Source: Clostridiales bacterium (GTDB taxonomy: Bacteria; Bacillota; Clostridia; Lachnospirales; Lachnospiraceae). From it: a stretch of DNA of 64,000 nt. Location of the stretch: NCBI GenBank assembly GCA_021203365.1, contig JAJQBI010000019.1:1-64000 (forward strand). Direction: 5' to 3'. Of the stretch, positions 1 to 64,000 are shown piece after piece (position 1 is the first letter of the stretch; each line of letters starts with the position of its first letter). Below the pieces are notes generated by a model. That model was not told the DNA's origin. It did no database searches and saw only the letters and a program-made list of their open reading frames with translations. Both the position numbers and the translations under genes were made by a program.

Positions 1-1187
1 CGCTGCCATCCATTATCAGCCCATACATTCAGTATCTTTGGAAAACCGGAGCCGGCATTGTCTCCAAAGCCAATCATTCGAAGCATCGTCTGCATATGCG
101 GATTTCTCGCTTTCGAGTTCCCGCCACTGTAAATCTGCTCCTTCGGCAGTTTCAGATTTCCCGGATTTGTAAAAGTGAATCCATCTGCTGTTTTTATGAT
201 TTTAAGCACACCGGAATCCATCCGATAGTCCGAATGAATAATCAGATTCACAAATGCTTCGCGGATTGCCTCGTGTACCGGTGTGTCATCTATCCGCTGC
301 ATGTTCTCCAGAGCAAACGGTCTTTTCAGATTCTCTGTCAGCTTGGGCGCAACTTTCATGAAAAAGTTGAACAGGTTATTTTCCCAGGTACCATCATAAG
401 TAACCCGATCTGTCCAGCGTTGTGTTGCGTTTGCACCGGTTTCATCGCGATAGTCCATGAAAATATTATCGAATTCATCTCGGATTGCAAGTCCTGTCCC
501 GAACATCATAAGTCCCGCAACGGTAAGCCCTTCCAGCTTATCCCTGCGGTCTCTGCGATAACCACCAAGCATCTCCAGAAATTCCTGATCCGGCAGTTCT
601 CTCCATACATGATCCGGATGACTTGTGTTAAACATAACACGATACCTTTTCAGTGAATCCGCATCAACATCATTCATCGTAAATCCTTCGAGAATGGTAC
701 TGTCATTTCCTTCCGAACTTTGATCACGTATCATTGCCCTGACTTCATACTCTTTTGCATGATAGTCACCCTCATGATTTCTCTTATAAGTTCCTTTAAA
801 TGGATTTTCTCCCTTATAAACAGGCCGCATCGTGTAATCCGCTCTGGGCACATGTATCACAAGCAATACAACATCACCGTTCTCAACGGTATACACATCT
901 TCATCAACCAGAATATTCGCATTTACCTTCTGGCTATTAATCGTATTCCAAAAATCTTCGCGAAGTTTTTCCGGATCAGGAATCCCACGAAGAATAAAGC
1001 GTTCTTTCGGATCGGATTTGCTCTTGTCTTCTTCTACGCCGAGCACGATGTCGCCACCTTTTGAATTTGCAAACGAGCAGTAAGTTTCATAAACTGACTG
1101 TGGAATTGCTTTTTCGGCCAGTTTGCATTCCATATCTACTTTTTCACCCATATAAATCTTTTCCAAAAGATCATCCCATGTCAGCAT
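1..1187 (-). CDS. AlbA_2 (Schlafen-type) ATP-binding regulator-like protein, C-terminus off the window
   Basis: The frame is open from an ATG at 1187 to the left edge (395 codons), so the 3' end is missing. The start is supported by AGGTGACAGG directly upstream. The N-terminus (MLTWDDLLEKIYMGEKVDME) followed by an 'FANSKGGDIVLGV' motif is typical of the Schlafen AlbA_2 domain, and the later 'REAFVNLIIHSDYR' and 'NPGNL' segments match the GHKL-like ATPase part (HATPase_c_4) of the same family. Such proteins are annotated as transcriptional regulators or ATP-binding proteins of unknown target, often in mobile or defence regions. It lies next to a decayed ICE. A 12-bp-arm inverted repeat lies about 90 bp upstream. 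The family call is firm; the function is not known. Confidence 0.85.
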   Translation of the reverse strand, partial: MLTWDDLLEKIYMGEKVDMECKLAEKAIPQSVYETYCSFANSKGGDIVLGVEEDKSKSDPKERFILRGIPDPEKLREDFWNTINSQKVNANILVDEDVYTVENGDVVLLVIHVPRADYTMRPVYKGENPFKGTYKRNHEGDYHAKEYEVRAMIRDQSSEGNDSTILEGFTMNDVDADSLKRYRVMFNTSHPDHVWRELPDQEFLEMLGGYRRDRRDKLEGLTVAGLMMFGTGLAIRDEFDNIFMDYRDETGANATQRWTDRVTYDGTWENNLFNFFMKVAPKLTENLKRPFALENMQRIDDTPVHEAIREAFVNLIIHSDYRMDSGVLKIIKTADGFTFTNPGNLKLPKEQIYSGGNSKARNPHMQTMLRMIGFGDNAGSGFPKILNVWADNGWQ

Positions 1188-1277
1188 CCTGTCACCTGCT
1201 TTCCAATCACAATCAAAGAAGTCCCTTGCATTTCAAGACCTGCTCTGAATGTATATTTATATGCACAAACGGGGCTT

Positions 1278-1312
1278 GATATTCTGACAACATATTTTCC
1301 TGTCTGAATATC
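1278..1312. promoter_or_regulatory. Inverted repeat upstream of the AlbA_2 gene, possible operator
   Basis: GATATTCTGACA and TGTCTGAATATC form 12-bp arms (11 of 12 pairs) around an 11-nt AT-rich centre. It lies between the AlbA_2 gene start and the rest of the accessory region. There is no T-run on either side, so an operator is more likely than a terminator. The binding protein is unknown. Confidence 0.4.
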
Positions 1313-1391
1313 ATGCTTATAGTTTACTCATTTCATCAGCGGTAATCAACAACAAGTTCAAAAAATTTACGGGAAATCAACCCATATGTAA

Positions 1392-1431
1392 AGAACGCCT
1401 CCAGGACAGTCATCCTATCCCAGGGCGTTCT
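1392..1431 (-). terminator. Hairpin, probable weak terminator
   Basis: AGAACGCC and GGCGTTCT pair, with an inner AGGA/TCCT. Read leftward the stem is followed by TTTACAT, a poor T-run. It lies downstream of the broken gene at 1682-1927 and upstream of the AlbA_2 promoter region. The remaining bases between 1188 and 1557 show no gene. Confidence 0.4.
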
Positions 1432-1557
1432 CACTTATTTCTTCATCTAACTCACAATCAACCATTTTTATGATTTACGCTGATTAAAGGCATCATTCAC
1501 AATACCCCGCAGCTTTTCCGGTTTATTGTATTTGACCTTTGCATAAATGTCCATAGA

Positions 1558-1640
1558 TTTCATATAAAACAAATTTAAAATGATGGGATCAGGACAAATT
1601 CTGACAAAGCCGATAGACGATTTTGACCACCTCATTAATA
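1558..1640. repeat. Relic repeat copy R1
   Basis: ATTTCATATAAAAC followed by AATTTAAAATGAT and then TCAGGACAAATTC, GACAAAG and GACGATTTTGACCAC recurs, in pieces, at 5588-5852. The two locations bracket the decayed ICE genes. Read leftward R1 encodes a peptide with FVRICPDPIILN that is echoed by FCPNLIILN in the right-hand copy, so the copies may be tails of one ancestral gene. Function unknown. Confidence 0.5.
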
Positions 1641-1681
1641 GTAAAAAATGGGGCTTCTACTGATCCCGCTTCTTTTCTTCT

Positions 1682-1927
1682 TCAATATAATCTAAAATAA
1701 CCGTTAGCATATTTTCGTATCTTATTTTGCTTCAACGACCGTTTAGAAAATTCTTCATCAAATATAGTAACTGGCTGAATATAAAACTCCTCATACAAAT
1801 TCTCGACTAATAGCTCAAAATCATTTGCAAGAATCTCCTGATCAGTATAGTTATCAACTTTCTCCTACAATTTATTCGCAATAGTATCTAAACTCTGACG
1901 TAAATCTATATCATGAAATAAATTCAT
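1682..1927 (-). pseudogene. Small hypothetical gene broken by an in-frame stop
   Basis: GGAGGTGATGACT precedes an ATG, giving MNLFHDIDLRQSLDTIANKL and then a TAG (1865-1867). The same frame continues for about 60 further codons (EKVDNYTDQEILANDFELL, then VENLYEEFYIQPVTIFDEEF) to a stop at 1682-1684. The coding character on both sides of the stop suggests one small acidic protein of about 81 residues interrupted by a nonsense mutation. An ATG at 1933 is an alternative start. I do not recognise the family. The sequence here is more AT-rich than the rest of the window. Confidence 0.55.
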
Positions 1928-2075
1928 AGTCATCACCTCCATTTAGTCTATCTAATTCCTTATTCAACAACTATTTTTAAGATAATACTCTTGCCACCGG
2001 CAGCCGTGCATTTTTTTACTTGCGGGGTTCCCCTATGCATGGCAACGATCACCGATTACAACTACCACTCTGTTC

Positions 2076-2417
2076 TCAATCGGGCTGGCCTTTCAGCATT
2101 TTCAGTTTCCGCATATAACCGATGCTGTCTGCGCAACCCTGAAAATAAATCTTCTCGCTTTCCATACTCCAAAAAGTTTCCCTGATATCAACGACAGACA
2201 GCAAGCCCTCGCATTCCTCAGCCGTCAGACTACGTGGTTCTGTGCCATCCATCACAGCTCTCACATTTGGATTTTTTTCATAAATACCATTCATCTCCCC
2301 AACCAGTTTCCGATACTGGTTGGATGTTACATCCGGCTTGCCGACTATACTAATATACTCAGTAAACTCCGAGCCATACTGGTCGAAAAAGGTCTGAAAC
2401 TTCAATTCTTCTCTCAT
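2076..2417 (-). CDS. Small hypothetical protein, resembles the DUF6664-type ICE-associated family
   Basis: The product is 113 residues with a good ribosome site (AAAGGAGTGGTTCGATA before ATG). It contains FFDQYGSEFTEYI near the start and a central MDGTEPRSLTAEECEGLL, followed by a helical stretch ending in YFQGCADSIGYMRKLKML. I associate this layout with small cytoplasmic proteins carried on Firmicute integrative elements (DUF6664-like), from memory. No enzyme motif or membrane segment is visible. It is probably co-transcribed with the XRE gene upstream. Confidence 0.6.
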   Translation of the reverse strand: MREELKFQTFFDQYGSEFTEYISIVGKPDVTSNQYRKLVGEMNGIYEKNPNVRAVMDGTEPRSLTAEECEGLLSVVDIRETFWSMESEKIYFQGCADSIGYMRKLKMLKGQPD

Positions 2418-2560
2418 TATCGAACCACTCCTTTTGATTTTTTCTCCATACAGCTGCTATAAGACATCTATTACAGCATATGGATGGCTGTATCTTCATC
2501 TTAATATGGAAAATGGGCAGCGTCAATTTTGTCACGCCGCCCATCTTATTATTCGTTCCA

Positions 2561-3424
2561 TTAACAAAAAATTCCAATCGTTTCATCTTTCTTTATTCCG
2601 CTGTTGCCATTCCTGATTTCACGATTCTGACTTTCAGCATACGCAATTCTCTCAGTCAAATCTTCCGGCGTCTCATCAGAATCATCAGAAAATTTCTTCG
2701 TTCCGCCTTTCGTTTCCTGATTCAGTTCCGATTTTTGCCCTTCCCAGTGTTCTCTGAATATTCTCGCAAGAGAAGATATCCACTCCCTATTATCATAGCA
2801 CGACATCATATGTTCCTCTTCGGTCTGCACATCCTCTTTCGTTATCAGATCCTGTGAAAGCAAAATCGCCTGTATTATACTATCTATCTCATGAAAATAC
2901 AGCATACGATTTAGTGTTTCCTGTTTTGGCATTTCGTCCATGATTTGATTGATTCCATCATATATCCTGCAGCCGCGCCGGATATTTATGGATTTTGCCT
3001 CGGTTCCTTTTCCTCGGTCATAGTAACGGATAATCTCTGATGCTTTTTCGAGAGTATTTTTCATATGTCTCTGCATCTGAAGATAATCCTCGTCTACAGA
3101 GGTTTCCTTATCTCCTGGAAAACAGATCATCGTTCGGCCATCTGCATCCGGCGGACACGCCTTGTACGTGTAATATTCCTTGTCACCCTCGATGCAGCGA
3201 AACATGGCTTTCTCAAGAAGTATCTGTTTTTGTTTTTCCGTGATCTCGCCAAAATACTCTTTTTCTACTCCAAAATATTCTGTCAGCTGTGATTTACGTT
3301 CCTCGGAGACTGGCTTCTTTCCCTTTTCCCATAAGTTTATTGCCTGTCTGGAAACGCCAAGAATATCAGCAAGCTCGCTTACAGAAATATTGCACCTCGT
3401 CCTTACAAAATTTAATCCATTCAT
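2561..3424 (-). CDS. XRE-family helix-turn-helix regulator
   Basis: The ATG at 3424 is chosen because GAGGT lies 7 bp before it; the frame stays open upstream to 3499 but without a ribosome site. Residues about 8-60 (ISVSELADILGVSRQAINLW) are a clear Cro/C1-type HTH. The remaining 230 residues hold no domain I recognise; they are helical and charged and end in a Lys/Glu-rich tail. A DNA-binding regulator of the surrounding element is the natural reading. The gene is intact although neighbours at 3600-5090 are broken. Confidence 0.8.
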   Translation of the reverse strand: MNGLNFVRTRCNISVSELADILGVSRQAINLWEKGKKPVSEERKSQLTEYFGVEKEYFGEITEKQKQILLEKAMFRCIEGDKEYYTYKACPPDADGRTMICFPGDKETSVDEDYLQMQRHMKNTLEKASEIIRYYDRGKGTEAKSINIRRGCRIYDGINQIMDEMPKQETLNRMLYFHEIDSIIQAILLSQDLITKEDVQTEEEHMMSCYDNREWISSLARIFREHWEGQKSELNQETKGGTKKFSDDSDETPEDLTERIAYAESQNREIRNGNSGIKKDETIGIFC

Positions 3425-3544
3425 TTTTTTACCTCGTTTCATTTCTTTGCGATGTATATCACCGTATGTTATAAGCTGTATTTTATGAATGGTTGACAAG
3501 GCGTGTCAACTGGAACCATCAAACTTTTTTTCAATATCAACTCT

Positions 3545-3616
3545 TTAAACGCGAACAAATTTATTATCAGAGGGATCAAATACGTATGAGCTGTAATACT
3601 CAAATTTTGTTGCCAT
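3545..3616 (-). CDS. Possible 23-residue peptide
   Basis: GGAGGAAAGG precedes an ATG that opens MATKFEYYSSYVFDPSDNKF and stops three codons later. It overlaps the end of the broken gene at 3600-4314 and could be the 5' stub of a lost ICE gene rather than a functional peptide. Confidence 0.25.
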   Translation of the reverse strand: MATKFEYYSSYVFDPSDNKFVRV

Positions 3617-4314
3617 CCTTTCCTCCTTCCATCTTTCTGCGCGGCGCAGCTTCCGGTGCTTTTCGCGGTTCCATCTTCGTATTCTGCAGCCTGCCAAGGA
3701 GAGATTCTCTTTCCCGCGTCGCTGTTTTCACCATGTCCATCAAAAAGCCATGTCCGATATCAGTACGGCTCCGGTTCCCCATCTTCATATCAGAGAGAAT
3801 CACTTTCCTTGCTTCGCGTATGGAAAGCTCCGGCCGGTCAAGCCGCCCATCTGTCACTTCATGGAATGTGCTGTCATACATGGTATAGGCCATGTTCCAT
3901 GTTCCGCGTGGATCTCCAGATAATTCCGCGAGCCAATCTGCCATCCGGCAGCCTGAACAGTTCCCTGTAATCGCTGGTAATAAAGCGGATGTCATGCTCT
4001 GGCAATGTCTCTGGCTCATGAATCCTACGCCTGCGGATGTCAGAATCAATAAAGCGCTCCAACATCAGCGGTGAAACCTCTGCCACCGGTTCCCGATCCA
4101 GCCCTTCTTTTCGGATTGCAAGAGTCCGCGCTTCCGCAAACGGATTCCGGACAGACGGCTTCAATTCTGTGAAATAAATCTTCCCCTCACCTACTTTTCG
4201 CGGCTGATCTGCCCGAAACAGGCTGTAAGAAAAACCATCCATTACCTCTTTCATGTGCAGGTATCCCGTTCCGCCGCCCAACTGATAAGCGGCTTCCATT
4301 TTTTGACCATTCAT
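3600..4314 (-). pseudogene. Frameshifted ICE accessory protein (YodL/LPD-like family, tentative)
   Basis: Two overlapping frames make one protein. The first starts at 4314 (MNGQKMEAAYQLGGGTGYLH) and runs to about 3945 with FITSDYRELFRLPDG. The second continues with DWLAELSGDPRGTW and ends in DGRLDRPELSIREARKVIL at 3600. The switch lies near 3940-3955 and needs a one-base indel. The 'DGxLDxPELSIREAR' segment resembles YodL/LPD-type proteins coded beside topoisomerase III genes on Firmicute ICEs, from memory. The start overlaps the topB fragment stop by ATGA, the usual translational coupling, so gene order is preserved despite decay. Confidence 0.5.
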
Positions 4315-4754
4315 GATCTGTCACCACCTTTCTCCTTCCGAAACTGCGCCTTGCCATTCTCATCAAAATCAAGCAAAATGATCGCGTTAAAATCCTGCCC
4401 AGCCGTTTGGAATAACAGTCTTTCAGCCGGACACTGGCATTGTTCAACAGTTTTTTCGCTATACTTTCCGTCATACGCTTTCCAATGGCTTCAAAATATC
4501 GGCTGTTCTTCCAGAGAGCAAAATTACACTGCCGGTTTGAACAGGAGTACGCTTTGGGACGTTCTATCACATCAGCCCCACATACCGGGCATTTCCCCAG
4601 AGATTTTCCCGCCTCCGGCATGATAATGGAGGCATCTTTCATCACCTGATAGGTCGCAATCAGGGATGCGATCATTTCTGTAATCTCCGACATAAAATCT
4701 TCCGATGAATATTCACCATGCCTGATTTCCCGAAGCTGCGCTTTCTGCTTCCAT
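4311..4754 (-). pseudogene. topB: C-terminal fragment of an ICE-type DNA topoisomerase III
   Basis: The frame from about 4745 encodes LREIRHGEYSSEDFMSEITE, then GKCPVCGADVIERPKAYSCS and CNFALWKNSRYFEAIGK. This is the final helix and topoisomerase IA zinc-ribbon region found at the end of TopB proteins of conjugative elements. Near 4400 the frame breaks: after YSKR the expected DFNAIILLDFDENGKAQF lies in another frame, which ends at 4311. The toprim and cleavage domains, including the active-site tyrosine, are absent, so no activity is possible. Its left partner is the HTH fragment at 4755-5090. Confidence 0.7.
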
Positions 4755-5090
4755 ATCATCCAAAAGCAGATTTTCTGATATTGGCTTTCCTGCTTTTGGT
4801 TTCTGCGGCCGCTCGTAAATGACATAAACATTATCCCGAAGCATTCCCTTTTCATCCCGTCTCCGTTCACGGCGAAGATAACCTTTTTCCTCCAGTTCCC
4901 TAAGACCGGATACAATACCACTTCGCCCCTCTTTGCAGATTGCCACAAGACCATTTACACTGTAAATCCAGCTCGCCGGCAGACTCAAAAAGAGAGACAG
5001 CAATCCTTTCGCTTTCAGCGTCAGATTACCATCCCACAGATAGTAGTTACTCATGGTTGTATAACCCGTGTTTTTCTCAATGCGGATCAC
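4755..5090 (-). pseudogene. Truncated ICE replication-type HTH protein (DUF6017 family N-terminus)
   Basis: A GTG at 5090 opens IRIEKNTGYTTMSNYYLWD, followed by LTLKAKGLLSLFLSLP and a winged helix (LVAICKEGRSGIVSGLRELE, EKGYLRRER). This is the standard N-terminal module of the HTH proteins coded on Firmicute ICEs. After PISENLLLDD, family homology stops and the topB tail begins, so a deletion has removed the rest of this gene and most of topB. The frame ends a few codons later, at 4713. GGAGGTGATG lies upstream at rather long spacing. Confidence 0.65.
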
Positions 5091-5178
5091 CGGCGTACAT
5101 CATCACCTCCTTCTGCAATAATTTCGGCCAGTTCCGCCAGCATCGCCCAAACACGAAAACACGAAAATCGCCTCCAGA

Positions 5179-5436
5179 TCAGCCGCAGGAGTTTCGTTTC
5201 TGTCGTATTTCTGCTATCGCATCAGCTGTACACCAGCCAATGCAGGGAGCACCTTTGCTGTATGGGCATTGATAGCACTTGTCATTCACTACTTGCTCCT
5301 GCCGGATGAGGTAAAAACAATTCTTCTTGCCGCCAATCCGACAGCCGACTTTCCCTCCGCTCCATAAAAAACAGTAGCGGCAGTCTTTCGGCTTGTCCCT
5401 CGCGTACTGTACCGGTACGTCTGCAGTTTCGCTCAT
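5179..5436 (-). CDS. Small cysteine-rich protein of ICE type
   Basis: This 85-residue protein starts at 5436 after GGAGGTAATGGAA. It has many cysteines, arranged as CRYC, CRIGGKKNC, CYQCPY and CIGWC, which suggests metal binding. Proteins of this look sit at the head of replication operons in Firmicute conjugative elements; I know no tested function. It appears intact, and a hairpin with a T-run lies just upstream (5467-5514). Confidence 0.6.
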   Translation of the reverse strand: MSETADVPVQYARDKPKDCRYCFLWSGGKVGCRIGGKKNCFYLIRQEQVVNDKCYQCPYSKGAPCIGWCTADAIAEIRQKRNSCG

Positions 5437-5466
5437 TTTCCATTACCTCCTTCCGATTTTTTGCAT

Positions 5467-5514
5467 AAAAAAAAGCGTATATCTATCCCCATCATTATCG
5501 GGGCGACATACGCT
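5467..5514 (-). terminator. Hairpin with T-run ahead of the ICE-remnant operon
   Basis: AGCGTAT/ATACGCT enclose CCCC/GGGG arms, and the minus strand continues into eight T residues. It is 30 bp upstream of the cysteine-rich gene, so it either ends transcription arriving from the right or acts as an attenuator. Confidence 0.6.
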
Positions 5515-5587
5515 CTGATTCTATGTATAAATAATTACTCTTTCTCACAGGAATACTTGTTTATGACTATCCAGATTTTGGATCGAA

Positions 5588-5852
5588 TAGATTTCATATA
5601 AAACGAATTTAAAATGATCAGATTAGGACAAAAACTAACAACGCTGACAGAATTGTTTTTTTCATTCGGACCGCACTTTTTATGCTCTAAAATAACGGTC
5701 TTTGCAAGTCCCAAAATCGGGACTTTATTGACCACTTCATTAACATTTTTCTTCGATTTTTGACATTTTGACCACTTCATTAACACAAAATTTTTAGATA
5801 AAAGCGGTCAAATCAGGACAAATTCAGACAAAGCTGACAGACGATTTTGAGG
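5588..5852. repeat. Relic repeat copies R2 and R3 with TTGACCACTTCATTAAC repeats
   Basis: R2 (about 5588-5650) repeats the ATTTCATATAAAACGAATTT part of R1, and R3 (about 5805-5852) repeats the TCAGGACAAATTCAGACAAAG and GACGATTTTGA part. Between them TTGACCACTTCATTAAC occurs twice (from 5728 and 5766), matching TTGACCACCTCATTAAT in R1. An 83-codon frame at 5535-5786 spans the area but looks assembled from these pieces, so it is not called a gene. The block closes the accessory region on the right. Confidence 0.5.
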
Positions 5853-5855
5853 AAC

Positions 5856-5902
5856 AAAAAAACCCGAGAAGCCGCATAAATGCTGGTTTTCTCGGGTTTT
5901 TG
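5856..5902. terminator. Bidirectional intrinsic terminator after rpsI
   Basis: CCCGAGAA and TTCTCGGG pair, with A-run and T-run on the two sides. It lies 20 bp beyond the rpsI stop. Confidence 0.85.
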
Positions 5903-5922
5903 AAGTCTTGTTTTGGGGGCGA

Positions 5923-6315
5923 TTATCGCTTGCTGAACTGCGGAGCGCGACGAGCGGCTTTGAGGCCGTATTTCTTACGCTCTTTCATACGCGGGTCACG
6001 AGTCAGATAACCGGCAGCCTTGAGGATAGGTCTGTAGTCTGCGTCTGCCTCCAGAAGTGCTCTGGAAATTCCGTGACGAATGGCACCGGCCTGTCCGGTA
6101 TAGCCGCCGCCGCGAACGGTTACGGTAATGTCAAACTTACCATCTGTCTCTGTGGCAACCAGCGGCTGACGAACAATTACCTTCAGGGTTTCCAGGCCGA
6201 AATAGTTGTCAATATCTCTTTTATTAATCGTAATCTTACCGGTTCCGGGGGTAAGATAAACTCTCGCGATGGATTTTTTTCTTCTTCCTGTTCCGTAGAA
6301 TTTTGCGCTTGCCAA
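5923..6315 (-). CDS. rpsI: 30S ribosomal protein S9
   Basis: The 130-residue product has the full family length and the conserved core ([36 protein letters not shown]) and ends in the QFSKR tail that reaches into the P site. It follows rplM by 18 bp, the universal rplM-rpsI order, and shares its promoter and leader. The terminator at 5856-5902 ends the operon. Confidence 0.98.
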
Positions 6316-6333
6316 TGTACTCTACCTCCTCAC

Positions 6334-6762
6334 TTAAAATGTTAAAACTTCCGGTTTCTGAGCCGCATGCTTGTGTTCCGGTCCCGCGTACACATGAAGC
6401 TTCGTGTACATCTGTCTTCCAAGGGGTCCCTTGGGAAGCATTCCCTTAACTGCCAGCTCAATAACCCGCTCAGGTTTCTTCGCCATCATTTCTCTGAGGG
6501 TGGTTTCCTTCATTCCGCCTACGTATTCGGAATGACGATAATAAATCTTCTGATCAAGCTTCTTTCCTGTAACCTTTACCTTATCTGCGTTGATCACAAT
6601 TACATAGTCGCCGGTATCCACAAAGGGAGTAAATTCGGGCTTATTCTTGCCTCTCAGAACCGACGCCACACCGGATGCCAGTCGGCCAAGGGTACAGTCA
6701 GCAGCGTCGACAACATACCATTTCTTCTCAATTTTATCTGGATTCGCCATATAAGTCTGCAT
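6334..6762 (-). CDS. rplM: 50S ribosomal protein L13
   Basis: The 142-residue protein matches L13 over its length ([56 protein letters not shown]). The ATG at 6762 follows AGGAGGTAATACC. It is an early assembly protein of the large subunit. It is the first gene of the pair, with a strong promoter about 170 bp upstream and a structured leader between. Confidence 0.98.
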
Positions 6763-6926
6763 GGTATTACCTCCTGTTATTTATCAACGATATTTGCAAC
6801 CACGGATATCCGTGATGATTTGTGATGGAAACGTGGGTGCTGGAGAACCGCGGAAATGTCCGAAACCGCTGATAAGTACGCTGTTGCCGGGGCTTTGGCT
6901 TAAGCGCTTTGCACTACGTCACACTG
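6763..6926 (-). promoter_or_regulatory. rplM leader RNA
   Basis: About 160 nt lie between the promoter and rplM. The part closest to the gene holds a perfect 14-nt palindrome (CACGGATATCCGTG, 6801-6814). L13 autoregulatory leaders are known in Firmicutes at this position, but I cannot confirm a match to that RNA family by eye. Confidence 0.4.
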
Positions 6927-6932
6927 CGAAAT

Positions 6933-6961
6933 ATTTTACAATATTGGAAAGTCAGTGTCAA
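6933..6961 (-). promoter_or_regulatory. Promoter of rplM-rpsI
   Basis: TTGACA (6956-6961) and TAAAAT (6933-6938) are separated by 17 bp on the minus strand. It overlaps the last codons of the upstream hydrolase-like gene. Confidence 0.8.
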
Positions 6962-8108
6962 CACTTTTTTTACGTTTTATTCCCATTTCTCCTATTTTCG
7001 GCACTTTTTCCGATTTCTCACGATTCCCGGTCATTTCTCTCTCCGGAAAGCTTTTCAGATTCATAGCGACAAGTGTTTTTACGGTCTGCGTAAGGAATTC
7101 CCGGATCTCCTCGTCCATTTCCGCCGCAGCGTGGGCAATCGCGGGAACACTGGTCTTCCAGTCCGCACGCAGCTGTGATATGGTGGAGGCGTTCCCGGCG
7201 CCTACCAGAGCATACAGAGCATCCACAAACCGCGCCCGCTCCTCCGGGGAAAGTGTGCGGATCCACTGATTCAGGACCTGATCCGTATGACGGGCATTGT
7301 ATGTCAGCGTATCCACCGGCTGGAAATCATTCCCTTCCACAACCCAGGAAAAAGGATCGTGCTGCCAGAAGCTGAATCCCCTGCTTTTTACAATCCGGTA
7401 CTGCTCCTGCTGCTCCAGCAGCATTCCCACGACAGAGGACTGGGGCAGAGTCTTGTCAATCCGCTCCTCCACCGATCGAAATTCCGGGCTCTCAAGAGTG
7501 GATTCCAGAAATCCGGGACCATCATGGGAATAAATCCGGACAATCCGTTCTTTTACAGGAGCCTCACTGTTCGCGGCCGCATACACTGCCAGATTTCCAC
7601 CCTTGGAATGTCCTCCTGTCCGAATCTGCCCGGTACAGTACCGGGCCGCCTCTGCCAGATAACGGGCCGCTTCCTCCTGGGAAGGCACCGGATACTGAAA
7701 CGCCATGTTAAAATCTTCCTTCCATCCCACCAGTGTGGCGTCCGTACCCCGAAAGGCGACATAACACATCTGGGGATCAATCTGAAAAGAAACAGCGGCA
7801 AACTGCATTTCCTCTTCCACATCCAGCCGCTCCAGATAACCCAGCACCTGAATATTTCGATAACGCGGACTGGCGGCCATGGCCGTGAGCAGTTCCCGGC
7901 TGGAAGGAATATCCCACACATCCCGGAACATTTCCTCAAAACATTCCGCCCGGAAAAGCTCTGCCAGGCGAACTCCCTTCCATCCCCGCGTCTCTGAGGG
8001 CAGATGATAATAGGAAATCCAGGACAGAATCAGGCTGTCCACCGGAGAAAACGGCTGAACCGCAAAGGTGTCCAGAATCTCCTGGGCGTAAGTCAGAATA
8101 TTCTTCAT
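6936..8108 (-). CDS. DUF2974 (Mbeg1-like) alpha/beta-hydrolase-fold protein
   Basis: The 390-residue product carries the lipase-like nucleophile elbow GGHSKGGNLAVYAA and an upstream VAFRGTDATLVGWKEDFNM segment, the signature of the DUF2974 family common in Lachnospiraceae. No signal peptide is present, so it is probably cytoplasmic. Substrate is unknown; an esterase or lipase is the usual guess. GGGAGG before ATG supports the start. Its 3' end contains the rplM promoter. The last 25 residues are Lys/Arg-rich and poorly conserved in appearance. It lies 25 bp downstream of the split channel gene. Confidence 0.85.
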   Translation of the reverse strand: MKNILTYAQEILDTFAVQPFSPVDSLILSWISYYHLPSETRGWKGVRLAELFRAECFEEMFRDVWDIPSSRELLTAMAASPRYRNIQVLGYLERLDVEEEMQFAAVSFQIDPQMCYVAFRGTDATLVGWKEDFNMAFQYPVPSQEEAARYLAEAARYCTGQIRTGGHSKGGNLAVYAAANSEAPVKERIVRIYSHDGPGFLESTLESPEFRSVEERIDKTLPQSSVVGMLLEQQEQYRIVKSRGFSFWQHDPFSWVVEGNDFQPVDTLTYNARHTDQVLNQWIRTLSPEERARFVDALYALVGAGNASTISQLRADWKTSVPAIAHAAAEMDEEIREFLTQTVKTLVAMNLKSFPEREMTGNREKSEKVPKIGEMGIKRKKSVDTDFPIL

Positions 8109-8133
8109 TTCACATCCCTCCCTGTCAGACTTT

Positions 8134-9171
8134 TCAGCTCACCAGCTTCAGCCGGCCAATCACCGTCCAGGCATAATCATAGTGGTGCCGAAGCTTCGGC
8201 GCCAGCTCTTCATATGGGCAGAAACAGGGATCCTGACGCAGTGCCTGATCATGAACATCTCCAGATCCCCAGTTATAAAAGGCGTAAAAACGCAGCCAGC
8301 GCAGATGTTCAATCCTTCGATATCGCTCCAGCTCCTCCGGATTCTGAATATTTCTTTCATACACCATGTACGCCCTGGTCAGCAGATCCTGCGTCAGATA
8401 AGAAAGCTCTTCATCCTGAAGCAGGATACGAACTTTCACAATAATATGTTCAGAAGCCGCGATCTTGGACTGCTTCAGACAATCATCCAGCTGGGACCAG
8501 TCCAGGGTATCCCCCGTATGTGTGCTGCGGTACAGGTCATTCATGGATATGGCCACCTGATTCAACGTCGTGCGCAGAATATGCTCCGGCGTATAAATCG
8601 TATCGTTGCTCCCGAAACAGGGCAGGCCCGCCACTGAACGAACACTGCGCATATCCATACGTCCGCGGACATGGTAGTACTGCCGCAGCTGCCACAGGAT
8701 CCGCCAGTTTTCCTGCTCCTCATCCTCACTGATGATGATCCGGTCCGCATCTTCCAGGATCACGTGGGCTGACGCCCAGGAGTCCTCATGAAAAATCAGC
8801 GAATCTCCCTCTTTGGATTCCTCCTGAATGGAAAAGACCTGCCTGAGTCCATAATGAACATTCAGAAAATCTCCTGCATCTCCGAAAATGTGATAGGCAA
8901 CCTGCTGATCCGGCGAAATGACATTCGTCATAATCGCCCGCTGAAGCAGTGCCCGTCCATAATTTCCAAAACCGATAAGAACTATCCGCCGCTCTCCTGC
9001 AATCAGTGGATGACAGCGCCAGTATTCCCTGGCGCAGCAGTCACTGCTGTGGAAAAAATGAATATTGGGTGAGATATATTCCTCCCCGCTGGCTGTACCG
9101 GCGTAGATCTCCACAGGCAGCCGGGCGATATCCACCGCTCTTGAATTTGTGCCAATATCATTTTCCCGCAT
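8134..9171 (-). CDS. Cytoplasmic part of a split potassium channel gene
   Basis: This 345-residue segment begins with ATG inside TTATGCGG at 9171-9169 and has no separate ribosome site. It contains RRIVLIGFGNYGRALLQRAI, a Rossmann-like nucleotide-binding loop as in RCK/TrkA-N domains, followed by a long region I do not recognise (LRWLRFYAFYNWGSG). It is the natural continuation of the channel module at 9003-9707: the two frames meet at T TTT TTA, where a -1 shift would join them into one protein of about 524 residues. Alternatives are a one-base indel in this isolate, a sequence error in the seven-T run, or translation as two chains. Confidence 0.75.
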   Translation of the reverse strand: MRENDIGTNSRAVDIARLPVEIYAGTASGEEYISPNIHFFHSSDCCAREYWRCHPLIAGERRIVLIGFGNYGRALLQRAIMTNVISPDQQVAYHIFGDAGDFLNVHYGLRQVFSIQEESKEGDSLIFHEDSWASAHVILEDADRIIISEDEEQENWRILWQLRQYYHVRGRMDMRSVRSVAGLPCFGSNDTIYTPEHILRTTLNQVAISMNDLYRSTHTGDTLDWSQLDDCLKQSKIAASEHIIVKVRILLQDEELSYLTQDLLTRAYMVYERNIQNPEELERYRRIEHLRWLRFYAFYNWGSGDVHDQALRQDPCFCPYEELAPKLRHHYDYAWTVIGRLKLVS

Positions 9172-9707
9172 AAAAAAACCTTGCAGGGATTTCCATGCCC
9201 ATGCTTGATCCGCACAAGCCTTTCCGGGGAAACATTGACAAACAGACAGGAATACTCCGGCCTCTCATCCACGGAATTTTTGTTCGCCCCGAAAATAATT
9301 ACCGACCGGGGATCCTCGGCAAAAATTTTTTCCGCCAGTGTATAGGCCTCCTGCCCCGTATCGGCAAAATAATACCATTCTTTTCTTTTATGATAGGAAA
9401 GAATTAAAAGGGGAAATCCCTCGCTGGTCAGAAAAGATACCAGTGTACTGACCACAGTGATCAGGATGCAGGTAGACAGCAGCACAAAAATGATTCCGAT
9501 CACATGCCCCATGGGGGTGACCGGCGTAATATCCCCATATCCAACTGTGGTAAGTGTCACAACGGAATACCACAGAGCATCCATAAAGGTATGTATGGAA
9601 GACTGTCCATCTCCCGACTCCGCATACAGCATCAGAAGAAGCAGCACAATATAAACAACACATACCAGCGTGATCACGGTTATATAAAATCGACGTTTCT
9701 GTTTCAT
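9003..9707 (-). CDS. Potassium channel pore module, frame-shifted from its cytoplasmic domain
   Basis: The start at 9707 follows GAGGGGACGTACC. Residues about 8-30 (FYITVITLVCVVYIVLLLLM) are a first membrane helix. Then come a pore helix and the K+ filter TVGYGDITP, and a second membrane helix (MGHVIGIIFVLLSTCILITV). The following cytoplasmic part (RSVIIFGANKNSVDERPEYS) is nucleotide-binding-like. Family-like sequence ends at codon 179 (TTA, 9171-9173); the last 55 codons to the stop at 9003 read through the next gene in the wrong frame and are not expected to be functional. It would be an integral membrane K+ channel of the two-helix type. Confidence 0.8.
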   Translation of the reverse strand: MKQKRRFYITVITLVCVVYIVLLLLMLYAESGDGQSSIHTFMDALWYSVVTLTTVGYGDITPVTPMGHVIGIIFVLLSTCILITVVSTLVSFLTSEGFPLLILSYHKRKEWYYFADTGQEAYTLAEKIFAEDPRSVIIFGANKNSVDERPEYSCLFVNVSPERLVRIKHGHGNPCKVFLCGKMILAQIQERWISPGCLWRSTPVQPAGRNISHPIFIFSTAVTAAPGNTGAVIH

Positions 9708-9750
9708 GGTACGTCCCCTCTCAAACCGGGTCTCAGTATCCTTTCGCCCT

Positions 9751-9810
9751 GGTATCACAGAGCGCCCTGCGGGTGTCTGTGCTTTGCGCTCCCGGAATTC
9801 TCACCATCAT
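9751..9810 (-). repeat. Palindromic element copy J, partial
   Basis: On the minus strand it starts ATGATGGTGAGAATTCCGGG and continues with GAGCGCAAAGCACAG, then GTGATACCAGGGCGAAAGG. This matches the internal hairpin and outer end of copies B and G. It directly abuts copy A in the opposite orientation. Confidence 0.5.
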
Positions 9811-9813
9811 TAT

Positions 9814-10011
9814 ATGATTGAAGCGACAAAAGGTGTTTTGTCGCTATGATACACGGATTTCTCCGCACTTCGTGCTCCCGAAATCCTGACAACATTCGAA
9901 ATCCGCTCATTTTTCTGCGAAAAATGGCTACTTTCTCATGTTGTTCGGGACCCAATCTCATGAATGCTGATGCAAGCATCTGCATTCATGACCTTTTCTC
10001 CCTTGTATCAT
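9814..10011 (+). mobile_element. Palindromic element copy A, long form with direct repeats
   Basis: It opens with ATGATTGAAGCGACAAAAGG and its pairing arm TTTTGTCGC and closes with CCCTTGTATCAT. Inside are three further hairpins: GGATTTC/GAAATCC with tip GCAC-TTC-GTGC, CATTTTTC/GAAAAATG, and CTCATGAATGC/GCATTCATGA. CATTATATG at 9808-9816 and CATTATATA at 10009-10017 flank it as an 8-of-9 direct repeat, the mark of target duplication. The rest of 9708-10208 (a 500-bp gap) holds copy J and, near 10105, a TATAGT that could be the -10 of mnmM; no gene is seen. Confidence 0.7.
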
Positions 10012-10208
10012 TATATATCTGTTTGGAAAATTTCACAATGATTTCTTTATAACCGTACCGGAAAAATATACGAATTGCCGGACTTTCCTCCGGTCTCCTT
10101 CTGTGTTATAGTAATATCTGTCATAAGTATACAGGAGTTACCCTCACAGACATTCCGATGTGACTTCAGGAATCCCGCAGGTTCTCAAAGACAAAGGAGC
10201 TGAAAAAT

Positions 10209-10796
10209 ATGAGAAAATTACAGATCACAAACTGGTGTCACGAGATGATACGCTCTCAGGTTCCCAAAGGCGGCCTGTACGTGGATGCCACCATGGGCAA
10301 TGGAAATGACACGTTTTTTCTGTGTGAAATGGCCGGATCCGGCGGAAAGGTCCTGGCCTTTGATATTCAGCCGCCGGCCCTGGAGGCCACCAGGACGCTG
10401 CTTAAAACGCATAACCTGACAGATAAGGCCGAACTGGTCCTGGACAGCCATGAAAACATGGACCATTACCTGGACGCTGAAACCGCCGATGCCGTCTGTT
10501 TTAATTTCGGCTATCTCCCCGGCGGGGATCACCGGATCTGCACCCGGCCAGAGACAAGCCTCCTTGCCGTTCGGAAAAGCCTGACAATCCTGAAAAAGGG
10601 CGGCCTGCTCAGCCTTTGCATTTACAGCGGCGGGGATACCGGTTTCCAGGAAAAGGAAGCGCTCCTTGATTTTCTGAAAACGCTTCCCTCCCGGAAATAT
10701 ACTGTAATCGCAAATGAGTACCTGAATCGGGGAAATCACCCTCCGATTCCCGTCTTTGTGTGGAAGGAATCCGATCTGCCGGACCCCCTCATTTAA
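10209..10796 (+). CDS. mnmM: tRNA U34 mnm5s2U methyltransferase-type protein (YtqB/MnmM family)
   Basis: This 195-residue class I SAM methyltransferase has the motif VDATMGNGNDTFFL that marks the YtqB/MnmM family, then VLAFDIQPPAL and FNFGYLPGGDH. MnmM makes the last methyl transfer in mnm5s2U34 synthesis in Gram-positive bacteria. AAAGGAGCTGAAAAAT precedes the ATG. It is a single plus-strand gene and overlaps the 3' end of the convergent GH78 gene by 8 bp. Length is normal for the family. Confidence 0.88.
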   Translation: MRKLQITNWCHEMIRSQVPKGGLYVDATMGNGNDTFFLCEMAGSGGKVLAFDIQPPALEATRTLLKTHNLTDKAELVLDSHENMDHYLDAETADAVCFNFGYLPGGDHRICTRPETSLLAVRKSLTILKKGGLLSLCIYSGGDTGFQEKEALLDFLKTLPSRKYTVIANEYLNRGNHPPIPVFVWKESDLPDPLI

Positions 10797-12732
10797 CCTT
10801 AATAAGCGGCGTTCCGTCTCCCCGGAATCCGCCCTCCCGGCTGGCCGTTACCGAAAGTTTTTCATGCTTATACAAAATTCGCACCTCTCCATCCTTCACC
10901 GGAACCACACAGTCCAGCTCATGGAAAAATTCCGTCCGCGGCTCCGCCTCGAAGGTCTCATAGCCGGGAGTCAAGGGCCTCACGCCCAGGAAATATCTCC
11001 CCAGAAGATAAATCGGGCTGGCGCCCCAGGCATGACAAAGGCTCTTTCCATAAGGGTCGGAATACATACTGTATTGCTCCTCCGCCTTTCTTTTGGGGTC
11101 AAATTCTTCCCAGAACGTGACAGCACCCGCGTCCACCATACTTCCCCAGTATTCCTGGATGCTGTCCATCAGCCGGTCCAGATGCCCGGTTTTTCCCCAG
11201 ACATCCAGCTCGAAAAATTTAAAGTAGGGCGTGGTAATCTGTGGAACCTCCGGATTCAGGAGTACATGCTCCAGAATCTGTTCTTTTTGTTTTTCCGTGA
11301 CAAGGTCAAAGAGAATGGCAAAAATATTGGCGTGTCTGGACACATGGTTTCGCCCGGATTCATAGCAGTCTATAAAAGCGCCCTTTTCTTCCTTCCAGAA
11401 ATACCGCAGCACCGCGGCCTTCAGACGGGCAAAGGTTTCCCTGTACCCGGAAACCTCCTTTCCGATCAGATCCCCGCAAAAAGCCATCGTCTCGTAGCAT
11501 TTCAGCAAAAGGATCTGCTCCGCGCATACTGCTCCGTCCTTATCGATATCCGCCCAGTCCACAAAAATCCAGTCCTGGGGCCTGCCCAGGAGAAAACCAG
11601 TCTCATTGCGCTGGCTCTCCAGAAGCTGCATCATCCCTTCCATCTTCGGATAAATCATCTCCACGAACTCCCGGTCGCCGGTGATCCAGTATTCCTTCTC
11701 AATGCTGATCAGCCAAAGCATGGAATAATCCACAATGGTATTGATGTGCTGTACAATCTTCTCATTCCCCCGAAGTGCCAGAATGGTTCGCTTGTCGATC
11801 TCTTCATCAAAAAACAGATAGGGATTTACAAAATAGCTCTGGTAGGCGTCCCCGGACCAGATCCACCGGTCCCTCTTGATTCCGTCGATAAAAAAAAGCC
11901 CGCTGCAAAGCTCATAAGACTCCGCCGCCACATGCCAGATCTTCTCCAGCCGGGCATTGTCACAGTAAAACTCCGCCCTGGTCTCAATGGGAATGTATGT
12001 GTGCACACCCTCACAGGAAATCTCTCCCGGCTCACATTCCGGAAGATAGATATACCGGAACGCCCGGCGGCGAAGAAGAGTGTAGGGACCCACATTCTCC
12101 TGTTTATAATAACACCAGTCCAGGTCCAGAGCCTCCTGATCGGACTCTCCGTAGGCCACTGTCACCGTCCGCCTTGGATTTTGAAAGGTCAGGTTCAGGG
12201 TTCCGTTGATCATGCGTCCGAAGTCAAACAGCACGCCCCCGTTCACCGCTCTCTCAGAAACGGGAAGATGCCGGGTCTGCTCATAATAAATCTTGTTTGG
12301 ATTTTTCCCTTTTTCCGTATAAAGGGAAGAAACTCCCACCGGGTGCGCCTCTGTGAAATCATCGGCCATCCACTGCCGGTCAGAGCGGATAACCTCACCT
12401 TCAACATAAACACAGGGCAGTCCTGTCATATTTCCAATGAAGATCTCCACAGCGCAGGTTCCGGCCTCACAGGGAATCCTCTGCCCCAGGGGATATTTTT
12501 TCCCGTTCACGGACACATAGCCCACTCCCTGCCCGGTTACCTGAAACTCCGTCGGTTTTTCCAGCTCATAAGTGCGAAAAAACCGCACATTTTTTCTCCA
12601 GTCGTCCATTTTCCAGTAGGCTGGCCATCCATAGCCTCTCTCCTCCCGCTGGAAATTCTGCAGCATTCCGTGATAAATCTCAAAATCTCCCGGATACCAG
12701 ATCCATACCGGGCATTTTCTGTCTTCTCTCAT
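10789..12732 (-). CDS. Glycoside hydrolase family 78-like protein (alpha-L-rhamnosidase type)
   Basis: The 647-residue product has N-terminal beta-rich regions and a catalytic (alpha/alpha)6 part with DGIKRDRWIWSGDAYQSYF, the GH78 catalytic segment, and a C-terminal beta domain. No signal peptide is seen, so it would act on imported oligosaccharides in the cytoplasm. GAGGGAGTGGAAGC precedes the ATG at 12732. It is the last gene of the leftward block after rseP, 102 bp downstream, and unrelated to it in function. The product may be a rhamnosidase or another exo-glycosidase of the clan. Confidence 0.8.
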   Translation of the reverse strand: MREDRKCPVWIWYPGDFEIYHGMLQNFQREERGYGWPAYWKMDDWRKNVRFFRTYELEKPTEFQVTGQGVGYVSVNGKKYPLGQRIPCEAGTCAVEIFIGNMTGLPCVYVEGEVIRSDRQWMADDFTEAHPVGVSSLYTEKGKNPNKIYYEQTRHLPVSERAVNGGVLFDFGRMINGTLNLTFQNPRRTVTVAYGESDQEALDLDWCYYKQENVGPYTLLRRRAFRYIYLPECEPGEISCEGVHTYIPIETRAEFYCDNARLEKIWHVAAESYELCSGLFFIDGIKRDRWIWSGDAYQSYFVNPYLFFDEEIDKRTILALRGNEKIVQHINTIVDYSMLWLISIEKEYWITGDREFVEMIYPKMEGMMQLLESQRNETGFLLGRPQDWIFVDWADIDKDGAVCAEQILLLKCYETMAFCGDLIGKEVSGYRETFARLKAAVLRYFWKEEKGAFIDCYESGRNHVSRHANIFAILFDLVTEKQKEQILEHVLLNPEVPQITTPYFKFFELDVWGKTGHLDRLMDSIQEYWGSMVDAGAVTFWEEFDPKRKAEEQYSMYSDPYGKSLCHAWGASPIYLLGRYFLGVRPLTPGYETFEAEPRTEFFHELDCVVPVKDGEVRILYKHEKLSVTASREGGFRGDGTPLIKVK

Positions 12733-12834
12733 GCTTCCACTCCCTCATCTCTTCCGTTGCATCCCAGAATATCCGGCCGAATCCCTGTATGAATGGGAGG
12801 GTGCAGCTACACGCCCTCCCTTTTTCGACCTCTG

Positions 12835-14121
12835 TCAGAAAATTTTCAGAATATCATTATACATAATCACAACCATCAGCACCATCAAAAGCATCAGTCC
12901 GGCAAAGTGTATGGTTCCCTCCACCTGACGGTTGACGGGTTTCCTTCGAACGACTTCCAGCAGCAGAAACACCAGCCTTCCGCCGTCCAGAGCCGGAATG
13001 GGAAGAAGATTCATCACACCCAGGTTCGCAGAAAGGAGAACCGCCATATTCAGCATGTTCATCAGCACCATCAGGGCACCTTCACTTTTGCTCGCCTCGT
13101 AAGTCTCACTGATGGCATCCACCACACCCACCGGTCCGCTCATGTCACTTACGCCAAGATCCCCCGTAACCAGCTCCTTCAGGCTTAAAAGAGTGGTACG
13201 GATCATATATTTCACCTCTATCGCTCCATAGCGAATCACATTCAGTCCGCTGGTCTTTACACAGCCGGTGTTGTAGGAAAAACCGGAGGAGATTGTGGAA
13301 TACTCCGCAGGTGTCAGCGTCGCCTCATAGGTCAGCCCGTCTCTCTCATAGGTGATCGTAACCGGCTCATCCGAGAGAGGATTTTCCTCTATATATGCGT
13401 CATAGGCCTCCCCATCCGGGATGTCCACCCCATCAATGGAGGTAATCACATCCCCCGCCTGTACCCCGCACTCCTCCAGCGGCATGCCCTCAATCAGGGA
13501 GGCCACCTCCATGGAACTGGAATCCGTCCGGTTAAATCCCAGCAGATACCGGACCGACACATCAGGCACATAGGAAATCTCAAGAGTCTCCCCATCCCGC
13601 CGGACCTTCAGATTTATGGTGTCCCCCTGGGAGATTTCGTTCAGGTAGGAATACACGTAAAGATCCTTCCCCAGGTCAATGGAATATCCCTGATACTCAG
13701 TAATTATATCTCCTTCCTGCAGCCCGGCTTCCTCCGCCGCAGAACCTTCCGTAACCTGAAGCACCGCGGCCGGCTCATACCCCACCACAGCTACAATAAT
13801 AGTCGCCAGAAGAAAGGCAAGGATAAAGTTAAAAACCGGCCCGGCAGCCACAACCGCAATTCTTCCCAGAACCGAAGCGGAGTTAAAGGTTCCCGGCCGT
13901 TCATCCTCCAGGTCCTCCCCCAGCATGGCACAGGAGCCGCCAAGGGGCAAAAGCTTCCAGGAATACCGGGTTCCGCCGATCTCCTTACTTAAGAGTCTCG
14001 GACCCATTCCAAGAGAAAACTCCGTCACCACAATGCCGTTCTTCTTCGCCAGAAGGAAATGCCCCAGCTCGTGAAACAGAATCACCGCACTGAAAATGAG
14101 GATTGCTATAAGAATACTCAA
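12835..14121 (-). CDS. rseP: Membrane zinc metalloprotease RseP/RasP (site-2 protease)
   Basis: HELGH near residue 15 (zinc ligands and catalytic Glu) and NLLPIPALDGGR near the end (third ligand Asp) identify the intramembrane site-2 protease. Two PDZ-like regions lie between, with several membrane helices. I take TTG at 14121, one base after the dxr stop, with AGGTGG just ahead, giving SILIAILIFSAVILF as first helix; a longer TTG frame to 14139 has no ribosome site. It cleaves anti-sigma factors and signal peptides in the membrane. The dxr-rseP order is standard in Firmicutes. Confidence 0.95.
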   Translation of the reverse strand: MSILIAILIFSAVILFHELGHFLLAKKNGIVVTEFSLGMGPRLLSKEIGGTRYSWKLLPLGGSCAMLGEDLEDERPGTFNSASVLGRIAVVAAGPVFNFILAFLLATIIVAVVGYEPAAVLQVTEGSAAEEAGLQEGDIITEYQGYSIDLGKDLYVYSYLNEISQGDTINLKVRRDGETLEISYVPDVSVRYLLGFNRTDSSSMEVASLIEGMPLEECGVQAGDVITSIDGVDIPDGEAYDAYIEENPLSDEPVTITYERDGLTYEATLTPAEYSTISSGFSYNTGCVKTSGLNVIRYGAIEVKYMIRTTLLSLKELVTGDLGVSDMSGPVGVVDAISETYEASKSEGALMVLMNMLNMAVLLSANLGVMNLLPIPALDGGRLVFLLLEVVRRKPVNRQVEGTIHFAGLMLLMVLMVVIMYNDILKIF

Positions 14122-14122
14122 T

Positions 14123-15298
14123 CTACCACCTGCTTTCAATCCATTGATGAGTTTCTCTTTCCACCGCCAGGATCTCCGAAAGATCCGGTTCCTCCTTTAC
14201 CCTGTGTCTCTCCATCACCCCGCCGATTATCTCATAAATATCCAGAAATCCTATCTTTTTCTGAAGGAATTTCTTTACGGCCGCCTCATTGGCCGCGTTA
14301 AACACAGTAGGCATCGTGCCTCCCATCCGGGAAGCCTCAATCGCCATGGGCAGCCCCAGAAAGGTCTCCATATCCGGTTCCTCAAAGGTAATCTGCTTCA
14401 GGCTCCCGAAATCCAGCCGTTCTCCTTCCAGATATCTGCGCTCCGGATAATATAGAGCGTACTGAATGGGCAGACGCATATCCGGTGTGCCCAGCTGAGC
14501 CAGAATAGCGCCGTCCTCAAATTCCACCATGGAGTGGATGATGCTCTGAGGCTGCACCACCACCTGAATATGCTCCAGATCCATGCCAAAAAGCCACCGC
14601 GCCTCCATAACCTCCAGGCCCTTATTTACAAGAGTGGCTGAATCCACCGTAATCTTCTGCCCCATAACCCAGTTTGGATGTTTCAATGTATCTTCCACCG
14701 TAACGTGGGCCAGGTCCTCCTTTTTTCTCCCACGAAAAGGACCTCCGGAGGCGGTGATCAGAAGCTTGTGGACCTGTCTTTGATTTGCGGTTGTATACAG
14801 GGAATCACTGCCCCTGGGTTCTCCGTGAATGGCCTGAAAAATCGCGCTGTGCTCACTGTCCACCGGAAGGATCTGTACTCCGCATTCCCGGGCCAGCGGC
14901 ATAATCAGATGTCCGGCTGTCACAAGAGTTTCCTTATTGGCAAGGGCAATGTCCTTCCCCGTCCGGATCGCCTCCATGGTGGGACGAATCCCGATCATCC
15001 CCACAATAGCGGTTACCAGTATCTCCGGGCCTTCCATCCCGGCCAGGGCAAGGAGTCCGTCCATCCCGCCGACCACCCGGGTATCCGTATCCCGGATCCG
15101 TACGGCAAAATCTCTCGCAGCCGCCTCATCTCCCACAGCCGCAAGGCGGGGATGAAACTCCCTCACCTGTGCCTCCAGCTTTTCCGTATTTCTGCCCGCA
15201 CTGACTCCAAGAACCCGGATATCCCCGTTTCTTCGAACCACATCCAGAGTCTGCGTGCCAATAGAACCTGTGGAACCTAATATGGCAATATTTTTCAT
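14123..15298 (-). CDS. dxr: 1-deoxy-D-xylulose-5-phosphate reductoisomerase
   Basis: This 391-residue enzyme turns DXP into methylerythritol phosphate with NADPH, the committed step of the MEP isoprenoid pathway. GSTGSIGTQTLDVVRRN is the NADPH loop, ILPVDSEHSAIFQ carries the metal-binding Asp and Glu, and ASGGPFRGR the substrate loop. CAGGAGTGAGAATAGA precedes the ATG. It sits between cdsA and rseP, and uppS nearby uses products of the same pathway. Confidence 0.98.
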   Translation of the reverse strand: MKNIAILGSTGSIGTQTLDVVRRNGDIRVLGVSAGRNTEKLEAQVREFHPRLAAVGDEAAARDFAVRIRDTDTRVVGGMDGLLALAGMEGPEILVTAIVGMIGIRPTMEAIRTGKDIALANKETLVTAGHLIMPLARECGVQILPVDSEHSAIFQAIHGEPRGSDSLYTTANQRQVHKLLITASGGPFRGRKKEDLAHVTVEDTLKHPNWVMGQKITVDSATLVNKGLEVMEARWLFGMDLEHIQVVVQPQSIIHSMVEFEDGAILAQLGTPDMRLPIQYALYYPERRYLEGERLDFGSLKQITFEEPDMETFLGLPMAIEASRMGGTMPTVFNAANEAAVKKFLQKKIGFLDIYEIIGGVMERHRVKEEPDLSEILAVERETHQWIESRW

Positions 15299-15347
15299 TC
15301 TATTCTCACTCCTGCGTTTTATCGCCTGGATCCTGCGGGAGACAGAA

Positions 15348-16142
15348 TCAGAGGCTCAGTACAAGCTTCGCCAGATAATAAATGACCGGTGCGGTGATAA
15401 TCACACTGTCAAAGCGGTCCAGAATCCCTCCGTGCCCCGGGATCAGCTTTCCATAATCCTTAATCCCCTGGTTTCTCTTAATGGCGGAGGCCGCCAGATC
15501 CCCAACCATGGAAATCAGCGCGCCCACTGCGCAGATCGCCATATATTCCGCCGCGGGACCTTTCGTCGCGGCCGCGTAAATCCCGCCCAGAAGACCGGCA
15601 CCCACGACGCCGCCCACCGCTCCCTCCACAGATTTCTTCGGACTTAAAACCGGCGCCATCTTGTGCTTCCCGATAAGCATCCCCACACAGTAGGCACAGG
15701 TGTCGCATCCCCAGGAGCAGAGGAAAATCAGCCATACAAGAAACTGCCCGCCGGAAAGATTTCTTGTGAGATAAATAAAGGACAGCATCACCGCCACATA
15801 AACCACCCCGAAGAAGGCGGACATTACCTGATGCGCTTCATATTTCGGATATCCAAAAACATAGATAAACAGAAGCAGGATCAGAGCAAGAATCAGAGCC
15901 ATCATCCCGTATTCCTCAAAATTTATCCTCACAGCCGTATAATAAAGCACTGCACCCAGATAGCCTGCAAGCTCCGGTGCTGTAAAGGAATCCTCCCGAA
16001 CTTTCATAGCCTTATAAAGCTCCTGCATTCCAATCACGGATACACAAAGTAAAGTAAAAAACAGAACCCATCCCCCGCAGAGTATGGTGGCAAGAGCCAC
16101 AGCCACCAGCAGAATTCCGCTTATAAGCCTGGTCTTAAACAT
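15348..16142 (-). CDS. cdsA: Phosphatidate cytidylyltransferase
   Basis: The 264-residue polytopic membrane protein ends with the CDP-diglyceride synthase signature (SAIKRNQGIKDYGKLIPGHG followed by GILDRFDS) and has about seven membrane helices. It makes CDP-diacylglycerol from phosphatidate and CTP for phospholipid synthesis. The start overlaps the end of uppS by 22 bp with AAGGAGGAGCAGGA in front, so the two are translationally coupled. Confidence 0.97.
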   Translation of the reverse strand: MFKTRLISGILLVAVALATILCGGWVLFFTLLCVSVIGMQELYKAMKVREDSFTAPELAGYLGAVLYYTAVRINFEEYGMMALILALILLLFIYVFGYPKYEAHQVMSAFFGVVYVAVMLSFIYLTRNLSGGQFLVWLIFLCSWGCDTCAYCVGMLIGKHKMAPVLSPKKSVEGAVGGVVGAGLLGGIYAAATKGPAAEYMAICAVGALISMVGDLAASAIKRNQGIKDYGKLIPGHGGILDRFDSVIITAPVIYYLAKLVLSL

Positions 16143-16852
16143 TCCTGCTCCTCCTTTACGGCCCCGTATCTCCGATCTCTCTCATTATATTTCTCAATCG
16201 CCCGGGTCAGCTCTGCCTTATCAAACTCAGGCCAGGGCACATCGGTAAAATAGAACTCCGAGTAGGCCAGCTGCCAGAGAAGGAAATTGGACAGCCTCTG
16301 CTCCCCGCTTGTGCGGATCAGCAGATCCGGATCCGGAATTCCGGCTGTGTCAAGATACCCTTCCACCACGGCCTCATCAATATCCTCGGGTCTGTGCTTC
16401 CCATCGGCCACATCCTGCGCCAGACGGCGAACACCTCTGGTAATCTCGTCTCTGCCGCCATAGTTCAGCGCCAGCTGAAAATAAATCCGGGTAAAATCTT
16501 TGGAATACTCCTCCACCCTCGCCACACTCTTCTGAATATCCTCCGGAAAAGCGCGAATATCTCCGATCACCTTCAGACGCATCTGATTTTTCTCACAGAT
16601 TTTCATACACCTTTTCAGATAGGTGCGAAACAGGGTCATCAGACCCTCAATTTCATCCCTGGACCGTTTCCAGTTCTCTGTGGAAAAGGCATAAACCGTC
16701 AGATATTTCACTCCCAGGTCACGGATCACATAACAGATACTCTCCAGATTGGCACAGCCCCGGACATGCCCATAGCTTCTCGGCATTCCCTTCGCCCTGG
16801 CCCAGCGGCCGTTTCCGTCAAGTATAATGGCAATATGATTGGGTACGTTCAT
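16121..16852 (-). CDS. uppS: Isoprenyl (undecaprenyl) diphosphate synthase
   Basis: The 243-residue product has the cis-prenyltransferase opening HIAIILDGNGRWARAKG, with the catalytic Asp, and the later LLIRTSGEQRLSNFLLWQLA and WPEFDK motifs. It condenses isopentenyl units into the lipid carrier for cell-wall synthesis. AAGGAGTAAA precedes the ATG. A terminator-like hairpin lies between frr and this gene (16871-16900), so its expression may be only partly linked to frr. Confidence 0.97.
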   Translation of the reverse strand: MNVPNHIAIILDGNGRWARAKGMPRSYGHVRGCANLESICYVIRDLGVKYLTVYAFSTENWKRSRDEIEGLMTLFRTYLKRCMKICEKNQMRLKVIGDIRAFPEDIQKSVARVEEYSKDFTRIYFQLALNYGGRDEITRGVRRLAQDVADGKHRPEDIDEAVVEGYLDTAGIPDPDLLIRTSGEQRLSNFLLWQLAYSEFYFTDVPWPEFDKAELTRAIEKYNERDRRYGAVKEEQECLRPGL

Positions 16853-16870
16853 TTTACTCCTTTCCGTGTG

Positions 16871-16900
16871 AAAAGAGAGCTCCGCAGCCGAAGCTCTCTC
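16871..16900 (-). terminator. Intergenic terminator between frr and uppS
   Basis: GAGAGAGCT pairs with AGCTCTCT and is followed by TTTTC on the minus strand. It is 12 bp beyond the frr stop and only 19 bp before the uppS start, so it probably attenuates rather than fully ends transcription. Confidence 0.6.
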
Positions 16901-16911
16901 CCGGTTTATGT

Positions 16912-17463
16912 TTATACTGTAAGAATCTCCTTGTTCTTCGCCTCTACCACAGCGTCTACCTTCCGGATATATTTGTCCGTCAGCTTCTGAATTTCATCAC
17001 CAAGATCCTTGATCTCATCCTCAGAGACATCCTGTTTGGCAAGCTTCTTAAACGCATCGTTGGCATCCCTGCGGATATTGCGCATGGCGACCTTGGCGCC
17101 TTCACCTTTCTTTTTTACATCCTTCACCAGTTCCTTCCTGCGCTCTTCCGTAAGCTCCGGAAAAACAAGGCGGATGCTCTTGCCGTCGTTATTGGGGTTC
17201 AATCCCAGATCCGAAGTGAGGATTGCCTTCTCAATGGCTTTGACCATCTTGGGCTCCCATGGCTGAATCTGAATCATCCTCGCCTCCGGGACCGTAACGT
17301 TGGCCACCTGCTGAATCGGTGTAGGACTTCCGTAGTAATCCACTCTCAGCTTATCAAGGATGTGGGGATTGGCGCGTCCGGCGCGGATCGTCTGCAGCTC
17401 CCCTTCCAGGGCGGCCAGCGACTTGCTCATTTTTGAATCGTAGATCTGAATTCTTTCATCCAT
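16912..17463 (-). CDS. frr: Ribosome recycling factor
   Basis: The 183-residue length and sequence (LQTIRAGRANPHILDKLRVD, GKSIRLVFPELTEERRKELV) are standard for RRF, which splits post-termination ribosomes with EF-G. GAGAGGGAGAAAGACAA precedes the ATG. It follows pyrH as in most bacteria, but the gap is widened to about 250 bp by palindromic element copy B. Confidence 0.98.
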   Translation of the reverse strand: MDERIQIYDSKMSKSLAALEGELQTIRAGRANPHILDKLRVDYYGSPTPIQQVANVTVPEARMIQIQPWEPKMVKAIEKAILTSDLGLNPNNDGKSIRLVFPELTEERRKELVKDVKKKGEGAKVAMRNIRRDANDAFKKLAKQDVSEDEIKDLGDEIQKLTDKYIRKVDAVVEAKNKEILTV

Positions 17464-17488
17464 TTGTCTTTCTCCCTCTCTGGTTATT

Positions 17489-17698
17489 ATGATGTTGGGG
17501 TCAAAAGTATTTGACCCCTATGATACCTGAGAATTCCTCCGTGCTTCGCACTCCCGGAATTCTCAAAAACATTCGGAATCCGCTCATTTTGGCTAATATA
17601 TTAGCCAAAATGGCTACTTCCTCATGTTTTGGGCGGGTCAAGATGTCATGAATTGGAACATAAATGTTCCATTCATGACCTTTTGACCCTGGTATCAT
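17489..17698 (+). mobile_element. Palindromic element copy B, long form
   Basis: Outer ends ATGATGTTGGGGTCAAAAG and CTTTTGACCCTGGTATCAT are inverted repeats. Internal hairpins are GAGAATTCC/GGAATTCTC with tip GTGC-TTC-GCAC, CATTTTGGCTAAT/ATTAGCCAAAATG, and TCATGAAT-GGAACAT/ATGTTCC-ATTCATGA. It has the same plan as copy A but different, co-varying arm bases. It fills the pyrH-frr gap. Flanking direct repeats are not clear here. Confidence 0.65.
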
Positions 17699-17709
17699 CT
17701 TATTATTTT

Positions 17710-18411
17710 TCATCCGGCGACAGTCACCCTCGTACCGGAAAAATTACCGTGCACTGCGTTGACAATACTGTTCTCTTCCTCCAGGGCAAACACCAGCATG
17801 GGCATCCGCTGTTCCATACACATGATGGACGCGGTCAGGTCCATGGCGGCCAGCTTCCTGTCCACCACTTCCTCAATGGAAATCCGGTCAAATTTCACCG
17901 CCTCCGGGTTCAGCTTCGGATCACTGTCATAGATTCCGTCTACCGCCTTCGCCAGAAGAATGGCTTCCGCCTGAATTTCCACCGCGCGAAGCACCGTAGC
18001 CGTATCCGTGGAAAAATACGGATGTCCGGTTCCCCCCGCAAAGAACAGAAGCTTCCCCTGGGCAAAGCCTTCCTCCACCCGGTCCTTGGAATACAGAGTG
18101 GTGAAAGATCCACAGGCAAAGGGAGTGAAAATCTCCGTCTTCATTCCCACGTATCTGCACAGCTCTGATACATAAATGCAGTTCATCACCGTAGCCAGCA
18201 TACCGATCTGATCCGCCTTATTCCGGTCAATGGTCTCGCTGGTACGTCCCCGCCAGAAATTCCCCCCTCCGATTACGATTCCAACCTGAAGGCCTTCCTC
18301 TGTAACCGTCCGGATCTGTTCCGCCACGCGCAGAACCGTAGCCTCGTCAAATCCGGTCTTCTTCTCACCCGCAAGGGCTTCTCCGCTTAATTTCAGCAAA
18401 ACTCTTCTCAT
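17710..18411 (-). CDS. pyrH: UMP kinase
   Basis: The 233-residue product has the amino-acid kinase opening RRVLLKLSGEALAG, GIVIGGGNFWRGR and a late DGIYDSDPKLNPEA. It phosphorylates UMP in pyrimidine synthesis and is hexameric and allosteric in the family. GAGGAGAACAGACAG precedes the ATG. It lies 27 bp downstream of the lipoprotein gene. Confidence 0.97.
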   Translation of the reverse strand: MRRVLLKLSGEALAGEKKTGFDEATVLRVAEQIRTVTEEGLQVGIVIGGGNFWRGRTSETIDRNKADQIGMLATVMNCIYVSELCRYVGMKTEIFTPFACGSFTTLYSKDRVEEGFAQGKLLFFAGGTGHPYFSTDTATVLRAVEIQAEAILLAKAVDGIYDSDPKLNPEAVKFDRISIEEVVDRKLAAMDLTASIMCMEQRMPMLVFALEEENSIVNAVHGNFSGTRVTVAG

Positions 18412-18438
18412 CTGTCTGTTCTCCTCAAAAGCTCATCT

Positions 18439-19401
18439 TTACCAGACACCCGCCACAGTCTCGTTGCCGTCCTCATCCACCGATGTGGATACAGTAAATG
18501 TATCATAATAATGGTACCCGGTTTCTCCGGTCTCCGGCTCGTTCTGATAGTCACTGCCGTTGGGGCTTCCGCAGGCACTGATCAGAGCATCCAGGGACTG
18601 ACCGATATACTGAGCCGCCACCTCAGCGGCGGGATCTGTTTCCTCATCGTCATCTGTGTCATCCGTACTCGTTGTAGTATCGGCCGGCTCCTCCGCAGGA
18701 ACCGGAGTGGCTGTAGCCTGGGCCTCCTCTGTAACGCCGGGCGTAGGTGTCGGTGTGGCCTCTGTGTCCTCATCCTCGTCTTCATCCTCGTCATCCAGTC
18801 CCAGACGCTGTCTCACCTCCTGAAGGGTGGAAACTTCTGTGGCGCTGCCGGTGGTAGTGTAAATCGCATAGGGAATCCAGTCATCGTCATCCCCCTCTAT
18901 ACAGAGTCGAATCGTCTCAATTGTAGATAACGGCAGTTTCCGGAAAAAGCAGCTGCTCACATCCTCGTCAGAGAACCGGACCCACAGATCCCAGAGCGTC
19001 ACCGCATTTCCGTCCTCGTCGGTCTGATCCGGCTCATAATAATAAATGGCCTTCTCCTGATCCTCCAGGGTAAAAGCGCCGTCAATCAGGTCATCTCCCC
19101 AGGTATCCGTGTCGTCGTCGTCTGTATTCGCCCGCACATAAAATTCCGAAATCGTGTATCCAAGCTCATTGGTTATGATCACGCTGGAGGAGGTTTCCGT
19201 CTTCGTTCCCATAACATTCTCGATCTCTTCTGTCTCGCTCTCTATGGTCTCCATCTGAACCACCGCCGCTGTGACCGTAGGGGTCGGCGCAGAGGTAGCC
19301 TCAACGGCAGTCTCATCCGTATCATCATCCTTGTCGCCGCAGCCGGCGGCAGCGATACTGACAGCAAGAATCCCCGCCAGAATAACAAACCTTTTCTTCA
19401 T
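18439..19401 (-). CDS. Predicted acidic lipoprotein, unknown function
   Basis: The ATG at 19401 is preferred because GGGAGG lies 10 bp ahead; an upstream-open frame to 19512 lacks one. KKRFVILAGILAVSIAAAGC is a signal peptide with lipobox (AAGC), so the protein should be anchored outside the membrane. Its 320 residues are dominated by Asp/Glu/Thr-rich linkers, such as DDEDEDEDEDTEATPTPTPG. The C-terminal 60 residues (QYIGQSLDALISACGSPNGS) form a small folded-looking unit seen at the end of other clostridial lipoproteins. Its promoter is at 19480-19508. It may be transcribed with pyrH. Confidence 0.75.
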   Translation of the reverse strand: MKKRFVILAGILAVSIAAAGCGDKDDDTDETAVEATSAPTPTVTAAVVQMETIESETEEIENVMGTKTETSSSVIITNELGYTISEFYVRANTDDDDTDTWGDDLIDGAFTLEDQEKAIYYYEPDQTDEDGNAVTLWDLWVRFSDEDVSSCFFRKLPLSTIETIRLCIEGDDDDWIPYAIYTTTGSATEVSTLQEVRQRLGLDDEDEDEDEDTEATPTPTPGVTEEAQATATPVPAEEPADTTTSTDDTDDDEETDPAAEVAAQYIGQSLDALISACGSPNGSDYQNEPETGETGYHYYDTFTVSTSVDEDGNETVAGVW

Positions 19402-19479
19402 AATACAGTACCTCCCATTAAAAACGGAACAACCATCTCTGTACTTCCTGTCGATCGCGCTGTCCTGCTCATAATTCAC

Positions 19480-19508
19480 ATTATTGCAGAGTCTTTCAGA
19501 GTTGTCAA
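19480..19508 (-). promoter_or_regulatory. Promoter of the lipoprotein-pyrH block
   Basis: TTGACA (19503-19508), 17 bp, AATAAT (19480-19485) on the minus strand, about 80 bp before the lipoprotein start. Confidence 0.65.
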
Positions 19509-19549
19509 CCAAAGGTGGGGGATTTCATATAATTTTTAGACTTCCCGGA

Positions 19550-20017
19550 CTAAAGATTTCTCACCTTAAAGTCTCTCTCCGCCTCCCTGCGCTGGTCCTT
19601 TTTCGCGATATCCTGGCGCTTGTCATACAGCTTTTTGCCCCGGGCAAGGCCGATCTCCACCTTCACCAGGCTGTTCTTAAAATATACGCGCAGAGGAACC
19701 AGTGTCAGTCCCTTTTCCTTTAGTTTTCCTTCCATCCGATTGATCTCATGCCTGTGGAGCAGGAGCTTCCGCACACGCAGGGGATCCTTATTAAAAATAT
19801 TCCCCTTCTCATAAGGACTGATATGCATTCCATAAATATAGACCTCTCCGCGCTCGATCCGCACAAAAGATTCCTTAATACTGCACTTTCCCATGCGCAG
19901 GGACTTTACCTCCGTCCCCGCCAGAGAGATCCCGGCCTCACAGGTATCCTCTATAAAATAATCGTGATATGCTTTTTTATTGTTCGAAATCAGCTTGATC
20001 CCCGGTTTCTTTGCCAT
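19550..20017 (-). CDS. smpB: SsrA-binding protein SmpB
   Basis: The 155-residue protein has the SmpB core ([37 protein letters not shown]) and the basic C-terminal tail ([20 protein letters not shown]). It delivers tmRNA to stalled ribosomes. AGGAGAAAAGAG precedes the ATG. secG lies upstream; the rnr gene often found between secG and smpB is absent. No ssrA gene is recognisable beside it. Confidence 0.98.
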
Positions 20018-20133
20018 CTCTTTTCTCCTATATTCGCAGCGGCTTCTCTCCGGAAGCTCCGCAAAACATCCTCTGTCAGGATATCACAGCCATCACCGCA
20101 TCCTGTATTTGCCATTTTTTCCTTTACAGGACG

Positions 20134-20165
20134 AAAAAACACTCCTGTCTGTCAACAAGAGTGTT
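20134..20165 (-). terminator. Terminator after secG
   Basis: AACACTC and GAGTGTT pair around a 14-nt loop; the minus strand continues with TTTT. The surrounding 213-bp gap between secG and smpB holds nothing else recognisable. Confidence 0.7.
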
Positions 20166-20230
20166 CCCATCCGCATTCTCTTATGCTTTCCTCTTCTGTA
20201 AACAACCCGGATATCTCTCAAACCGCTCCG

Positions 20231-20464
20231 TCAGATCATATTCAGGACAAGGGACAGAACGAAGAAAAGAATTCCCATAATTGTTGTTGCCCGGACAAGA
20301 CCGCCCTCCATGGAACGGCCCTTATTCTTACCCCAGTAGGAATCTGCGATTCCTCCAATACTTCCAAGGCCCTGCTGCTTGCCCTCCTGCATAAGCACAA
20401 CCGTAGTCAGCGCAATACAATCTATGACAAAAACAATCGTCAGAATTATCTTCAATACAGCCAC
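20231..20464 (-). CDS. secG: Preprotein translocase subunit SecG
   Basis: I choose the GTG at 20464 because AGGAGGTG lies 6 bp before it. The 77 residues form two membrane helices (LKIILTIVFVIDCIALTTVV and ATTIMGILFFVLSLVLNMI) joined by the glycine-rich loop MQEGKQQGLGSIGG. This is a typical SecG, the accessory subunit of the SecYEG channel. Its promoter is at 20494-20522. Confidence 0.95.
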   Translation of the reverse strand: MAVLKIILTIVFVIDCIALTTVVLMQEGKQQGLGSIGGIADSYWGKNKGRSMEGGLVRATTIMGILFFVLSLVLNMI

Positions 20465-20493
20465 GTGGTCACACCTCCTAATCACTGTCTAGT

Positions 20494-20522
20494 ATATTAG
20501 CATAACCAAAAATGGATTTCAA
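20494..20522 (-). promoter_or_regulatory. Promoter of secG
   Basis: TTGAAA (20517-20522), 17 bp, TAATAT (20494-20499) on the minus strand, 30 bp before the SecG start. Confidence 0.6.
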
Positions 20523-20560
20523 CTGTTTTTTTCGCAAATCTGTATCCGGCAGAAATCCCT

Positions 20561-22750
20561 TCACTCTTCCACCGCGTTTTTGCGGCGCCCTCTCCGTTTT
20601 TTTTCCGGGGCTGCAGTTTTTGCGGCCGCTTTGGTTCTCCTGCCGGAAACCTCCTTTGTGGCCTTCTTCCCTGAAGTACAGGTGAAGATTGAGACTCCCA
20701 GCGCCGGAAGGCGAAGCCGCAGAGAGTATTCACGGTTATCACACTCCCGCTTTGTGGCGGATTTCATCCGGGGATTGGCCACACCGGCTCCGCCGTATTT
20801 CTCACTGTCGGTATTGAGAATCTCCTTATATTTCCCCTCAAAGGGCACGCCCACACGGTAATCCTCATATGCCACCGCCGCAAAATTGCACACCACCAGA
20901 AGGGTTTCATCCGCCTTCTCCGTTTTCCGCAGGAAGGCCAGAATATTTTCCTCTGCCTTCAGGTTCTGAATCCATTCAAAGCCATCGCTGCTGTGATCCA
21001 GTCTGGAAAGGGCCGGATACTGTCTGTACATCTGATTCAGATCCCGGATCAGATCCCGAAGCCCGGCATCAATCTCCTCTTCAGGAGCCGTCATCTTACA
21101 GCCCGGATGCGCCATCTGCCAGGCCAGGGCCGCGCGCACCTGCGCCTCTTTCTGCTTTTCCGTGCCGAAAATCTTCTCCCGGAAATCCGCCATGGAGCCA
21201 ATATCCCGTTTCCCCAGAGTAAGGACATAATGCTCACAATAAGCATACAGCATGGAAAGCGTCAGCTCGTCGTGATGATTTTTCCGGAAAATCGGATCCA
21301 TAGACAGATACTGAAGCAGTTCTCCGGTCCAGGTGCCGTTCCACTTATAGTCAAAACCAAGATGATCGTTTTCCACGGAATCCGTCAGCTCCGGCCACAG
21401 ACCATCCTCCTGGGCAATGAGGAGAGTGCCGGGAGCCTTCTTCTTCACGATAGAGTTCAGATGTTTCAGGAATTCCATGGCATAAAGGTTCTCGTTAGTT
21501 CCAAAAATATTCGGTCTCCATTCCCCATCTCTCCGGCCGTAATCAAGATACAGCATCGCGTCCACATCGTCCATGCGCAGTCCATCCACGTGATAAACCG
21601 TAATCCAGAACAGGGCATTCCCAATAAGAAAATCCGTCACCATCGGACTTCCGTAATTGTACAGCATGGTCCCCCACATGGGATGTACTGCCAGAGCCGG
21701 ATCCGGAACCTCATACAGAGGCGTCCCGTCAAAACTCTTCAGCCCACTCTCATGCGCCGGAAACTGCGCCGGGGTCCAGTCCAGGATCACGCCGATTCCC
21801 TCCTGATGAAGCGCGTCCACCAGTTTCTGAAAATCCGCCGGGCTCCCAAACCGGGCTGTGGGCGCGTAATAAGAAGAGGTGGAATAAGGACTGTCACCCA
21901 GATATTCCATCACAGGGGTAAATTCTACATGGGTATACCCCAGATCCTTCACAAAATCAATGAGCTTTTCCCCGGATTCCCACTGGATCAGATCGGTCTC
22001 AAAAATCGAAACCGGAACATTCCGGCTGTCATAGCCCCGCTTCGTCTTATACCAGGCCTGGTCGTTCCATACAAACCCGCTGAGATCCGTGACCACAGAG
22101 GCATTCTTCGGCGGCATCTCCGAGGCTGTTCCATAAGGGTCGGATTTGTGCAGAATACGGCCGCCCTTCACCCGAAGCTCATACTGATAGGAAACTCCCT
22201 CTCCTACCTGAGGCACAAAAAGCTCAAAAATACCGGACATGGGCATGCGGTGCATGGGAAGCCTGCGGCCGTCCCAGCGGTTAAAATTCCCCACCACACT
22301 CACCCGAAGGGCGTTCGGCGCCCATACGGCAAAATAGGTGCCCTTTACGCCGTTAACGGTCATGGGATGCGCGCCCAGCTTCTCGTAAACCTGGTAATAA
22401 ACACCCGCGCAGAAAGCCTTCTCTTCCTCCTCCGAAATCTGACCGGGAAAAGCGTAGGCGTCCGCAAAAGTATCTGTCCTGCGGCCCCAGTCTACCTGGT
22501 AGCGATATCTTGGAATTCTCTTTAAGGGAAGAAGCGCGGCAAAATAACCGGCCTCATCCTCCTGTGTCATCTCATAGGTCTTTGAACCTGTCACGACCCT
22601 CACACTAACCGCGTCCGGGAAAAACCCCTGGATCAACACGCCGTCCGGGGTTACCCGCGGCCCCATCAGATCTCTTGGTGAAGCCTCCTCTCCGTAAACA
22701 ACAGCCTCAATCTCCGGCCAGTTCATGGCGTCATATATTTTATCACTCAT
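20561..22750 (-). CDS. Branching-enzyme-like GH13 protein with a damaged active site and a basic tail
   Basis: The 729 residues follow the GlgB plan: a CBM48 domain (GTYFAVWAPNALRVSVVGNF), a GH13 barrel and a C-terminal beta domain (REYSLRLRLPALGVSIF). The nucleophile Asp (DGLRMDDVDAMLYLDY) and acid Glu (LIAQEDGLWPEL) survive. However, the family DWVPGHF reads DWTPAQF, so its His is lost. The SHDEVVHG segment is replaced by LGKRDIGS, removing the third catalytic Asp, and the later NEFAQGREW segment is missing. It may be a glycogen-binding or scaffold protein rather than an enzyme. The last 35 residues are Lys/Arg/Ala-rich (KKATKEVSGRRTKAAAKTAA). CAAGGAGGATAAAA precedes the ATG. Confidence 0.85.
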   Translation of the reverse strand: MSDKIYDAMNWPEIEAVVYGEEASPRDLMGPRVTPDGVLIQGFFPDAVSVRVVTGSKTYEMTQEDEAGYFAALLPLKRIPRYRYQVDWGRRTDTFADAYAFPGQISEEEEKAFCAGVYYQVYEKLGAHPMTVNGVKGTYFAVWAPNALRVSVVGNFNRWDGRRLPMHRMPMSGIFELFVPQVGEGVSYQYELRVKGGRILHKSDPYGTASEMPPKNASVVTDLSGFVWNDQAWYKTKRGYDSRNVPVSIFETDLIQWESGEKLIDFVKDLGYTHVEFTPVMEYLGDSPYSTSSYYAPTARFGSPADFQKLVDALHQEGIGVILDWTPAQFPAHESGLKSFDGTPLYEVPDPALAVHPMWGTMLYNYGSPMVTDFLIGNALFWITVYHVDGLRMDDVDAMLYLDYGRRDGEWRPNIFGTNENLYAMEFLKHLNSIVKKKAPGTLLIAQEDGLWPELTDSVENDHLGFDYKWNGTWTGELLQYLSMDPIFRKNHHDELTLSMLYAYCEHYVLTLGKRDIGSMADFREKIFGTEKQKEAQVRAALAWQMAHPGCKMTAPEEEIDAGLRDLIRDLNQMYRQYPALSRLDHSSDGFEWIQNLKAEENILAFLRKTEKADETLLVVCNFAAVAYEDYRVGVPFEGKYKEILNTDSEKYGGAGVANPRMKSATKRECDNREYSLRLRLPALGVSIFTCTSGKKATKEVSGRRTKAAAKTAAPEKKRRGRRKNAVEE

Positions 22751-22857
22751 TTTTATCCTCCTTGTAGACGAAACAGCGGCAAGCTACAGACTTTTCTTAT
22801 AAACCCGATTCTATCATGAAATCACTGTAATTTCAATGCTGTAAAAAGGCAAAACAG

Positions 22858-22886
22858 TTGACAAAGTCTCCTCTCTGCGATAAATT
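22858..22886 (+). promoter_or_regulatory. Promoter of the fructokinase gene
   Basis: TTGACA (22858-22863), 17 bp, TAAATT (22881-22886), 48 bp before the start codon. Confidence 0.7.
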
Positions 22887-22933
22887 GAAGAAGAAACTGC
22901 TACCCTGGCAAAACCCACAAGGGAGGACTTTTT

Positions 22934-23911
22934 ATGGAAAACAGACTTTATGATGTGACAGCCCTTGGCGAGCTGTTGATTGATTTTACGGAAAACGGAT
23001 CCAGCCCGCAGGGAAACCCGCTTTTTGAAGCCAACCCCGGCGGCGCGCCCTGCAATGTTCTGGCCATGCTGAACCGCCTTGGTAAAAAGACCGCCTTTAT
23101 CGGCAAGGTTGGAAAGGATGCCTTCGGCGCCCAGCTAAAGACAGCCGTGGAGGAATGCGGCATTGATACCCGGAACCTGGTCATGGACGAAAGGGTTCAC
23201 ACTACCCTGGCCTTTGTTCATACATATCCGGACGGGGACCGGGATTTCTCCTTCTACCGCAATCCCGGCGCGGATATGATGCTGACAAAGGAAGACATAC
23301 AGACAGATCTCATTGAAAATTCCCGGATTTTTCACTTCGGAACTCTTTCCTCCACCCACGAAGGCGTGCGGCAGGCCACACGCTTTGCCCTGGATACCGC
23401 CAAAGCGGCCGGCTGTATGATCACCTTTGACCCCAACCTGCGGCCGCCACTGTGGGATACGCTGGAAAACGCCCGGGCGGAAATCGAATACGGCATGGCC
23501 AGATGCGACATGCTGAAAATTTCCGACAATGAAGTGGAATTTCTATATAACACAACAGATTATGACCGGGGTGCTGCCCTGATCGAAGAAAAATATCACA
23601 TTCCCCTGGTTCTGATCACCATGGGAAAAGACGGAAGCCGGGCCTACTATAAGGGAATCCGTGCCCAGGCTGCGCCCTTCCTTCAGTCAGGAACCATCGA
23701 GACCACCGGGGCCGGCGACACCTTCTGTGCCAGCGCCATCAATTATATTCTGGAGCACGGCCTGGAGAATCTGACAAAAGATAACCTCTCGGAGCTTCTG
23801 GCCTTCGCCAATGCCGCTGCCTCCCTGATCACCACACGCAGAGGAGCTCTCCGTGTAATGCCCTCCCGTCCTCAGGTTCTGGAGTTTATGAAATCCGCCG
23901 GCCGGGACTGA
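22934..23911 (+). CDS. scrK: PfkB-family sugar kinase, probably fructokinase
   Basis: The 325-residue ribokinase-fold protein has the N-terminal GELLIDF, the glycine-rich NPGGAPCNVLAMLNRLGKKT, ITFDPNLRPPLW and the catalytic TTGAGDTFCAS with the base Asp. These are typical of bacterial fructokinases, which phosphorylate fructose to fructose-6-phosphate in the cytoplasm. Ribokinase-type specificity cannot be ruled out. AAGGGAGGAC precedes the ATG; the gene stands alone with its own promoter and terminator. The gene symbol is by family likeness. Confidence 0.85.
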   Translation: MENRLYDVTALGELLIDFTENGSSPQGNPLFEANPGGAPCNVLAMLNRLGKKTAFIGKVGKDAFGAQLKTAVEECGIDTRNLVMDERVHTTLAFVHTYPDGDRDFSFYRNPGADMMLTKEDIQTDLIENSRIFHFGTLSSTHEGVRQATRFALDTAKAAGCMITFDPNLRPPLWDTLENARAEIEYGMARCDMLKISDNEVEFLYNTTDYDRGAALIEEKYHIPLVLITMGKDGSRAYYKGIRAQAAPFLQSGTIETTGAGDTFCASAINYILEHGLENLTKDNLSELLAFANAAASLITTRRGALRVMPSRPQVLEFMKSAGRD

Positions 23912-23926
23912 AAAGCGCACCACCGC

Positions 23927-23966
23927 AAAACGCGGACTGCCTGATACGGCAGCCCGCGTTTTATTT
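23927..23966 (+). terminator. Terminator of the fructokinase gene
   Basis: AAAACGCGGACTGCC and GGCAGCCCGCGTTTT pair around TGATAC, followed by ATTT. It can also serve the small convergent gene at 23976-24125. Confidence 0.8.
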
Positions 23967-23975
23967 GCAGAAAAA

Positions 23976-24125
23976 CTACATTCTCTTTTCCAGAACAAGC
24001 GCTATGGATTTGGAGACCTTCCAGATTTTCTTACGGTTCTTTACAAAGGATCTGGCCAGGCGGATTCTTCCCGCCAGCTTCTTCGTTTTCTTAGAATGTT
24101 CCCTCAGTCTTTGTTCCACTGACAA
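23976..24125 (-). CDS. Small very basic protein with TTG start
   Basis: AAGGAGGAATCAAC precedes a TTG that opens a 49-residue frame reading SVEQRLREHSKKTKKLAGRI, then RLARSFVKNRKKIWKVSKSI. Roughly a third of residues are Lys or Arg with evenly spaced hydrophobics, so it could be an amphipathic helix that binds nucleic acid or membrane. It ends just before a terminator and is bounded upstream by palindromic element copy C. No family is recognised. The ribosome site and its clean placement argue that it is real; only comparison with relatives can settle it. Confidence 0.45.
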   Translation of the reverse strand: MSVEQRLREHSKKTKKLAGRIRLARSFVKNRKKIWKVSKSIALVLEKRM

Positions 24126-24149
24126 GTTGATTCCTCCTTCTGCTATAAG

Positions 24150-24189
24150 ATGATCGAAGCGGCAAAAAATACTTTGTCCCTTGTATCAT
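24150..24189 (+). repeat. Palindromic element copy C, short form
   Basis: ATGATCGAAGCGGCAAAAAA joined to TACTTTGTCCCTTGTATCAT: the left end of one type and the right end of another, with imperfect arms (6 of 8 pairs). It sits between serA and the small basic gene. Confidence 0.6.
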
Positions 24190-24217
24190 AACTTTTTCAA
24201 AACATTATACCGGTCCT

Positions 24218-25381
24218 TTATTTTACCACACGTACCCTGGATACGCCTTCAATGCTCTGAAGCTGCTCCAGTGCCCGGGCGGAAGCCGCACTCTCCAGAT
24301 CGATCAGCGTATAGGCATATTCACCCTTGCTCTTATTGGTCATGTCCGCAATATTCAGTCCCTCGGCTCCCAGGATTTTTGTCACCTGACTGATCATATT
24401 GGGCACATTTTTGTGGGTAATGGCAATTCTTCCCACCGCCACACAGGTTCCCATATCGCAGTTGGGATAGTTCACCGAATTCCGGATATTTCCGTTTTCC
24501 AGGAAATCCCGCAGCTCCTTCACGGCCATAACCGCACAGTTCTCCTCAGATTCCTCCGTGGAAGCGCCCAGATGCGGCGTCACCAGGATGCCTTCCCGGC
24601 CGGCCACGGTTGGATTGGCAAAATCGGTGACATATTTCTTCACCTTTCCGCTTTCCAGCGCGGCAATCAGCGCCTCCTCATCTACCAGCAGATCCCTGGC
24701 AAAATTCAGCAGCACCACCCCATCCTTCATTTTGTCAAAGGCTTCCTTATTGATCATCTTCCGGGTGCTGTCCAGAAGGGGTACATGGATGGTAATATAA
24801 TCGCACTGGGTATAAATCTCATCCAGATTCTTGCTGTGCCGGATGGTCCTGGACAGATTCCAGGCCGCGTCGATGGAGAGATAAGGGTCATACCCGTAAA
24901 CTTCCATGCCCAGGCCGCTGGCCGCGTTGGCCACCATGGCTCCGATGGCTCCAAGGCCGATGATTCCCAGTTTTTTCCCGCTGATCTCGCAGCCGGCGAA
25001 CTGCTTCTTCTGCTTCTCCGCAAGCTTGTCGATATTTTCCTTATCCTGCTGAGCGGCCACCCACTCGATTCCGCCCACAATATCCCGGGAGGCAAGGAGC
25101 ATGCCCGCAAGCACAAGCTCCTTCACACCGTTGGCATTGGCGCCGGGCGTGTTAAACACAACGATTCCCTTCTCCGCGTATTCCTTTACAGGAATATTGT
25201 TGGTGCCGGCTCCGGCCCTGGCCACCGCGCAGAGCTCCTCCGGAACCTCCATCTCGTGCATCTTGGCGCTTCTCACAAGAATGGCCTCACAGTTGTCCAC
25301 AGTGTCCGAATTTCTGTAAGTATCGTCAAACAGATCCAGGCCTCTTGCAGAAATCGGATTCAGGCAATGATACTGAAACAT
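24218..25381 (-). CDS. serA: D-3-phosphoglycerate dehydrogenase
   Basis: The 387-residue protein oxidises 3-phosphoglycerate in the first step of serine synthesis. LGIIGLGAIGAMVANAASGL is the NAD-binding loop, AGAGTNNIPVKEY precedes it, and LVTPHLGASTEESEENC carries the catalytic His. The last 70 residues (MISQVTKILGAEGLNIADMT) are an ACT domain, likely serine-sensing. The ATG overlaps the serC stop (TAATG), with AGGAGG ahead. It is the last gene of the leuB-ilvD-ilvB-serC-serA operon. Confidence 0.97.
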   Translation of the reverse strand: MFQYHCLNPISARGLDLFDDTYRNSDTVDNCEAILVRSAKMHEMEVPEELCAVARAGAGTNNIPVKEYAEKGIVVFNTPGANANGVKELVLAGMLLASRDIVGGIEWVAAQQDKENIDKLAEKQKKQFAGCEISGKKLGIIGLGAIGAMVANAASGLGMEVYGYDPYLSIDAAWNLSRTIRHSKNLDEIYTQCDYITIHVPLLDSTRKMINKEAFDKMKDGVVLLNFARDLLVDEEALIAALESGKVKKYVTDFANPTVAGREGILVTPHLGASTEESEENCAVMAVKELRDFLENGNIRNSVNYPNCDMGTCVAVGRIAITHKNVPNMISQVTKILGAEGLNIADMTNKSKGEYAYTLIDLESAASARALEQLQSIEGVSRVRVVK

Positions 25382-26463
25382 TACGCATTTTCCTCCTCAA
25401 ATTTTTTCATAAAGGCAACCAGGGCTTCCACTCCGGCTTTGGGCATGGCATTGTAAATGCTGGCGCGCATGCCGCCCACCGTGCGGTGGCCTTTTAAGTT
25501 CACAAGACCGGCCGCCGTCGCCTCTTTTACAAATTTTGCGTCCATTTCCTTATCTCCGGTGACGAAAGGAACATTCATCAGAGAACGATCCTCGGGCACC
25601 ACCGTGCCGTGGAAAAGCTTACTCTCATCCAGGAAATCATAAAGAATTTTCGCCTTCTCCTCATTGCGTCTCTTCATTTCCTCCAGGCCGCCCATGGACT
25701 TCAGCCATTTAAACACCTTTCCGCACATGTAAATGCAGTAGGCATTGGGGGTATTGTAAAGAGAACCCGCATCCGCATGGGTCTTATAGGTCAGCATGGT
25801 AGGCGTTCCCGGAAGGACATCCTCTGTGATCAGATCCTCGCGGATGATCACAATCACCATACCCGCAGGGCCAATGTTCTTCTGCACGCCGCCATAGATA
25901 ATGCCATACTTCGTCACATCCACCGGCTCGGAAAGGAAACAGGAGGATACGTCCGCCACCAGGGTTTTGCCCTTGGTGTTGGGAAGCTGCCTGTATTTGG
26001 TTCCGTAAATCGTATTGTTTTCACAGATGTATACATAATCCGCGTCCGGGCTGACCGGCAGGTCGCTGACGTCCGGAATATAGGAAAAGGTCTTATCTTC
26101 GGAGGAGGCGATCTTATTCACCTTCCCGTATTTCTGCGCCTCCTGATATGCCTTCTTTGCCCACTGTCCGGTCACAATATAATCCGCCACCTTATTCTTC
26201 ATAAGATTCATGGGAATCATGGCAAACTGCTGGGATGCGCCGCCCTGAAGGAACAGCACCTTATAGTTATCCGGAATGTTCATCAGATCACGGAGATCCT
26301 TTTCCGCCGTGTCAATGATCTCCTTAAAGGCCGCGCTCCGGTGGCTCATCTCCATGACAGACATACCGGTTCCATTGTAATCCAGCATCTCTTCCGCCGC
26401 TTCTTTCAATACCTCTTCCGGAAGGACCGCCGGTCCCGCGGAAAAATTATACACTCTGCTCAT
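25381..26463 (-). CDS. serC: Phosphoserine aminotransferase
   Basis: The 360-residue PLP enzyme has the family opening YNFSAGPAVLPEEVL and the PLP-lysine region IIYGGVQKNIGPAGMVIVII. It converts 3-phosphohydroxypyruvate to phosphoserine, the step after SerA. The start lies inside the end of ilvB (17 bp overlap), with AGGAGG upstream, so translation is probably coupled. No serB is present in the window. Confidence 0.97.
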   Translation of the reverse strand: MSRVYNFSAGPAVLPEEVLKEAAEEMLDYNGTGMSVMEMSHRSAAFKEIIDTAEKDLRDLMNIPDNYKVLFLQGGASQQFAMIPMNLMKNKVADYIVTGQWAKKAYQEAQKYGKVNKIASSEDKTFSYIPDVSDLPVSPDADYVYICENNTIYGTKYRQLPNTKGKTLVADVSSCFLSEPVDVTKYGIIYGGVQKNIGPAGMVIVIIREDLITEDVLPGTPTMLTYKTHADAGSLYNTPNAYCIYMCGKVFKWLKSMGGLEEMKRRNEEKAKILYDFLDESKLFHGTVVPEDRSLMNVPFVTGDKEMDAKFVKEATAAGLVNLKGHRTVGGMRASIYNAMPKAGVEALVAFMKKFEEENA

Positions 26464-28138
26464 TGTTCTTCATATCCTCCTCGTCAAAAACATCTTCCAG
26501 GCTTGCGCCCGCCGGAACCATGGGAAATACGCTGAGATCCTGGTCGATCAGGCAGTCCAGCACAATGGGCTTTTTCGCCTCCAGGGCTCTGCGCAGCGCA
26601 GGCTCCACTTCCTCTTTACTGGTTACGCGGATGGCTTCGGCTCCCATAGCCTCCGAAACCTTCACAAAATCCACTGAATCATTGAGCACCGTGGCGGAAT
26701 AGCGCTGACCGTAAAACAGAGTCTGCCACTGACGCACCATTCCAAGCACATGGTTGTTCATGATGATCTGGATCAGAGGTCTGCCGCAGCGCACAGCCGT
26801 GGCAATCTCATTCATGTTCATGCGGAAGCATCCGTCGCCGGCAATGTTGACCACTGTCTTTTCCGGCCTTCCGGTTTTCGCTCCGATGGCGGCTCCAAGG
26901 CCGTAGCCCATGGTGCCAAGGCCGCCGGAAGTGATCAGAGTTCTGGGCTCCTTGAATTTATAATACTGGGCCGTCCACATCTGATGCTGTCCCACATCTG
27001 TCGTGATGATGGCGTCCCCCTTTGTCATCTCATAAAGCTTTTCTATGATATAGGGACCGGTGAGCTGGGTCTGATCATACTGAAGGGGATATTTCTCCTT
27101 CAGTTCCTGAATGTGAGCTATCCATTCCGGATGAGCTTTCTCCGGAACCTCATAGAGAAGCCGCCGCAGAACCTCTTTCAGGTCTCCCTCAATGCTCTGA
27201 TCCACGATCACGTTTTTGTTGATTTCCGCCGCATCAATGTCCACCTGAAGAATCTTCGCGTTCTTCGCGAAGGTCTGTGTATTGCCGGTCACGCGGTCGC
27301 TGAAACGCGCGCCAAGAACGATCAGAAGGTCGCACTGCGTAACGCCCAGATCGGAGGCCTTGGTTCCGTGCATGCCCAGCATGCCGGTATACAGGGGATC
27401 CTCCCCGGGAAAAACACCCTTGCCCATAAGGCTGTCACACACCGGTGCCTGAATGCGGTGCGCCAGCTCCCGCACCTCATTCTCCGCCCCGGAGATCACC
27501 GCTCCCCCGCCTACAAAGATAAACGGACGCTCCGCGGCCTTAATCATGGCAATGGCCGCGTTTACATCATCCTGATGGATATCCCGGGTCTCCCGGTTGA
27601 CCGTGGCCGGACGGCGGGGTGTATATTCATACTTTCCTCCCGTCACGTCCTTGGTCACGTCCACAAGAACCGGGCCCGGCCGACCGCTTTTCGCAATGTA
27701 AAAGGCGCGCCGGATGGTATCCGCAAGCTTTGTGATATCCTTTACAATAAAGCTGTATTTCGTCACGGGCATGACAATCCCCGCAATGTCCACCTCCTGG
27801 AAGGAGTCCTTTCCCAGCAGGGACCGCCCCACATTGGCGGTGATGGCCACCAGGGGCACAGAATCCATATAGGCAGTGGCGATTCCGGTTACAAGGTTTG
27901 TCGCGCCCGGTCCGGAGGTCGCCATACAAACTCCCACCTTGCCGGTGGCGCGGGCATAGCCGTCCGCCGCGTGGGAGGCGCCCTGCTCATGAGAGGTCAG
28001 GATATGGGTGATCTGATCCCTGTATTCATAAAGGGCGTCATACACATTAAGAATCGCACCGCCCGGATATCCGAACACAGTGTCCACGCCCTGCTCCCTG
28101 AGACACTCCACAATAATTTCCGCACCTGTAAGCTGCAT
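26447..28138 (-). CDS. ilvB: Acetolactate synthase, large (catalytic) subunit
   Basis: The 563-residue ThDP enzyme has the N-terminal catalytic-Glu region (YPGGAILNVYDALYEYRDQI, TSHEQGASHAADGYARATGK) and the ThDP/Mg motif GDGCFRMNMNEIATAVRCG. It makes acetolactate or acetohydroxybutyrate for valine, leucine and isoleucine. TAAGGAGGATGAATGC precedes the ATG. It lies 13 bp after ilvD. No regulatory subunit gene ilvN accompanies it here. Confidence 0.97.
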   Translation of the reverse strand: MQLTGAEIIVECLREQGVDTVFGYPGGAILNVYDALYEYRDQITHILTSHEQGASHAADGYARATGKVGVCMATSGPGATNLVTGIATAYMDSVPLVAITANVGRSLLGKDSFQEVDIAGIVMPVTKYSFIVKDITKLADTIRRAFYIAKSGRPGPVLVDVTKDVTGGKYEYTPRRPATVNRETRDIHQDDVNAAIAMIKAAERPFIFVGGGAVISGAENEVRELAHRIQAPVCDSLMGKGVFPGEDPLYTGMLGMHGTKASDLGVTQCDLLIVLGARFSDRVTGNTQTFAKNAKILQVDIDAAEINKNVIVDQSIEGDLKEVLRRLLYEVPEKAHPEWIAHIQELKEKYPLQYDQTQLTGPYIIEKLYEMTKGDAIITTDVGQHQMWTAQYYKFKEPRTLITSGGLGTMGYGLGAAIGAKTGRPEKTVVNIAGDGCFRMNMNEIATAVRCGRPLIQIIMNNHVLGMVRQWQTLFYGQRYSATVLNDSVDFVKVSEAMGAEAIRVTSKEEVEPALRRALEAKKPIVLDCLIDQDLSVFPMVPAGASLEDVFDEEDMKNNEQSV

Positions 28139-28151
28139 GCATTCATCCTCC

Positions 28152-29825
28152 TTATTCAGCCTTCGGAACCTCGAGGATCGCGCCCCGGTTTCCGGAGGTT
28201 ACCATGGCAGAGTATCTGGCCAGATAACCGGTGGTTACCTGAGGCTCTCTGGGCTGCCATTTTTCTCTTCTGGCTTCCAGCTCCTCATCGGAAAGCTTTA
28301 CTTCCAGTCGAAGAGCGGGAATATTGATACTGATTATGTCTCCGTCCTCCAGAAGGGCAATGGGGCCTCCCACAGCCGCCTCCGGAGAGACATGTCCGAT
28401 GGAGGCGCCTCTGGAGGCACCGCTGAATCGTCCGTCCGTGATCAGTGCCACACAGGACCCCAGTCCCATGCCGGCAATGGCGGAGGTTGGGTTCAGCATT
28501 TCCCGCATGCCCGGACCTCCCTTGGGTCCCTCATAACGGATCACCACCACATCCCCGGCTACAATTTTTCCGCCCTTGATGGCGGCGATGGCGTCCTCTT
28601 CACAGTCGAAAACCCGGGCCGGTCCCTCGTGAACCATCATTTCCGGAGCTACCGCCGAACGCTTCACCACACTTCCGTCCGGGGCCAGATTCCCTTTCAG
28701 AACCGCAAGTCCGCCGGTCGGACTGTATGGATTGTCAATGGGCCGGATCACCTGCGGATTCAGGTTCTCGCATCCGGCAATATTTTCTCCCACGGTCTTC
28801 CCTGTAACTGTCATACAGTCCGTATGAAGAAGACCTTTTTTGTTCAGCTCATTCATAACCGCGTAAACACCGCCGGCCTCATTCAGATCCTCCATGTAGG
28901 TGGGACCCGCAGGCGCCAGATGGCAAAGATTGGGAGTCTTTTCACTGATTCCGTTGGCAAAGCTGATATCAAAATCCATTCCGATCTCATGGGCAATGGC
29001 CGGAAGATGGAGCATACTGTTGGTGGAACAGCCCAGCGCCATATCCACAGTCAGCGCATTCAGAATGGCATCCTCGGTCATAATATCCCGGGGACGGATG
29101 TTTCGTCTGTACATCTCCATCACCTGCATGCCGGCTTCCTTGGCAAGGCGGATCCGGGCAGAGTAAACTGCAGGAATGGTCCCGTTTCCCTGAAGGCCCA
29201 TGCCCAGCGCCTCGGTCAGACAATTCATACTGTTGGCCGTATACATTCCGGAGCAGGAACCACAGGTGGGACAGGCTTTATTTTCAAATTCTGTGAGGCC
29301 TTCCTCGGAAAGGGTTCCGGCTGCGTAGGAGCCCACTGCCTCAAACATACTGGAAAGACTGGTTTTATGTCCGTGAATATGCCCCGCCAGCATGGGACCG
29401 CCGCTTACAAATACGGTTGGAACATTAATCCTGGCCGCAGCCATGAGAAGTCCCGGAACGTTTTTGTCACAGTTGGGTACCATCACCAGAGCGTCAAACT
29501 GGTGGGCAATGGCCATGGCTTCCGTGGAATCTGCGATCAGATCCCTTGTCACCAGAGAATATTTCATTCCGATATGCCCCATGGCAATTCCGTCGCACAC
29601 GGCAATGGCCGGAAAAACCACCGGCACACCGCCCGCCATGGCAACGCCCTGTTTTACGGCGTTTACAATTTTATCCAGATTCATATGGCCTGGAACGATT
29701 TCATTATAGGAGCTTACGATTCCCACCAGGGGGCGGTCCATCTCCTCCTTTGTCATTCCCAGCGCATTAAACAGAGAACGGTGCGGCGCCTGCTGGGAGC
29801 CTTTTTTTACAGCATCACTTTTCAT
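28152..29825 (-). CDS. ilvD: Dihydroxyacid dehydratase
   Basis: The 557-residue Fe-S dehydratase has the cluster cysteines in [17 protein letters not shown] and [20 protein letters not shown], and the late [20 protein letters not shown]. It forms the 2-keto acids of valine and isoleucine. GAAAGGAATAAAAAT precedes the ATG. It lies 91 bp downstream of leuB in the same operon. Confidence 0.98.
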
Positions 29826-29916
29826 ATTTTTATTCCTTTCTCACAGGAGGCTGCGGACAGCCTCCGGCACAAAAAACAGAACTTTCATCTCACCCGGTTC
29901 CGGCAGAAAACAGGAA

Positions 29917-31002
29917 TCAGATGATTTCCGCCGCGATCCGGTCGCCCATCTCCGCGGTCCCTACACAGACACAGCCGTCAGACATAATGTCGACCGTGCG
30001 ATATCCCTTCTGCAAAACCTTCCGGACCGCGTCCTCCACCGCATCTGCTTCCCGGTCCAGATCCAGGGAATAGCGAAGCATCATGGCCGCGGAGAGAATG
30101 GTGGCGATGGGGTTCGCCTTATCCTGTCCCGCGATGTCCGGTGCGGAACCGTGGCTGGGCTCATACAGGCCGAGCCGGGTCTCATTCAGACTTGCAGAGG
30201 AAAGCATCCCGATGGATCCGGTGATCATGCTGGCTTCGTCGGAGAGAATATCCCCGAACATGTTCTCTGTCAGGATCACGTCAAACTGGGCCGGATCCCG
30301 CACCAGCTGCATGGCGCAGTTATCCACCAGCATATGGCTCAGGGATACGTCCGGATAATCCTTCGCCACCTCTTCCACCACACTTCTCCACAGTCTGGAG
30401 GAATCCAGCACATTGGCCTTGTCCACACTGGTCAGCTGCTTCCTGCGCTTCCGGGCAGTCTCGAAAGCCCGGACGGCAATCCTGCGGATTTCATTCTCAT
30501 TATAAGTAAGGGTGTCCACCGCAGTTCTCACCCCGTCTATTTCCTCTGTCTTTCTCGCTCCAAAATAAAGACCTCCGGTCAGTTCCCGGACAATAATCAG
30601 ATCAAAACCATCCCCGATAATATCATCCCGCAGCGGGCAGGCGCCCCGAAGCTCATTGTAGAGGTAAGCCGGCCGCAAATTGGCAAAAAGATTCAGTGCC
30701 TTCCGTATCCCCAGAAGACCTGCCTCCGGGCGCTTTGACGGCTCCAGCTGATACCAGGGGGATGTCTTCGCGTCCCCGCCGATGGACCCCATCAGAACCG
30801 CGTCTGAAGCCTTCGCCTCCTCAACCGCCTCAGCAGTCAGGGGAACTCCGTGTACATCGATGGAGGCTCCCCCAAGCAAAACTTCTTTATATAGAAAGGT
30901 ATGTCCATATTTTTCGCAGACCGTATCCAGGATTTTTTTTGCCTCCCGGACAATTTCTGGTCCGATCCCGTCGCCGGGGATCAGGGCAATCTTATACTGC
31001 AT
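29917..31002 (-). CDS. leuB: 3-isopropylmalate dehydrogenase
   Basis: The 361-residue NAD enzyme has the family opening [39 protein letters not shown] and [20 protein letters not shown]. It catalyses oxidative decarboxylation in leucine synthesis. leuA and leuCD are absent, so the pathway is split in this genome. It is the first gene of the five-gene amino-acid operon. GGGAG lies 12 bp before the ATG. Palindromic element copy D lies in the 65 bp just upstream, where the promoter should be. Confidence 0.98.
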
Positions 31003-31029
31003 GATTCTTGTTTCACTCCCTTAAAAATT

Positions 31030-31067
31030 ATGATTGAAGCGACAAAAAGTATTTTGTCGCTATGATA
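31030..31067 (+). repeat. Palindromic element copy D, short form
   Basis: ATGATTGAAGCGACAAAAAG with arm TTTTGTCGC and then TATGATA: the left end of a long copy (as in A) without the remainder. It is 28 bp upstream of leuB, immediately after the yajC terminator. Confidence 0.6.
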
Positions 31068-31104
31068 AAAAGTAAGCATTGCCGCCTGTGCAATGCTCAC
31101 CGCC
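31068..31104 (-). terminator. Terminator after yajC
   Basis: On the minus strand AGCATTG and CAATGCT pair around a GC-rich loop, followed by TACTTTTTATC. It would end the tgt-yajC unit before leuB. Confidence 0.6.
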
Positions 31105-31194
31105 TTTCGTATCAATTATTTCACACGCTTCCAAACAAAGCGCGGCATTGATCCGGATCGTCTGTGATTTCCATGGGTTCCCACGGGCAAAAGG

Positions 31195-31491
31195 TCACGC
31201 GGACGCCTGGTCTGCCTTCTCAACTTCCGCGATGGCCTGTTTTCGCATGGGGATCCGGCAATTCTTATTATTGCCGAACTCTACGATCACATCCTCCTCT
31301 GTCATGTCGATGATCACACCGTAAAAACCACTGGTGGTAACAACGCTGTCGCCAACTTCCATTGCACTTAACATGGCTTCCATTTTTTTCTTTTCTTTGT
31401 TCTGGGGGCGAATCATGAGAAAATACATAATCGCAAACAGAACGACAAGCCATATGACGGTAAAGGCTAAACTTGAGCTTGATGAGTCCAT
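31195..31491 (-). CDS. yajC: Preprotein translocase accessory subunit YajC
   Basis: The 98-residue protein has one N-terminal membrane helix (LAFTVIWLVVLFAIMYFLMI), then RPQNKEKKKMEAML and the small beta domain (VGDSVVTTSGFYGVIIDM). It is the classic YajC layout, found with SecDF at the membrane. AGGAGGAAGTGGA precedes the ATG. It follows tgt, the usual neighbour. Confidence 0.96.
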   Translation of the reverse strand: MDSSSSSLAFTVIWLVVLFAIMYFLMIRPQNKEKKKMEAMLSAMEVGDSVVTTSGFYGVIIDMTEEDVIVEFGNNKNCRIPMRKQAIAEVEKADQASA

Positions 31492-31588
31492 TCCACTTCC
31501 TCCTGACTGTTATTCGAACCCGTCGGAGCCATTTCCACGGTTCCGGCCGTTTCACTGCATACTATCATACACAAAATCTTTTCTTTGT

Positions 31589-32740
31589 TCAAGAGTTTTT
31601 TATGATTTTCCCCTCTTCGAATCCTTCCAGGCGCATTTTCTTATACTCTGCGAAACGGCCGGCGTCCAGAGCCTCCCGGATTTCTTCCATCATATGATTG
31701 TAAAAATACAGATTGTGCAGCACACAAAGCCGCATTCCCAGCATCTCTCCCGCCTTCAGAAGATGGCGGATATAGGCCCGGCTGTAATGACGGCAGGCGG
31801 GACACTGGCAGTCCTCTGCGATGGGACGGGGATCCCTTTCATACCGGGCGTTAAACAGATTCCTTTTTCCCTGGTTAGTGTAAACATGGCCGTGGCGCCC
31901 GTTCCGGCTGGGATAGACGCAGTCAAAAAAGTCCACGCCTCTCTCCACTCCTTCCAGAATATTAGCCGGTGTTCCCACACCCATAAGATAGGTCGGTTTA
32001 TTCTGAGGAAGACAGGGAACCACCTCGTCCAGAATGTGATACATCTCCTCATGGCTTTCCCCCACGGCCAGGCCGCCCACCGCGTATCCATCCAGATTCA
32101 GCTCTGAGATTTCCTGGGCATGGGCGATGCGGATGTCTTCATAGATCGCTCCCTGGTTGATTCCAAAAAGAAGCTGCTCCGGATTCACTGTATCCGGCAG
32201 AGAATTCAGACGTTCCATCTCCGCTTTGCACCGGCGGAGCCAGCGGGCCGTGCGGTCCACAGACTGCTGCACATAATCCCGGTCTGCCACGCTGCTTGGG
32301 CACTCGTCAAAAGCCATGGCAATGGTGGAGCCCAGATTCGACTGAATCCTCATGCTCTCCTCCGGCCCCATAAAAATCTTCTGGCCGTCCACGTGAGAAT
32401 GAAACCACACTCCCTCTTCCCTGATTTTTCGCAGACTGGACAGGGAAAACACCTGAAAACCGCCGGAATCCGTCAGGATGGGCCGGTCCCAGACCATAAA
32501 TTTATGCAGGCCGCCCAGCTCCCGGATCAGGGTATCCCCCGGACGCACATGCAGGTGATAGGTATTGGAAAGCTGCACCTGGGTACCGATTTCCTTCAGA
32601 TCCATGGTGGACACGGCCCCCTTGATCGCCGCTGCAGTTCCCACATTCATAAACACCGGAGTCTGAATGATGCCGTGAACTGTGGCAAACTGCGCGCGCT
32701 TGGCCCGGCCTTCTGTTTTTAAGAGTTTATATTCTGCCAT
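31589..32740 (-). CDS. tgt: tRNA-guanine transglycosylase
   Basis: The 383-residue enzyme exchanges G34 for a queuosine precursor. ILTDSGGFQVFSLSSLRKI holds the catalytic-site Asp, GVDFFDCVYPSRNGRHGHVY the second Asp, and CQCPACRHYSRAYIRHL the zinc ligands. AAAGGACTTTCAGAA precedes the ATG. It is the first gene of the tgt-yajC unit, divergent from the dehydratase activase gene. Confidence 0.98.
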   Translation of the reverse strand: MAEYKLLKTEGRAKRAQFATVHGIIQTPVFMNVGTAAAIKGAVSTMDLKEIGTQVQLSNTYHLHVRPGDTLIRELGGLHKFMVWDRPILTDSGGFQVFSLSSLRKIREEGVWFHSHVDGQKIFMGPEESMRIQSNLGSTIAMAFDECPSSVADRDYVQQSVDRTARWLRRCKAEMERLNSLPDTVNPEQLLFGINQGAIYEDIRIAHAQEISELNLDGYAVGGLAVGESHEEMYHILDEVVPCLPQNKPTYLMGVGTPANILEGVERGVDFFDCVYPSRNGRHGHVYTNQGKRNLFNARYERDPRPIAEDCQCPACRHYSRAYIRHLLKAGEMLGMRLCVLHNLYFYNHMMEEIREALDAGRFAEYKKMRLEGFEEGKIIKNS

Positions 32741-32830
32741 TTCTGAAAGTCCTTTCTTTTTCTATTGCCTGTCCATCATCATATCATACTTTCAGAGGCT
32801 GAGCCATACCGGTTTTGTCAAACTTTTACA

Positions 32831-32859
32831 TTGATTAATTCCCACCGTTATCGTATAAT
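32831..32859 (+). promoter_or_regulatory. Promoter of the dehydratase activase gene
   Basis: TTGATT (32831-32836), 17 bp, TATAAT (32854-32859), about 110 bp before the start codon. Confidence 0.65.
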
Positions 32860-32969
32860 AGGAAACTGTGAAGCGAGAATCTATCCCTTTATATATAGAA
32901 CAAATGACACAATCGACCGGCCAGAATTTTCGCCGGTCTGTACTTTAAGAGGAGGCATATAATCAGTTT

Positions 32970-35900
32970 ATGAAGAAACACACACTCGGAATCGACATCG
33001 GTTCCACCACTGTCAAAATCGCAATCCTCGACGAAGAGGAGAATCTCCTGTTCGCCGACTATGAAAGGCATTTTGCAAACATCCAGGAAACACTCGCAGA
33101 TCTTCTCCAGAAGGCCTGCGCCGAGCTGGGAGAACTTACCGTTTCTCCGGTGATCACAGGCTCCGGCGGACTTACCCTGGCCAACCACCTGGAGGTTCCC
33201 TTTGTCCAGGAGGTCATCGCTGTCTCCACAGCCCTGCAGAAGATCGCTCCAAAGACCGATGTGGCCATTGAGCTGGGCGGAGAAGACGCCAAGATCATCT
33301 ACTTTGAGGGCGGAAACATCGAACAGCGTATGAACGGCATCTGTGCCGGCGGCACCGGTTCCTTCATCGACCAGATGGCTTCCCTCCTTCAGACCGACGC
33401 CTCCGGTCTGAACGAATACGCGAAGAATTACAAGGCTCTCTACACCATCGCCGCCCGCTGCGGCGTGTTCGCCAAAACCGATATCCAGCCCCTGATCAAC
33501 GACGGAGCCACGAAGGAAGACCTGTCCGCCTCCATTTTCCAGGCGGTCGTAAATCAGACCATCTCCGGTCTGGCCTGCGGGAAGCCTATCCGTGGCCATG
33601 TGGCCTTTCTGGGCGGTCCCCTTCATTTCCTTTCCGAGCTGAAGCAGGCCTTTATCCGTACACTGAAGCTGGATGAGGAGCACACCATTGCCCCGGAAAA
33701 TTCCCACCTTTTCGCGGCCATGGGATCCGCCATGAACGCGAAGGAGGAGGTGGAGGTTTCTCTCTCCGGTCTTTGTGAACGTCTGCGGGGCACCATCAAG
33801 CTGGACTTTGAGGTGGCCCGGATGGAGCCTCTTTTTGAGTCTGAGGAGGACTACCAGGCCTTCCACCAGCGGCAGAGCGTGTACCAGGTGCGCACCGGCG
33901 ACCTGGTCTCCTATCGGGGGAACTGCTACCTGGGCATCGACGCCGGCTCCACCACCACCAAAACCGCCCTGATCGGAGAGGACGGTTCCCTTTTGTACTC
34001 CTTTTACAGCAACAACAACGGCAATCCGCTGAAAACCACCATCCGCTCCATCCAGGAAATATATTCTCTCCTGCCGGAGGGGGCAAGGATCGCCTATTCC
34101 TGCTCCACAGGCTACGGTGAGGCCCTGATCAAGGCCGCACTCCTGCTGGATGAGGGAGAGGTGGAGACCATCTCCCACTACTACGCGGCCGCCTTCTTTG
34201 ACCCGGAGGTAGACTGTATTCTGGATATCGGCGGGCAGGATATGAAATGCATCAAGATTCGCAATGGGGCTGTGGACAGCGTCCAGCTGAACGAGGCCTG
34301 CTCCTCCGGCTGCGGTTCCTTTATTGAGACCTTTGCCAAATCCCTGAACTACACCATTCAGGATTTCGCCAGAGCTGCCCTTTTCGCCAGACACCCCATC
34401 GACCTGGGCACCCGCTGCACCGTATTTATGAATTCCAAGGTCAAGCAGGCACAGAAGGAAGGAGCGGAGGTCTCTGACATTTCCGCCGGCCTGGCCTACT
34501 CCGTGATCAAAAATGCCTTATATAAGGTGATCAAGGTTTCCGACGCCTCGGAACTCGGGAAGCACATAGTGGTCCAGGGCGGTACCTTCTATAATGACGC
34601 CGTTCTGCGAAGCTTTGAAAAAATCGCCCAGTGTCAGGCCATCCGCCCGGATATCGCGGGAATCATGGGCGCCTTTGGCGCGGCTCTTATCGCCCGGGAG
34701 CGCTATGAGGAAGGCCGGGAAACCACCATGCTTTCCTCCGAAAAGGTAAACGCTCTGAAGTACACCACCTCCATGGCCAACTGCAAGGGCTGTACCAACA
34801 ACTGCCGCCTGACCATCAGCAAATTTTCCGGCGGCCGCCAGTACATCAGCGGAAACCGCTGTGAGCGCGGCATCGGAAAAGAAAAAAACAAGGATCACAT
34901 TCCCAATCTTTTTGAATACAAATATAAAAGGCTGTTTTCCTACAAACCTCTCACTGCCGACAAGGCCGTGCGGGGAAAGGTCGGCATCCCCCGGGTGCTG
35001 AATATGTTTGAGAACTATCCCTTCTGGTTTACCTTCTTTACGGAGCTGAACTACCAGGTGGTACTCTCCCCCACCTCCACCCGGAAAATTTATGAGCTGG
35101 GCATTGAATCCATTCCCAGCGAGTCTGAGTGCTATCCGGCCAAGCTGGCCCACGGACACGTGACCTGGCTGATCCGCAAGGGTGTGAAGTTTATTTTTTA
35201 CCCCTGTGTTCCCTATGAGCGCACAGAGTTTCCGGAGGCCGTAAACCACTACAACTGCCCCATAGTGACTTCCTACGCGGAGAATATCAAGAACAATGTG
35301 GATGAGTTAAACGACCCGTCCATTGATTTCCGCAATCCCTTTATGTCCTTCACCTCCGAAGAGATCCTGACCCGCCGCCTGGTGGAGATTTTTAAGGGCG
35401 AGATCCCCGAGAATGAGGTAAAAGACGCGGCGCATAAGGCCTGGGAAGAGCTGGCTGCCGCCCGCCTGGATGTGCAGAAAAAGGGCGAGGAAACCCTGGA
35501 ATACATGAAAAAGACCGGGCGACGGGGCATTGTCCTGGCCGGCCGCCCCTACCACATTGACCCGGAGATCCATCACGGAATCCCGGATCTGATCAACAGC
35601 TACGGTCTGGCCGTTTTCACCGAAGATTCCATCTCCCATCTGGGAGAGGTAGAGCGCCCGCTACGGGTCAATGATCAGTGGATGTATCACTCCCGCCTGT
35701 ACGCGGCGGCGAATTTTGTCAAAACACGGGACGACCTGGATCTGGTACAGCTGAATTCCTTTGGCTGCGGACTGGACGCTGTCACTACGGACGAGGTCAA
35801 TGAAATTCTGGAGGGCAGCGGAAAGATTTATACCTGCCTGAAAATCGACGAGGTCAACAACCTGGGCGCGGCGAGGATCCGCATCCGCTCTCTTCTGGCC

Positions 35901-37214
35901 GCCATCCGGGCCAAAGAAGCGGAGAATAAACCCCGGACCATCCGCCCCTCCTCCATTGAAAAAGTGGTTTTCACAAAGGAGATGCGGAAAAACTATACCA
36001 TCCTCTGCCCGCAGATGTCCCCCTTCCACTTTGATATTCTGGAGGCCTGCTTCAACGCATCCGGCTATCACCTGGAGGTACTCCCCAACGACAACAAAAA
36101 CGCCGTGGATGTGGGACTGAAATATGTAAACAACGACGCCTGCTACCCGTCCCTGATGGTGGTAGGGCAGATTATGGACGCCCTCCTCTCCGGCCGGTAC
36201 GACCTGAACCGCACGGCTGTGATCATGACCCAGACAGGAGGTGGCTGCCGGGCCTCCAATTACATAGCCTTCATCCGCCGGGCGCTGAAAAAAGCCGGCA
36301 TGGAACAGATTCCGGTCATTTCCCTGAATCTGAGCGGTCTGGAGAGCAACCCCGGCTTCAAGCTCAGTCTCCCTCTGATCCGCCGGGTTTGCTACGGAGC
36401 CGTATTCGGGGATATCCTGATGAAGGTGGTGTACCGGATGCGCCCCTATGAACTGGAAAAAGGCATTGTAAACCGGAAGCACAGGATCTGGGTGGAGAGA
36501 GTAAATGCTTTTCTCACCGGAAATGAAATCAGCCACGGAAAGTTTAAAAAGATGTGCAGGGAAATGGTTCACGATTTTGACACCATTCCCATCAGTGACG
36601 AAAAGAAGCCACGGGTAGGCATTGTAGGCGAAATACTGGTAAAATTCCTGCCCGCCGCCAACAATCATCTGGCGGAGCTCCTGGAAGCGGAAGGCGCGGA
36701 GCCGGTGTGCCCGGATCTGATTGATTTCATGTGCTACTGCTTCTACAATCAGAATTTCAAGTCACAGTACCTGGGCTTTAAGAAATCCGGCGCAACTATA
36801 GCGAATCTGGGCAATAAGGGCATCGAATGGCTTCGGAAAACCGCCAATGAGGCCCTGGCACAGAGCCGGCACTTCAGTCCGGCTTCCCGGATTGAGGATC
36901 TGGCCAAAATGGCCGCGCCCATTGTATCTGCCGGGAACCAGACCGGAGAGGGATGGTTCCTTACCGGAGAGATGATGGAGCTGATCCACGGAGGCGTGCC
37001 CAACATTGTCTGCATCCAGCCCTTCGCCTGTCTGCCCAACCACATTGTGGGAAAAGGAGTCATCAAGGAAATCCGCCGGATGTATCCCCAGGCCAACATC
37101 GTGGCCATCGATTACGATCCCGGCGCCAGCGAGGTAAACCAGCTGAACCGGATCAAGCTGATGCTCTCCACAGCACAGAAGAATTTACATAAGGACGAAA
37201 AAAGGGACGCATAA
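32970..37214 (+). CDS. Large acyl-CoA dehydratase activase-related protein, duplicated ATPase plus HgdB-like part
   Basis: The 1414-residue protein opens with an ASKHA/BadF-type ATPase (LGIDIGSTTVKIAILDE, with NGICAGGTGSFIDQMASL holding a cluster-type Cys). A second copy follows from about residue 317 (LGIDAGSTTTKTALIGEDG, NEACSSGCGSFIETFAKSL, GTRCTVFMNSKVKQ). A Cys-rich linker near 605 (NCKGCTNNCRLTISKF) leads to a DUF2229-type domain, and the C-terminal third resembles HgdB-type dehydratase subunits. In HgdC the cysteines bind one [4Fe-4S] cluster between subunits; here both units are on one chain. Large proteins of this type are widespread in clostridia with no firm function. The start has AGGAGG at long (14 bp) spacing. 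Confidence 0.85.
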   Translation: MKKHTLGIDIGSTTVKIAILDEEENLLFADYERHFANIQETLADLLQKACAELGELTVSPVITGSGGLTLANHLEVPFVQEVIAVSTALQKIAPKTDVAIELGGEDAKIIYFEGGNIEQRMNGICAGGTGSFIDQMASLLQTDASGLNEYAKNYKALYTIAARCGVFAKTDIQPLINDGATKEDLSASIFQAVVNQTISGLACGKPIRGHVAFLGGPLHFLSELKQAFIRTLKLDEEHTIAPENSHLFAAMGSAMNAKEEVEVSLSGLCERLRGTIKLDFEVARMEPLFESEEDYQAFHQRQSVYQVRTGDLVSYRGNCYLGIDAGSTTTKTALIGEDGSLLYSFYSNNNGNPLKTTIRSIQEIYSLLPEGARIAYSCSTGYGEALIKAALLLDEGEVETISHYYAAAFFDPEVDCILDIGGQDMKCIKIRNGAVDSVQLNEACSSGCGSFIETFAKSLNYTIQDFARAALFARHPIDLGTRCTVFMNSKVKQAQKEGAEVSDISAGLAYSVIKNALYKVIKVSDASELGKHIVVQGGTFYNDAVLRSFEKIAQCQAIRPDIAGIMGAFGAALIARERYEEGRETTMLSSEKVNALKYTTSMANCKGCTNNCRLTISKFSGGRQYISGNRCERGIGKEKNKDHIPNLFEYKYKRLFSYKPLTADKAVRGKVGIPRVLNMFENYPFWFTFFTELNYQVVLSPTSTRKIYELGIESIPSESECYPAKLAHGHVTWLIRKGVKFIFYPCVPYERTEFPEAVNHYNCPIVTSYAENIKNNVDELNDPSIDFRNPFMSFTSEEILTRRLVEIFKGEIPENEVKDAAHKAWEELAAARLDVQKKGEETLEYMKKTGRRGIVLAGRPYHIDPEIHHGIPDLINSYGLAVFTEDSISHLGEVERPLRVNDQWMYHSRLYAAANFVKTRDDLDLVQLNSFGCGLDAVTTDEVNEILEGSGKIYTCLKIDEVNNLGAARIRIRSLLAAIRAKEAENKPRTIRPSSIEKVVFTKEMRKNYTILCPQMSPFHFDILEACFNASGYHLEVLPNDNKNAVDVGLKYVNNDACYPSLMVVGQIMDALLSGRYDLNRTAVIMTQTGGGCRASNYIAFIRRALKKAGMEQIPVISLNLSGLESNPGFKLSLPLIRRVCYGAVFGDILMKVVYRMRPYELEKGIVNRKHRIWVERVNAFLTGNEISHGKFKKMCREMVHDFDTIPISDEKKPRVGIVGEILVKFLPAANNHLAELLEAEGAEPVCPDLIDFMCYCFYNQNFKSQYLGFKKSGATIANLGNKGIEWLRKTANEALAQSRHFSPASRIEDLAKMAAPIVSAGNQTGEGWFLTGEMMELIHGGVPNIVCIQPFACLPNHIVGKGVIKEIRRMYPQANIVAIDYDPGASEVNQLNRIKLMLSTAQKNLHKDEKRDA

Positions 37215-37215
37215 C

Positions 37216-37251
37216 AAAAAGGGAACTGGCCAAAAAGTCAGTTCCCTTTTT
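37216..37251. terminator. Bidirectional terminator between convergent genes
   Basis: AAAAAGGGAACTG and CAGTTCCCTTTTT pair around GCCAAAAAGT. It serves the activase gene and the flippase gene. Confidence 0.85.
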
Positions 37252-37257
37252 ATTGCG

Positions 37258-38877
37258 TTATACCAGATGTAACTTCGCCGCCAGCTGATAAATCGTCCGC
37301 CCTCCGGGAATGCCGGACAGCTGCTCCGCAGTGGGTTTTTCCAGCAGAAGATAGACAACGAAATACACAAGCACCGCCGCCAGAATCGCCACGCACAGGC
37401 TTATGGCATTGGAATGAATCAGAGCATAAAGGCCGTGATATATCAGTCCCGCAGCCACCCCCATGGGAACAGAGGCCAGAATGGGATGAAGATAAGCCTG
37501 CCTCCAGGGATTTCTGTACTGAAGATATCTCTTCATAGCCCGGTCATTGAGGACGCAGACCACCACAGCGTAGATAATCATGGCCACAAGAAGGGAATAG
37601 ATTCCCAGATCCGTGAACATCAGAAGCAGCACCACCGCCACCACATCCACGATCAGAGCGGCCGCAGCCGTGAGCATGGGAATCCTGGGTTTTCCAATTC
37701 CCTGGAGAACGCCGTTGGAAATATTGGACATCCCGTTTAACAGAATCGTAAAAGATCCCAGCATAAGCAGATTCCCGGCCACCCCGTTGGTTCCCCCGAA
37801 CAGAAGGGAGACAATAGGATGAGCCAGCACCGCCAGTCCCACGGCACAGGGAATGGAAATAAACATGGAAAGCCACACCGTCTGGTCTACCCGGCTTCGG
37901 GTCTCCGTCAGATCTCCTGTGGCATACAGGGCGGAAACCTCCGGAATCATGGAAGTGGGCGCCGCACTGGAGAGGGTCAGGGGAATATTGATAATGCTCA
38001 TAAAATATGTGGCGTATTCCGCGTACAGAGCACTGACCGCATCTGCGTCCACGCCCTGAATTCCCTGAATCTCGGAAAAAAGGACCCCGTTGATATAGCC
38101 GTTCACGTTATAGATAAACGTACTGAGAATAATCGGCGACACAATCAGCACAATCAGCTTCAGAATGGCTCCATAGGACTCCTCCTTATGGCGGCGGTCC
38201 TTCCTGGCCCGGCGAATCATGATTTTCCGGTTTACCCCATATACCAGCAGCATGAACAGAAGTGCAGTCACTACCCCCGCCGTAGTTCCCACCGTTGAGC
38301 CGGCCGCGCCCCATTTGGCCACGTCTCCCTCTGTGCCGTCAGAAATATACCGTATAAAAAGCCAGGCGGCCAGAATGCTGACAATGGCGTTGAAAATCTG
38401 CTCCAGGATCTGGGAAACGGAAGTGGGCATCATATTCCGGTACGCCTGAAAATACCCCCGGAAGACTCCCAGAATTCCGGACAGAAAGATGGTGGGCGCC
38501 AGAATCTGCAGGGCCAGCACCGCGTTTGGCTGATTGCTGGGAATAATCAGACCCGCCCCAAAAAGACAGAACAGTCCTGCCGCTCCGCCCACGATCACCG
38601 CGTAGATCATGGAGCCTTTAAAAATCTTATGAGCATTCCGGTAGTCCTTCACCGCGATCCTCTCGGAAATCAGCTTGGAAACTGCCTGAGGAATGCTGTA
38701 GGAGGAAATCATCAGCAGGATCATATAGGCGTTCTGCGCCAGGCTGATGTACCCCATTCCCTGGTTCCCCACAATAGTGGAAAGAGGACTTTTATATAAC
38801 AGGCCGATGACCTTGGAGATCATGGCCGCGAGCATCAGAAAAGATGCGTTTTTAACCAGATTGTTTTTTTCTTTCAT
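37258..38877 (-). CDS. MOP-superfamily flippase (SpoVB/MurJ-like)
   Basis: The 539-residue membrane protein has about 14 helices and the SpoVB-type N-terminus (KNASFLMLAAMISKVIGLLY, GYISLAQNAYMILLMISSYS, IPQAVSKLISERIAVKDYRN). Such proteins move lipid-linked wall precursors or spore polysaccharide across the membrane. Whether this is a sporulation SpoVB or the general MurJ-like flippase is not decided by sequence alone. It starts 4 bp after the ung stop with no good ribosome site, so it depends on translational coupling to ung. Confidence 0.85.
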   Translation of the reverse strand: MKEKNNLVKNASFLMLAAMISKVIGLLYKSPLSTIVGNQGMGYISLAQNAYMILLMISSYSIPQAVSKLISERIAVKDYRNAHKIFKGSMIYAVIVGGAAGLFCLFGAGLIIPSNQPNAVLALQILAPTIFLSGILGVFRGYFQAYRNMMPTSVSQILEQIFNAIVSILAAWLFIRYISDGTEGDVAKWGAAGSTVGTTAGVVTALLFMLLVYGVNRKIMIRRARKDRRHKEESYGAILKLIVLIVSPIILSTFIYNVNGYINGVLFSEIQGIQGVDADAVSALYAEYATYFMSIINIPLTLSSAAPTSMIPEVSALYATGDLTETRSRVDQTVWLSMFISIPCAVGLAVLAHPIVSLLFGGTNGVAGNLLMLGSFTILLNGMSNISNGVLQGIGKPRIPMLTAAAALIVDVVAVVLLLMFTDLGIYSLLVAMIIYAVVVCVLNDRAMKRYLQYRNPWRQAYLHPILASVPMGVAAGLIYHGLYALIHSNAISLCVAILAAVLVYFVVYLLLEKPTAEQLSGIPGGRTIYQLAAKLHLV

Positions 38878-38881
38878 TTTT

Positions 38882-39556
38882 CTACAGGTTTTCGATCTGC
38901 CAGTCTATGGACTCCAACCCGTTCTCCTTCAGAAATTCGTTGGCTTTGCTGAAATGCCTGCACCCGAAAAATCCCCGGTATGCAGACAGCGGACTGGGGT
39001 GCGGCGCCTCCAGGATCAGGTGGGCAGGATTATTCAGCATGGATTTTTTCATCTGCGCCGGCCGGCCCCAGAGAAGAAACACAATTGGCCTGTCCTGCTC
39101 GTTCAAAACCCGGATGGCCGCATCGGTAAACTCCTCCCACCCGATTCCCCGGTGAGAATTCGCCTGGTGCGCACGGACCGTGAGCACCGTGTTCAAAAGA
39201 AGGACACCCTGATTCGCCCATTTTTCCAGGCATCCGTGATTGGGTATATAGCAGCCGCAGTCATCGTGCAGCTCCTGGTAAATATTGACCAGAGAGGGCG
39301 GAATCTCCACCCCTTTTTTCACAGAAAAGCAAAGCCCGTGAGCCTGCCCGTCGTTGTGATAGGGATCCTGTCCCAGAATCACCACCTTCACATCCTTTAA
39401 AGGCGTAAAATGAAAAGCGTTAAACATATCCTGGGGCGGAGGGAAAACCTTTCTGGTCCGGTATTCCTCCATAACGGTTTTATAAAGTTTCGCGTAATAT
39501 GGCTGACGAAATTCATCCTTCAGCGCTTCCTGCCAGTCTCCGGCTATGGCCGCCAT
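38882..39556 (-). CDS. ung: Uracil-DNA glycosylase
   Basis: The family 1 enzyme has VVILGQDPYHNDGQAHGLCF, with the catalytic Asp, and EAPHPSPLSAYRGFFGCRHF, with the His. The ATG at 39556 (MAAIAGDWQEALKDEF) has GGTGAGAAGG ahead; a GTG three codons upstream is also possible. It removes uracil from DNA. It sits 76 bp after hisF, with the flippase gene next. Confidence 0.96.
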   Translation of the reverse strand: MAAIAGDWQEALKDEFRQPYYAKLYKTVMEEYRTRKVFPPPQDMFNAFHFTPLKDVKVVILGQDPYHNDGQAHGLCFSVKKGVEIPPSLVNIYQELHDDCGCYIPNHGCLEKWANQGVLLLNTVLTVRAHQANSHRGIGWEEFTDAAIRVLNEQDRPIVFLLWGRPAQMKKSMLNNPAHLILEAPHPSPLSAYRGFFGCRHFSKANEFLKENGLESIDWQIENL

Positions 39557-39632
39557 CCTTCTCACCCTGCCCTCTCATCTTCTGAATTGTCCGGCCCGCA
39601 AAGGCCCGCTCTCTCATGGTCCAAAGCTTTCC

Positions 39633-40391
39633 TTATCTTCGAACGGGAATTCCCTCCCCGGCCAGATAATCCTTCACCTCCCGGATTTCCAGCTCTCTGT
39701 AGTGGAAAAGAGACGCCGCCAGAGCCGCATCCGCCTTTCCCTCAGTCAGCGCATCCTTAAAATGCGCAAGGGTTCCGGCCCCGCCGGAAGCGATCACAGG
39801 AATGGAAACCGCCTCCGCGATGGCTCGGGTGAGGGGAATGTCATATCCCGCCTTCGTCCCGTCACAGTCCATACTGGTGAGCAGAATCTCCCCCGCCCCC
39901 AGATCCTGGACCCGTTTCGCCCACTCCACGGCGTCTATGCCCGTATCCAGCCGCCCGCCGTGCTTGTAAATATTCCATCCTCCATCCGGACGGCTCTTGG
40001 CGTCAATGGCCACCACCACACACTGGCTGCCGAATTTCTCAGCGGCTTCCCGGATCAGCTCCGGCCGGTCAATAGCCGCTGAATTTACAGAAATCTTATC
40101 CGCGCCTTCCCGAAGAAGCCGGCGGAAGTCCTCCACCGTCCGAATTCCGCCGCCCACCGTAAAAGGGATAAATACCTGGGAGGCTACCGCCCGGACCATG
40201 TCCACAACCGTATCTCTCTCCTCATTGGAGGCTGTGATATCCAGAAAAACCAGCTCATCCGCCCCCGCCTCATCGTAGATGCGGGCGATCTCCACCGGAT
40301 CTCCGGCATCCTGGAGATTCACAAAGTTCACACCCTTTACCACCCGTCCCTTATTCACATCCAGACAGGGAATGATTCTCTTGGTAAGCAT
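39633..40391 (-). CDS. hisF: Imidazole glycerol phosphate synthase, cyclase subunit
   Basis: The 252-residue (beta/alpha)8 protein has [20 protein letters not shown] with the catalytic Asp and [20 protein letters not shown] with the second. It uses ammonia from HisH to make IGP and AICAR. It overlaps the hisH stop (TGATG) with GGAAAGGAGG ahead. Only hisH and hisF of the histidine genes are in the window. Confidence 0.98.
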
Positions 40392-41011
40392 CAGCGTGCC
40401 TCCTTTCCGATCGCAGCAAAGTTCCGGAGCATGGCAAGGCCGTACCGGCTGCTCTTCTCCGGGTGAAACTGGCAGGCAAACACATTTCCCTTTTCCACCG
40501 AGGCATGCATACAGGTGCTGTAACCAACTGTCGCCTTCACAATCTCCGGTTCCTCCGCCTGGAGATAATAGGAATGCACAAAATATACACAGGTCTGCTC
40601 CGGGATCCCCGCAAACAGTCTTCCCTCATTCTGAAGGTGAATGGAATTCCATCCCATGTGGGGAATCTTAAGGCCGGGAGCGAAGGGAATTTTCACAATT
40701 TTCCCCTTCAGGATTCCAAGGCCTTCCACCCCCGGGCTTTCCTCACTGCTCTCAAACAGCAGCTGCAGCCCCAGACAGATGCCCAGAAAGGGCGTCTGTC
40801 TCTCTGTGATCTCCCGGATCACGGGAATCAGTCCGAAGGCTCCCAGCTTCCCCATGGCATCGCCAAAGCTTCCCACCCCGGGAAGAATCACCCGGTCTGC
40901 CTTAAGAAGGATCTCCGGATCCCGGGTGACAACAGTCTCCTCCCCGAGAAACTGAAACGCCTTTTCCACACTCCGTATATTCCCGGCGTCGTAATCAATA
41001 ATTGCAATCAT
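40391..41011 (-). CDS. hisH: Imidazole glycerol phosphate synthase, glutaminase subunit
   Basis: The 206-residue class I glutaminase has [17 protein letters not shown] with the nucleophile Cys and [16 protein letters not shown] with the catalytic His-Glu pair. It feeds ammonia to HisF. AAGAGGGAAAATAGTATT precedes the ATG. Confidence 0.98.
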
Positions 41012-41155
41012 AATACTATTTTCCCTCTTAAATAAGCGATTTCCCTTGCTTTTAAGCCATTTCCTGAAGTTCGCTTATCTTTAATTCCGTTACATTTTGT
41101 TACGTCTCATTTAGCATACTAATTAGTACGGGAAATTTTTTACTAATTATATCTC

Positions 41156-41204
41156 AAAAACAGGCTGTTGCAAAGAGTATTTTCTCCCGCCGCAGCCTGT
41201 TTTT
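41156..41204. terminator. Terminator after the histidine kinase gene
   Basis: AAAAACAGGCTG and CAGCCTGTTTTT pair around a 25-nt loop. It lies 45 bp beyond the kinase stop. Between it and hisH (41012-41155) is an AT-rich stretch that should carry the hisH promoter; I see no convincing boxes. Confidence 0.8.
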
Positions 41205-41248
41205 CAGTTTTGTTTTTCAGTTTCCCGGTTCTGACAGCGGATCCCTGT

Positions 41249-42796
41249 TTATTTCCGGTCCAGGGTAAACCAGAATTCCACTCCGTTGTCGTAATTCTGG
41301 ACCCCGTATTCCTGATTCAGCCCTTCTATAATGGCTTTCACAATAGACAGGCCGATTCCGCTTCCGCCGTATTCCCTTGTGCGGGCCTTGTCCACCTTGT
41401 AGAACTTATTCCAGAGATTTGGAAGATCCTCCTCCGGGATGGGCTGCCCGGTATTAAATACCGTAATGCACACCCGGTCTTCCTTCTCCAGAACCTTGAT
41501 CTCAATCTCCCGGGCACCTTCCAGATGATTCAGGGCATTGCTGGTATAGTTCGTAACCACTTCCTCGATCTTAAACTCATCGGCCCAGACATACACCGGC
41601 TCCTTTTGCTCAAAAATCACCCGGGCCTCCTTCTGCTCAATGAGAATGGCCATGGAATCCAGTACCCCGCGGATCACCGTAGTAATGTCAAAACGCTCCA
41701 TCACCATGGCGTCCCCGCCGGATTCCAGCTGGTTCAGAGTCAGAAGATTGCGCACCAGCTTGTTCATCTTGCCCGCCTCATCCATGATCACGTCGCAGTA
41801 GAATTCCCGGCTCTCCGGATCCTCTGAGATATTCTCCTTCAGCCCTTCGGCATAGCCCTGTACCAGGGCAATGGGAGTTTTCAGCTCGTGGGCTACATTG
41901 TTCAGGAATTCCTTGCGCATCTCATCAATTTTGATCTTGTTCTCAATATCCTTCTGCAGCTCGTTGTTGGCCATTTTAAGCTCTGAAACGGTCTGCTCCA
42001 GCTGCTCTGACATCCGGTTGAAATTATCTCCCAGAACATCCACTTCGTTTCCCGCATGGCTCTGGTATTTTGCCTCAAAATTCAGATCCGACATTTTCTG
42101 AGAAAGAGTGACCAGCTCACTGATGGGCCGGGTCAGCTTCCGGGTCATCCACATGACAATAATCACACTGAGCGCCAGAATCGCTGTCCCCACAAACAGA
42201 TAGAATTTGTTGGAAATACTCACGCTCTCCTGAATGCTGGCCAGCGGAGTGCGGATAATAAAATAGTATTCCCCGTCATTAAAAATGCCCCAGCATTCCA
42301 CATAGTCCATCCCGGCGAACTCATCGTGAATCTGCTGTACCACATAGGTATCCGACTGCTCCAGGGTCTGCCCGCCCTGCCCGTCGGAATCCACTCCGAA
42401 GGCATAGCCAAACAGCTTGCTGCGAAGAACCCTCTCATTCTCTCCCCAGTAAGCCCAGCGGGTATTGGTGGCATCGATTATCACCCAGGACAGATTATTC
42501 TTTGAGCTTGTCTGCTCCAGCTCCGTAGGGATATCTGCCTGAATATTCCCCGGCTTTTCCCCTTCTGTTTCGTCCGCCACATCATCTGTCTGAAGAATGG
42601 AATCCAGATCCAGAGAGGCCAGAGTCTCCATGGCTTCCAGAAGAACCTCCTGTTTCTGGAGGATGTAATATTTTTCCAGAAAAAGAATGTTCACGGCCAT
42701 GATGCTCACCATAGACAACAGGAGCATTCCCACAAACAACAGGGAAATCTGAAACCGCATGCTGTGATATTTCCTGGGTTTGCGGGAAAGTTTCAT
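41249..42796 (-). CDS. Membrane sensor histidine kinase
   Basis: The 515-residue protein has two membrane helices (about 15-37 and 190-212) bracketing a 150-residue outside domain, then HAMP, HisKA (NNVAHELKTPIALVQGYAEG, phospho-His) and HATPase_c (NYTSNALNHLEGA, GGSGIGLSIVKAI). Signal unknown; the outside domain has no recognised fold. Its start overlaps the regulator stop by ATGA, so the pair is translated together. It is the partner of the regulator at 42793-43473. Confidence 0.95.
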   Translation of the reverse strand: MKLSRKPRKYHSMRFQISLLFVGMLLLSMVSIMAVNILFLEKYYILQKQEVLLEAMETLASLDLDSILQTDDVADETEGEKPGNIQADIPTELEQTSSKNNLSWVIIDATNTRWAYWGENERVLRSKLFGYAFGVDSDGQGGQTLEQSDTYVVQQIHDEFAGMDYVECWGIFNDGEYYFIIRTPLASIQESVSISNKFYLFVGTAILALSVIIVMWMTRKLTRPISELVTLSQKMSDLNFEAKYQSHAGNEVDVLGDNFNRMSEQLEQTVSELKMANNELQKDIENKIKIDEMRKEFLNNVAHELKTPIALVQGYAEGLKENISEDPESREFYCDVIMDEAGKMNKLVRNLLTLNQLESGGDAMVMERFDITTVIRGVLDSMAILIEQKEARVIFEQKEPVYVWADEFKIEEVVTNYTSNALNHLEGAREIEIKVLEKEDRVCITVFNTGQPIPEEDLPNLWNKFYKVDKARTREYGGSGIGLSIVKAIIEGLNQEYGVQNYDNGVEFWFTLDRK

Positions 42797-43473
42797 TCCT
42801 CTACCTCGAATTTATACCCCATTCCCCACACCGTCTTGATATATTCTCCCTTGCTTCCCATTTTGCTGCGAAGCTTCTTCACATGAGTATCGATGGTCCG
42901 GGCATCGCCAAAATAATCATAATTCCACACGGAATTCAGAATCTTCTCTCTGGAAAGGGCAATCCCTTCATTTTCCAGGAAATAGGAAAGAAGCTCAAAT
43001 TCCTTAAAGCTCAGCTCCATGGGTTTCCCGTCCACAGTGGCCTGATGAGCCGCCTTGTCAATAACGATCCCCCCGGAGGAAAGCACTTCGTCCGCATTGC
43101 TCTGCCCGGTTCTGCGGAGAATAGCCTCCACCCGGGCCACCAGGATCTTTGGACTGAATGGCTTGGAAATATACTCATCCACCCCCAGCTCAAAGCCCAG
43201 AAGCTCGTCCCTCTCATCGCTCCGCGCTGTCAGCATGATGATGGGCACTCTGGAGTTTTTCCGGATTTCCCGGCACACTTCCCAGCCGTCCATTTTGGGC
43301 ATCATTACATCCAGAATCAAAAGAGAAATATCCTTTTCTTTATAAAAAATATCCATGGCTTCCTCACCGTTGGACGCTTCCAGCACCTGAAAGTTCTTCT
43401 TGGCAAGAAAATCCTTCACCAGCTTTCTCATACGGCTTTCATCGTCCACCACCAGGATTTTCAGAGATTCCAT
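42793..43473 (-). CDS. OmpR/PhoB-family response regulator
   Basis: The 226-residue regulator has a receiver with ILVVDDESRMRKLVKDFL, phospho-Asp in SLLILDVMMPKMDGWEV and Lys in YISKPFSPK, and a winged helix (LSREKILNSVWNYDYFGDAR) that binds DNA. GGAGGAAGGTAT precedes the ATG. It is the first gene of the two-gene signalling unit; targets unknown. Confidence 0.96.
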   Translation of the reverse strand: MESLKILVVDDESRMRKLVKDFLAKKNFQVLEASNGEEAMDIFYKEKDISLLILDVMMPKMDGWEVCREIRKNSRVPIIMLTARSDERDELLGFELGVDEYISKPFSPKILVARVEAILRRTGQSNADEVLSSGGIVIDKAAHQATVDGKPMELSFKEFELLSYFLENEGIALSREKILNSVWNYDYFGDARTIDTHVKKLRSKMGSKGEYIKTVWGMGYKFEVEE

Positions 43474-43619
43474 ATACCTTCCTCCGTTTCTCAGAAATTA
43501 CGGGCCGGCCCTTACCTCAGAATTCCTCAGATATTCGCTCATAAGGCCTGGCTGTCTACCAGTTAAACGTTACACTAGACTATAGCAGAGAAATATGTCA
43601 CTTTTGTGAACGAGGACAC

Positions 43620-43657
43620 AAAAAGTCTGTCACATTTCCGGAATGTCACAGACTTTT
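43620..43657. terminator. Bidirectional-looking terminator after the XRE gene
   Basis: AAAAGTCTGT and ACAGACTTTT enclose a CACATT/AATGTC inner stem and CCGG loop. It lies 35 bp beyond the XRE stop. The 43474-43692 gap holds only this and the regulator's upstream region. Confidence 0.75.
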
Positions 43658-43692
43658 CAGGAATTCACTTCGCCGCAGGCGGTTTCATCACT

Positions 43693-43959
43693 TTACTTAT
43701 CCCCCGCCTCCGGGGCTTTCTCCGAAGTCCCATCCTCTTCGGGAACATATTCCAGCAGGTCCTGGATCTGGCAGTCCAGCGAGCAGCAGATTCTCGCCAG
43801 AACGGCTGTATCCAGCCGGGTAACCTTTCCTCTGCAGTAGTTGTTCAGCTGAGTACGCTGCAGCTCCGCCCGGTGAGACAGCTTGTTCTTGCTCAGACCC
43901 TTCTCCGCCAGCAGGTCCTCCAGGTTGATCCGAATGTACCCATAGTGCTTCTCTTCCAT
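43693..43959 (-). CDS. Small XRE-type regulator
   Basis: The ATG at 43959 follows GAGGAGAAATACAT; the upstream frame to 44046 has no ribosome site. The 88-residue product is an HTH of the type with a short degenerate recognition helix (INLEDLLAEKGLSKNKLSHR, TQLNNYCRGKVTRLDTAVLA) and an acidic tail. It is a stand-alone DNA-binding regulator with unknown target, common in Lachnospiraceae genomes. Confidence 0.85.
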   Translation of the reverse strand: MEEKHYGYIRINLEDLLAEKGLSKNKLSHRAELQRTQLNNYCRGKVTRLDTAVLARICCSLDCQIQDLLEYVPEEDGTSEKAPEAGDK

Positions 43960-44128
43960 ATGTATTTCTCCTCTGGTGTGCGGCCGTCCCGGATAAAGCT
44001 TCTCTCTCCTGATTCCAGAAGAGCCGTCATGCATCCGTTCCGGCAAAAACAGTTTTCAACACAACCAGTGTAAGAAATCACTCTGGAAAAATTAAGTTCT
44101 AAGATGTCTGATGTAATTTCCGACACAG

Positions 44129-44157
44129 TGTATAAAACAACATTATTCTCAATGTAA
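44129..44157 (-). promoter_or_regulatory. Promoter of the small XRE gene
   Basis: TTACAT (44152-44157), 17 bp, TATACA (44129-44134) on the minus strand. Palindromic element copy E abuts it. The 43960-44314 gap otherwise contains only the leader and the efp terminator. Confidence 0.5.
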
Positions 44158-44158
44158 A

Positions 44159-44194
44159 ATGATGTTGGGGCAAAAGCATTTGACCCTGTATCAT
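44159..44194 (+). repeat. Palindromic element copy E, short form
   Basis: ATGATGTTGGGGCAAAAGC joined to ATTTGACCCTGTATCAT: two ends with nothing between. Arms GGGGCAAA/TTTGACCC have one mismatch. Confidence 0.6.
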
Positions 44195-44206
44195 AAAAAT
44201 ACAGGG

Positions 44207-44240
44207 CAAAAAAGGGAACCCGATACGGCTCCCTTTAAGG
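44207..44240 (-). terminator. Terminator after efp
   Basis: On the minus strand AAAGGGAGCC and GGGTTCCCTT pair, followed by TTTT. Confidence 0.7.
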
Positions 44241-44314
44241 TTTCATTCTCCGCTTTCCAAAGCCGGAAACACGAGGCCGATAATTCCTCCTGTTCCCTCG
44301 CTCTCAAAACAGAA

Positions 44315-44872
44315 TCAGACTCTGGAGAGATACTCTCCCTTCCTTGTATCAATCTTGAGCTTGTCTCCCTGGTTTACAAACAGCGGAACCATAACCTGTG
44401 CCCCCGTCTCCACGATGGCCGGCTTTGTCGCTCCCTGCGCTGTATTCCCGGCAAATCCGGGCTCAGTCTCAATTACTTCAAGTTCCACAAAGAAAGGTGC
44501 CTCCACGGAGAGAACTTCTCCGTTATATTTGCAGACCTTTACATTCTCTCCCTCTTTCACAAAACGGAGAGCGTCCCCGACCTGATCCGCCGTCAGACCC
44601 ACCTGATCGTAGGTCTCCACATCCATAAAATAGAACAGATCCCCGTCAGAATAAGTATACTGCATCTCCACACGGTCAATGCGGGCCTCCTGGAATTTCT
44701 CCTCCGGGCGGAAGGATCTCTCCACCACAGAGCCGGAAACGATGTTCTTATACTTGGTCCTCACAAAGGCCGCACCCTTTCCCGGTTTTACATGCTGAAA
44801 TTCAACAATCTGACATACATTCCCGTCTATTTCCAGCGTCATGCCATTTCTGATCTCACCTGCTGAAACCAT
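44315..44872 (-). CDS. efp: Elongation factor P
   Basis: The ATG at 44872 is preceded by AGGAGGAGGAAAAGATTC; the longer frame to 44941 has no support. The 185-residue protein has the three beta-barrel domains of EF-P ([19 protein letters not shown], the tip loop [17 protein letters not shown] with the tip Lys, and [20 protein letters not shown]). It rescues ribosomes stalled on polyproline. No modification enzyme gene is adjacent. Confidence 0.98.
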
Positions 44873-45035
44873 GAATCTTTTCCTCCTCCTGAGCTGTATT
44901 TTCAGCCAGACTGGCCGTACTGCAGACAACCTCTGGCCCAATCATGGGACTTCCCAATCAAATGTATGATTCTGCCGTCCGCTTCCAAAGCGGCGGCACC
45001 ACTATGCAGTATTTTATAATACATCCCACGATTTT

Positions 45036-45560
45036 TCAACTGTTTTTTATGTATGGCCGTAATTTTTCTTCCAGATCGGCGATCAGGTCGTCAAAAGACT
45101 TTACGCCGGTAACCACTGTGATGTCCGCAAACCTGGCGTAAACCGGATCTCTCTGCTTCAGAAGCTTTCGGATCCGCTCTTCCCGGTTCTCCGCGTCGGC
45201 AAGCACAGGATTGGTGCTTCCCTCCAGCCTTTTGGACAGGGTGGCCGCAGAGCCCTTCAGATAAACCACGGTCCCCAGCGCCTTCAGATACTTCTCATTC
45301 TGCTCCTGCAGAGGAAGTCCTGCGCTGACGGAAATGATTTTCTGCTCCTCATCCCCGATCATTTCCTTAACCGCCATCGTTTCCAGCGCCCTGTAGTAGG
45401 GTTCTCCAAACTGCTCGAGAATTTCCTTCACAGAAGCATTCATCTTCTTGATAATCAAACGGTCCACATCCACGAACGGAATCCTGAAATCCTTTCCGAG
45501 ACGTTTTCCTACACGCGTTTTCCCTGAACCCATAAAGCCTATGATCACTATATGGCTCAT
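45036..45560 (-). CDS. aroK: Shikimate kinase
   Basis: The 174-residue P-loop kinase has VIIGFMGSGKTRVGKRLGKD (ATP site), FVDVDRLIIKKM and a GLPLQEQNEKYL shikimate-site region. It phosphorylates shikimate in aromatic amino-acid synthesis. The ATG overlaps the end of the YqeG gene (ATGA), with AGGAGGGGGATAC ahead. Confidence 0.94.
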   Translation of the reverse strand: MSHIVIIGFMGSGKTRVGKRLGKDFRIPFVDVDRLIIKKMNASVKEILEQFGEPYYRALETMAVKEMIGDEEQKIISVSAGLPLQEQNEKYLKALGTVVYLKGSAATLSKRLEGSTNPVLADAENREERIRKLLKQRDPVYARFADITVVTGVKSFDDLIADLEEKLRPYIKNS

Positions 45561-46060
45561 GTATCCCCCTCCTCTTTCCGGTAAAAATATAGTACAATTC
45601 TTTCCAGATAGCGTTTCAGTACAATCTGTATCTCCTCTTTCGGGTGAATGGGCTTCACCAGAATACTGTGGATCCCTGCGCGTCTGGCGCCATAGATATC
45701 TGTGAAAATCTGATCGCCGATAAACACCGTGGTATCCACACAGGTCCCCATCCGCTCCATCCCAAGACGGTAGCTCTTTACAGACGGCTTGTGCGCGTCC
45801 TCTATATAATACGCTCCGATCTCCTGATTGAAGGATTCCACCCGGCCTTTTTTATTATTGGACAGAAAACAATATGAAAAACCAATCTCCCTCAATCTGG
45901 AAAAAAGTGCCTTCGCACGGTCATCCGCCGGCGCCCCATGGGGCACCAGGGTGTTGTCTATGTCAAACAACAGCCCCCGGATGCCTTCTCTGTATAACTG
46001 CTCATAGTCAATCTCATAAGCGGAATCCCGACATTCATCGGGAAAAAAACGTCGAAACAT
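45557..46060 (-). CDS. yqeG: YqeG-family HAD IIIA phosphatase
   Basis: The 167-residue HAD protein has the nucleophile motif LLFDIDNTLVPHGAP, a Ser/Asn motif II (FLSNNKKGRV), a Lys-containing motif III and GDQIFTDIYGARRAG. It is named YqeG after the B. subtilis relative; the mitochondrial relative is a phosphatidylglycerophosphate phosphatase. AAGGTAAGGAATAC precedes the ATG. It is coupled to aroK. Confidence 0.93.
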   Translation of the reverse strand: MFRRFFPDECRDSAYEIDYEQLYREGIRGLLFDIDNTLVPHGAPADDRAKALFSRLREIGFSYCFLSNNKKGRVESFNQEIGAYYIEDAHKPSVKSYRLGMERMGTCVDTTVFIGDQIFTDIYGARRAGIHSILVKPIHPKEEIQIVLKRYLERIVLYFYRKEEGDT

Positions 46061-46072
46061 GTATTCCTTACC

Positions 46073-47437
46073 TTATCTCTCATCCAGCGGAACATACTGC
46101 GCCTGGGGAAGCACATTTTTGTAGGCCGGACGAATGATCTTGTCTGTGTTGATCAGCTCCTCCATACGGTGCGCACTCCACCCCGCGATCCGGGCCACGG
46201 CAAACATGGGCGTGTAGAGCTCCAGCGGAAGGTCCAGCATACTGTACACAAAACCGCTGTAAAAATCAACGTTGGCGCTGACGCCCTTATAGATCCGCCG
46301 CTCCTCGGCAATCACCTGAGGGGCCAGCCGTTCCACCATGGAATAGAGCTGGTAGTCCTTCATGCGTCCTTTTTCCTTTGCGAGCATCTCCACATATCCC
46401 TTGAATACCTCCGCACGGGGATCCGATACGGAGTAAATCGCGTGCCCCATACCATAAATCAGGCCCCTGCGGTCAAAAGCCTCCTTATGCAGAAGCTTCT
46501 TCAGGTATGCCCTCACCTCATCCTCATCCTGCCAGTCGTGTACCTCCTTTTTCATATCCTGGAACATGCTGACAACCTTGATATTGGCGCCGCCGTGCTT
46601 GGGACCTTTCAGGGAGCTTAAAGCCGCGGCGATGGCCGAATAGGTATCCGTCCCGGAGGACGACACCACATGGGTTGTGAAGGTAGAGTTATTGCCGCCG
46701 CCGTGCTCCATGTGAAGGATCAGGGCAATATCCAGAATCTCCGCCTCCAGCGGCGTGTATTTCTTATCCGGACGCAGAAGACGCAGGATATTCTCCGCGG
46801 TGGAAAGGCTCTTTCTTGGATTGTGTATATAAAGACTTTTTCCCTGTTGATAATGGCTGTAAGCCTGGTATCCATACACGGACAGCAGTGGGAAAACACT
46901 GATCAGATTCAGGCACTGGCGCAGAACGTTGTCAAGTGAGATGTCATCCGGATTCCGGTCATAGCAGTAAAGAGTCAGCACACTTCTGGAAAGGGAATTC
47001 ATGATATCTCTGGAAGGCGCTTTCATGATCACGTCCCTGACAAAATTCCTGGGCAGGGTCCTCTGGTTGGCGAGAAGCGACTTGAAATCATCCAGCTGCT
47101 GCCGGTTGGGCAGCTGACCGAACAGAAGCAGATACGTAATCTCCTCAAATCCAAAGCGTTTATCCTGAATCAGACCTCCGGTCAGATCCTTAATGTTGTA
47201 ACCGCGGTAATACAGATTGCCGGCACAGGGAACCTCTTTTCCGTTTTCATCCACCCGCACGGCCTGAACATTGGAAATCTGCGTAAGTCCCGCCAGCACG
47301 CCCTTGCCGTTCAGATCCCGCAGGCCCCTCTTCACGTCGTACTTTCCATACAGCGAAACATCAATCCTGCTGTTGTCTACGCAAAGTCCGGTCAGCTTTT
47401 CGATCTCCGGGGTCACCTTCATGTTAAATCCGCTCAT
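46073..47437 (-). CDS. gltA: Citrate synthase, clostridial type
   Basis: The 454-residue protein has HMEHGGGNNSTF and GPKHGGAN with the two catalytic His, and SANVDFYSGFV with the Asp. The usual GHRVY reads GHAIY, a change I associate with a long clostridial subfamily. An N-terminal 60-residue extension is present. It condenses acetyl-CoA with oxaloacetate, and with gdhA nearby it supports 2-oxoglutarate and glutamate supply. GGAGACGAACATA precedes the ATG. Confidence 0.93.
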   Translation of the reverse strand: MSGFNMKVTPEIEKLTGLCVDNSRIDVSLYGKYDVKRGLRDLNGKGVLAGLTQISNVQAVRVDENGKEVPCAGNLYYRGYNIKDLTGGLIQDKRFGFEEITYLLLFGQLPNRQQLDDFKSLLANQRTLPRNFVRDVIMKAPSRDIMNSLSRSVLTLYCYDRNPDDISLDNVLRQCLNLISVFPLLSVYGYQAYSHYQQGKSLYIHNPRKSLSTAENILRLLRPDKKYTPLEAEILDIALILHMEHGGGNNSTFTTHVVSSSGTDTYSAIAAALSSLKGPKHGGANIKVVSMFQDMKKEVHDWQDEDEVRAYLKKLLHKEAFDRRGLIYGMGHAIYSVSDPRAEVFKGYVEMLAKEKGRMKDYQLYSMVERLAPQVIAEERRIYKGVSANVDFYSGFVYSMLDLPLELYTPMFAVARIAGWSAHRMEELINTDKIIRPAYKNVLPQAQYVPLDER

Positions 47438-47554
47438 TATGTTCGTCTCCTTTCTTTCTTACAGTCATTCGATAAAAAGTCCCTCCTCATCGTCCCTCTT
47501 TTGAATAGGTTTTTTCAAAACCATACTGCAGCATACCGCAACATTATCATTATT

Positions 47555-47657
47555 ATAATGTTGCGACAAAAAGTATTTTGTCGCTATAATACCAGGGCCC
47601 AATCTCATGAATGCAGATGCAAGCATCTGCATTCATGGCCTTTTGTCCCTTGTATCT
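47555..47657 (+). repeat. Palindromic element copy F, medium form
   Basis: ATAATGTTGCGACAAAAAGT/TTTTGTCGC hairpin, then CTCATGAATGCAGATGC/GCATCTGCATTCATG, ending CCTTTTGTCCCTTGTATC. It lacks the two middle hairpins of copies A and B. It lies between the aminotransferase and citrate synthase genes (47438-47701). Confidence 0.6.
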
Positions 47658-47701
47658 TTCATTATAACATTTTTTTTCTTTCTGGTCTATATGGGAAAAA
47701 A

Positions 47702-48928
47702 TCAGGCTTCCCATTTCTGCCTGTAGGTTGCCAGGAAATCCCCAAGGCTCCTGGCCGCCTGTTCAAGCTGTGAAATCTCCGGCAGATAAACCACCCGGAA
47801 ATGATCCGGTTCCTGCCAGTTGAATCCCTTGCCGGGTACCAGAAGCACCTGCTTCTCATGAAGAAAATCCAGAGCAAACTGTTCATCATCCCGGATGTGA
47901 AACCTTTTGGTATCAATCTTCGGAAAAATATAAAAGGCGGCTCTTGGTTTCACCGCGGTGATGCCCGGTATGTCTGTCAGAGCCTTATAGATATAGTTCC
48001 TCTGTTCGTACACACGGCCGCCGGGCCGGACATACTCTCCCGAAGCCTGCGCCCCTTTGAGGGCGGTCCGGACAATGGCCTGTGCGGGAACATTAGAGCA
48101 GAGCCGCATGGAAGAAAGCATGTTCAGTCCCTCTATATAACCCCGGGCACGCTCCTTCGGACCGCTTAACACCATCCACCCGATGCGGAAGCCCGCAATC
48201 ATGTGAGATTTGGACAGGCCTGAAAACGTAACGCAGAACACATCCGGTGCCAGGGAGGCAATGGAAGTGTGCACACAGTCATCCATAACCAGGCGGTCGT
48301 AAATCTCATCTGAAAAAAGAATCAGCTCATGCTCCCTGGCCAGATCCGCAATCTGTGAGAGAATTTCCCGGGGATAAACCGCACCGGTGGGGTTATTGGG
48401 ATTGATAATGACAATGGCCTTCGTCCGGTCTGTAATCTTGCGCCGGATATCCTCCACGTCCGGATACCAGTCCGCTTCTTCGTCACATATATAGTGTACC
48501 GCCTTCCCTCCCGCCAGGGTTGCCGTCGCGGTCCAGAGGGGATAATCCGGGGCCGGGATCAGAATCTCATCCCCGTTGTTCAGAAGCGCCTGCATACAGA
48601 GATTGATCAGCTCGCTGACCCCGTTTCCCGTATAGACATCGTTGACCGTGACACCGGAAATTCCAAGGGATGCGGCATATTCCGCGATCGCCTCCCTTGC
48701 GGAGCCAATCCCCCGGGAATCCGAATAGCCCTGGGAAACCTGCACGTTGTCCAGCATTTCCCGGATCACTTCCTCCGGCGCGGCAAAGCCAAAGGGATAG
48801 GGATTTCCGATGTTCAGCTTCAGAATCTCTTTCCCTTCCTCCTCCATCCGGCCGGCCTCGTCCACCACCGGACCCCGCACATCGTAAAGCACGTTGTCCA
48901 GCTTTGACGACTTCTCAAATGTTCTCAT
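47702..48928 (-). CDS. PLP-dependent class I/II aminotransferase
   Basis: The 408-residue protein has LNIGNPYPFGFAAPEEVI near the start, ILIPAPDYPLWTATATLAGG and the PLP-lysine region TFSGLSKSHMIAGFRIGW. It resembles the AlaA/AspB-like enzymes that make alanine or other amino acids from glutamate; the exact substrate is not fixed by sequence. AAAGAGGTGAGGATTC precedes the ATG. It is divergent from gdhA, 225 bp apart. Confidence 0.93.
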   Translation of the reverse strand: MRTFEKSSKLDNVLYDVRGPVVDEAGRMEEEGKEILKLNIGNPYPFGFAAPEEVIREMLDNVQVSQGYSDSRGIGSAREAIAEYAASLGISGVTVNDVYTGNGVSELINLCMQALLNNGDEILIPAPDYPLWTATATLAGGKAVHYICDEEADWYPDVEDIRRKITDRTKAIVIINPNNPTGAVYPREILSQIADLAREHELILFSDEIYDRLVMDDCVHTSIASLAPDVFCVTFSGLSKSHMIAGFRIGWMVLSGPKERARGYIEGLNMLSSMRLCSNVPAQAIVRTALKGAQASGEYVRPGGRVYEQRNYIYKALTDIPGITAVKPRAAFYIFPKIDTKRFHIRDDEQFALDFLHEKQVLLVPGKGFNWQEPDHFRVVYLPEISQLEQAARSLGDFLATYRQKWEA

Positions 48929-49078
48929 GTAGAATCCTCACCTCTTTAATACGCAAAATTGCCATGGACGTTTTCGTCACAGGGCATTTGATATATAATC
49001 TCACATTACGAAAAAATCCGCAACCCGAAAAATATAAAAAAATTTTTTCACGGTATTTTCTTTTCCTCCGGTTTCATG

Positions 49079-49084
49079 TATAAT
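49079..49084 (+). promoter_or_regulatory. -10 element of gdhA
   Basis: ATGTATAATAGCAG contains TATAAT 70 bp before gdhA. No good -35 is seen at 16-18 bp, so an activator may be needed. Confidence 0.5.
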
Positions 49085-49141
49085 AGCAGAGGATATCTGG
49101 CAAAGAAAAGCCAGACAGACATTTTGAGAAAGATTGGATGA

Positions 49142-50486
<1,345 letters not shown>

Positions 50487-50488
<2 letters not shown>

Positions 50489-50517
50489 GGCAAAGGCATT
50501 TGCCACTCTGGTATCAT
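50487..50517 (+). repeat. Palindromic element copy I, degraded
   Basis: GGCAAAGGCATTTGCC (perfect arms GGCAAA/TTTGCC) followed by ACTCTGGTATCAT, the standard right end. The left ATGAT is not recognisable; it overlaps the gdhA stop. Confidence 0.45.
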
Positions 50518-50522
50518 AAGAT

Positions 50523-50567
50523 AAAAATACCGCGGAGGATTTAAAACTACCCTCCGCGGTATTTTTT
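50523..50567. terminator. Terminator shared by gdhA and nrdR
   Basis: AAAATACCGCGGAGG and CCTCCGCGGTATTTT pair around 12 nt, followed by TT. The genes are convergent. Confidence 0.9.
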
Positions 50568-50569
50568 CG

Positions 50570-51034
50570 TCATCCCTGCTCAAGCTGGGGCATAAGCTTT
50601 TTCAGTTCGTCCATAAAGGTGCCCACATCCTTGAATTCCCGGTAAACGGAGGCAAACCGGACGTAAGCCACCGGGTCCAGACTTTTAAGGTGCACCATCA
50701 CAATTTCTCCGATGCGGCTGCTGCTGATCTCCCGATCCTCGGCACGAAATATTTCTCCCTCCACAGCATCAATCATTTCCTCGATTTTCTCTATGGATGT
50801 GGGACGTTTGTAGCAGGCCCGAAGAACGCCGTCCTGGATTTTGGAACGGTCATAGCGCTCCCGGTTCTGATCCTTCTTGATCACGGTCAGCGGAATCGTC
50901 TCCACCTTCTCATAGGTGGTAAACCGTTTTCCGCAGGAATCACAGAGGCGGCGCCGGCGTATGGAATTGGTATCCTCCACAGGTCTGGAATCCACAACCC
51001 GCGTATTATCCTGACTGCAATATGGACATCTCAT
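50570..51034 (-). CDS. nrdR: Transcriptional repressor NrdR
   Basis: The 154-residue protein has the zinc ribbon CPYCSQDNTRVVDSRP and RRRLCDSCGKRFTTYE, followed by an ATP-cone (KKDQNRERYDRSKIQDGVLR). It represses ribonucleotide reductase genes in response to nucleotides. AGGAGGATAAAAAAAGT precedes the ATG. Confidence 0.98.
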   Translation of the reverse strand: MRCPYCSQDNTRVVDSRPVEDTNSIRRRRLCDSCGKRFTTYEKVETIPLTVIKKDQNRERYDRSKIQDGVLRACYKRPTSIEKIEEMIDAVEGEIFRAEDREISSSRIGEIVMVHLKSLDPVAYVRFASVYREFKDVGTFMDELKKLMPQLEQG

Positions 51035-51238
51035 ACTTTTTTTATCCTCCTGAAATTCCTTATTTTCCCGTTAATTCCGGTATTTTCACATTTTTCCTGT
51101 CTGGTATCATAGTAGCCCCAGTTTTCCTCCCTGTCAAGAAAGAAAATGCTCTTTTGCCCTGAATTTTCGCCTGAAACAGAGCAGGACAAAATACATTTCC
51201 GCCGCTTCCGGCATAAATTAAAGAAAAACGGGAAATCT

Positions 51239-51514
51239 ATGCGTATCTGTGATCTGAAGCAGAAGGAAGTCATCAATATCTGCAGCTGTAAAAGCCTGGG
51301 CTGTCCCATAGACGTGGATTTCTGCCGGGAGACCGGAAGGATCGCCTCTATCATCCTTCCCGGCCCGGGAAGATTTTTCGGACTGCTGGGGCGGGAGAGC
51401 GAATTTGTGATTCCCTGGGAGTGTATCCGCCAGATCGGGGACGACATCATCCTGGCCGAAATCCGGGAGGAAGAATGTCTGCGAAAATCCCCCGCACCGT
51501 GGAAGGAATCCTGA
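51239..51514 (+). CDS. YlmC/YmxH-family PRC-barrel-like sporulation protein
   Basis: The start MRICDLKQKEVINICSCKSL fits the family. The 91-residue protein has the small beta-barrel layout (IDVDFCRETGRIASIILPGP, FVIPWECIRQIGDDIILAEI) of YlmC/YmxH. Its ribosome site is weak (AACGGGAAATCT). It lies upstream of sigG on the same strand, consistent with a sporulation role. The function of the family is not established. Confidence 0.8.
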   Translation: MRICDLKQKEVINICSCKSLGCPIDVDFCRETGRIASIILPGPGRFFGLLGRESEFVIPWECIRQIGDDIILAEIREEECLRKSPAPWKES

Positions 51515-51651
51515 GATGGCCTTTCTGGTTTGTCAAGGGCTTTTATTTTTTATATTTTTCCGAAAAAAGTATATTTATCCTCCCGGGTGAGAATCATTTT
51601 ACTACCGGCACGTTTCAGAAAACGCGGCGGCAGTAAAGGAGGATTCTTAAG

Positions 51652-52431
51652 ATGGCACTTAACAAAGTTGAAATTTGCGGAGTCAACACATCGAAGCTTC
51701 CGATTTTGAAAGCCGAAGAAAAAGAAGAGCTTTTTCGCAGAATCAGGGAAGGAGACGAAGAAGCCCGGGAACTCTACATCAAAGGCAACCTGCGCCTGGT
51801 TCTGTGTGTAATCCGGCGTTTTTCCAATACCGGCGAGAATATGGACGATCTTTTCCAGATCGGCTGTATCGGCCTGATCAAAGCCATTGACAATTTTGAC
51901 ACCTCACTGAACGTAAAGTTTTCCACCTACGCCGTTCCCATGATCATCGGGGAAATCCGGCGTTATCTGCGAGACAACAACTCTATCCGGGTCAGCCGCT
52001 CACTGCGGGATATCGCCTACAAGGCCATCTACGCCCGGGACAGCTATATCAAACAGCATCTGAGAGAGCCCACCATCGCGGAGATATCCAGTGAGATCGG
52101 CATTGACCGGGAAATGATCGTCTACGCCATGGACGCGGTGCAGAGTCCGGTGAGCCTGTTCGAGCCTGTATACACAGAGGGCGGGGATACCCTCTATGTC
52201 ATGGATCAGATCAGTGACAAAAAGAATAAAGAGGAACGATGGATTGAGAATCTGTCTCTCCAGGACGCCATGAACCGCCTGAACGAGCGGGAGCGCCGGA
52301 TCATCGAGCTTCGCTTTTACGAGGGAAAGACACAGATGGAAGCGGCCCGGGAGATCGGTATCTCCCAGGCCCAGGTCAGCCGTCTGGAAAAAAACGCGCT
52401 GAAATCCATGCGCAATTATCTCCAGTCGTAA
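51652..52431 (+). CDS. sigG: Sporulation sigma factor SigG
   Basis: The 259-residue sigma-70 factor has region 2 (LRLVLCVIRRFSNTGENMDD, LFQIGCIGLIKAIDNFD), region 3 and a region 4 HTH (TQMEAAREIGISQAQVSRLE). KVEICGVNTSKLPIL at the start is diagnostic for SigG, the late forespore factor. AAGGAGGATTCTTAAG precedes the ATG. It shows that the organism has the endospore program. The promoter was not resolved. Confidence 0.96.
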   Translation: MALNKVEICGVNTSKLPILKAEEKEELFRRIREGDEEARELYIKGNLRLVLCVIRRFSNTGENMDDLFQIGCIGLIKAIDNFDTSLNVKFSTYAVPMIIGEIRRYLRDNNSIRVSRSLRDIAYKAIYARDSYIKQHLREPTIAEISSEIGIDREMIVYAMDAVQSPVSLFEPVYTEGGDTLYVMDQISDKKNKEERWIENLSLQDAMNRLNERERRIIELRFYEGKTQMEAAREIGISQAQVSRLEKNALKSMRNYLQS

Positions 52432-52439
52432 AACAGATT

Positions 52440-53912
52440 CTACTTCAGCGCCTCCTCAATCCGCTCGATCACAATATTCAGCGCCTGAATCCGGGCGTAT
52501 TTCTTATCCACGGATTCCAGGATATACCAGGGAGCGAAGGTGGTGCTGGTTTTCTGCAGCATCTCATCCACCGCCTCTTCATAGACATCCCACTTCTCAC
52601 GGTTGCGCCAGTCTTCCTCTGTGATCTTCCAGCGCTTCTCCGGATTGTTCTGGCGTTCCGTGAATCTCTCCAGCTGGGTATCCTTGTCAATATGAACCCA
52701 GAACTTAATGATCACGGCGCCCCAGTCCGCCAGCTCCTTCTCAAATTCGTTCATCTCGTTGTAGGCCCTGCGCCAGTCATTTTCGCTGCAGAAGCCTTCC
52801 AGCCGCTCCACCATCACGCGTCCGTACCAGGTACGGTCAAAAATCGCGATGTGCCCATCCTTGGGAAGACGAGTCCAGAAACGCCACAGGTAATGCCGGG
52901 CCTTTTCATGGGGCTCCGGACTGGCGATGGGAAGCACCTCAAATCCCCTGGGGTCCAGAGCCCCGGCAATCCTCTTAATATTGCCGCCCTTGCCGGCCGC
53001 ATCCCAGCCCTCATAAGTGATAATCACCGGCACACGCTTCCGGTACAGGCGATTGTGAAGCGCGCCCAGCTTCGCCTGCAGCTGCTTCAGCTCGGTCTTA
53101 TAGGTTTCGTCATCCAGTGTCTTGCCTTCCAGACTGATGTCCGCAAGCCTGGGCATCGGCACCAGCGGGAAGACATTCTGCAGAATGGGGACGGAATGCG
53201 CTGTGTTCTGCATGCCCACCTCGATGTTGCTGATCAGAGTCTCCAGGACCTGAAGCTCCGCCCATTTCCGGTTCTTCGCATCAATAATATACCAGGGCGC
53301 CGTAGAGGAATTGGTGGAATTCAGATAGTTGTCAAAAACCTTCATATATTTTTTATACCGGTCGTTCTGCTGGAGATCATTCTCTGAAACTCTCCACTGG
53401 GTGTCCTCAGCCTCCAGAAGGATTTCCATCCTTTTCTTCTGCTCTTTTTTATCAATGTGCATGAAGAATTTAATTACAAGATATCCGTTATCGGTCAGCT
53501 GCCGCTCAAAACGGCGGATGCTGTTGATCCGGTTATCATAGGCTTCCCTTGAAAGCTGTCCGTTCATGACCTCCCTGCAGGTCTGCTCCATCCAGCCGCC
53601 GTCCAGAAAGGTAAATTTGCCGGCCTCCGGAATCTCCTTAAAAAAGCGATACAGGAAGGGCCTGCGCTTATCCTCCTCCGTAGGGGCAGACATGGTGGCC
53701 ACCTTAAAAAATCTGGGATCGATGTTCCGGATTACCTTTCCGATCATGCTCCCCTTTCCGGAAGCATCCCAGCCCTCAAAGAGAACCAGTACGGGAATCT
53801 TATGATTCTTGATCTCCATCTGAAGCTCGTAGAGACGCTTCCGCGCCGCTTCCAGTCTTTGTTTCATCGCATCCTTCTCCGGGGGATTGGCCGGTATCCA
53901 GTGTTTCAGCAT
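52440..53912 (-). CDS. pap: Two-domain PPK2-family polyphosphate kinase (polyP:AMP phosphotransferase type)
   Basis: The ATG at 53912 follows GAGGTGTCATT; a longer frame to 53936 lacks a site. The 490-residue protein is a tandem of PPK2 domains. The C-terminal one is complete (TYEGWDAAGKGGNIKRIAGA Walker A, IFDRTWYGRVMVERLEG). The N-terminal one keeps GWDASGKGSMIGKVIR but reads FLDGGWMEQTCREVMNG where FDRTWY is expected, so it may be structural only. Double-domain PPK2 enzymes phosphorylate AMP with polyphosphate. The gene symbol is by family. Confidence 0.88.
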   Translation of the reverse strand: MLKHWIPANPPEKDAMKQRLEAARKRLYELQMEIKNHKIPVLVLFEGWDASGKGSMIGKVIRNIDPRFFKVATMSAPTEEDKRRPFLYRFFKEIPEAGKFTFLDGGWMEQTCREVMNGQLSREAYDNRINSIRRFERQLTDNGYLVIKFFMHIDKKEQKKRMEILLEAEDTQWRVSENDLQQNDRYKKYMKVFDNYLNSTNSSTAPWYIIDAKNRKWAELQVLETLISNIEVGMQNTAHSVPILQNVFPLVPMPRLADISLEGKTLDDETYKTELKQLQAKLGALHNRLYRKRVPVIITYEGWDAAGKGGNIKRIAGALDPRGFEVLPIASPEPHEKARHYLWRFWTRLPKDGHIAIFDRTWYGRVMVERLEGFCSENDWRRAYNEMNEFEKELADWGAVIIKFWVHIDKDTQLERFTERQNNPEKRWKITEEDWRNREKWDVYEEAVDEMLQKTSTTFAPWYILESVDKKYARIQALNIVIERIEEALK

Positions 53913-54057
53913 AATGACACCTCTTTTCCTTTTCACAGATGATTCATTTCATTTCGCAGAAAATTTCAATATATTCTGAAATTTCTGTAATATAGAAAGT
54001 ATAGCACGATTTTCAGATAAATAAAAGGTGTTTTTGTGTTATATTTCACTTTCTTTC

Positions 54058-54086
54058 TTGACATCCTTCCGGAAATGTGGTAAGGT
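54058..54086 (+). promoter_or_regulatory. Promoter of the mntP riboswitch transcript
   Basis: TTGACA (54058-54063), 17 bp, TAAGGT (54081-54086), just upstream of the riboswitch. Confidence 0.65.
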
Positions 54087-54094
54087 TTCGAAAG

Positions 54095-54235
54095 TGTATT
54101 CCCATGAGGGAGTAGTAAGCATATGGCCGTGTGAATTCCAGAGCCTTTTCACCGCCATATGGAGCAAGTCAACATACTGACCAGGGCGGGAGTTCTCCAT
54201 GGTCTGGCTTGTTTTAAATTGCGAGACTCATGTAT
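54095..54235 (+). promoter_or_regulatory. yybP-ykoY type manganese riboswitch
   Basis: The aptamer core is recognisable as GAGGGAGTAGTAAGC near the start, with AAGTCAACATACTGACC and GGTCTGGCTTG later, all features of the manganese-sensing yybP-ykoY class. P1 can form between CATGAG (54103-54108) and CTCATG (54227-54232). The same CTCATG starts a perfect 12-bp hairpin (CTCATGTATAAC/GTTATACATGAG, 54227-54256), so ligand-bound and free states can exclude each other. The controlled gene is mntP. Assignment is by eye and by the downstream gene. Confidence 0.8.
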
Positions 54236-54261
54236 AACGGCTGAGTTATACATGAGATGTT

Positions 54262-54383
54262 GTCCGTGTTTAACTCATGTTATGATGCAGGGGATTTTGG
54301 GAGCACGAAGTGCGGAAAAATCCTGGTATCATAGCGACAAAATACCTTTTGTCGCTTCAATCATGTTATGCACGGGCTTTTTT
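54262..54383 (+). terminator. Riboswitch terminator interrupted in its loop by element G
   Basis: GTCCGTG (54262-54268) and TAAC pair with GTTA and CACGGGC (54365-54377), followed by six T. The 86-bp insertion lies in the loop. Without it the hairpin closes over a TCAT loop. Confidence 0.65.
54282..54364 (-). mobile_element. Palindromic element copy G, medium form with 9-bp direct repeats
   Basis: On the minus strand it reads ATGATTGAAGCGACAAAAGG/TTTTGTCGC, then TATGATACCAGG and the hairpin GGATTTTTCCGCAC-TTC-GTGC ... AAAATCC, ending CTGCATCAT. CATGTTATG occurs exactly at both ends (54276-54284 and 54362-54370). It is the only copy with perfect direct repeats, so it is probably the youngest. 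Orientation is opposite to mntP. Confidence 0.75.
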
Positions 54384-54489
54384 CATGTCGAGGACGGACG
54401 CGCAGGACCGGTTCCGGGATGATTCGTAAGGTCCGTGGGAAGCTTTTTTTCCTCACAACCCTCTACATAAGAAAGGAATCAAACGAATT

Positions 54490-55077
54490 ATGAGCTGGCA
54501 GTTTCTCTTTGTAATCAACAGTGTTTTTCTTGGCGTCGGCCTGGCAATGGACGCGTTCTCCGTATCCGTGGCCAATGGACTGCATGATCCCGGAATGAAA
54601 AAAAACAAAATGCTGAAAATCGCCGGAACCTTTTCCCTTTTTCAGTTCCTCATGCCCATGATCGGATGGGTATGTGTACACACGATTGTAAAACAGTTTC
54701 AGGTATTCGAAAAATTCATCCCCTGGATCGCCCTGTTCCTTCTCGTCTACATCGGCGGAAAAATGATTTATGAGGCCGTCTGTCCGGACCCGGAAGAGGA
54801 AGATGAAAATTCTCTGGATTCCGGGGCTCTTTTCCTGCAGGGGGTAGCCACCTCCATCGACGCGCTTTCCGTAGGCTTCACCATCTCCGACTATGACTGG
54901 GTTCTGGCCACAGTCTGTTCCCTGATCGTGGCCGCGGTCACCCTCTGTCTCTGTATTGCGGGTGTAAACATCGGAGAAAAATTTGGCAATCGTTTCTCCG
55001 GCAGGGCGGAGATCGCCGGCGGAGTGATCCTGATCCTCATCGGACTGGAGATCTTCGTGCAGGGAGTATTTTTATAA
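54490..55077 (+). CDS. mntP: Manganese efflux pump MntP
   Basis: The 195-residue membrane protein has six predicted helices and the two pseudo-repeat motifs GLAMDAFSVSVANGL and GVATSIDALSVGFTISD, whose Asp residues are needed for Mn2+ export in the family. GAAAGGAATC lies 13 bp before the ATG. Expression is expected to rise with Mn2+ through the upstream riboswitch. The gap 53913-54489 (577 bp) holds the promoter, riboswitch, terminator and element G. Confidence 0.95.
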   Translation: MSWQFLFVINSVFLGVGLAMDAFSVSVANGLHDPGMKKNKMLKIAGTFSLFQFLMPMIGWVCVHTIVKQFQVFEKFIPWIALFLLVYIGGKMIYEAVCPDPEEEDENSLDSGALFLQGVATSIDALSVGFTISDYDWVLATVCSLIVAAVTLCLCIAGVNIGEKFGNRFSGRAEIAGGVILILIGLEIFVQGVFL

Positions 55078-55088
55078 AGATACATTTT

Positions 55089-55126
55089 ATGATGGTGGGG
55101 TCAAAAGTATTTGACCCTGGTATCAT
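55089..55126 (+). mobile_element. Palindromic element copy H, short form with direct repeats
   Basis: ATGATGGTGGGGTCAAAAG joined to TATTTGACCCTGGTATCAT. CATTTTATG (55083-55091) and CATTTTATT (55124-55132) form an 8-of-9 flanking repeat. It lies between mntP and the ttcA-like gene. Confidence 0.65.
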
Positions 55127-55163
55127 TTTATTTTACTTACAGGGGAGGCATTGAGTCATTCAT

Positions 55164-56093
55164 ATGGAAGACAGAAAAGAAATCCGCCCGGAGAAGCCGG
55201 TGAACTGCAAAGAAGACGGTCCGGCTGACGGGGATAAGAGCATGCGCCAGGCCGAACGCCAGCGTGAAATTGAAGTCAGCATCCGCAGAAAATATCACAG
55301 GGAGCTTTTTTCCCCTTTCGCCCGCGCGGTGCGGGATTATGAGCTGGTAAAGGCCAACGACCGAATCGCAGTGTGCATATCCGGCGGAAAGGATTCCGCG
55401 CTGATGGCCAAGCTGTTTCAGGAGCTGCAGCGGCACAACAAGGTCTCCTTTGAGCTGGTTTTCCTGGGGATGGATCCCGGCTACAATGAGGAAAACCGAA
55501 AGCGCATCGAATCCAACGCCGAAATTCTCGGGATTCCTCTCACGATTTTTGAGACACGGATTTTTGACGCGGTTGACCATATAGACAAATCCCCCTGTTA
55601 TCTCTGCGCCCGCATGCGCCGCGGATATCTTTACAATCAGGCAAAATCCCTGGGCTGCAACAAAATCGCCCTGGGACACCACTACGACGACGTCATCGAG
55701 ACCATCCTTATGGGCATGCTCTATGGCGGACAGATGCAGACCATGATGCCCAAGCTTCACAGCATTCATTTCCAGGGCATGGAGCTGATCCGTCCCATGT
55801 ACCTCATCCGGGAAAAAGACATCAAACGATGGAGAGATTCCAACGACCTTCATTTTCTCCAGTGCGCCTGCCACTTTACGGAAACCTGTACCACCATCCG
55901 GACGGACGGAAGCTCCATATCCAAGCGCATGGAAGTGAAGAACCTGATCGCAGAGCTGAAGAAGACAAATCCCAGCGTGGAGGCCAATATCTTCCGCAGC
56001 GCCGAAAACGTAAATCTGCACACCGTAATCGCCTATAAAAAAGATGGAGTAAAGCACTCCTTTCTGGAAGACTATGACATTCCCTCGCTGTAA
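55164..56093 (+). CDS. TtcA-family PP-loop tRNA thiolation protein
   Basis: The 309-residue protein has the PP-loop ISGGKDSALMAKLFQELQ, a CYLCARMRRGYLYNQ pair of cysteines, ALGHHYDDVIETILM and a later CACHF. This is the TtcA layout, in which three Cys hold an Fe-S cluster that thiolates C32 in tRNA. Clostridial relatives are often annotated only as TtcA-like or ATPase, so the exact base is unsure. The first 30 residues are charged and unlike the family. GGGAGG lies 14 bp before the ATG. Confidence 0.85.
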   Translation: MEDRKEIRPEKPVNCKEDGPADGDKSMRQAERQREIEVSIRRKYHRELFSPFARAVRDYELVKANDRIAVCISGGKDSALMAKLFQELQRHNKVSFELVFLGMDPGYNEENRKRIESNAEILGIPLTIFETRIFDAVDHIDKSPCYLCARMRRGYLYNQAKSLGCNKIALGHHYDDVIETILMGMLYGGQMQTMMPKLHSIHFQGMELIRPMYLIREKDIKRWRDSNDLHFLQCACHFTETCTTIRTDGSSISKRMEVKNLIAELKKTNPSVEANIFRSAENVNLHTVIAYKKDGVKHSFLEDYDIPSL

Positions 56094-56129
56094 GCCGTGA
56101 ATCCCCATTCTTCTGAAAAATCAAAGAAT

Positions 56130-56190
56130 CTTTGAGCCGACAGACAAAACCTTATAAGAAGGCTTAACGGTTTCCTCTGCCGGCTCAAAG
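56130..56190. other. Long hairpin after the ttcA-like gene
   Basis: CTTTGAGCCG and CGGCTCAAAG pair perfectly 41 nt apart, with inner CAGA/TCTG and AAACC/GGTTT pairing. No T-run follows on either strand. It could be a terminator lacking the U-tract, or a structured RNA. Confidence 0.5.
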
Positions 56191-56241
56191 TCGGCTGTGA
56201 ATACGGATAAATATTTTGAAATTTTCGAAAACTTTTATCTT

Positions 56242-56308
56242 CCCGTAAAAGAAATCTGTGTTATAATAGGTTTGTAAAATAAACCTGCAGATTCTTTTAC
56301 GGGTTTTT
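56242..56308 (+). terminator. Strong hairpin with T-run directly upstream of the HD gene
   Basis: CCCGTAAAAGAAATCTG pairs with CAGATTCTTTTACGGG, with inner AGGTTT/AAACCT, followed by TTTTT. Only 38 bp separate it from the HD gene start. It also contains TTATAAT, a -10-like box. It is either the ttcA terminator or a regulated attenuator of the HD gene. Confidence 0.65.
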
Positions 56309-56346
56309 CATCGGACGGAGAACTTCAGAAAGAGAGGGCTATCCCC

Positions 56347-56781
56347 ATGATATACACGCCACTGACGGCAAAAGCGATGCAGACAGCTTACCAGGCACAC
56401 CATGGGCAGGTGGACACGGCCGGTGTCCCCTACATTTTTCATCCTTTTCACGTGGCAGAGCAGATGACCGACGAGACCAGCGTCTGCGCGGCCCTGCTTC
56501 ATGATGTAGCGGAGGACACAGAGACGACCATCGAAGAACTGGAAAAGGATTTCCCGCCGGAGGTCACTCAGGCGGTTCGCCTTCTCACCCGGGATCCCTC
56601 GATGAATTATGAGGATTACATACGCTCACTGAAAGAGAACCCCACCGCCAGAGCCGTGAAGCTGGCCGATCTGGAGCACAATTCAGACGAGACAAGACTT
56701 GAGGGTACCTCCTGTACCGAAGATACCCTCCTTTATTACCGTAAAAAATACAGCCGGGCGCGAAAAATTCTTCTGGAATAG
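56347..56781 (+). CDS. HD-domain hydrolase of the small SpoT-like type
   Basis: The 144-residue protein has YIFHPFHVAEQM, the HD pair in ALLHDVAEDTETTIEEL and VKLADLEHNSD, the metal-site pattern of (p)ppGpp hydrolases. There is no synthetase or regulatory domain, so it resembles small alarmone hydrolases, though other nucleotide substrates are possible. GAGAGGGCTATCCCC precedes the ATG. It converges with cysN. Confidence 0.85.
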   Translation: MIYTPLTAKAMQTAYQAHHGQVDTAGVPYIFHPFHVAEQMTDETSVCAALLHDVAEDTETTIEELEKDFPPEVTQAVRLLTRDPSMNYEDYIRSLKENPTARAVKLADLEHNSDETRLEGTSCTEDTLLYYRKKYSRARKILLE

Positions 56782-56795
56782 GCGCCTCCGTCTTT

Positions 56796-58490
56796 TCAGA
56801 CTGGCCGGAAGGGATCCCCGCAGACCACCTTCCGCCAGGTTTCAAACCGGAACCACTTATTCCGGAACCTGGAGACAGATTCCTCCTTCTTCGCTTTCTC
56901 ATACTCTTCCATAAGAGTTTCCAGTTCCCATGCATTATGAATATTAATGGAAAATCCCCTCTCATCCAGGACCGGAAGTCCGCCAAAGGTATAATCCTCC
57001 ATCCGCAGAATGTCCTGGATCCGGCGGTCTCGGATGCGCACGGCGGATGCATCTTCCAGGGAAAGGATATCAAAATACTCCGGATATTGAAAGCTGTCCC
57101 CTGAAACGGGCACAAAATCCCCCACATGATAGACCCGGCTCTTTTGTCCCGCTCTGGACATAACCCCGCTCTCCAGATTAAAATAAAGCTCCTCAAAAAT
57201 ATATCCGCCCATCCGGATATCTCCCTTTTCAAAGCAGAGCCTTTCGCCGGAGGTGTCCACAGAATCCACTACGCCGCAGGCGGCGGTCATGTGACTGACG
57301 CGGTCAATCAGGATCAGTTCGCCCAGCGTCCTGTGATTTTTGAAGGTGTCCAGAACAATTTTCTCTGTAAGCCGGACCTGGCACATGGCGATCTCATTTT
57401 TTTCGATGGAGGACGCCGGCAGATGTTTCCCCGTATTTACATCAATCTTGTATTCCACCGCCGTCACAATCCCAGGAATGCGCATGGTTCCAATCTTTAC
57501 CATATATTCTTTCCCAAGAAACAGACTTGTGTCATCCATCCACAGAAGGGTAGCCCGAAAGCTCTGAGCCACCGGCAGACGGTCATGGTCCGACAGCACA
57601 CAGCCCCGGCTCACATCCACTTCCCGGTCAAGAGACAGGGTAACCGCCTGCCCGGCAAAGGCTTCCTCCGCTTTCTGATCGCCCACAAGGATGGTTTTCA
57701 CACAGGCCGCCTCTTTGCTTGGGAGGGAAAAAAGAGTCTGTCCGGTTTTCACCGAACCGCTCTCAATCTGGCCCTGGAATCCCCGGAAGCCGCGGTCCGG
57801 ACGGCAGACTCTCTGCACCGGCATATAAAAGGCAAAATCCTCCACTGTCTCCGTCACATCCACCGTCTCCAGGTAAGAGAGGATATTTTTTCCCGTGTAC
57901 CAGGGCATGTGTTCGGAGCGGACTGTCACATTGTCCCCCTCTGTGGCGCTGACCGGAATGACCGCCACGTCCGGAAGCTCAAGCTCCCGGGCCAGCGCCC
58001 GGATGTCCCCGGAGATCCGGCGGAATTTTTCCTCGCTGTAATCTACCAGATCCATTTTGTTTACCGCAAAGACAAAGTGATGAATTCCCATCAGAGCACA
58101 GATCCTGCAGTGCCGCCGGGTCTGGGCCAGCACCCCGTGCTGGGCGTCCACCAGAATCACCGCCAGCTGGGCAAAGGACGCTCCCACGGCCATGTTCCGG
58201 GTATACTCCTCGTGTCCCGGCGTGTCCGCCACAATGAAGCTTCTCTTATCGGTTGTGAAATACCGGTAGGCCACATCAATGGTAATTCCCTGTTCTCTCT
58301 CCGCCATCAGACCGTCCAGAAGAAGGGAGTAATCGATCTCTCCTCCCCGGGAGCCCACCCGGCTGTCCAGAAGAAGCGCCTTTTCCTGATCCGCGTATAA
58401 TAGCTTGGAATCATAGAGAATATGCCCGATTAACGTTGATTTTCCATCGTCCACGCTCCCGCATGTGATAAACTTCAATAATCCGATCAT
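56796..58490 (-). CDS. cysN: Sulfate adenylyltransferase GTPase subunit with extra C-terminal domain
   Basis: The 564-residue protein starts with a translation-factor-like GTPase (CGSVDDGKSTLIGHILYDSK, DTPGHEEYTRNMA, AVNKMDLVDYS) that drives APS formation with CysD. Beta-barrels follow. CysN usually ends near 470 residues or continues into an APS kinase; here the extra ~120 residues show no kinase P-loop and contain DRRIQDILRMEDYTFGGLPV and NIHNAWELETLMEEYEKAKK, which I do not recognise. It overlaps cysD by one base, with GAGAGGGATATTTCTG ahead. Confidence 0.9.
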   Translation of the reverse strand: MIGLLKFITCGSVDDGKSTLIGHILYDSKLLYADQEKALLLDSRVGSRGGEIDYSLLLDGLMAEREQGITIDVAYRYFTTDKRSFIVADTPGHEEYTRNMAVGASFAQLAVILVDAQHGVLAQTRRHCRICALMGIHHFVFAVNKMDLVDYSEEKFRRISGDIRALARELELPDVAVIPVSATEGDNVTVRSEHMPWYTGKNILSYLETVDVTETVEDFAFYMPVQRVCRPDRGFRGFQGQIESGSVKTGQTLFSLPSKEAACVKTILVGDQKAEEAFAGQAVTLSLDREVDVSRGCVLSDHDRLPVAQSFRATLLWMDDTSLFLGKEYMVKIGTMRIPGIVTAVEYKIDVNTGKHLPASSIEKNEIAMCQVRLTEKIVLDTFKNHRTLGELILIDRVSHMTAACGVVDSVDTSGERLCFEKGDIRMGGYIFEELYFNLESGVMSRAGQKSRVYHVGDFVPVSGDSFQYPEYFDILSLEDASAVRIRDRRIQDILRMEDYTFGGLPVLDERGFSINIHNAWELETLMEEYEKAKKEESVSRFRNKWFRFETWRKVVCGDPFRPV

Positions 58491-59392
58491 CAGAAATATC
58501 CCTCTCTCTTTCTCTTTTCCATGCTGGACTCCCCGCCGTCCTTATCGATCACACGGCTGGTTCTCTCCGACTCCACGGCGCTCAGGGTCTCCGCGATAAT
58601 CTTATCCAGGGTATCCGCCTCAGACAGAATGCCTCCGGTCAGGGGATAACAGCCAAGGGTCCGGAAGCGCACCTTTCGCATCTGGGGAACCTCCCCGGGT
58701 TCCAGCCGCATGCGGTCGTCGTCCACCATAATAATATTTCCATCCCGGAACACAACCGGCCGTTCCTTCGCAAAATAAAGGGGAACAATGGGAATATTTT
58801 CCCTTTTGATATACATCCAGATATCCTTTTCCGTCCAGTTGGAAATGGGAAAAACCCGGATACTCTCCCCACGGTAAATTTCTGTGTTATACAGCTTCCA
58901 CATCTCCGGCCGCTGGTTCTTCGGATCCCAGGCCTGAGCAGCGTTCCGGAAGGAAAAGATTCTTTCCTTGGCACGGCTTTTTTCCTCATCCCGGCGTCCC
59001 CCGCCGAAAGCGGCCGTGAAGCCGTATTTGTTCAGAGCCTGCTTCAGTGCCTGGGTTTTCATGATATCCGTGTAGGAGGAGCCGTGGTCAAAGGGATTGA
59101 TTCCCTGGGCCACCCCCGCCTCATTGATATATTCCAGCATTTCGATTCCCAGTCTCTTCGCGGTCTCATCGCGAAACTGAATCATCTCCTTAAATTTCCA
59201 TGTGGTATTTACATGAAGGAAGGGAAAAGGCGGTTTTTCCGGATAAAAGGCTTTTAAGGCCAGATGAAGCATAACCGAGCTGTCCTTGCCGATGGAATAA
59301 AGCATAACCGGCTTTTCACATTCCGCGGCCACTTCGCGGAGAATGTAAATGGCCTCTGCCTCCAGTTCATCTAAATGTGATAACGCACTCAT
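58490..59392 (-). CDS. cysD: Sulfate adenylyltransferase subunit 2
   Basis: The 300-residue PP-loop adenylyltransferase has [20 protein letters not shown] and [20 protein letters not shown]. It binds sulfate and ATP to give APS with CysN. GAAAGGAGATCCAT precedes the ATG. It follows the Rrf2 gene by 12 bp. No APS kinase or reductase gene is in the window. Confidence 0.96.
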
Positions 59393-59404
59393 ATGGATCT
59401 CCTT

Positions 59405-59839
59405 TCAGATGATGTAGTCTCCCATATCGGTGTTGTCCTTCTCAAGCAGATCCTCCAGGGTGATCCCGTCAAAATACTCCTGAATCAGCCTGTAAAAATC
59501 CTCCCACATTCGCAGGGTTCTGCAGCGGCTGACGCGGGCGCACTGATTTGGCATATCCTCCAGACACGCCACAGGAACCAGGGAGCCTTCCGTGACGCGA
59601 AGGATACTCCCCACGGTATATTCTCTGGGCGGCCGGGTCAGGCGATAGCCGCCCACCTTTCCCCGCAGAGAACTGACGAAGCCATTCCGGCTCAGAGACG
59701 CCACAATCGCCTCCAGATATTTTTCAGACACTTCCTGCCTTTTCGCAATTTCCATCAGCGGAATATACCGGCCATTGTCATTCTCGGCCAGATCCACCAT
59801 AACACGTAAGGCATAGCGCCCTCTAGTTGAAATTTTCAT
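59405..59839 (-). CDS. Rrf2-family regulator with three cysteines
   Basis: The 144-residue winged-helix protein has the Rrf2 start (MKISTRGRYALRVMVDLAEN) and Cys at 92, 100 and 106 (ACLEDMPNQC, SRCRTLRMW), the arrangement that can hold an Fe-S cluster as in IscR. Given cysK before it and cysD-cysN after it, a CymR-like sulfur regulator is likely. GGAGGTTTTTACAT precedes the ATG. It may act at the palindrome at 61054-61074. Confidence 0.88.
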   Translation of the reverse strand: MKISTRGRYALRVMVDLAENDNGRYIPLMEIAKRQEVSEKYLEAIVASLSRNGFVSSLRGKVGGYRLTRPPREYTVGSILRVTEGSLVPVACLEDMPNQCARVSRCRTLRMWEDFYRLIQEYFDGITLEDLLEKDNTDMGDYII

Positions 59840-59924
59840 ATGTAAAAACCTCCACGGCTGCCTTCCCTCAGGAACCGCCGCAGCCTGAGCCTGTTCTGAT
59901 TATAACTGTTCCCGGGACAGATTT

Positions 59925-59965
59925 GCCCTGTGCCAAACCTGTTTATCCATAGTTTAGCACAGGGC
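59925..59965. promoter_or_regulatory. Hairpin over the Rrf2 promoter region
   Basis: GCCCTGTGC and GCACAGGGC pair, with inner AAAC/GTTT. On the minus strand TTGAAA, 17 bp, TAAACT form a possible promoter that overlaps it. It could be an operator or the cysK end hairpin; no T-run follows leftward. Confidence 0.45.
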
Positions 59966-60035
59966 TTTTAAGGTTTCAACCTCAAAGGTTGTCTTCTTCA
60001 GATGGAATCCGTATCCTTTCTCTCATAATTTTCCA

Positions 60036-60968
60036 TTACTCTGTAAACAGAGGGGTGGAGTAATAGCGATCTCCCGTATCCGGAAGCAGGGCGACAATGG
60101 TCTTTCCCCTGTTTTCCGGCCGTCTGGCCAGCTGTATGGCCGCATGAAGCGCCGCACCGGAGGAAATACCCACGAGAAGGCCTTCCTTCTTCGCAAGAAA
60201 TTTCCCGGTCTTAAAGGCATCCTCATTTTCAACGGTGATGACCTCATCATAAATTCCGGTATTCAGCACCTCCGGAACAAATCCTGCACCGATTCCCTGA
60301 ATTTTGTGCGGTCCGGCCTTCCCCTGAGACAGCACGGGGGAGCTGGCCGGCTCCATGGCGACAACCTTTACCTCCGGCTTCCGGGATTTCAGGTACTCTC
60401 CCACACCGGTAAGAGTTCCGCCGGTGCCCACACCGGCCACAAAAACATCCACCTGTCCGTCCGTGTCGTTCCAGATCTCCGGTCCGGTGGTTTTCCTGTG
60501 GATGGCAGGATTCGCCGGATTTACAAACTGTCCGGGAATGAAGCTGCCCGGAATCTGCGCGGCCAGCTCATCCGCTTTGGCGATGGCGCCTTTCATGCCT
60601 TTGGCGCCCTCGGTGAGGACAATCTCCGCTCCATAGGCTTTCAGAATGTTCCGGCGCTCAACACTCATGGTCTCCGGCATGGTCAGGATAATTCGATACC
60701 CTCTGGCGGCCGCGATGGCGGCCAGACCGATGCCGGTATTTCCGGAGGTCGGCTCAATAATTACGGAGCCCTCCTTCAGAAGACCTTTCTCCTCCGCGTC
60801 GTCAATCATGGCCTTGGCGATACGGTCCTTCACACTGCCGGCCGGATTAAAGTATTCCAGCTTCACCAGAAGTGTGGCCTCCAGCCCAAGCTCTCTCTCC
60901 ACATTGGTTACCTCCATCAGGGGAGTGTTTCCGATCAGTCCCAGTGTTCCCTTGTAAATATTTGACAT
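60036..60968 (-). CDS. cysK: Cysteine synthase A
   Basis: The ATG at 60968 follows AGGAAGAGCAT; an upstream frame to 60992 has no site. The 310-residue PLP enzyme has [20 protein letters not shown] with the PLP lysine, [20 protein letters not shown] and [16 protein letters not shown]. It makes cysteine from O-acetylserine and sulfide. It is the first gene of the sulfur region, ahead of the Rrf2 gene. Confidence 0.97.
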
Positions 60969-61053
60969 ATGCTCTTCCTGCCTTTCCTGCAATTCTCAGA
61001 TTGTCTGCGGCGCCTGTTTCCCTATGAGCCAGGCGGTCACCGGCTATTCTTAT

Positions 61054-61074
61054 AACATATTTTTTTGATATGTT
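61054..61074. promoter_or_regulatory. Palindromic operator of cysK
   Basis: AACATAT and ATATGTT flank TTTTTTG: 7-bp perfect arms. It begins just downstream of the -10 at 61086-61091, around the expected transcription start, a repressor position. Confidence 0.55.
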
Positions 61075-61085
61075 TTATGGGATAT

Positions 61086-61114
61086 ATCATAGTACGATTC
61101 ACAGGAATTGTCAA
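61086..61114 (-). promoter_or_regulatory. Promoter of cysK
   Basis: TTGACA (61109-61114), 17 bp, TATGAT (61086-61091) on the minus strand, about 120 bp before the cysK start. Confidence 0.75.
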
Positions 61115-61171
61115 CCTGTTTTTAAAAAATCCGAAACACTGCCGTTACTAAGTCAGCAGCTCAATCTTTCC

Positions 61172-62539
61172 TTATTCCAGAATTACTTCCAAAATCTCCA
61201 GCCCCTCTGCTGTTTCGGCACGAAGTTTTAATTCATACTCACCTGCTTGTGCTCCAATCACATCCGCTGTCTGAAATCCGTTCTCTATCATCACTTCCCC
61301 GACCTCTGTATCATTTAGCAGAATGGTCAGCCTGCCACTGCCGATTGCCTGGATAACAAAACGATGATACCCCTGATCGCTCTTCACATAGCGGAAAATC
61401 ATCTCATCTTTAGCAGAAATATTCATTAATTTCTCTGGATACTGCTCTCTGGTCTTCGCATCCTCATTGAGGCCGATAAAAACCGTACCCGAAAGCCCGC
61501 AGGCCTGATATCCCATGATTGCCTCACCTGGTGCAAAGGGATCTCCGACGCCCTGCGAGGTCATCTTTACCTCCGGAATTGTTCCGTCCGGCAGAATGTT
61601 AATCTTTTCGATACAGAGTCTGCGGTGCAGCTCCATTCCGCGACTGCAGCGATGGTAAAAGACATACCACTGTCCATCCACGCGTTCGATCGAACCGTGA
61701 TTATTCCAGCTACTCGGATCACAACCGTCATTATCAATAATAATTCCCTGATAGGTGAAGGGACCCATCGGAAATTTCCCGGTGGAATAGCCCAACGATG
61801 TAGGTTTCCCCCGCTCCATATCCGCATAAACATAATAATAAGTATCTCCAATCTTTCGCATGGATGAACCCTCATGGAAAAAATGTTCCTCCTCCGTCAC
61901 CAGATCGTCCACAATATCCGCGCGATCAAAAGATTTCAAATCGGCGTTCATCTTTACTCCATGAGAAAAAAGCTGACCCCAGTAAAAATAAGCCTGTCCG
62001 TCATCATCAATAAAAATTGCCGGGTCAATCCCGCCGCATGGAAGCTGCACTGGTTCGGTAAACGGTCCTTCCGGCCGATCAGAAACGGCCACGCCCTCAC
62101 TATCGTCCGACATACAAATGTACAGATAATACTTCCCATCCTTCTCTATACAATCTGGTGCAAACAAAAGCGCCGGCTTCTCACCTTCTTCCTCTTTTTC
62201 GAACTTTTCCTTCATGTCTTCGCCGTCTGCCGCCATATTGGCCAGCATCTTCTGTATAAACGGCGTGGGATGACTCCAGTCAATCCCCTGATACTTTGGT
62301 GCATCCGGATTGTTAAACCACGGAATCTGCTTTCCGTTCAGCGATTCGTCATGAATCGTCCAATGCTCCATATCCGGTGTAGACACCACATGATATTTCT
62401 CGCTGCAGTAGACATCATCGCGGTCGTCATAACTGCCATACACGTACAATCTTCCGTCCGGCATCACATGAGCCTCACTATCTGGAATGTGATATTCCAA
62501 CGGTAAAATCGGATTTCTTTTATTCTTGTATATCTGCAT
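61172..62539 (-). CDS. Glycoside hydrolase family 43 protein
   Basis: The ATG at 62539 follows AGGAGAAGGGAA. The 455-residue protein is a five-bladed propeller GH43: HIPDSEAHVMPDGRLYVYGS holds the base Asp, GGIDPAIFIDDDGQAYFYWG the second, and EEHFFHEGSSMRKIGDTYY the acid Glu. The last 100 residues look like a small beta-sandwich (CBM6-like). It lacks a signal peptide and probably acts as an intracellular arabinofuranosidase or xylosidase. It follows the GH78 gene by 17 bp in one unit. Confidence 0.9.
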   Translation of the reverse strand: MQIYKNKRNPILPLEYHIPDSEAHVMPDGRLYVYGSYDDRDDVYCSEKYHVVSTPDMEHWTIHDESLNGKQIPWFNNPDAPKYQGIDWSHPTPFIQKMLANMAADGEDMKEKFEKEEEGEKPALLFAPDCIEKDGKYYLYICMSDDSEGVAVSDRPEGPFTEPVQLPCGGIDPAIFIDDDGQAYFYWGQLFSHGVKMNADLKSFDRADIVDDLVTEEEHFFHEGSSMRKIGDTYYYVYADMERGKPTSLGYSTGKFPMGPFTYQGIIIDNDGCDPSSWNNHGSIERVDGQWYVFYHRCSRGMELHRRLCIEKINILPDGTIPEVKMTSQGVGDPFAPGEAIMGYQACGLSGTVFIGLNEDAKTREQYPEKLMNISAKDEMIFRYVKSDQGYHRFVIQAIGSGRLTILLNDTEVGEVMIENGFQTADVIGAQAGEYELKLRAETAEGLEILEVILE

Positions 62540-62556
62540 TTCCCTTCTCCTTTTGT

Positions 62557-64000
62557 TCACTCTGCAAGTACAATTTTCTTTCCGTCTCTCTTCAGATTAG
62601 AGGTATCCACCGTATATACAATCCCTTCGGCGCACTTCGCATCTACGAAAATCTCGTTCTCCGTCTCCCTCACGTTCACCTTAATCTCACCATTTGCCGA
62701 ATGATACGTGCAGGCAAACTCATGAATACTCTCTGGCAGGTACGGGCGGATCGTCACCTCGGAAAATGCCGGTTTTTCCGGGATGATACCCGCGATACCG
62801 TTGTAATACCACTCGATGATATGCCCCATCATGTCATGGCAGTGGCTCCTTGGATTCTTCTCCCAATACTCGCCCAGCGTAGTTTCTCCGTCCAGAATAA
62901 ATGCATAGTAGCTGGGGTGTTCTTTCTTCAATATATACTTACAGATTATATCATTCATGCCATACCTGCGCGCGGTCTGAATCACATAGGGAAGCCCTAC
63001 TTCTCCACAGATAAAGGAGCCGTCACGATCCAGCGTAAAGCGGAACGCTTTCACAATATCCTCTTCTTTATCCTTCGGAACCAGTCCCCAGAACAGCGGC
63101 AGCGCCTGCGATGCCTGCGTCATGAAAAGCTCATCCTTGTGATCCCAGCATTTATAACACCAGCCGCCGAGCTTTGGATTTTCCACCAGAAGCTTCGCAT
63201 TATAGTTGGCTTTGACCTCCTTAGCGTAAGCATCCAGCTTCGCTTTTATATCCTCCTTTCCGAGAATTTCAGCAAACTCGGAAAGTGTCACCGTATCCGC
63301 ATAAAGAAATGCGGTCTCAATATTTTCTCTGGCCAGATCATTTCGGGGATTTCCCCAGTCACCAAGACCGTAATTAATAAATCCCTCCTCATTAACCCGG
63401 CTTCTGACATGCGCCAGATAACGCATGCCGGGCTCGAAGTTATCTTCAATAATCTTCACATCCCCATAAAACAGATAATGCCAATATGTACCCAGAATAC
63501 TGGTACTTCCCCAGGGAATGATGTCATAAAAATCACCCAGCCCCGGTACCGGCAATACATTTGGAATATAACACGGAGCCTGCGCCGGCATCAGACCGTC
63601 TCCCGGATAATATTTCCCGCCTTCCATATCATGAAACCAGTCGTCTGCCGTATGCTGACCGCAGCGCATATCCTGCAGAAATTTTTCCCAGAGCTGTTTC
63701 CCGTCCTTCATATAAAAAATGGCACTTGCCATCAGGTGGTTCGGCTCCTGCCACGCGAAACGCTCAATCGTCGGGCAGTCGGTATGTACGCCAAGCATAT
63801 TGGCTTCCACCGTCTTCTCAATTATATCATAAATCTGATTATAGCGATTGTCATCACAGGTAAACGTACCGTCCGTCTTGTATGCACTGGTAATGGCATC
63901 CGCCCGGAGATTACGAAGTTCGGGAATAACACCTGCGACTGTCGGCACTTTCCCAACATTTTCCGCGCATATCCGCTCCACCGCCATATACCGTCCGGCA
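62557..64000 (-). CDS. GH78-family alpha-L-rhamnosidase-like protein, N-terminus off the window
   Basis: The frame is open to the right edge, so the start is beyond 64000. The visible 480 residues include the catalytic region LGVHTDCPTIERFAWQEPNH and NLRADAITSAYKTDGTFTCD, the barrel helices (WGSTSILGTYWHYLFYGD) and the C-terminal beta domain. Substrate is likely a rhamnose-containing plant or host glycan. It is coded just ahead of the GH43 gene, so both belong to a glycan-use locus continuing to the right. Confidence 0.85.
   Translation of the reverse strand, partial: AGRYMAVERICAENVGKVPTVAGVIPELRNLRADAITSAYKTDGTFTCDDNRYNQIYDIIEKTVEANMLGVHTDCPTIERFAWQEPNHLMASAIFYMKDGKQLWEKFLQDMRCGQHTADDWFHDMEGGKYYPGDGLMPAQAPCYIPNVLPVPGLGDFYDIIPWGSTSILGTYWHYLFYGDVKIIEDNFEPGMRYLAHVRSRVNEEGFINYGLGDWGNPRNDLARENIETAFLYADTVTLSEFAEILGKEDIKAKLDAYAKEVKANYNAKLLVENPKLGGWCYKCWDHKDELFMTQASQALPLFWGLVPKDKEEDIVKAFRFTLDRDGSFICGEVGLPYVIQTARRYGMNDIICKYILKKEHPSYYAFILDGETTLGEYWEKNPRSHCHDMMGHIIEWYYNGIAGIIPEKPAFSEVTIRPYLPESIHEFACTYHSANGEIKVNVRETENEIFVDAKCAEGIVYTVDTSNLKRDGKKIVLAE

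Follow-up and report, generated by a model that had tools for sequence, protein, structure and literature searches.

The window, a stretch of 64 kb of clostridial DNA, carries short palindromic sequences scattered between its genes, and it raises the question of what these sequences are, what moves them and why the longest of them share an interior. A reading of the sequence alone had listed ten copies and proposed a new family of MITE or REP type. The dispersed palindromes are genuine, and their density is far above chance: the terminal pattern ATGATNNNNGNGNCAAAA, with at most one mismatch, occurs 221 times in the 3.13 Mb genome to which the window belongs (G000), compared with five matches for the reversed pattern, which bears out the unusual density claimed from the window. 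An initial terminal pattern with the wrong spacing had given 24 matches against 12 for its control, and was replaced by ATGATNNNNGNGNCAAAA.

In the fetched stretches, the lengths of inward-facing end pairs cluster at 38-40, approximately 99-108, 198, 210, 220, 232 and 240 bp, with a few other lengths. Two subfamilies can be distinguished by eye: type I, with ends GATTGAAGCGACAAAA and GATACAAGGGACAAAA and lengths of 198, 220 and 240 bp, and type II, with ends GATGTTGGGGTCAAAA and GATACCAGGGTCAAAA and lengths of 210 and 232 bp. Internal deletion probably gave rise to the short and medium copies. The features of the window are as follows (a strand is given where one was assigned):

9809..9815: left 7-bp target duplication of copy A, ATTATAT (unstranded)
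9814..10011, minus strand (the strand of the RNA): copy A, a 198-bp type I element, written ATGAT...ATCAT
9816-10009: copy A, the element proper, GAT...ATC
9847..10010, minus strand: RF01699 Clostridiales-1 RNA within copy A, 116.7 bits, above the gathering score
10010..10016: right target duplication of copy A, ATTATAT (unstranded)
16912-17463, minus strand: RRF gene (frr), adjoining copy B on the side opposite the kinase gene
17489..17698, minus strand: copy B, a 210-bp type II element without an exact target duplication
17521-17697: RF01699 within copy B, 110.3 bits, above the gathering score
17710-18411, minus strand: AA_kinase gene adjoining copy B, taken as pyrH
24150..24189: short copy of 40 bp without an exact duplication (unstranded)
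31030..31067: 38 bp, by eye apparently just the terminal hairpin from a type I element (unstranded)
44159..44194: short type II copy with one degenerate end (unstranded)
47556..47659: medium copy of about 104 bp with mutated ends, boundaries approximate (unstranded)
50482..50517: probable decayed copy with right end CTGGTATCAT, by eye, boundaries approximate (unstranded)
54214-54331: RF01699 match at copy H, 33.3 bits, below the gathering score of 48
54277..54283: left 7-bp target duplication of copy H, ATGTTAT (unstranded)
54282..54364, plus strand: copy H, medium
54363..54369: right target duplication of copy H, ATGTTAT (unstranded)
55084..55090: left 7-bp target duplication, ATTTTAT (unstranded)
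55089..55126: short type II copy of 38 bp (unstranded)
55125..55131: right target duplication, ATTTTAT (unstranded)

Both ends lie within two mismatches of the terminal 18-mer at five of the ten listed places (9814, 17489, 24150, 31030 and 55089) and one end does so at three (44159, 47555 and 54282), while no end reaches this threshold at 9751 or 50487; the statement that all ten copies keep the pattern was therefore too strong, and 9751 is not counted as a copy. The description of the short copies as two ends joined also holds only in part, since what stands at 31030 appears by eye to be a terminal hairpin belonging to a long type I copy, its second end resembling the internal repeat. The spacer between the pyrH-like gene and frr measures 249 nt in G000, where it contains copy B, and 26-186 nt in relatives (29 fetched of 59 matching).

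The full-size copies contain a conserved structured RNA, the Clostridiales-1 RNA of Rfam (RF01699). G000 has 42 matches to this family, 35 of them over the gathering cut-off (two of three in the window), and its long copies match the whole model (1-166), with scores of up to 128.9 bits; what differs here is that the RNA core is wrapped in transposon ends. At least one match is present in 49 of 64 genomes of the genus, over the cut-off in 43, and in none of 14 controls. Rfam classifies the family as Gene; sRNA, and Weinberg et al. 2010 (PMC2864571) describe it as a probable RNA that is “probably not” cis-regulatory. The proposal of a new family is thus half true, because the long copies belong to a described RNA family; a statement that this RNA is mobile was not found in the literature searched, which included passages of the same article.

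To define the insertion site, 133 oriented RNA hits from G000 and other genomes were reduced to 130 by dropping three duplicates; 39 of these had no right end that could be found and a further 33 failed an end-quality filter, leaving 58 scored copies, 29 from G000 and 29 from 13 other genomes. Because the filter demands ends close to the consensus, it favours outer dinucleotides that are AT, a bias that the shuffles share; outside G000 only places on a best-first list of RF01699 matches were fetched, so this part of the sample leans towards high scores. Exact 7-bp duplications with the consensus ATNNNAT flank 30 of the 58 copies (shuffles: mean 1.75, maximum 7), and exact 8-bp duplications resembling ATNNNNAT flank six (mean 0.14, maximum 2); the remaining 22 have neither. 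Exact repeats of 4, 5 and 6 bp occur twice each, and repeats of 9-11 bp do not occur among the scored copies.

A repeat of only the 3-bp core inside AT-NNN-AT, seen in 35 of the 58 copies (shuffles: mean 3.86, maximum 11), at one stage suggested a 3-bp duplication; this reading was replaced by 7 bp after inspection of the non-consensus sites. An outer dinucleotide departs from AT in 34 of the 58 copies, and in eight of these 34 the two flanks agree over 7 bp. If only copies whose 3-bp cores match are considered, departures at the 5′ side agree in five of six cases and those at the 3′ side in four of nine. As the non-AT sites favour the longer repeat, we regard all 7 bp of ATNNNAT as the duplication, which leaves GAT...ATC for the element itself. 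The insertion target is AT-NNN-AT and sometimes AT-NNNN-AT. The flanking direct repeats noticed in the window are accordingly real at 9814, 54282 and 55089, but their length is 7 bp rather than 8-9 bp, the additional bases being due to chance or belonging to the element, and the consensus given for them, CATNNTAT(N), becomes ATN(3-4)AT.

Uninterrupted targets were sought with 11 pieces of joined flanks in 11 genomes. Three pieces (L183, L202 and L268) gave a clear empty site, two gave weaker ones and six gave no clean answer. The clearest case is L202, a 125-bp element of genome G037 that lies in repeated sequence. Two paralogues in G037, the same genome as the element, and two in G001 are uninterrupted and align across the junction at 138/146, 136/146, 133/138 and 135/143 positions. 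The target ATATAAT is intact in one of them (L376) and differs by a single base in the other three; the similarity in these alignments ends about 30 bases past the junction. The 70-bp element L183, also of G037, has own flanking repeats that agree at 6/7 positions and is absent from G058 (214/224). L268, a 206-bp RF01699 element of G058, is absent from G001 (197/211), where the target is present once with an 8-nt indel beside it. In the weaker cases, the junction of L260 is spanned less cleanly in G055 (169/231), and L341, which has approximate boundaries and ends that are not of the GAT type, aligns with G040 at 184/220 positions.

The assembly of G000 itself pointed to a longer relative of the elements. 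Nine of its contig ends stop about 50 bases inside sequence with the ends of the family, of two kinds, which suggests a long repeat because an assembler would break at a repeat that it cannot cross. A pattern taken from one of these contig ends matched a Lachnospiraceae contig (L211) that carries a 533-aa transposase; the right end of this insertion sequence (IS) agrees with one kind of G000 contig end, and the start of the contig agrees with the inner part of the other kind. The transposase has the Pfam domains DDE_Tnp_1_6, DUF772 and DDE_Tnp_1, the first two of which we take to be tied to the IS1182 family. Its best NCBIfam match is IS1182, at 125 bits (E 3.8e-36), and seven relatives score 91-136 bits; IS1182 is the best match of each of the eight, yet none reaches the equivalog cut-off of 270.

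Among 17 fetched IS loci (one of which, L227, repeats L214), seven have both ends and both flanks; six of these measure 1.82-1.90 kb and one, internally deleted, 1005 bp. Five of the seven have exact 7-bp duplications (ATTGAAT, ATCTTAT, GTAAAAT, ATATTAT and ATAAAAT), including one in which a non-AT start is present on both sides (GTAAAAT); in another the duplication agrees at 6/7 positions, and L218, with decayed ends, has none. In two other loci both ends are present but the contig truncates one flank, and the rest have one end or none. Over 19 bases, the IS end in L215 and the end of type II MITEs are identical. Thirteen IS loci gave no RF01699 match at E<=0.01; the RNA is therefore no obvious leftover of the IS.

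The likely transposase is the IS1182-like DDE enzyme of about 530 aa encoded by the 1.8-1.9 kb elements, which have the same ends and duplication, and we infer that it moves these copies. Relatives of the enzyme at E<=1e-40 occur in 10 of 64 genomes of the genus, compared with 49 of 64 for RF01699, so that many copies have no visible partner; at the same threshold the gene was not found in the G000 assembly, which is 83.7% complete. An IS sharing the terminal sequences was found in other genomes; in the G000 assembly only the contig ends hint at one. DNA of the IS ends was found in G000 only among 60 genomes of the genus, and among 397 genomes of the family the IS-end pattern occurs, apart from G000, only in G193 and G386, whose five IS-end loci resemble RF01699-type or short elements by eye. 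Plasmid and phage sequences gave no match. A full IS was not noticed in 30 loci of six genomes searched by pairs of ends, and an all-against-all comparison of the ORFs near elements gave no recognised transposase in the 25 largest clusters or in six sequences inspected. In viral contigs, three matching stretches appeared in some searches and none in others.

Bacterial MITEs such as Correia, RUP and Nezha are short, multicopy sequences with IS-like inverted ends and a target duplication but no gene. The present elements are likewise multicopy and short, have no transposase gene, carry terminal inverted repeats, duplicate their target site, are absent from otherwise matching empty sites (two of them in the same genome as the element) and share their ends with autonomous elements in other genomes. 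That they form a MITE family with clustered lengths, and so are mobile elements, is well supported; insertion into a preferred site, as first suggested from the window, is supported by the same target duplications, empty sites and autonomous elements. They differ from MITEs in general in their interior, a covarying RNA family that recurs from genome to genome and has no match in the 13 IS loci. We consider it very probable that they are non-autonomous MITEs moved in trans by an IS1182-like transposase, the full-length ones carrying the RF01699 RNA. In this scheme the DDE enzyme would act in trans, binding the inverted ends of about 18 bp (GATNNNNGNGNCAAAA...), inserting the element into AT-NNN-AT (sometimes AT-NNNN-AT) and duplicating 7 (8) bp. 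A full-length MITE has, in place of the transposase gene, a structured RNA of about 166 nt whose outer helices include bases of the terminal repeat itself. The RNA would be kept for a role when transcribed, either allowing the insertions to be tolerated in transcripts or being used as a leader.

The interior is not inert, as judged by strong covariation and conserved unpaired bases. The structural model built here comprises 32 pairs but lacks the outer helices that Rfam's model has. In an alignment of 110 matches from 100 loci, which was fitted to the model and thereby favours it, changes on both sides are seen in 31 of the 32 pairs (shuffles: 21.6, s.d. 1.5), and 93.4% of the pairing cells can pair, compared with 71.0 when shuffled and at most 45.0 when slid. 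In a set of 25 diverse sequences, conservation reaches 90% or more in 15 columns that lie outside the predicted helices, although some of these columns may lie in the outer helices that the prediction missed.

The evidence that the interior is selected as RNA is mixed, and it is possible, if doubtful, that it is kept only as DNA hairpins, through cruciforms or palindrome repair. G-U pairs were compared with A-C mismatches as a means of separating selection on the RNA strand from symmetric selection on DNA: over all 32 pairs in 57 non-redundant sequences, G-U is rare and hardly exceeds A-C (42 and 34 of 1712 cells), as expected for DNA hairpins, and IS1272, another member of the IS1182 family, is described as targeting stem-loops (PMC5678879). 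However, when the comparison is restricted to 23 positions that are mostly well paired (helices 2, 4, 6 and 7 with half of 5), the counts are 26 for G-U and 4 for A-C; this subset was chosen after seeing the table, and any p-value for it is unreliable because the sequences are related. The conserved columns outside the helices also speak for RNA, as does the lower minimum free energy (MFE) of the RNA strand than of its complement in 44 of 46 representatives, although the gap is small after correction by shuffling (30 of 46; mean z -8.44 vs -7.51). A cis-acting leader selected in many places would explain why 32 of 47 copies have their downstream gene on the RNA strand (p 0.019), a count that leaves out the four of 51 copies lacking a neighbour on one side and depends on a crude ORF heuristic by which 14 of the 51 overlap a long ORF. 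It would also explain a pair of orthologous copies, L141 (G041) and L142 (G022), which follow a T-box-like leader (by eye) and have no recognised right transposon end: they are identical at 166 of 168 positions, the two changes being one compensatory pair that restores a P1 pair, while the third codon positions of the next gene are 94.4% identical (Fisher p 0.018) and the upstream 200 nt agree at 185/201. Yet 15 of the 47 copies are opposed to the downstream gene, tolerance of insertions alone could bias the orientation, and the “probably not” of Weinberg et al. (PMC2864571) weighs against such a leader, which we therefore regard as rather unlikely. Our guess is that the RNA makes insertions tolerable or useful when they are transcribed.

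Readings that dispense with an IS1182-like enzyme fare worse. If RF01699 were an ordinary small-RNA gene family spread by duplication, with the flanking repeats as part of the gene, then its Rfam type, the covariation in 31 of 32 pairs, the 39 of 130 hits that lack a right transposon end and the conservation of L141/L142 without such an end would all be natural. The exact 7-8 bp duplications, the empty sites and the same-ended autonomous elements are, however, marks of transposition, and a second orthologous pair, L343/L344, is no more conserved (160/162) than its flanks (149/150 and 100/100), which makes this reading improbable. Palindromes of REP/BIME type moved by a Y1 (RAYT) enzyme resemble the present elements in being short and of high copy number; to our knowledge REP/RAYT systems make no target duplication, whereas a duplication of 7-8 bp flanks the inverted ends of the present elements, whose candidate partners are of the DDE type. 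The REP/RAYT affinity considered at the outset is for these reasons hardly credible. The replacement of stem-loops or palindromes is a different mode again, reported for some members of the IS1182 family only. IS1272 is reported to replace inverted repeats and to leave no duplication (PMC5678879); here, in contrast, duplications of 7-8 bp are found at ATN(3-4)AT.

In at least 36 of the 58 well-delimited copies, those with an exact duplication, a mobile element carries as its cargo an RNA family that is filed under small-RNA genes, which changes how the conservation, copy number and gene neighbourhood of RF01699 are to be read. Both the candidate transposase and the target rule are testable, and the question becomes why a passenger transposon should retain, in many genomes, an RNA that covaries and has conserved unpaired bases.

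The same RNA core is also found in a second wrapping, represented by 16 hits in four genomes (G045, G056, G052 and G059) picked from 19 pattern matches. By eye, the left end is exactly TTTTACTATG in seven of the 16, with variants elsewhere and one end cut by the end of a contig; a right hairpin, GATGTCTGC...GCAGACATNTCC, is present in 14 of the 16 (10 exact, four with one change), and the flanks diverge beyond it. No inverted repeat was seen between the TTTTACTATG-like left end and the GATGTCTGC...GCAGACATGTCC right hairpin. It is conceivable, though we lean against it, that the Clostridiales-1 RNA is the unit under selection, spreading inside ends of at least two unrelated kinds and sometimes standing as an orthologous leader without a recognised right end. 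The two kinds of terminus would be the IS1182-like GATNNNNGNGNCAAAA with its 7-bp duplication and the TTTTACTATG-like one, which is possibly IS200/IS605-like; if both wrappings are mobile, the conserved unit is the RNA core and not the ends. The copies in the second wrapping lie partly in tandem.

Among the genomes searched with a pattern for one end of a ~220-bp element, G035 gave the highest count, with 65 matches (for example at loci L163, L164 and L165); the RNA model built in this analysis also matches L163.

The copies of the Clostridiales-1 RNA (RF01699) include a second class, marked by a TTTTACTATG-like left end and by a right hairpin that is conserved; within this class, L397 and L304 have a differing 3′ part in common.

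Second-class RF01699 copies
L302, L303, L304
L394-L402
L318, L328, L329, L336

More than one RF01699-like match is present in each of L270, L281, L314, L331 and L153, closely spaced and apparently in tandem, and a tandem arrangement of RF01699-like sequence was judged by eye in L282. At L141 (genome G041) and L142 (genome G022), RF01699 is flanked on one side by a T-box-like leader and on the other by what appears to be an ABC-transporter substrate-binding gene; the leader and the gene were each identified by eye.

The 125-bp element L202 (G037:C1:3034185) is hosted by a multicopy sequence common to genomes G037 and G001.

Copies of the multicopy sequence around L202
G037: L367, L376
G001: L375, L386

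In the window, 51149-51181 (strand -) matches the L31-Firmicutes ribosomal protein leader below threshold, at 26.3 bits against a cut-off of 33.3. A THF riboswitch (RF01831) was matched with 68.4 bits at L228:2202-2312, a locus of the IS1182-like element, where an internally deleted copy of the IS lies right next to the riboswitch.
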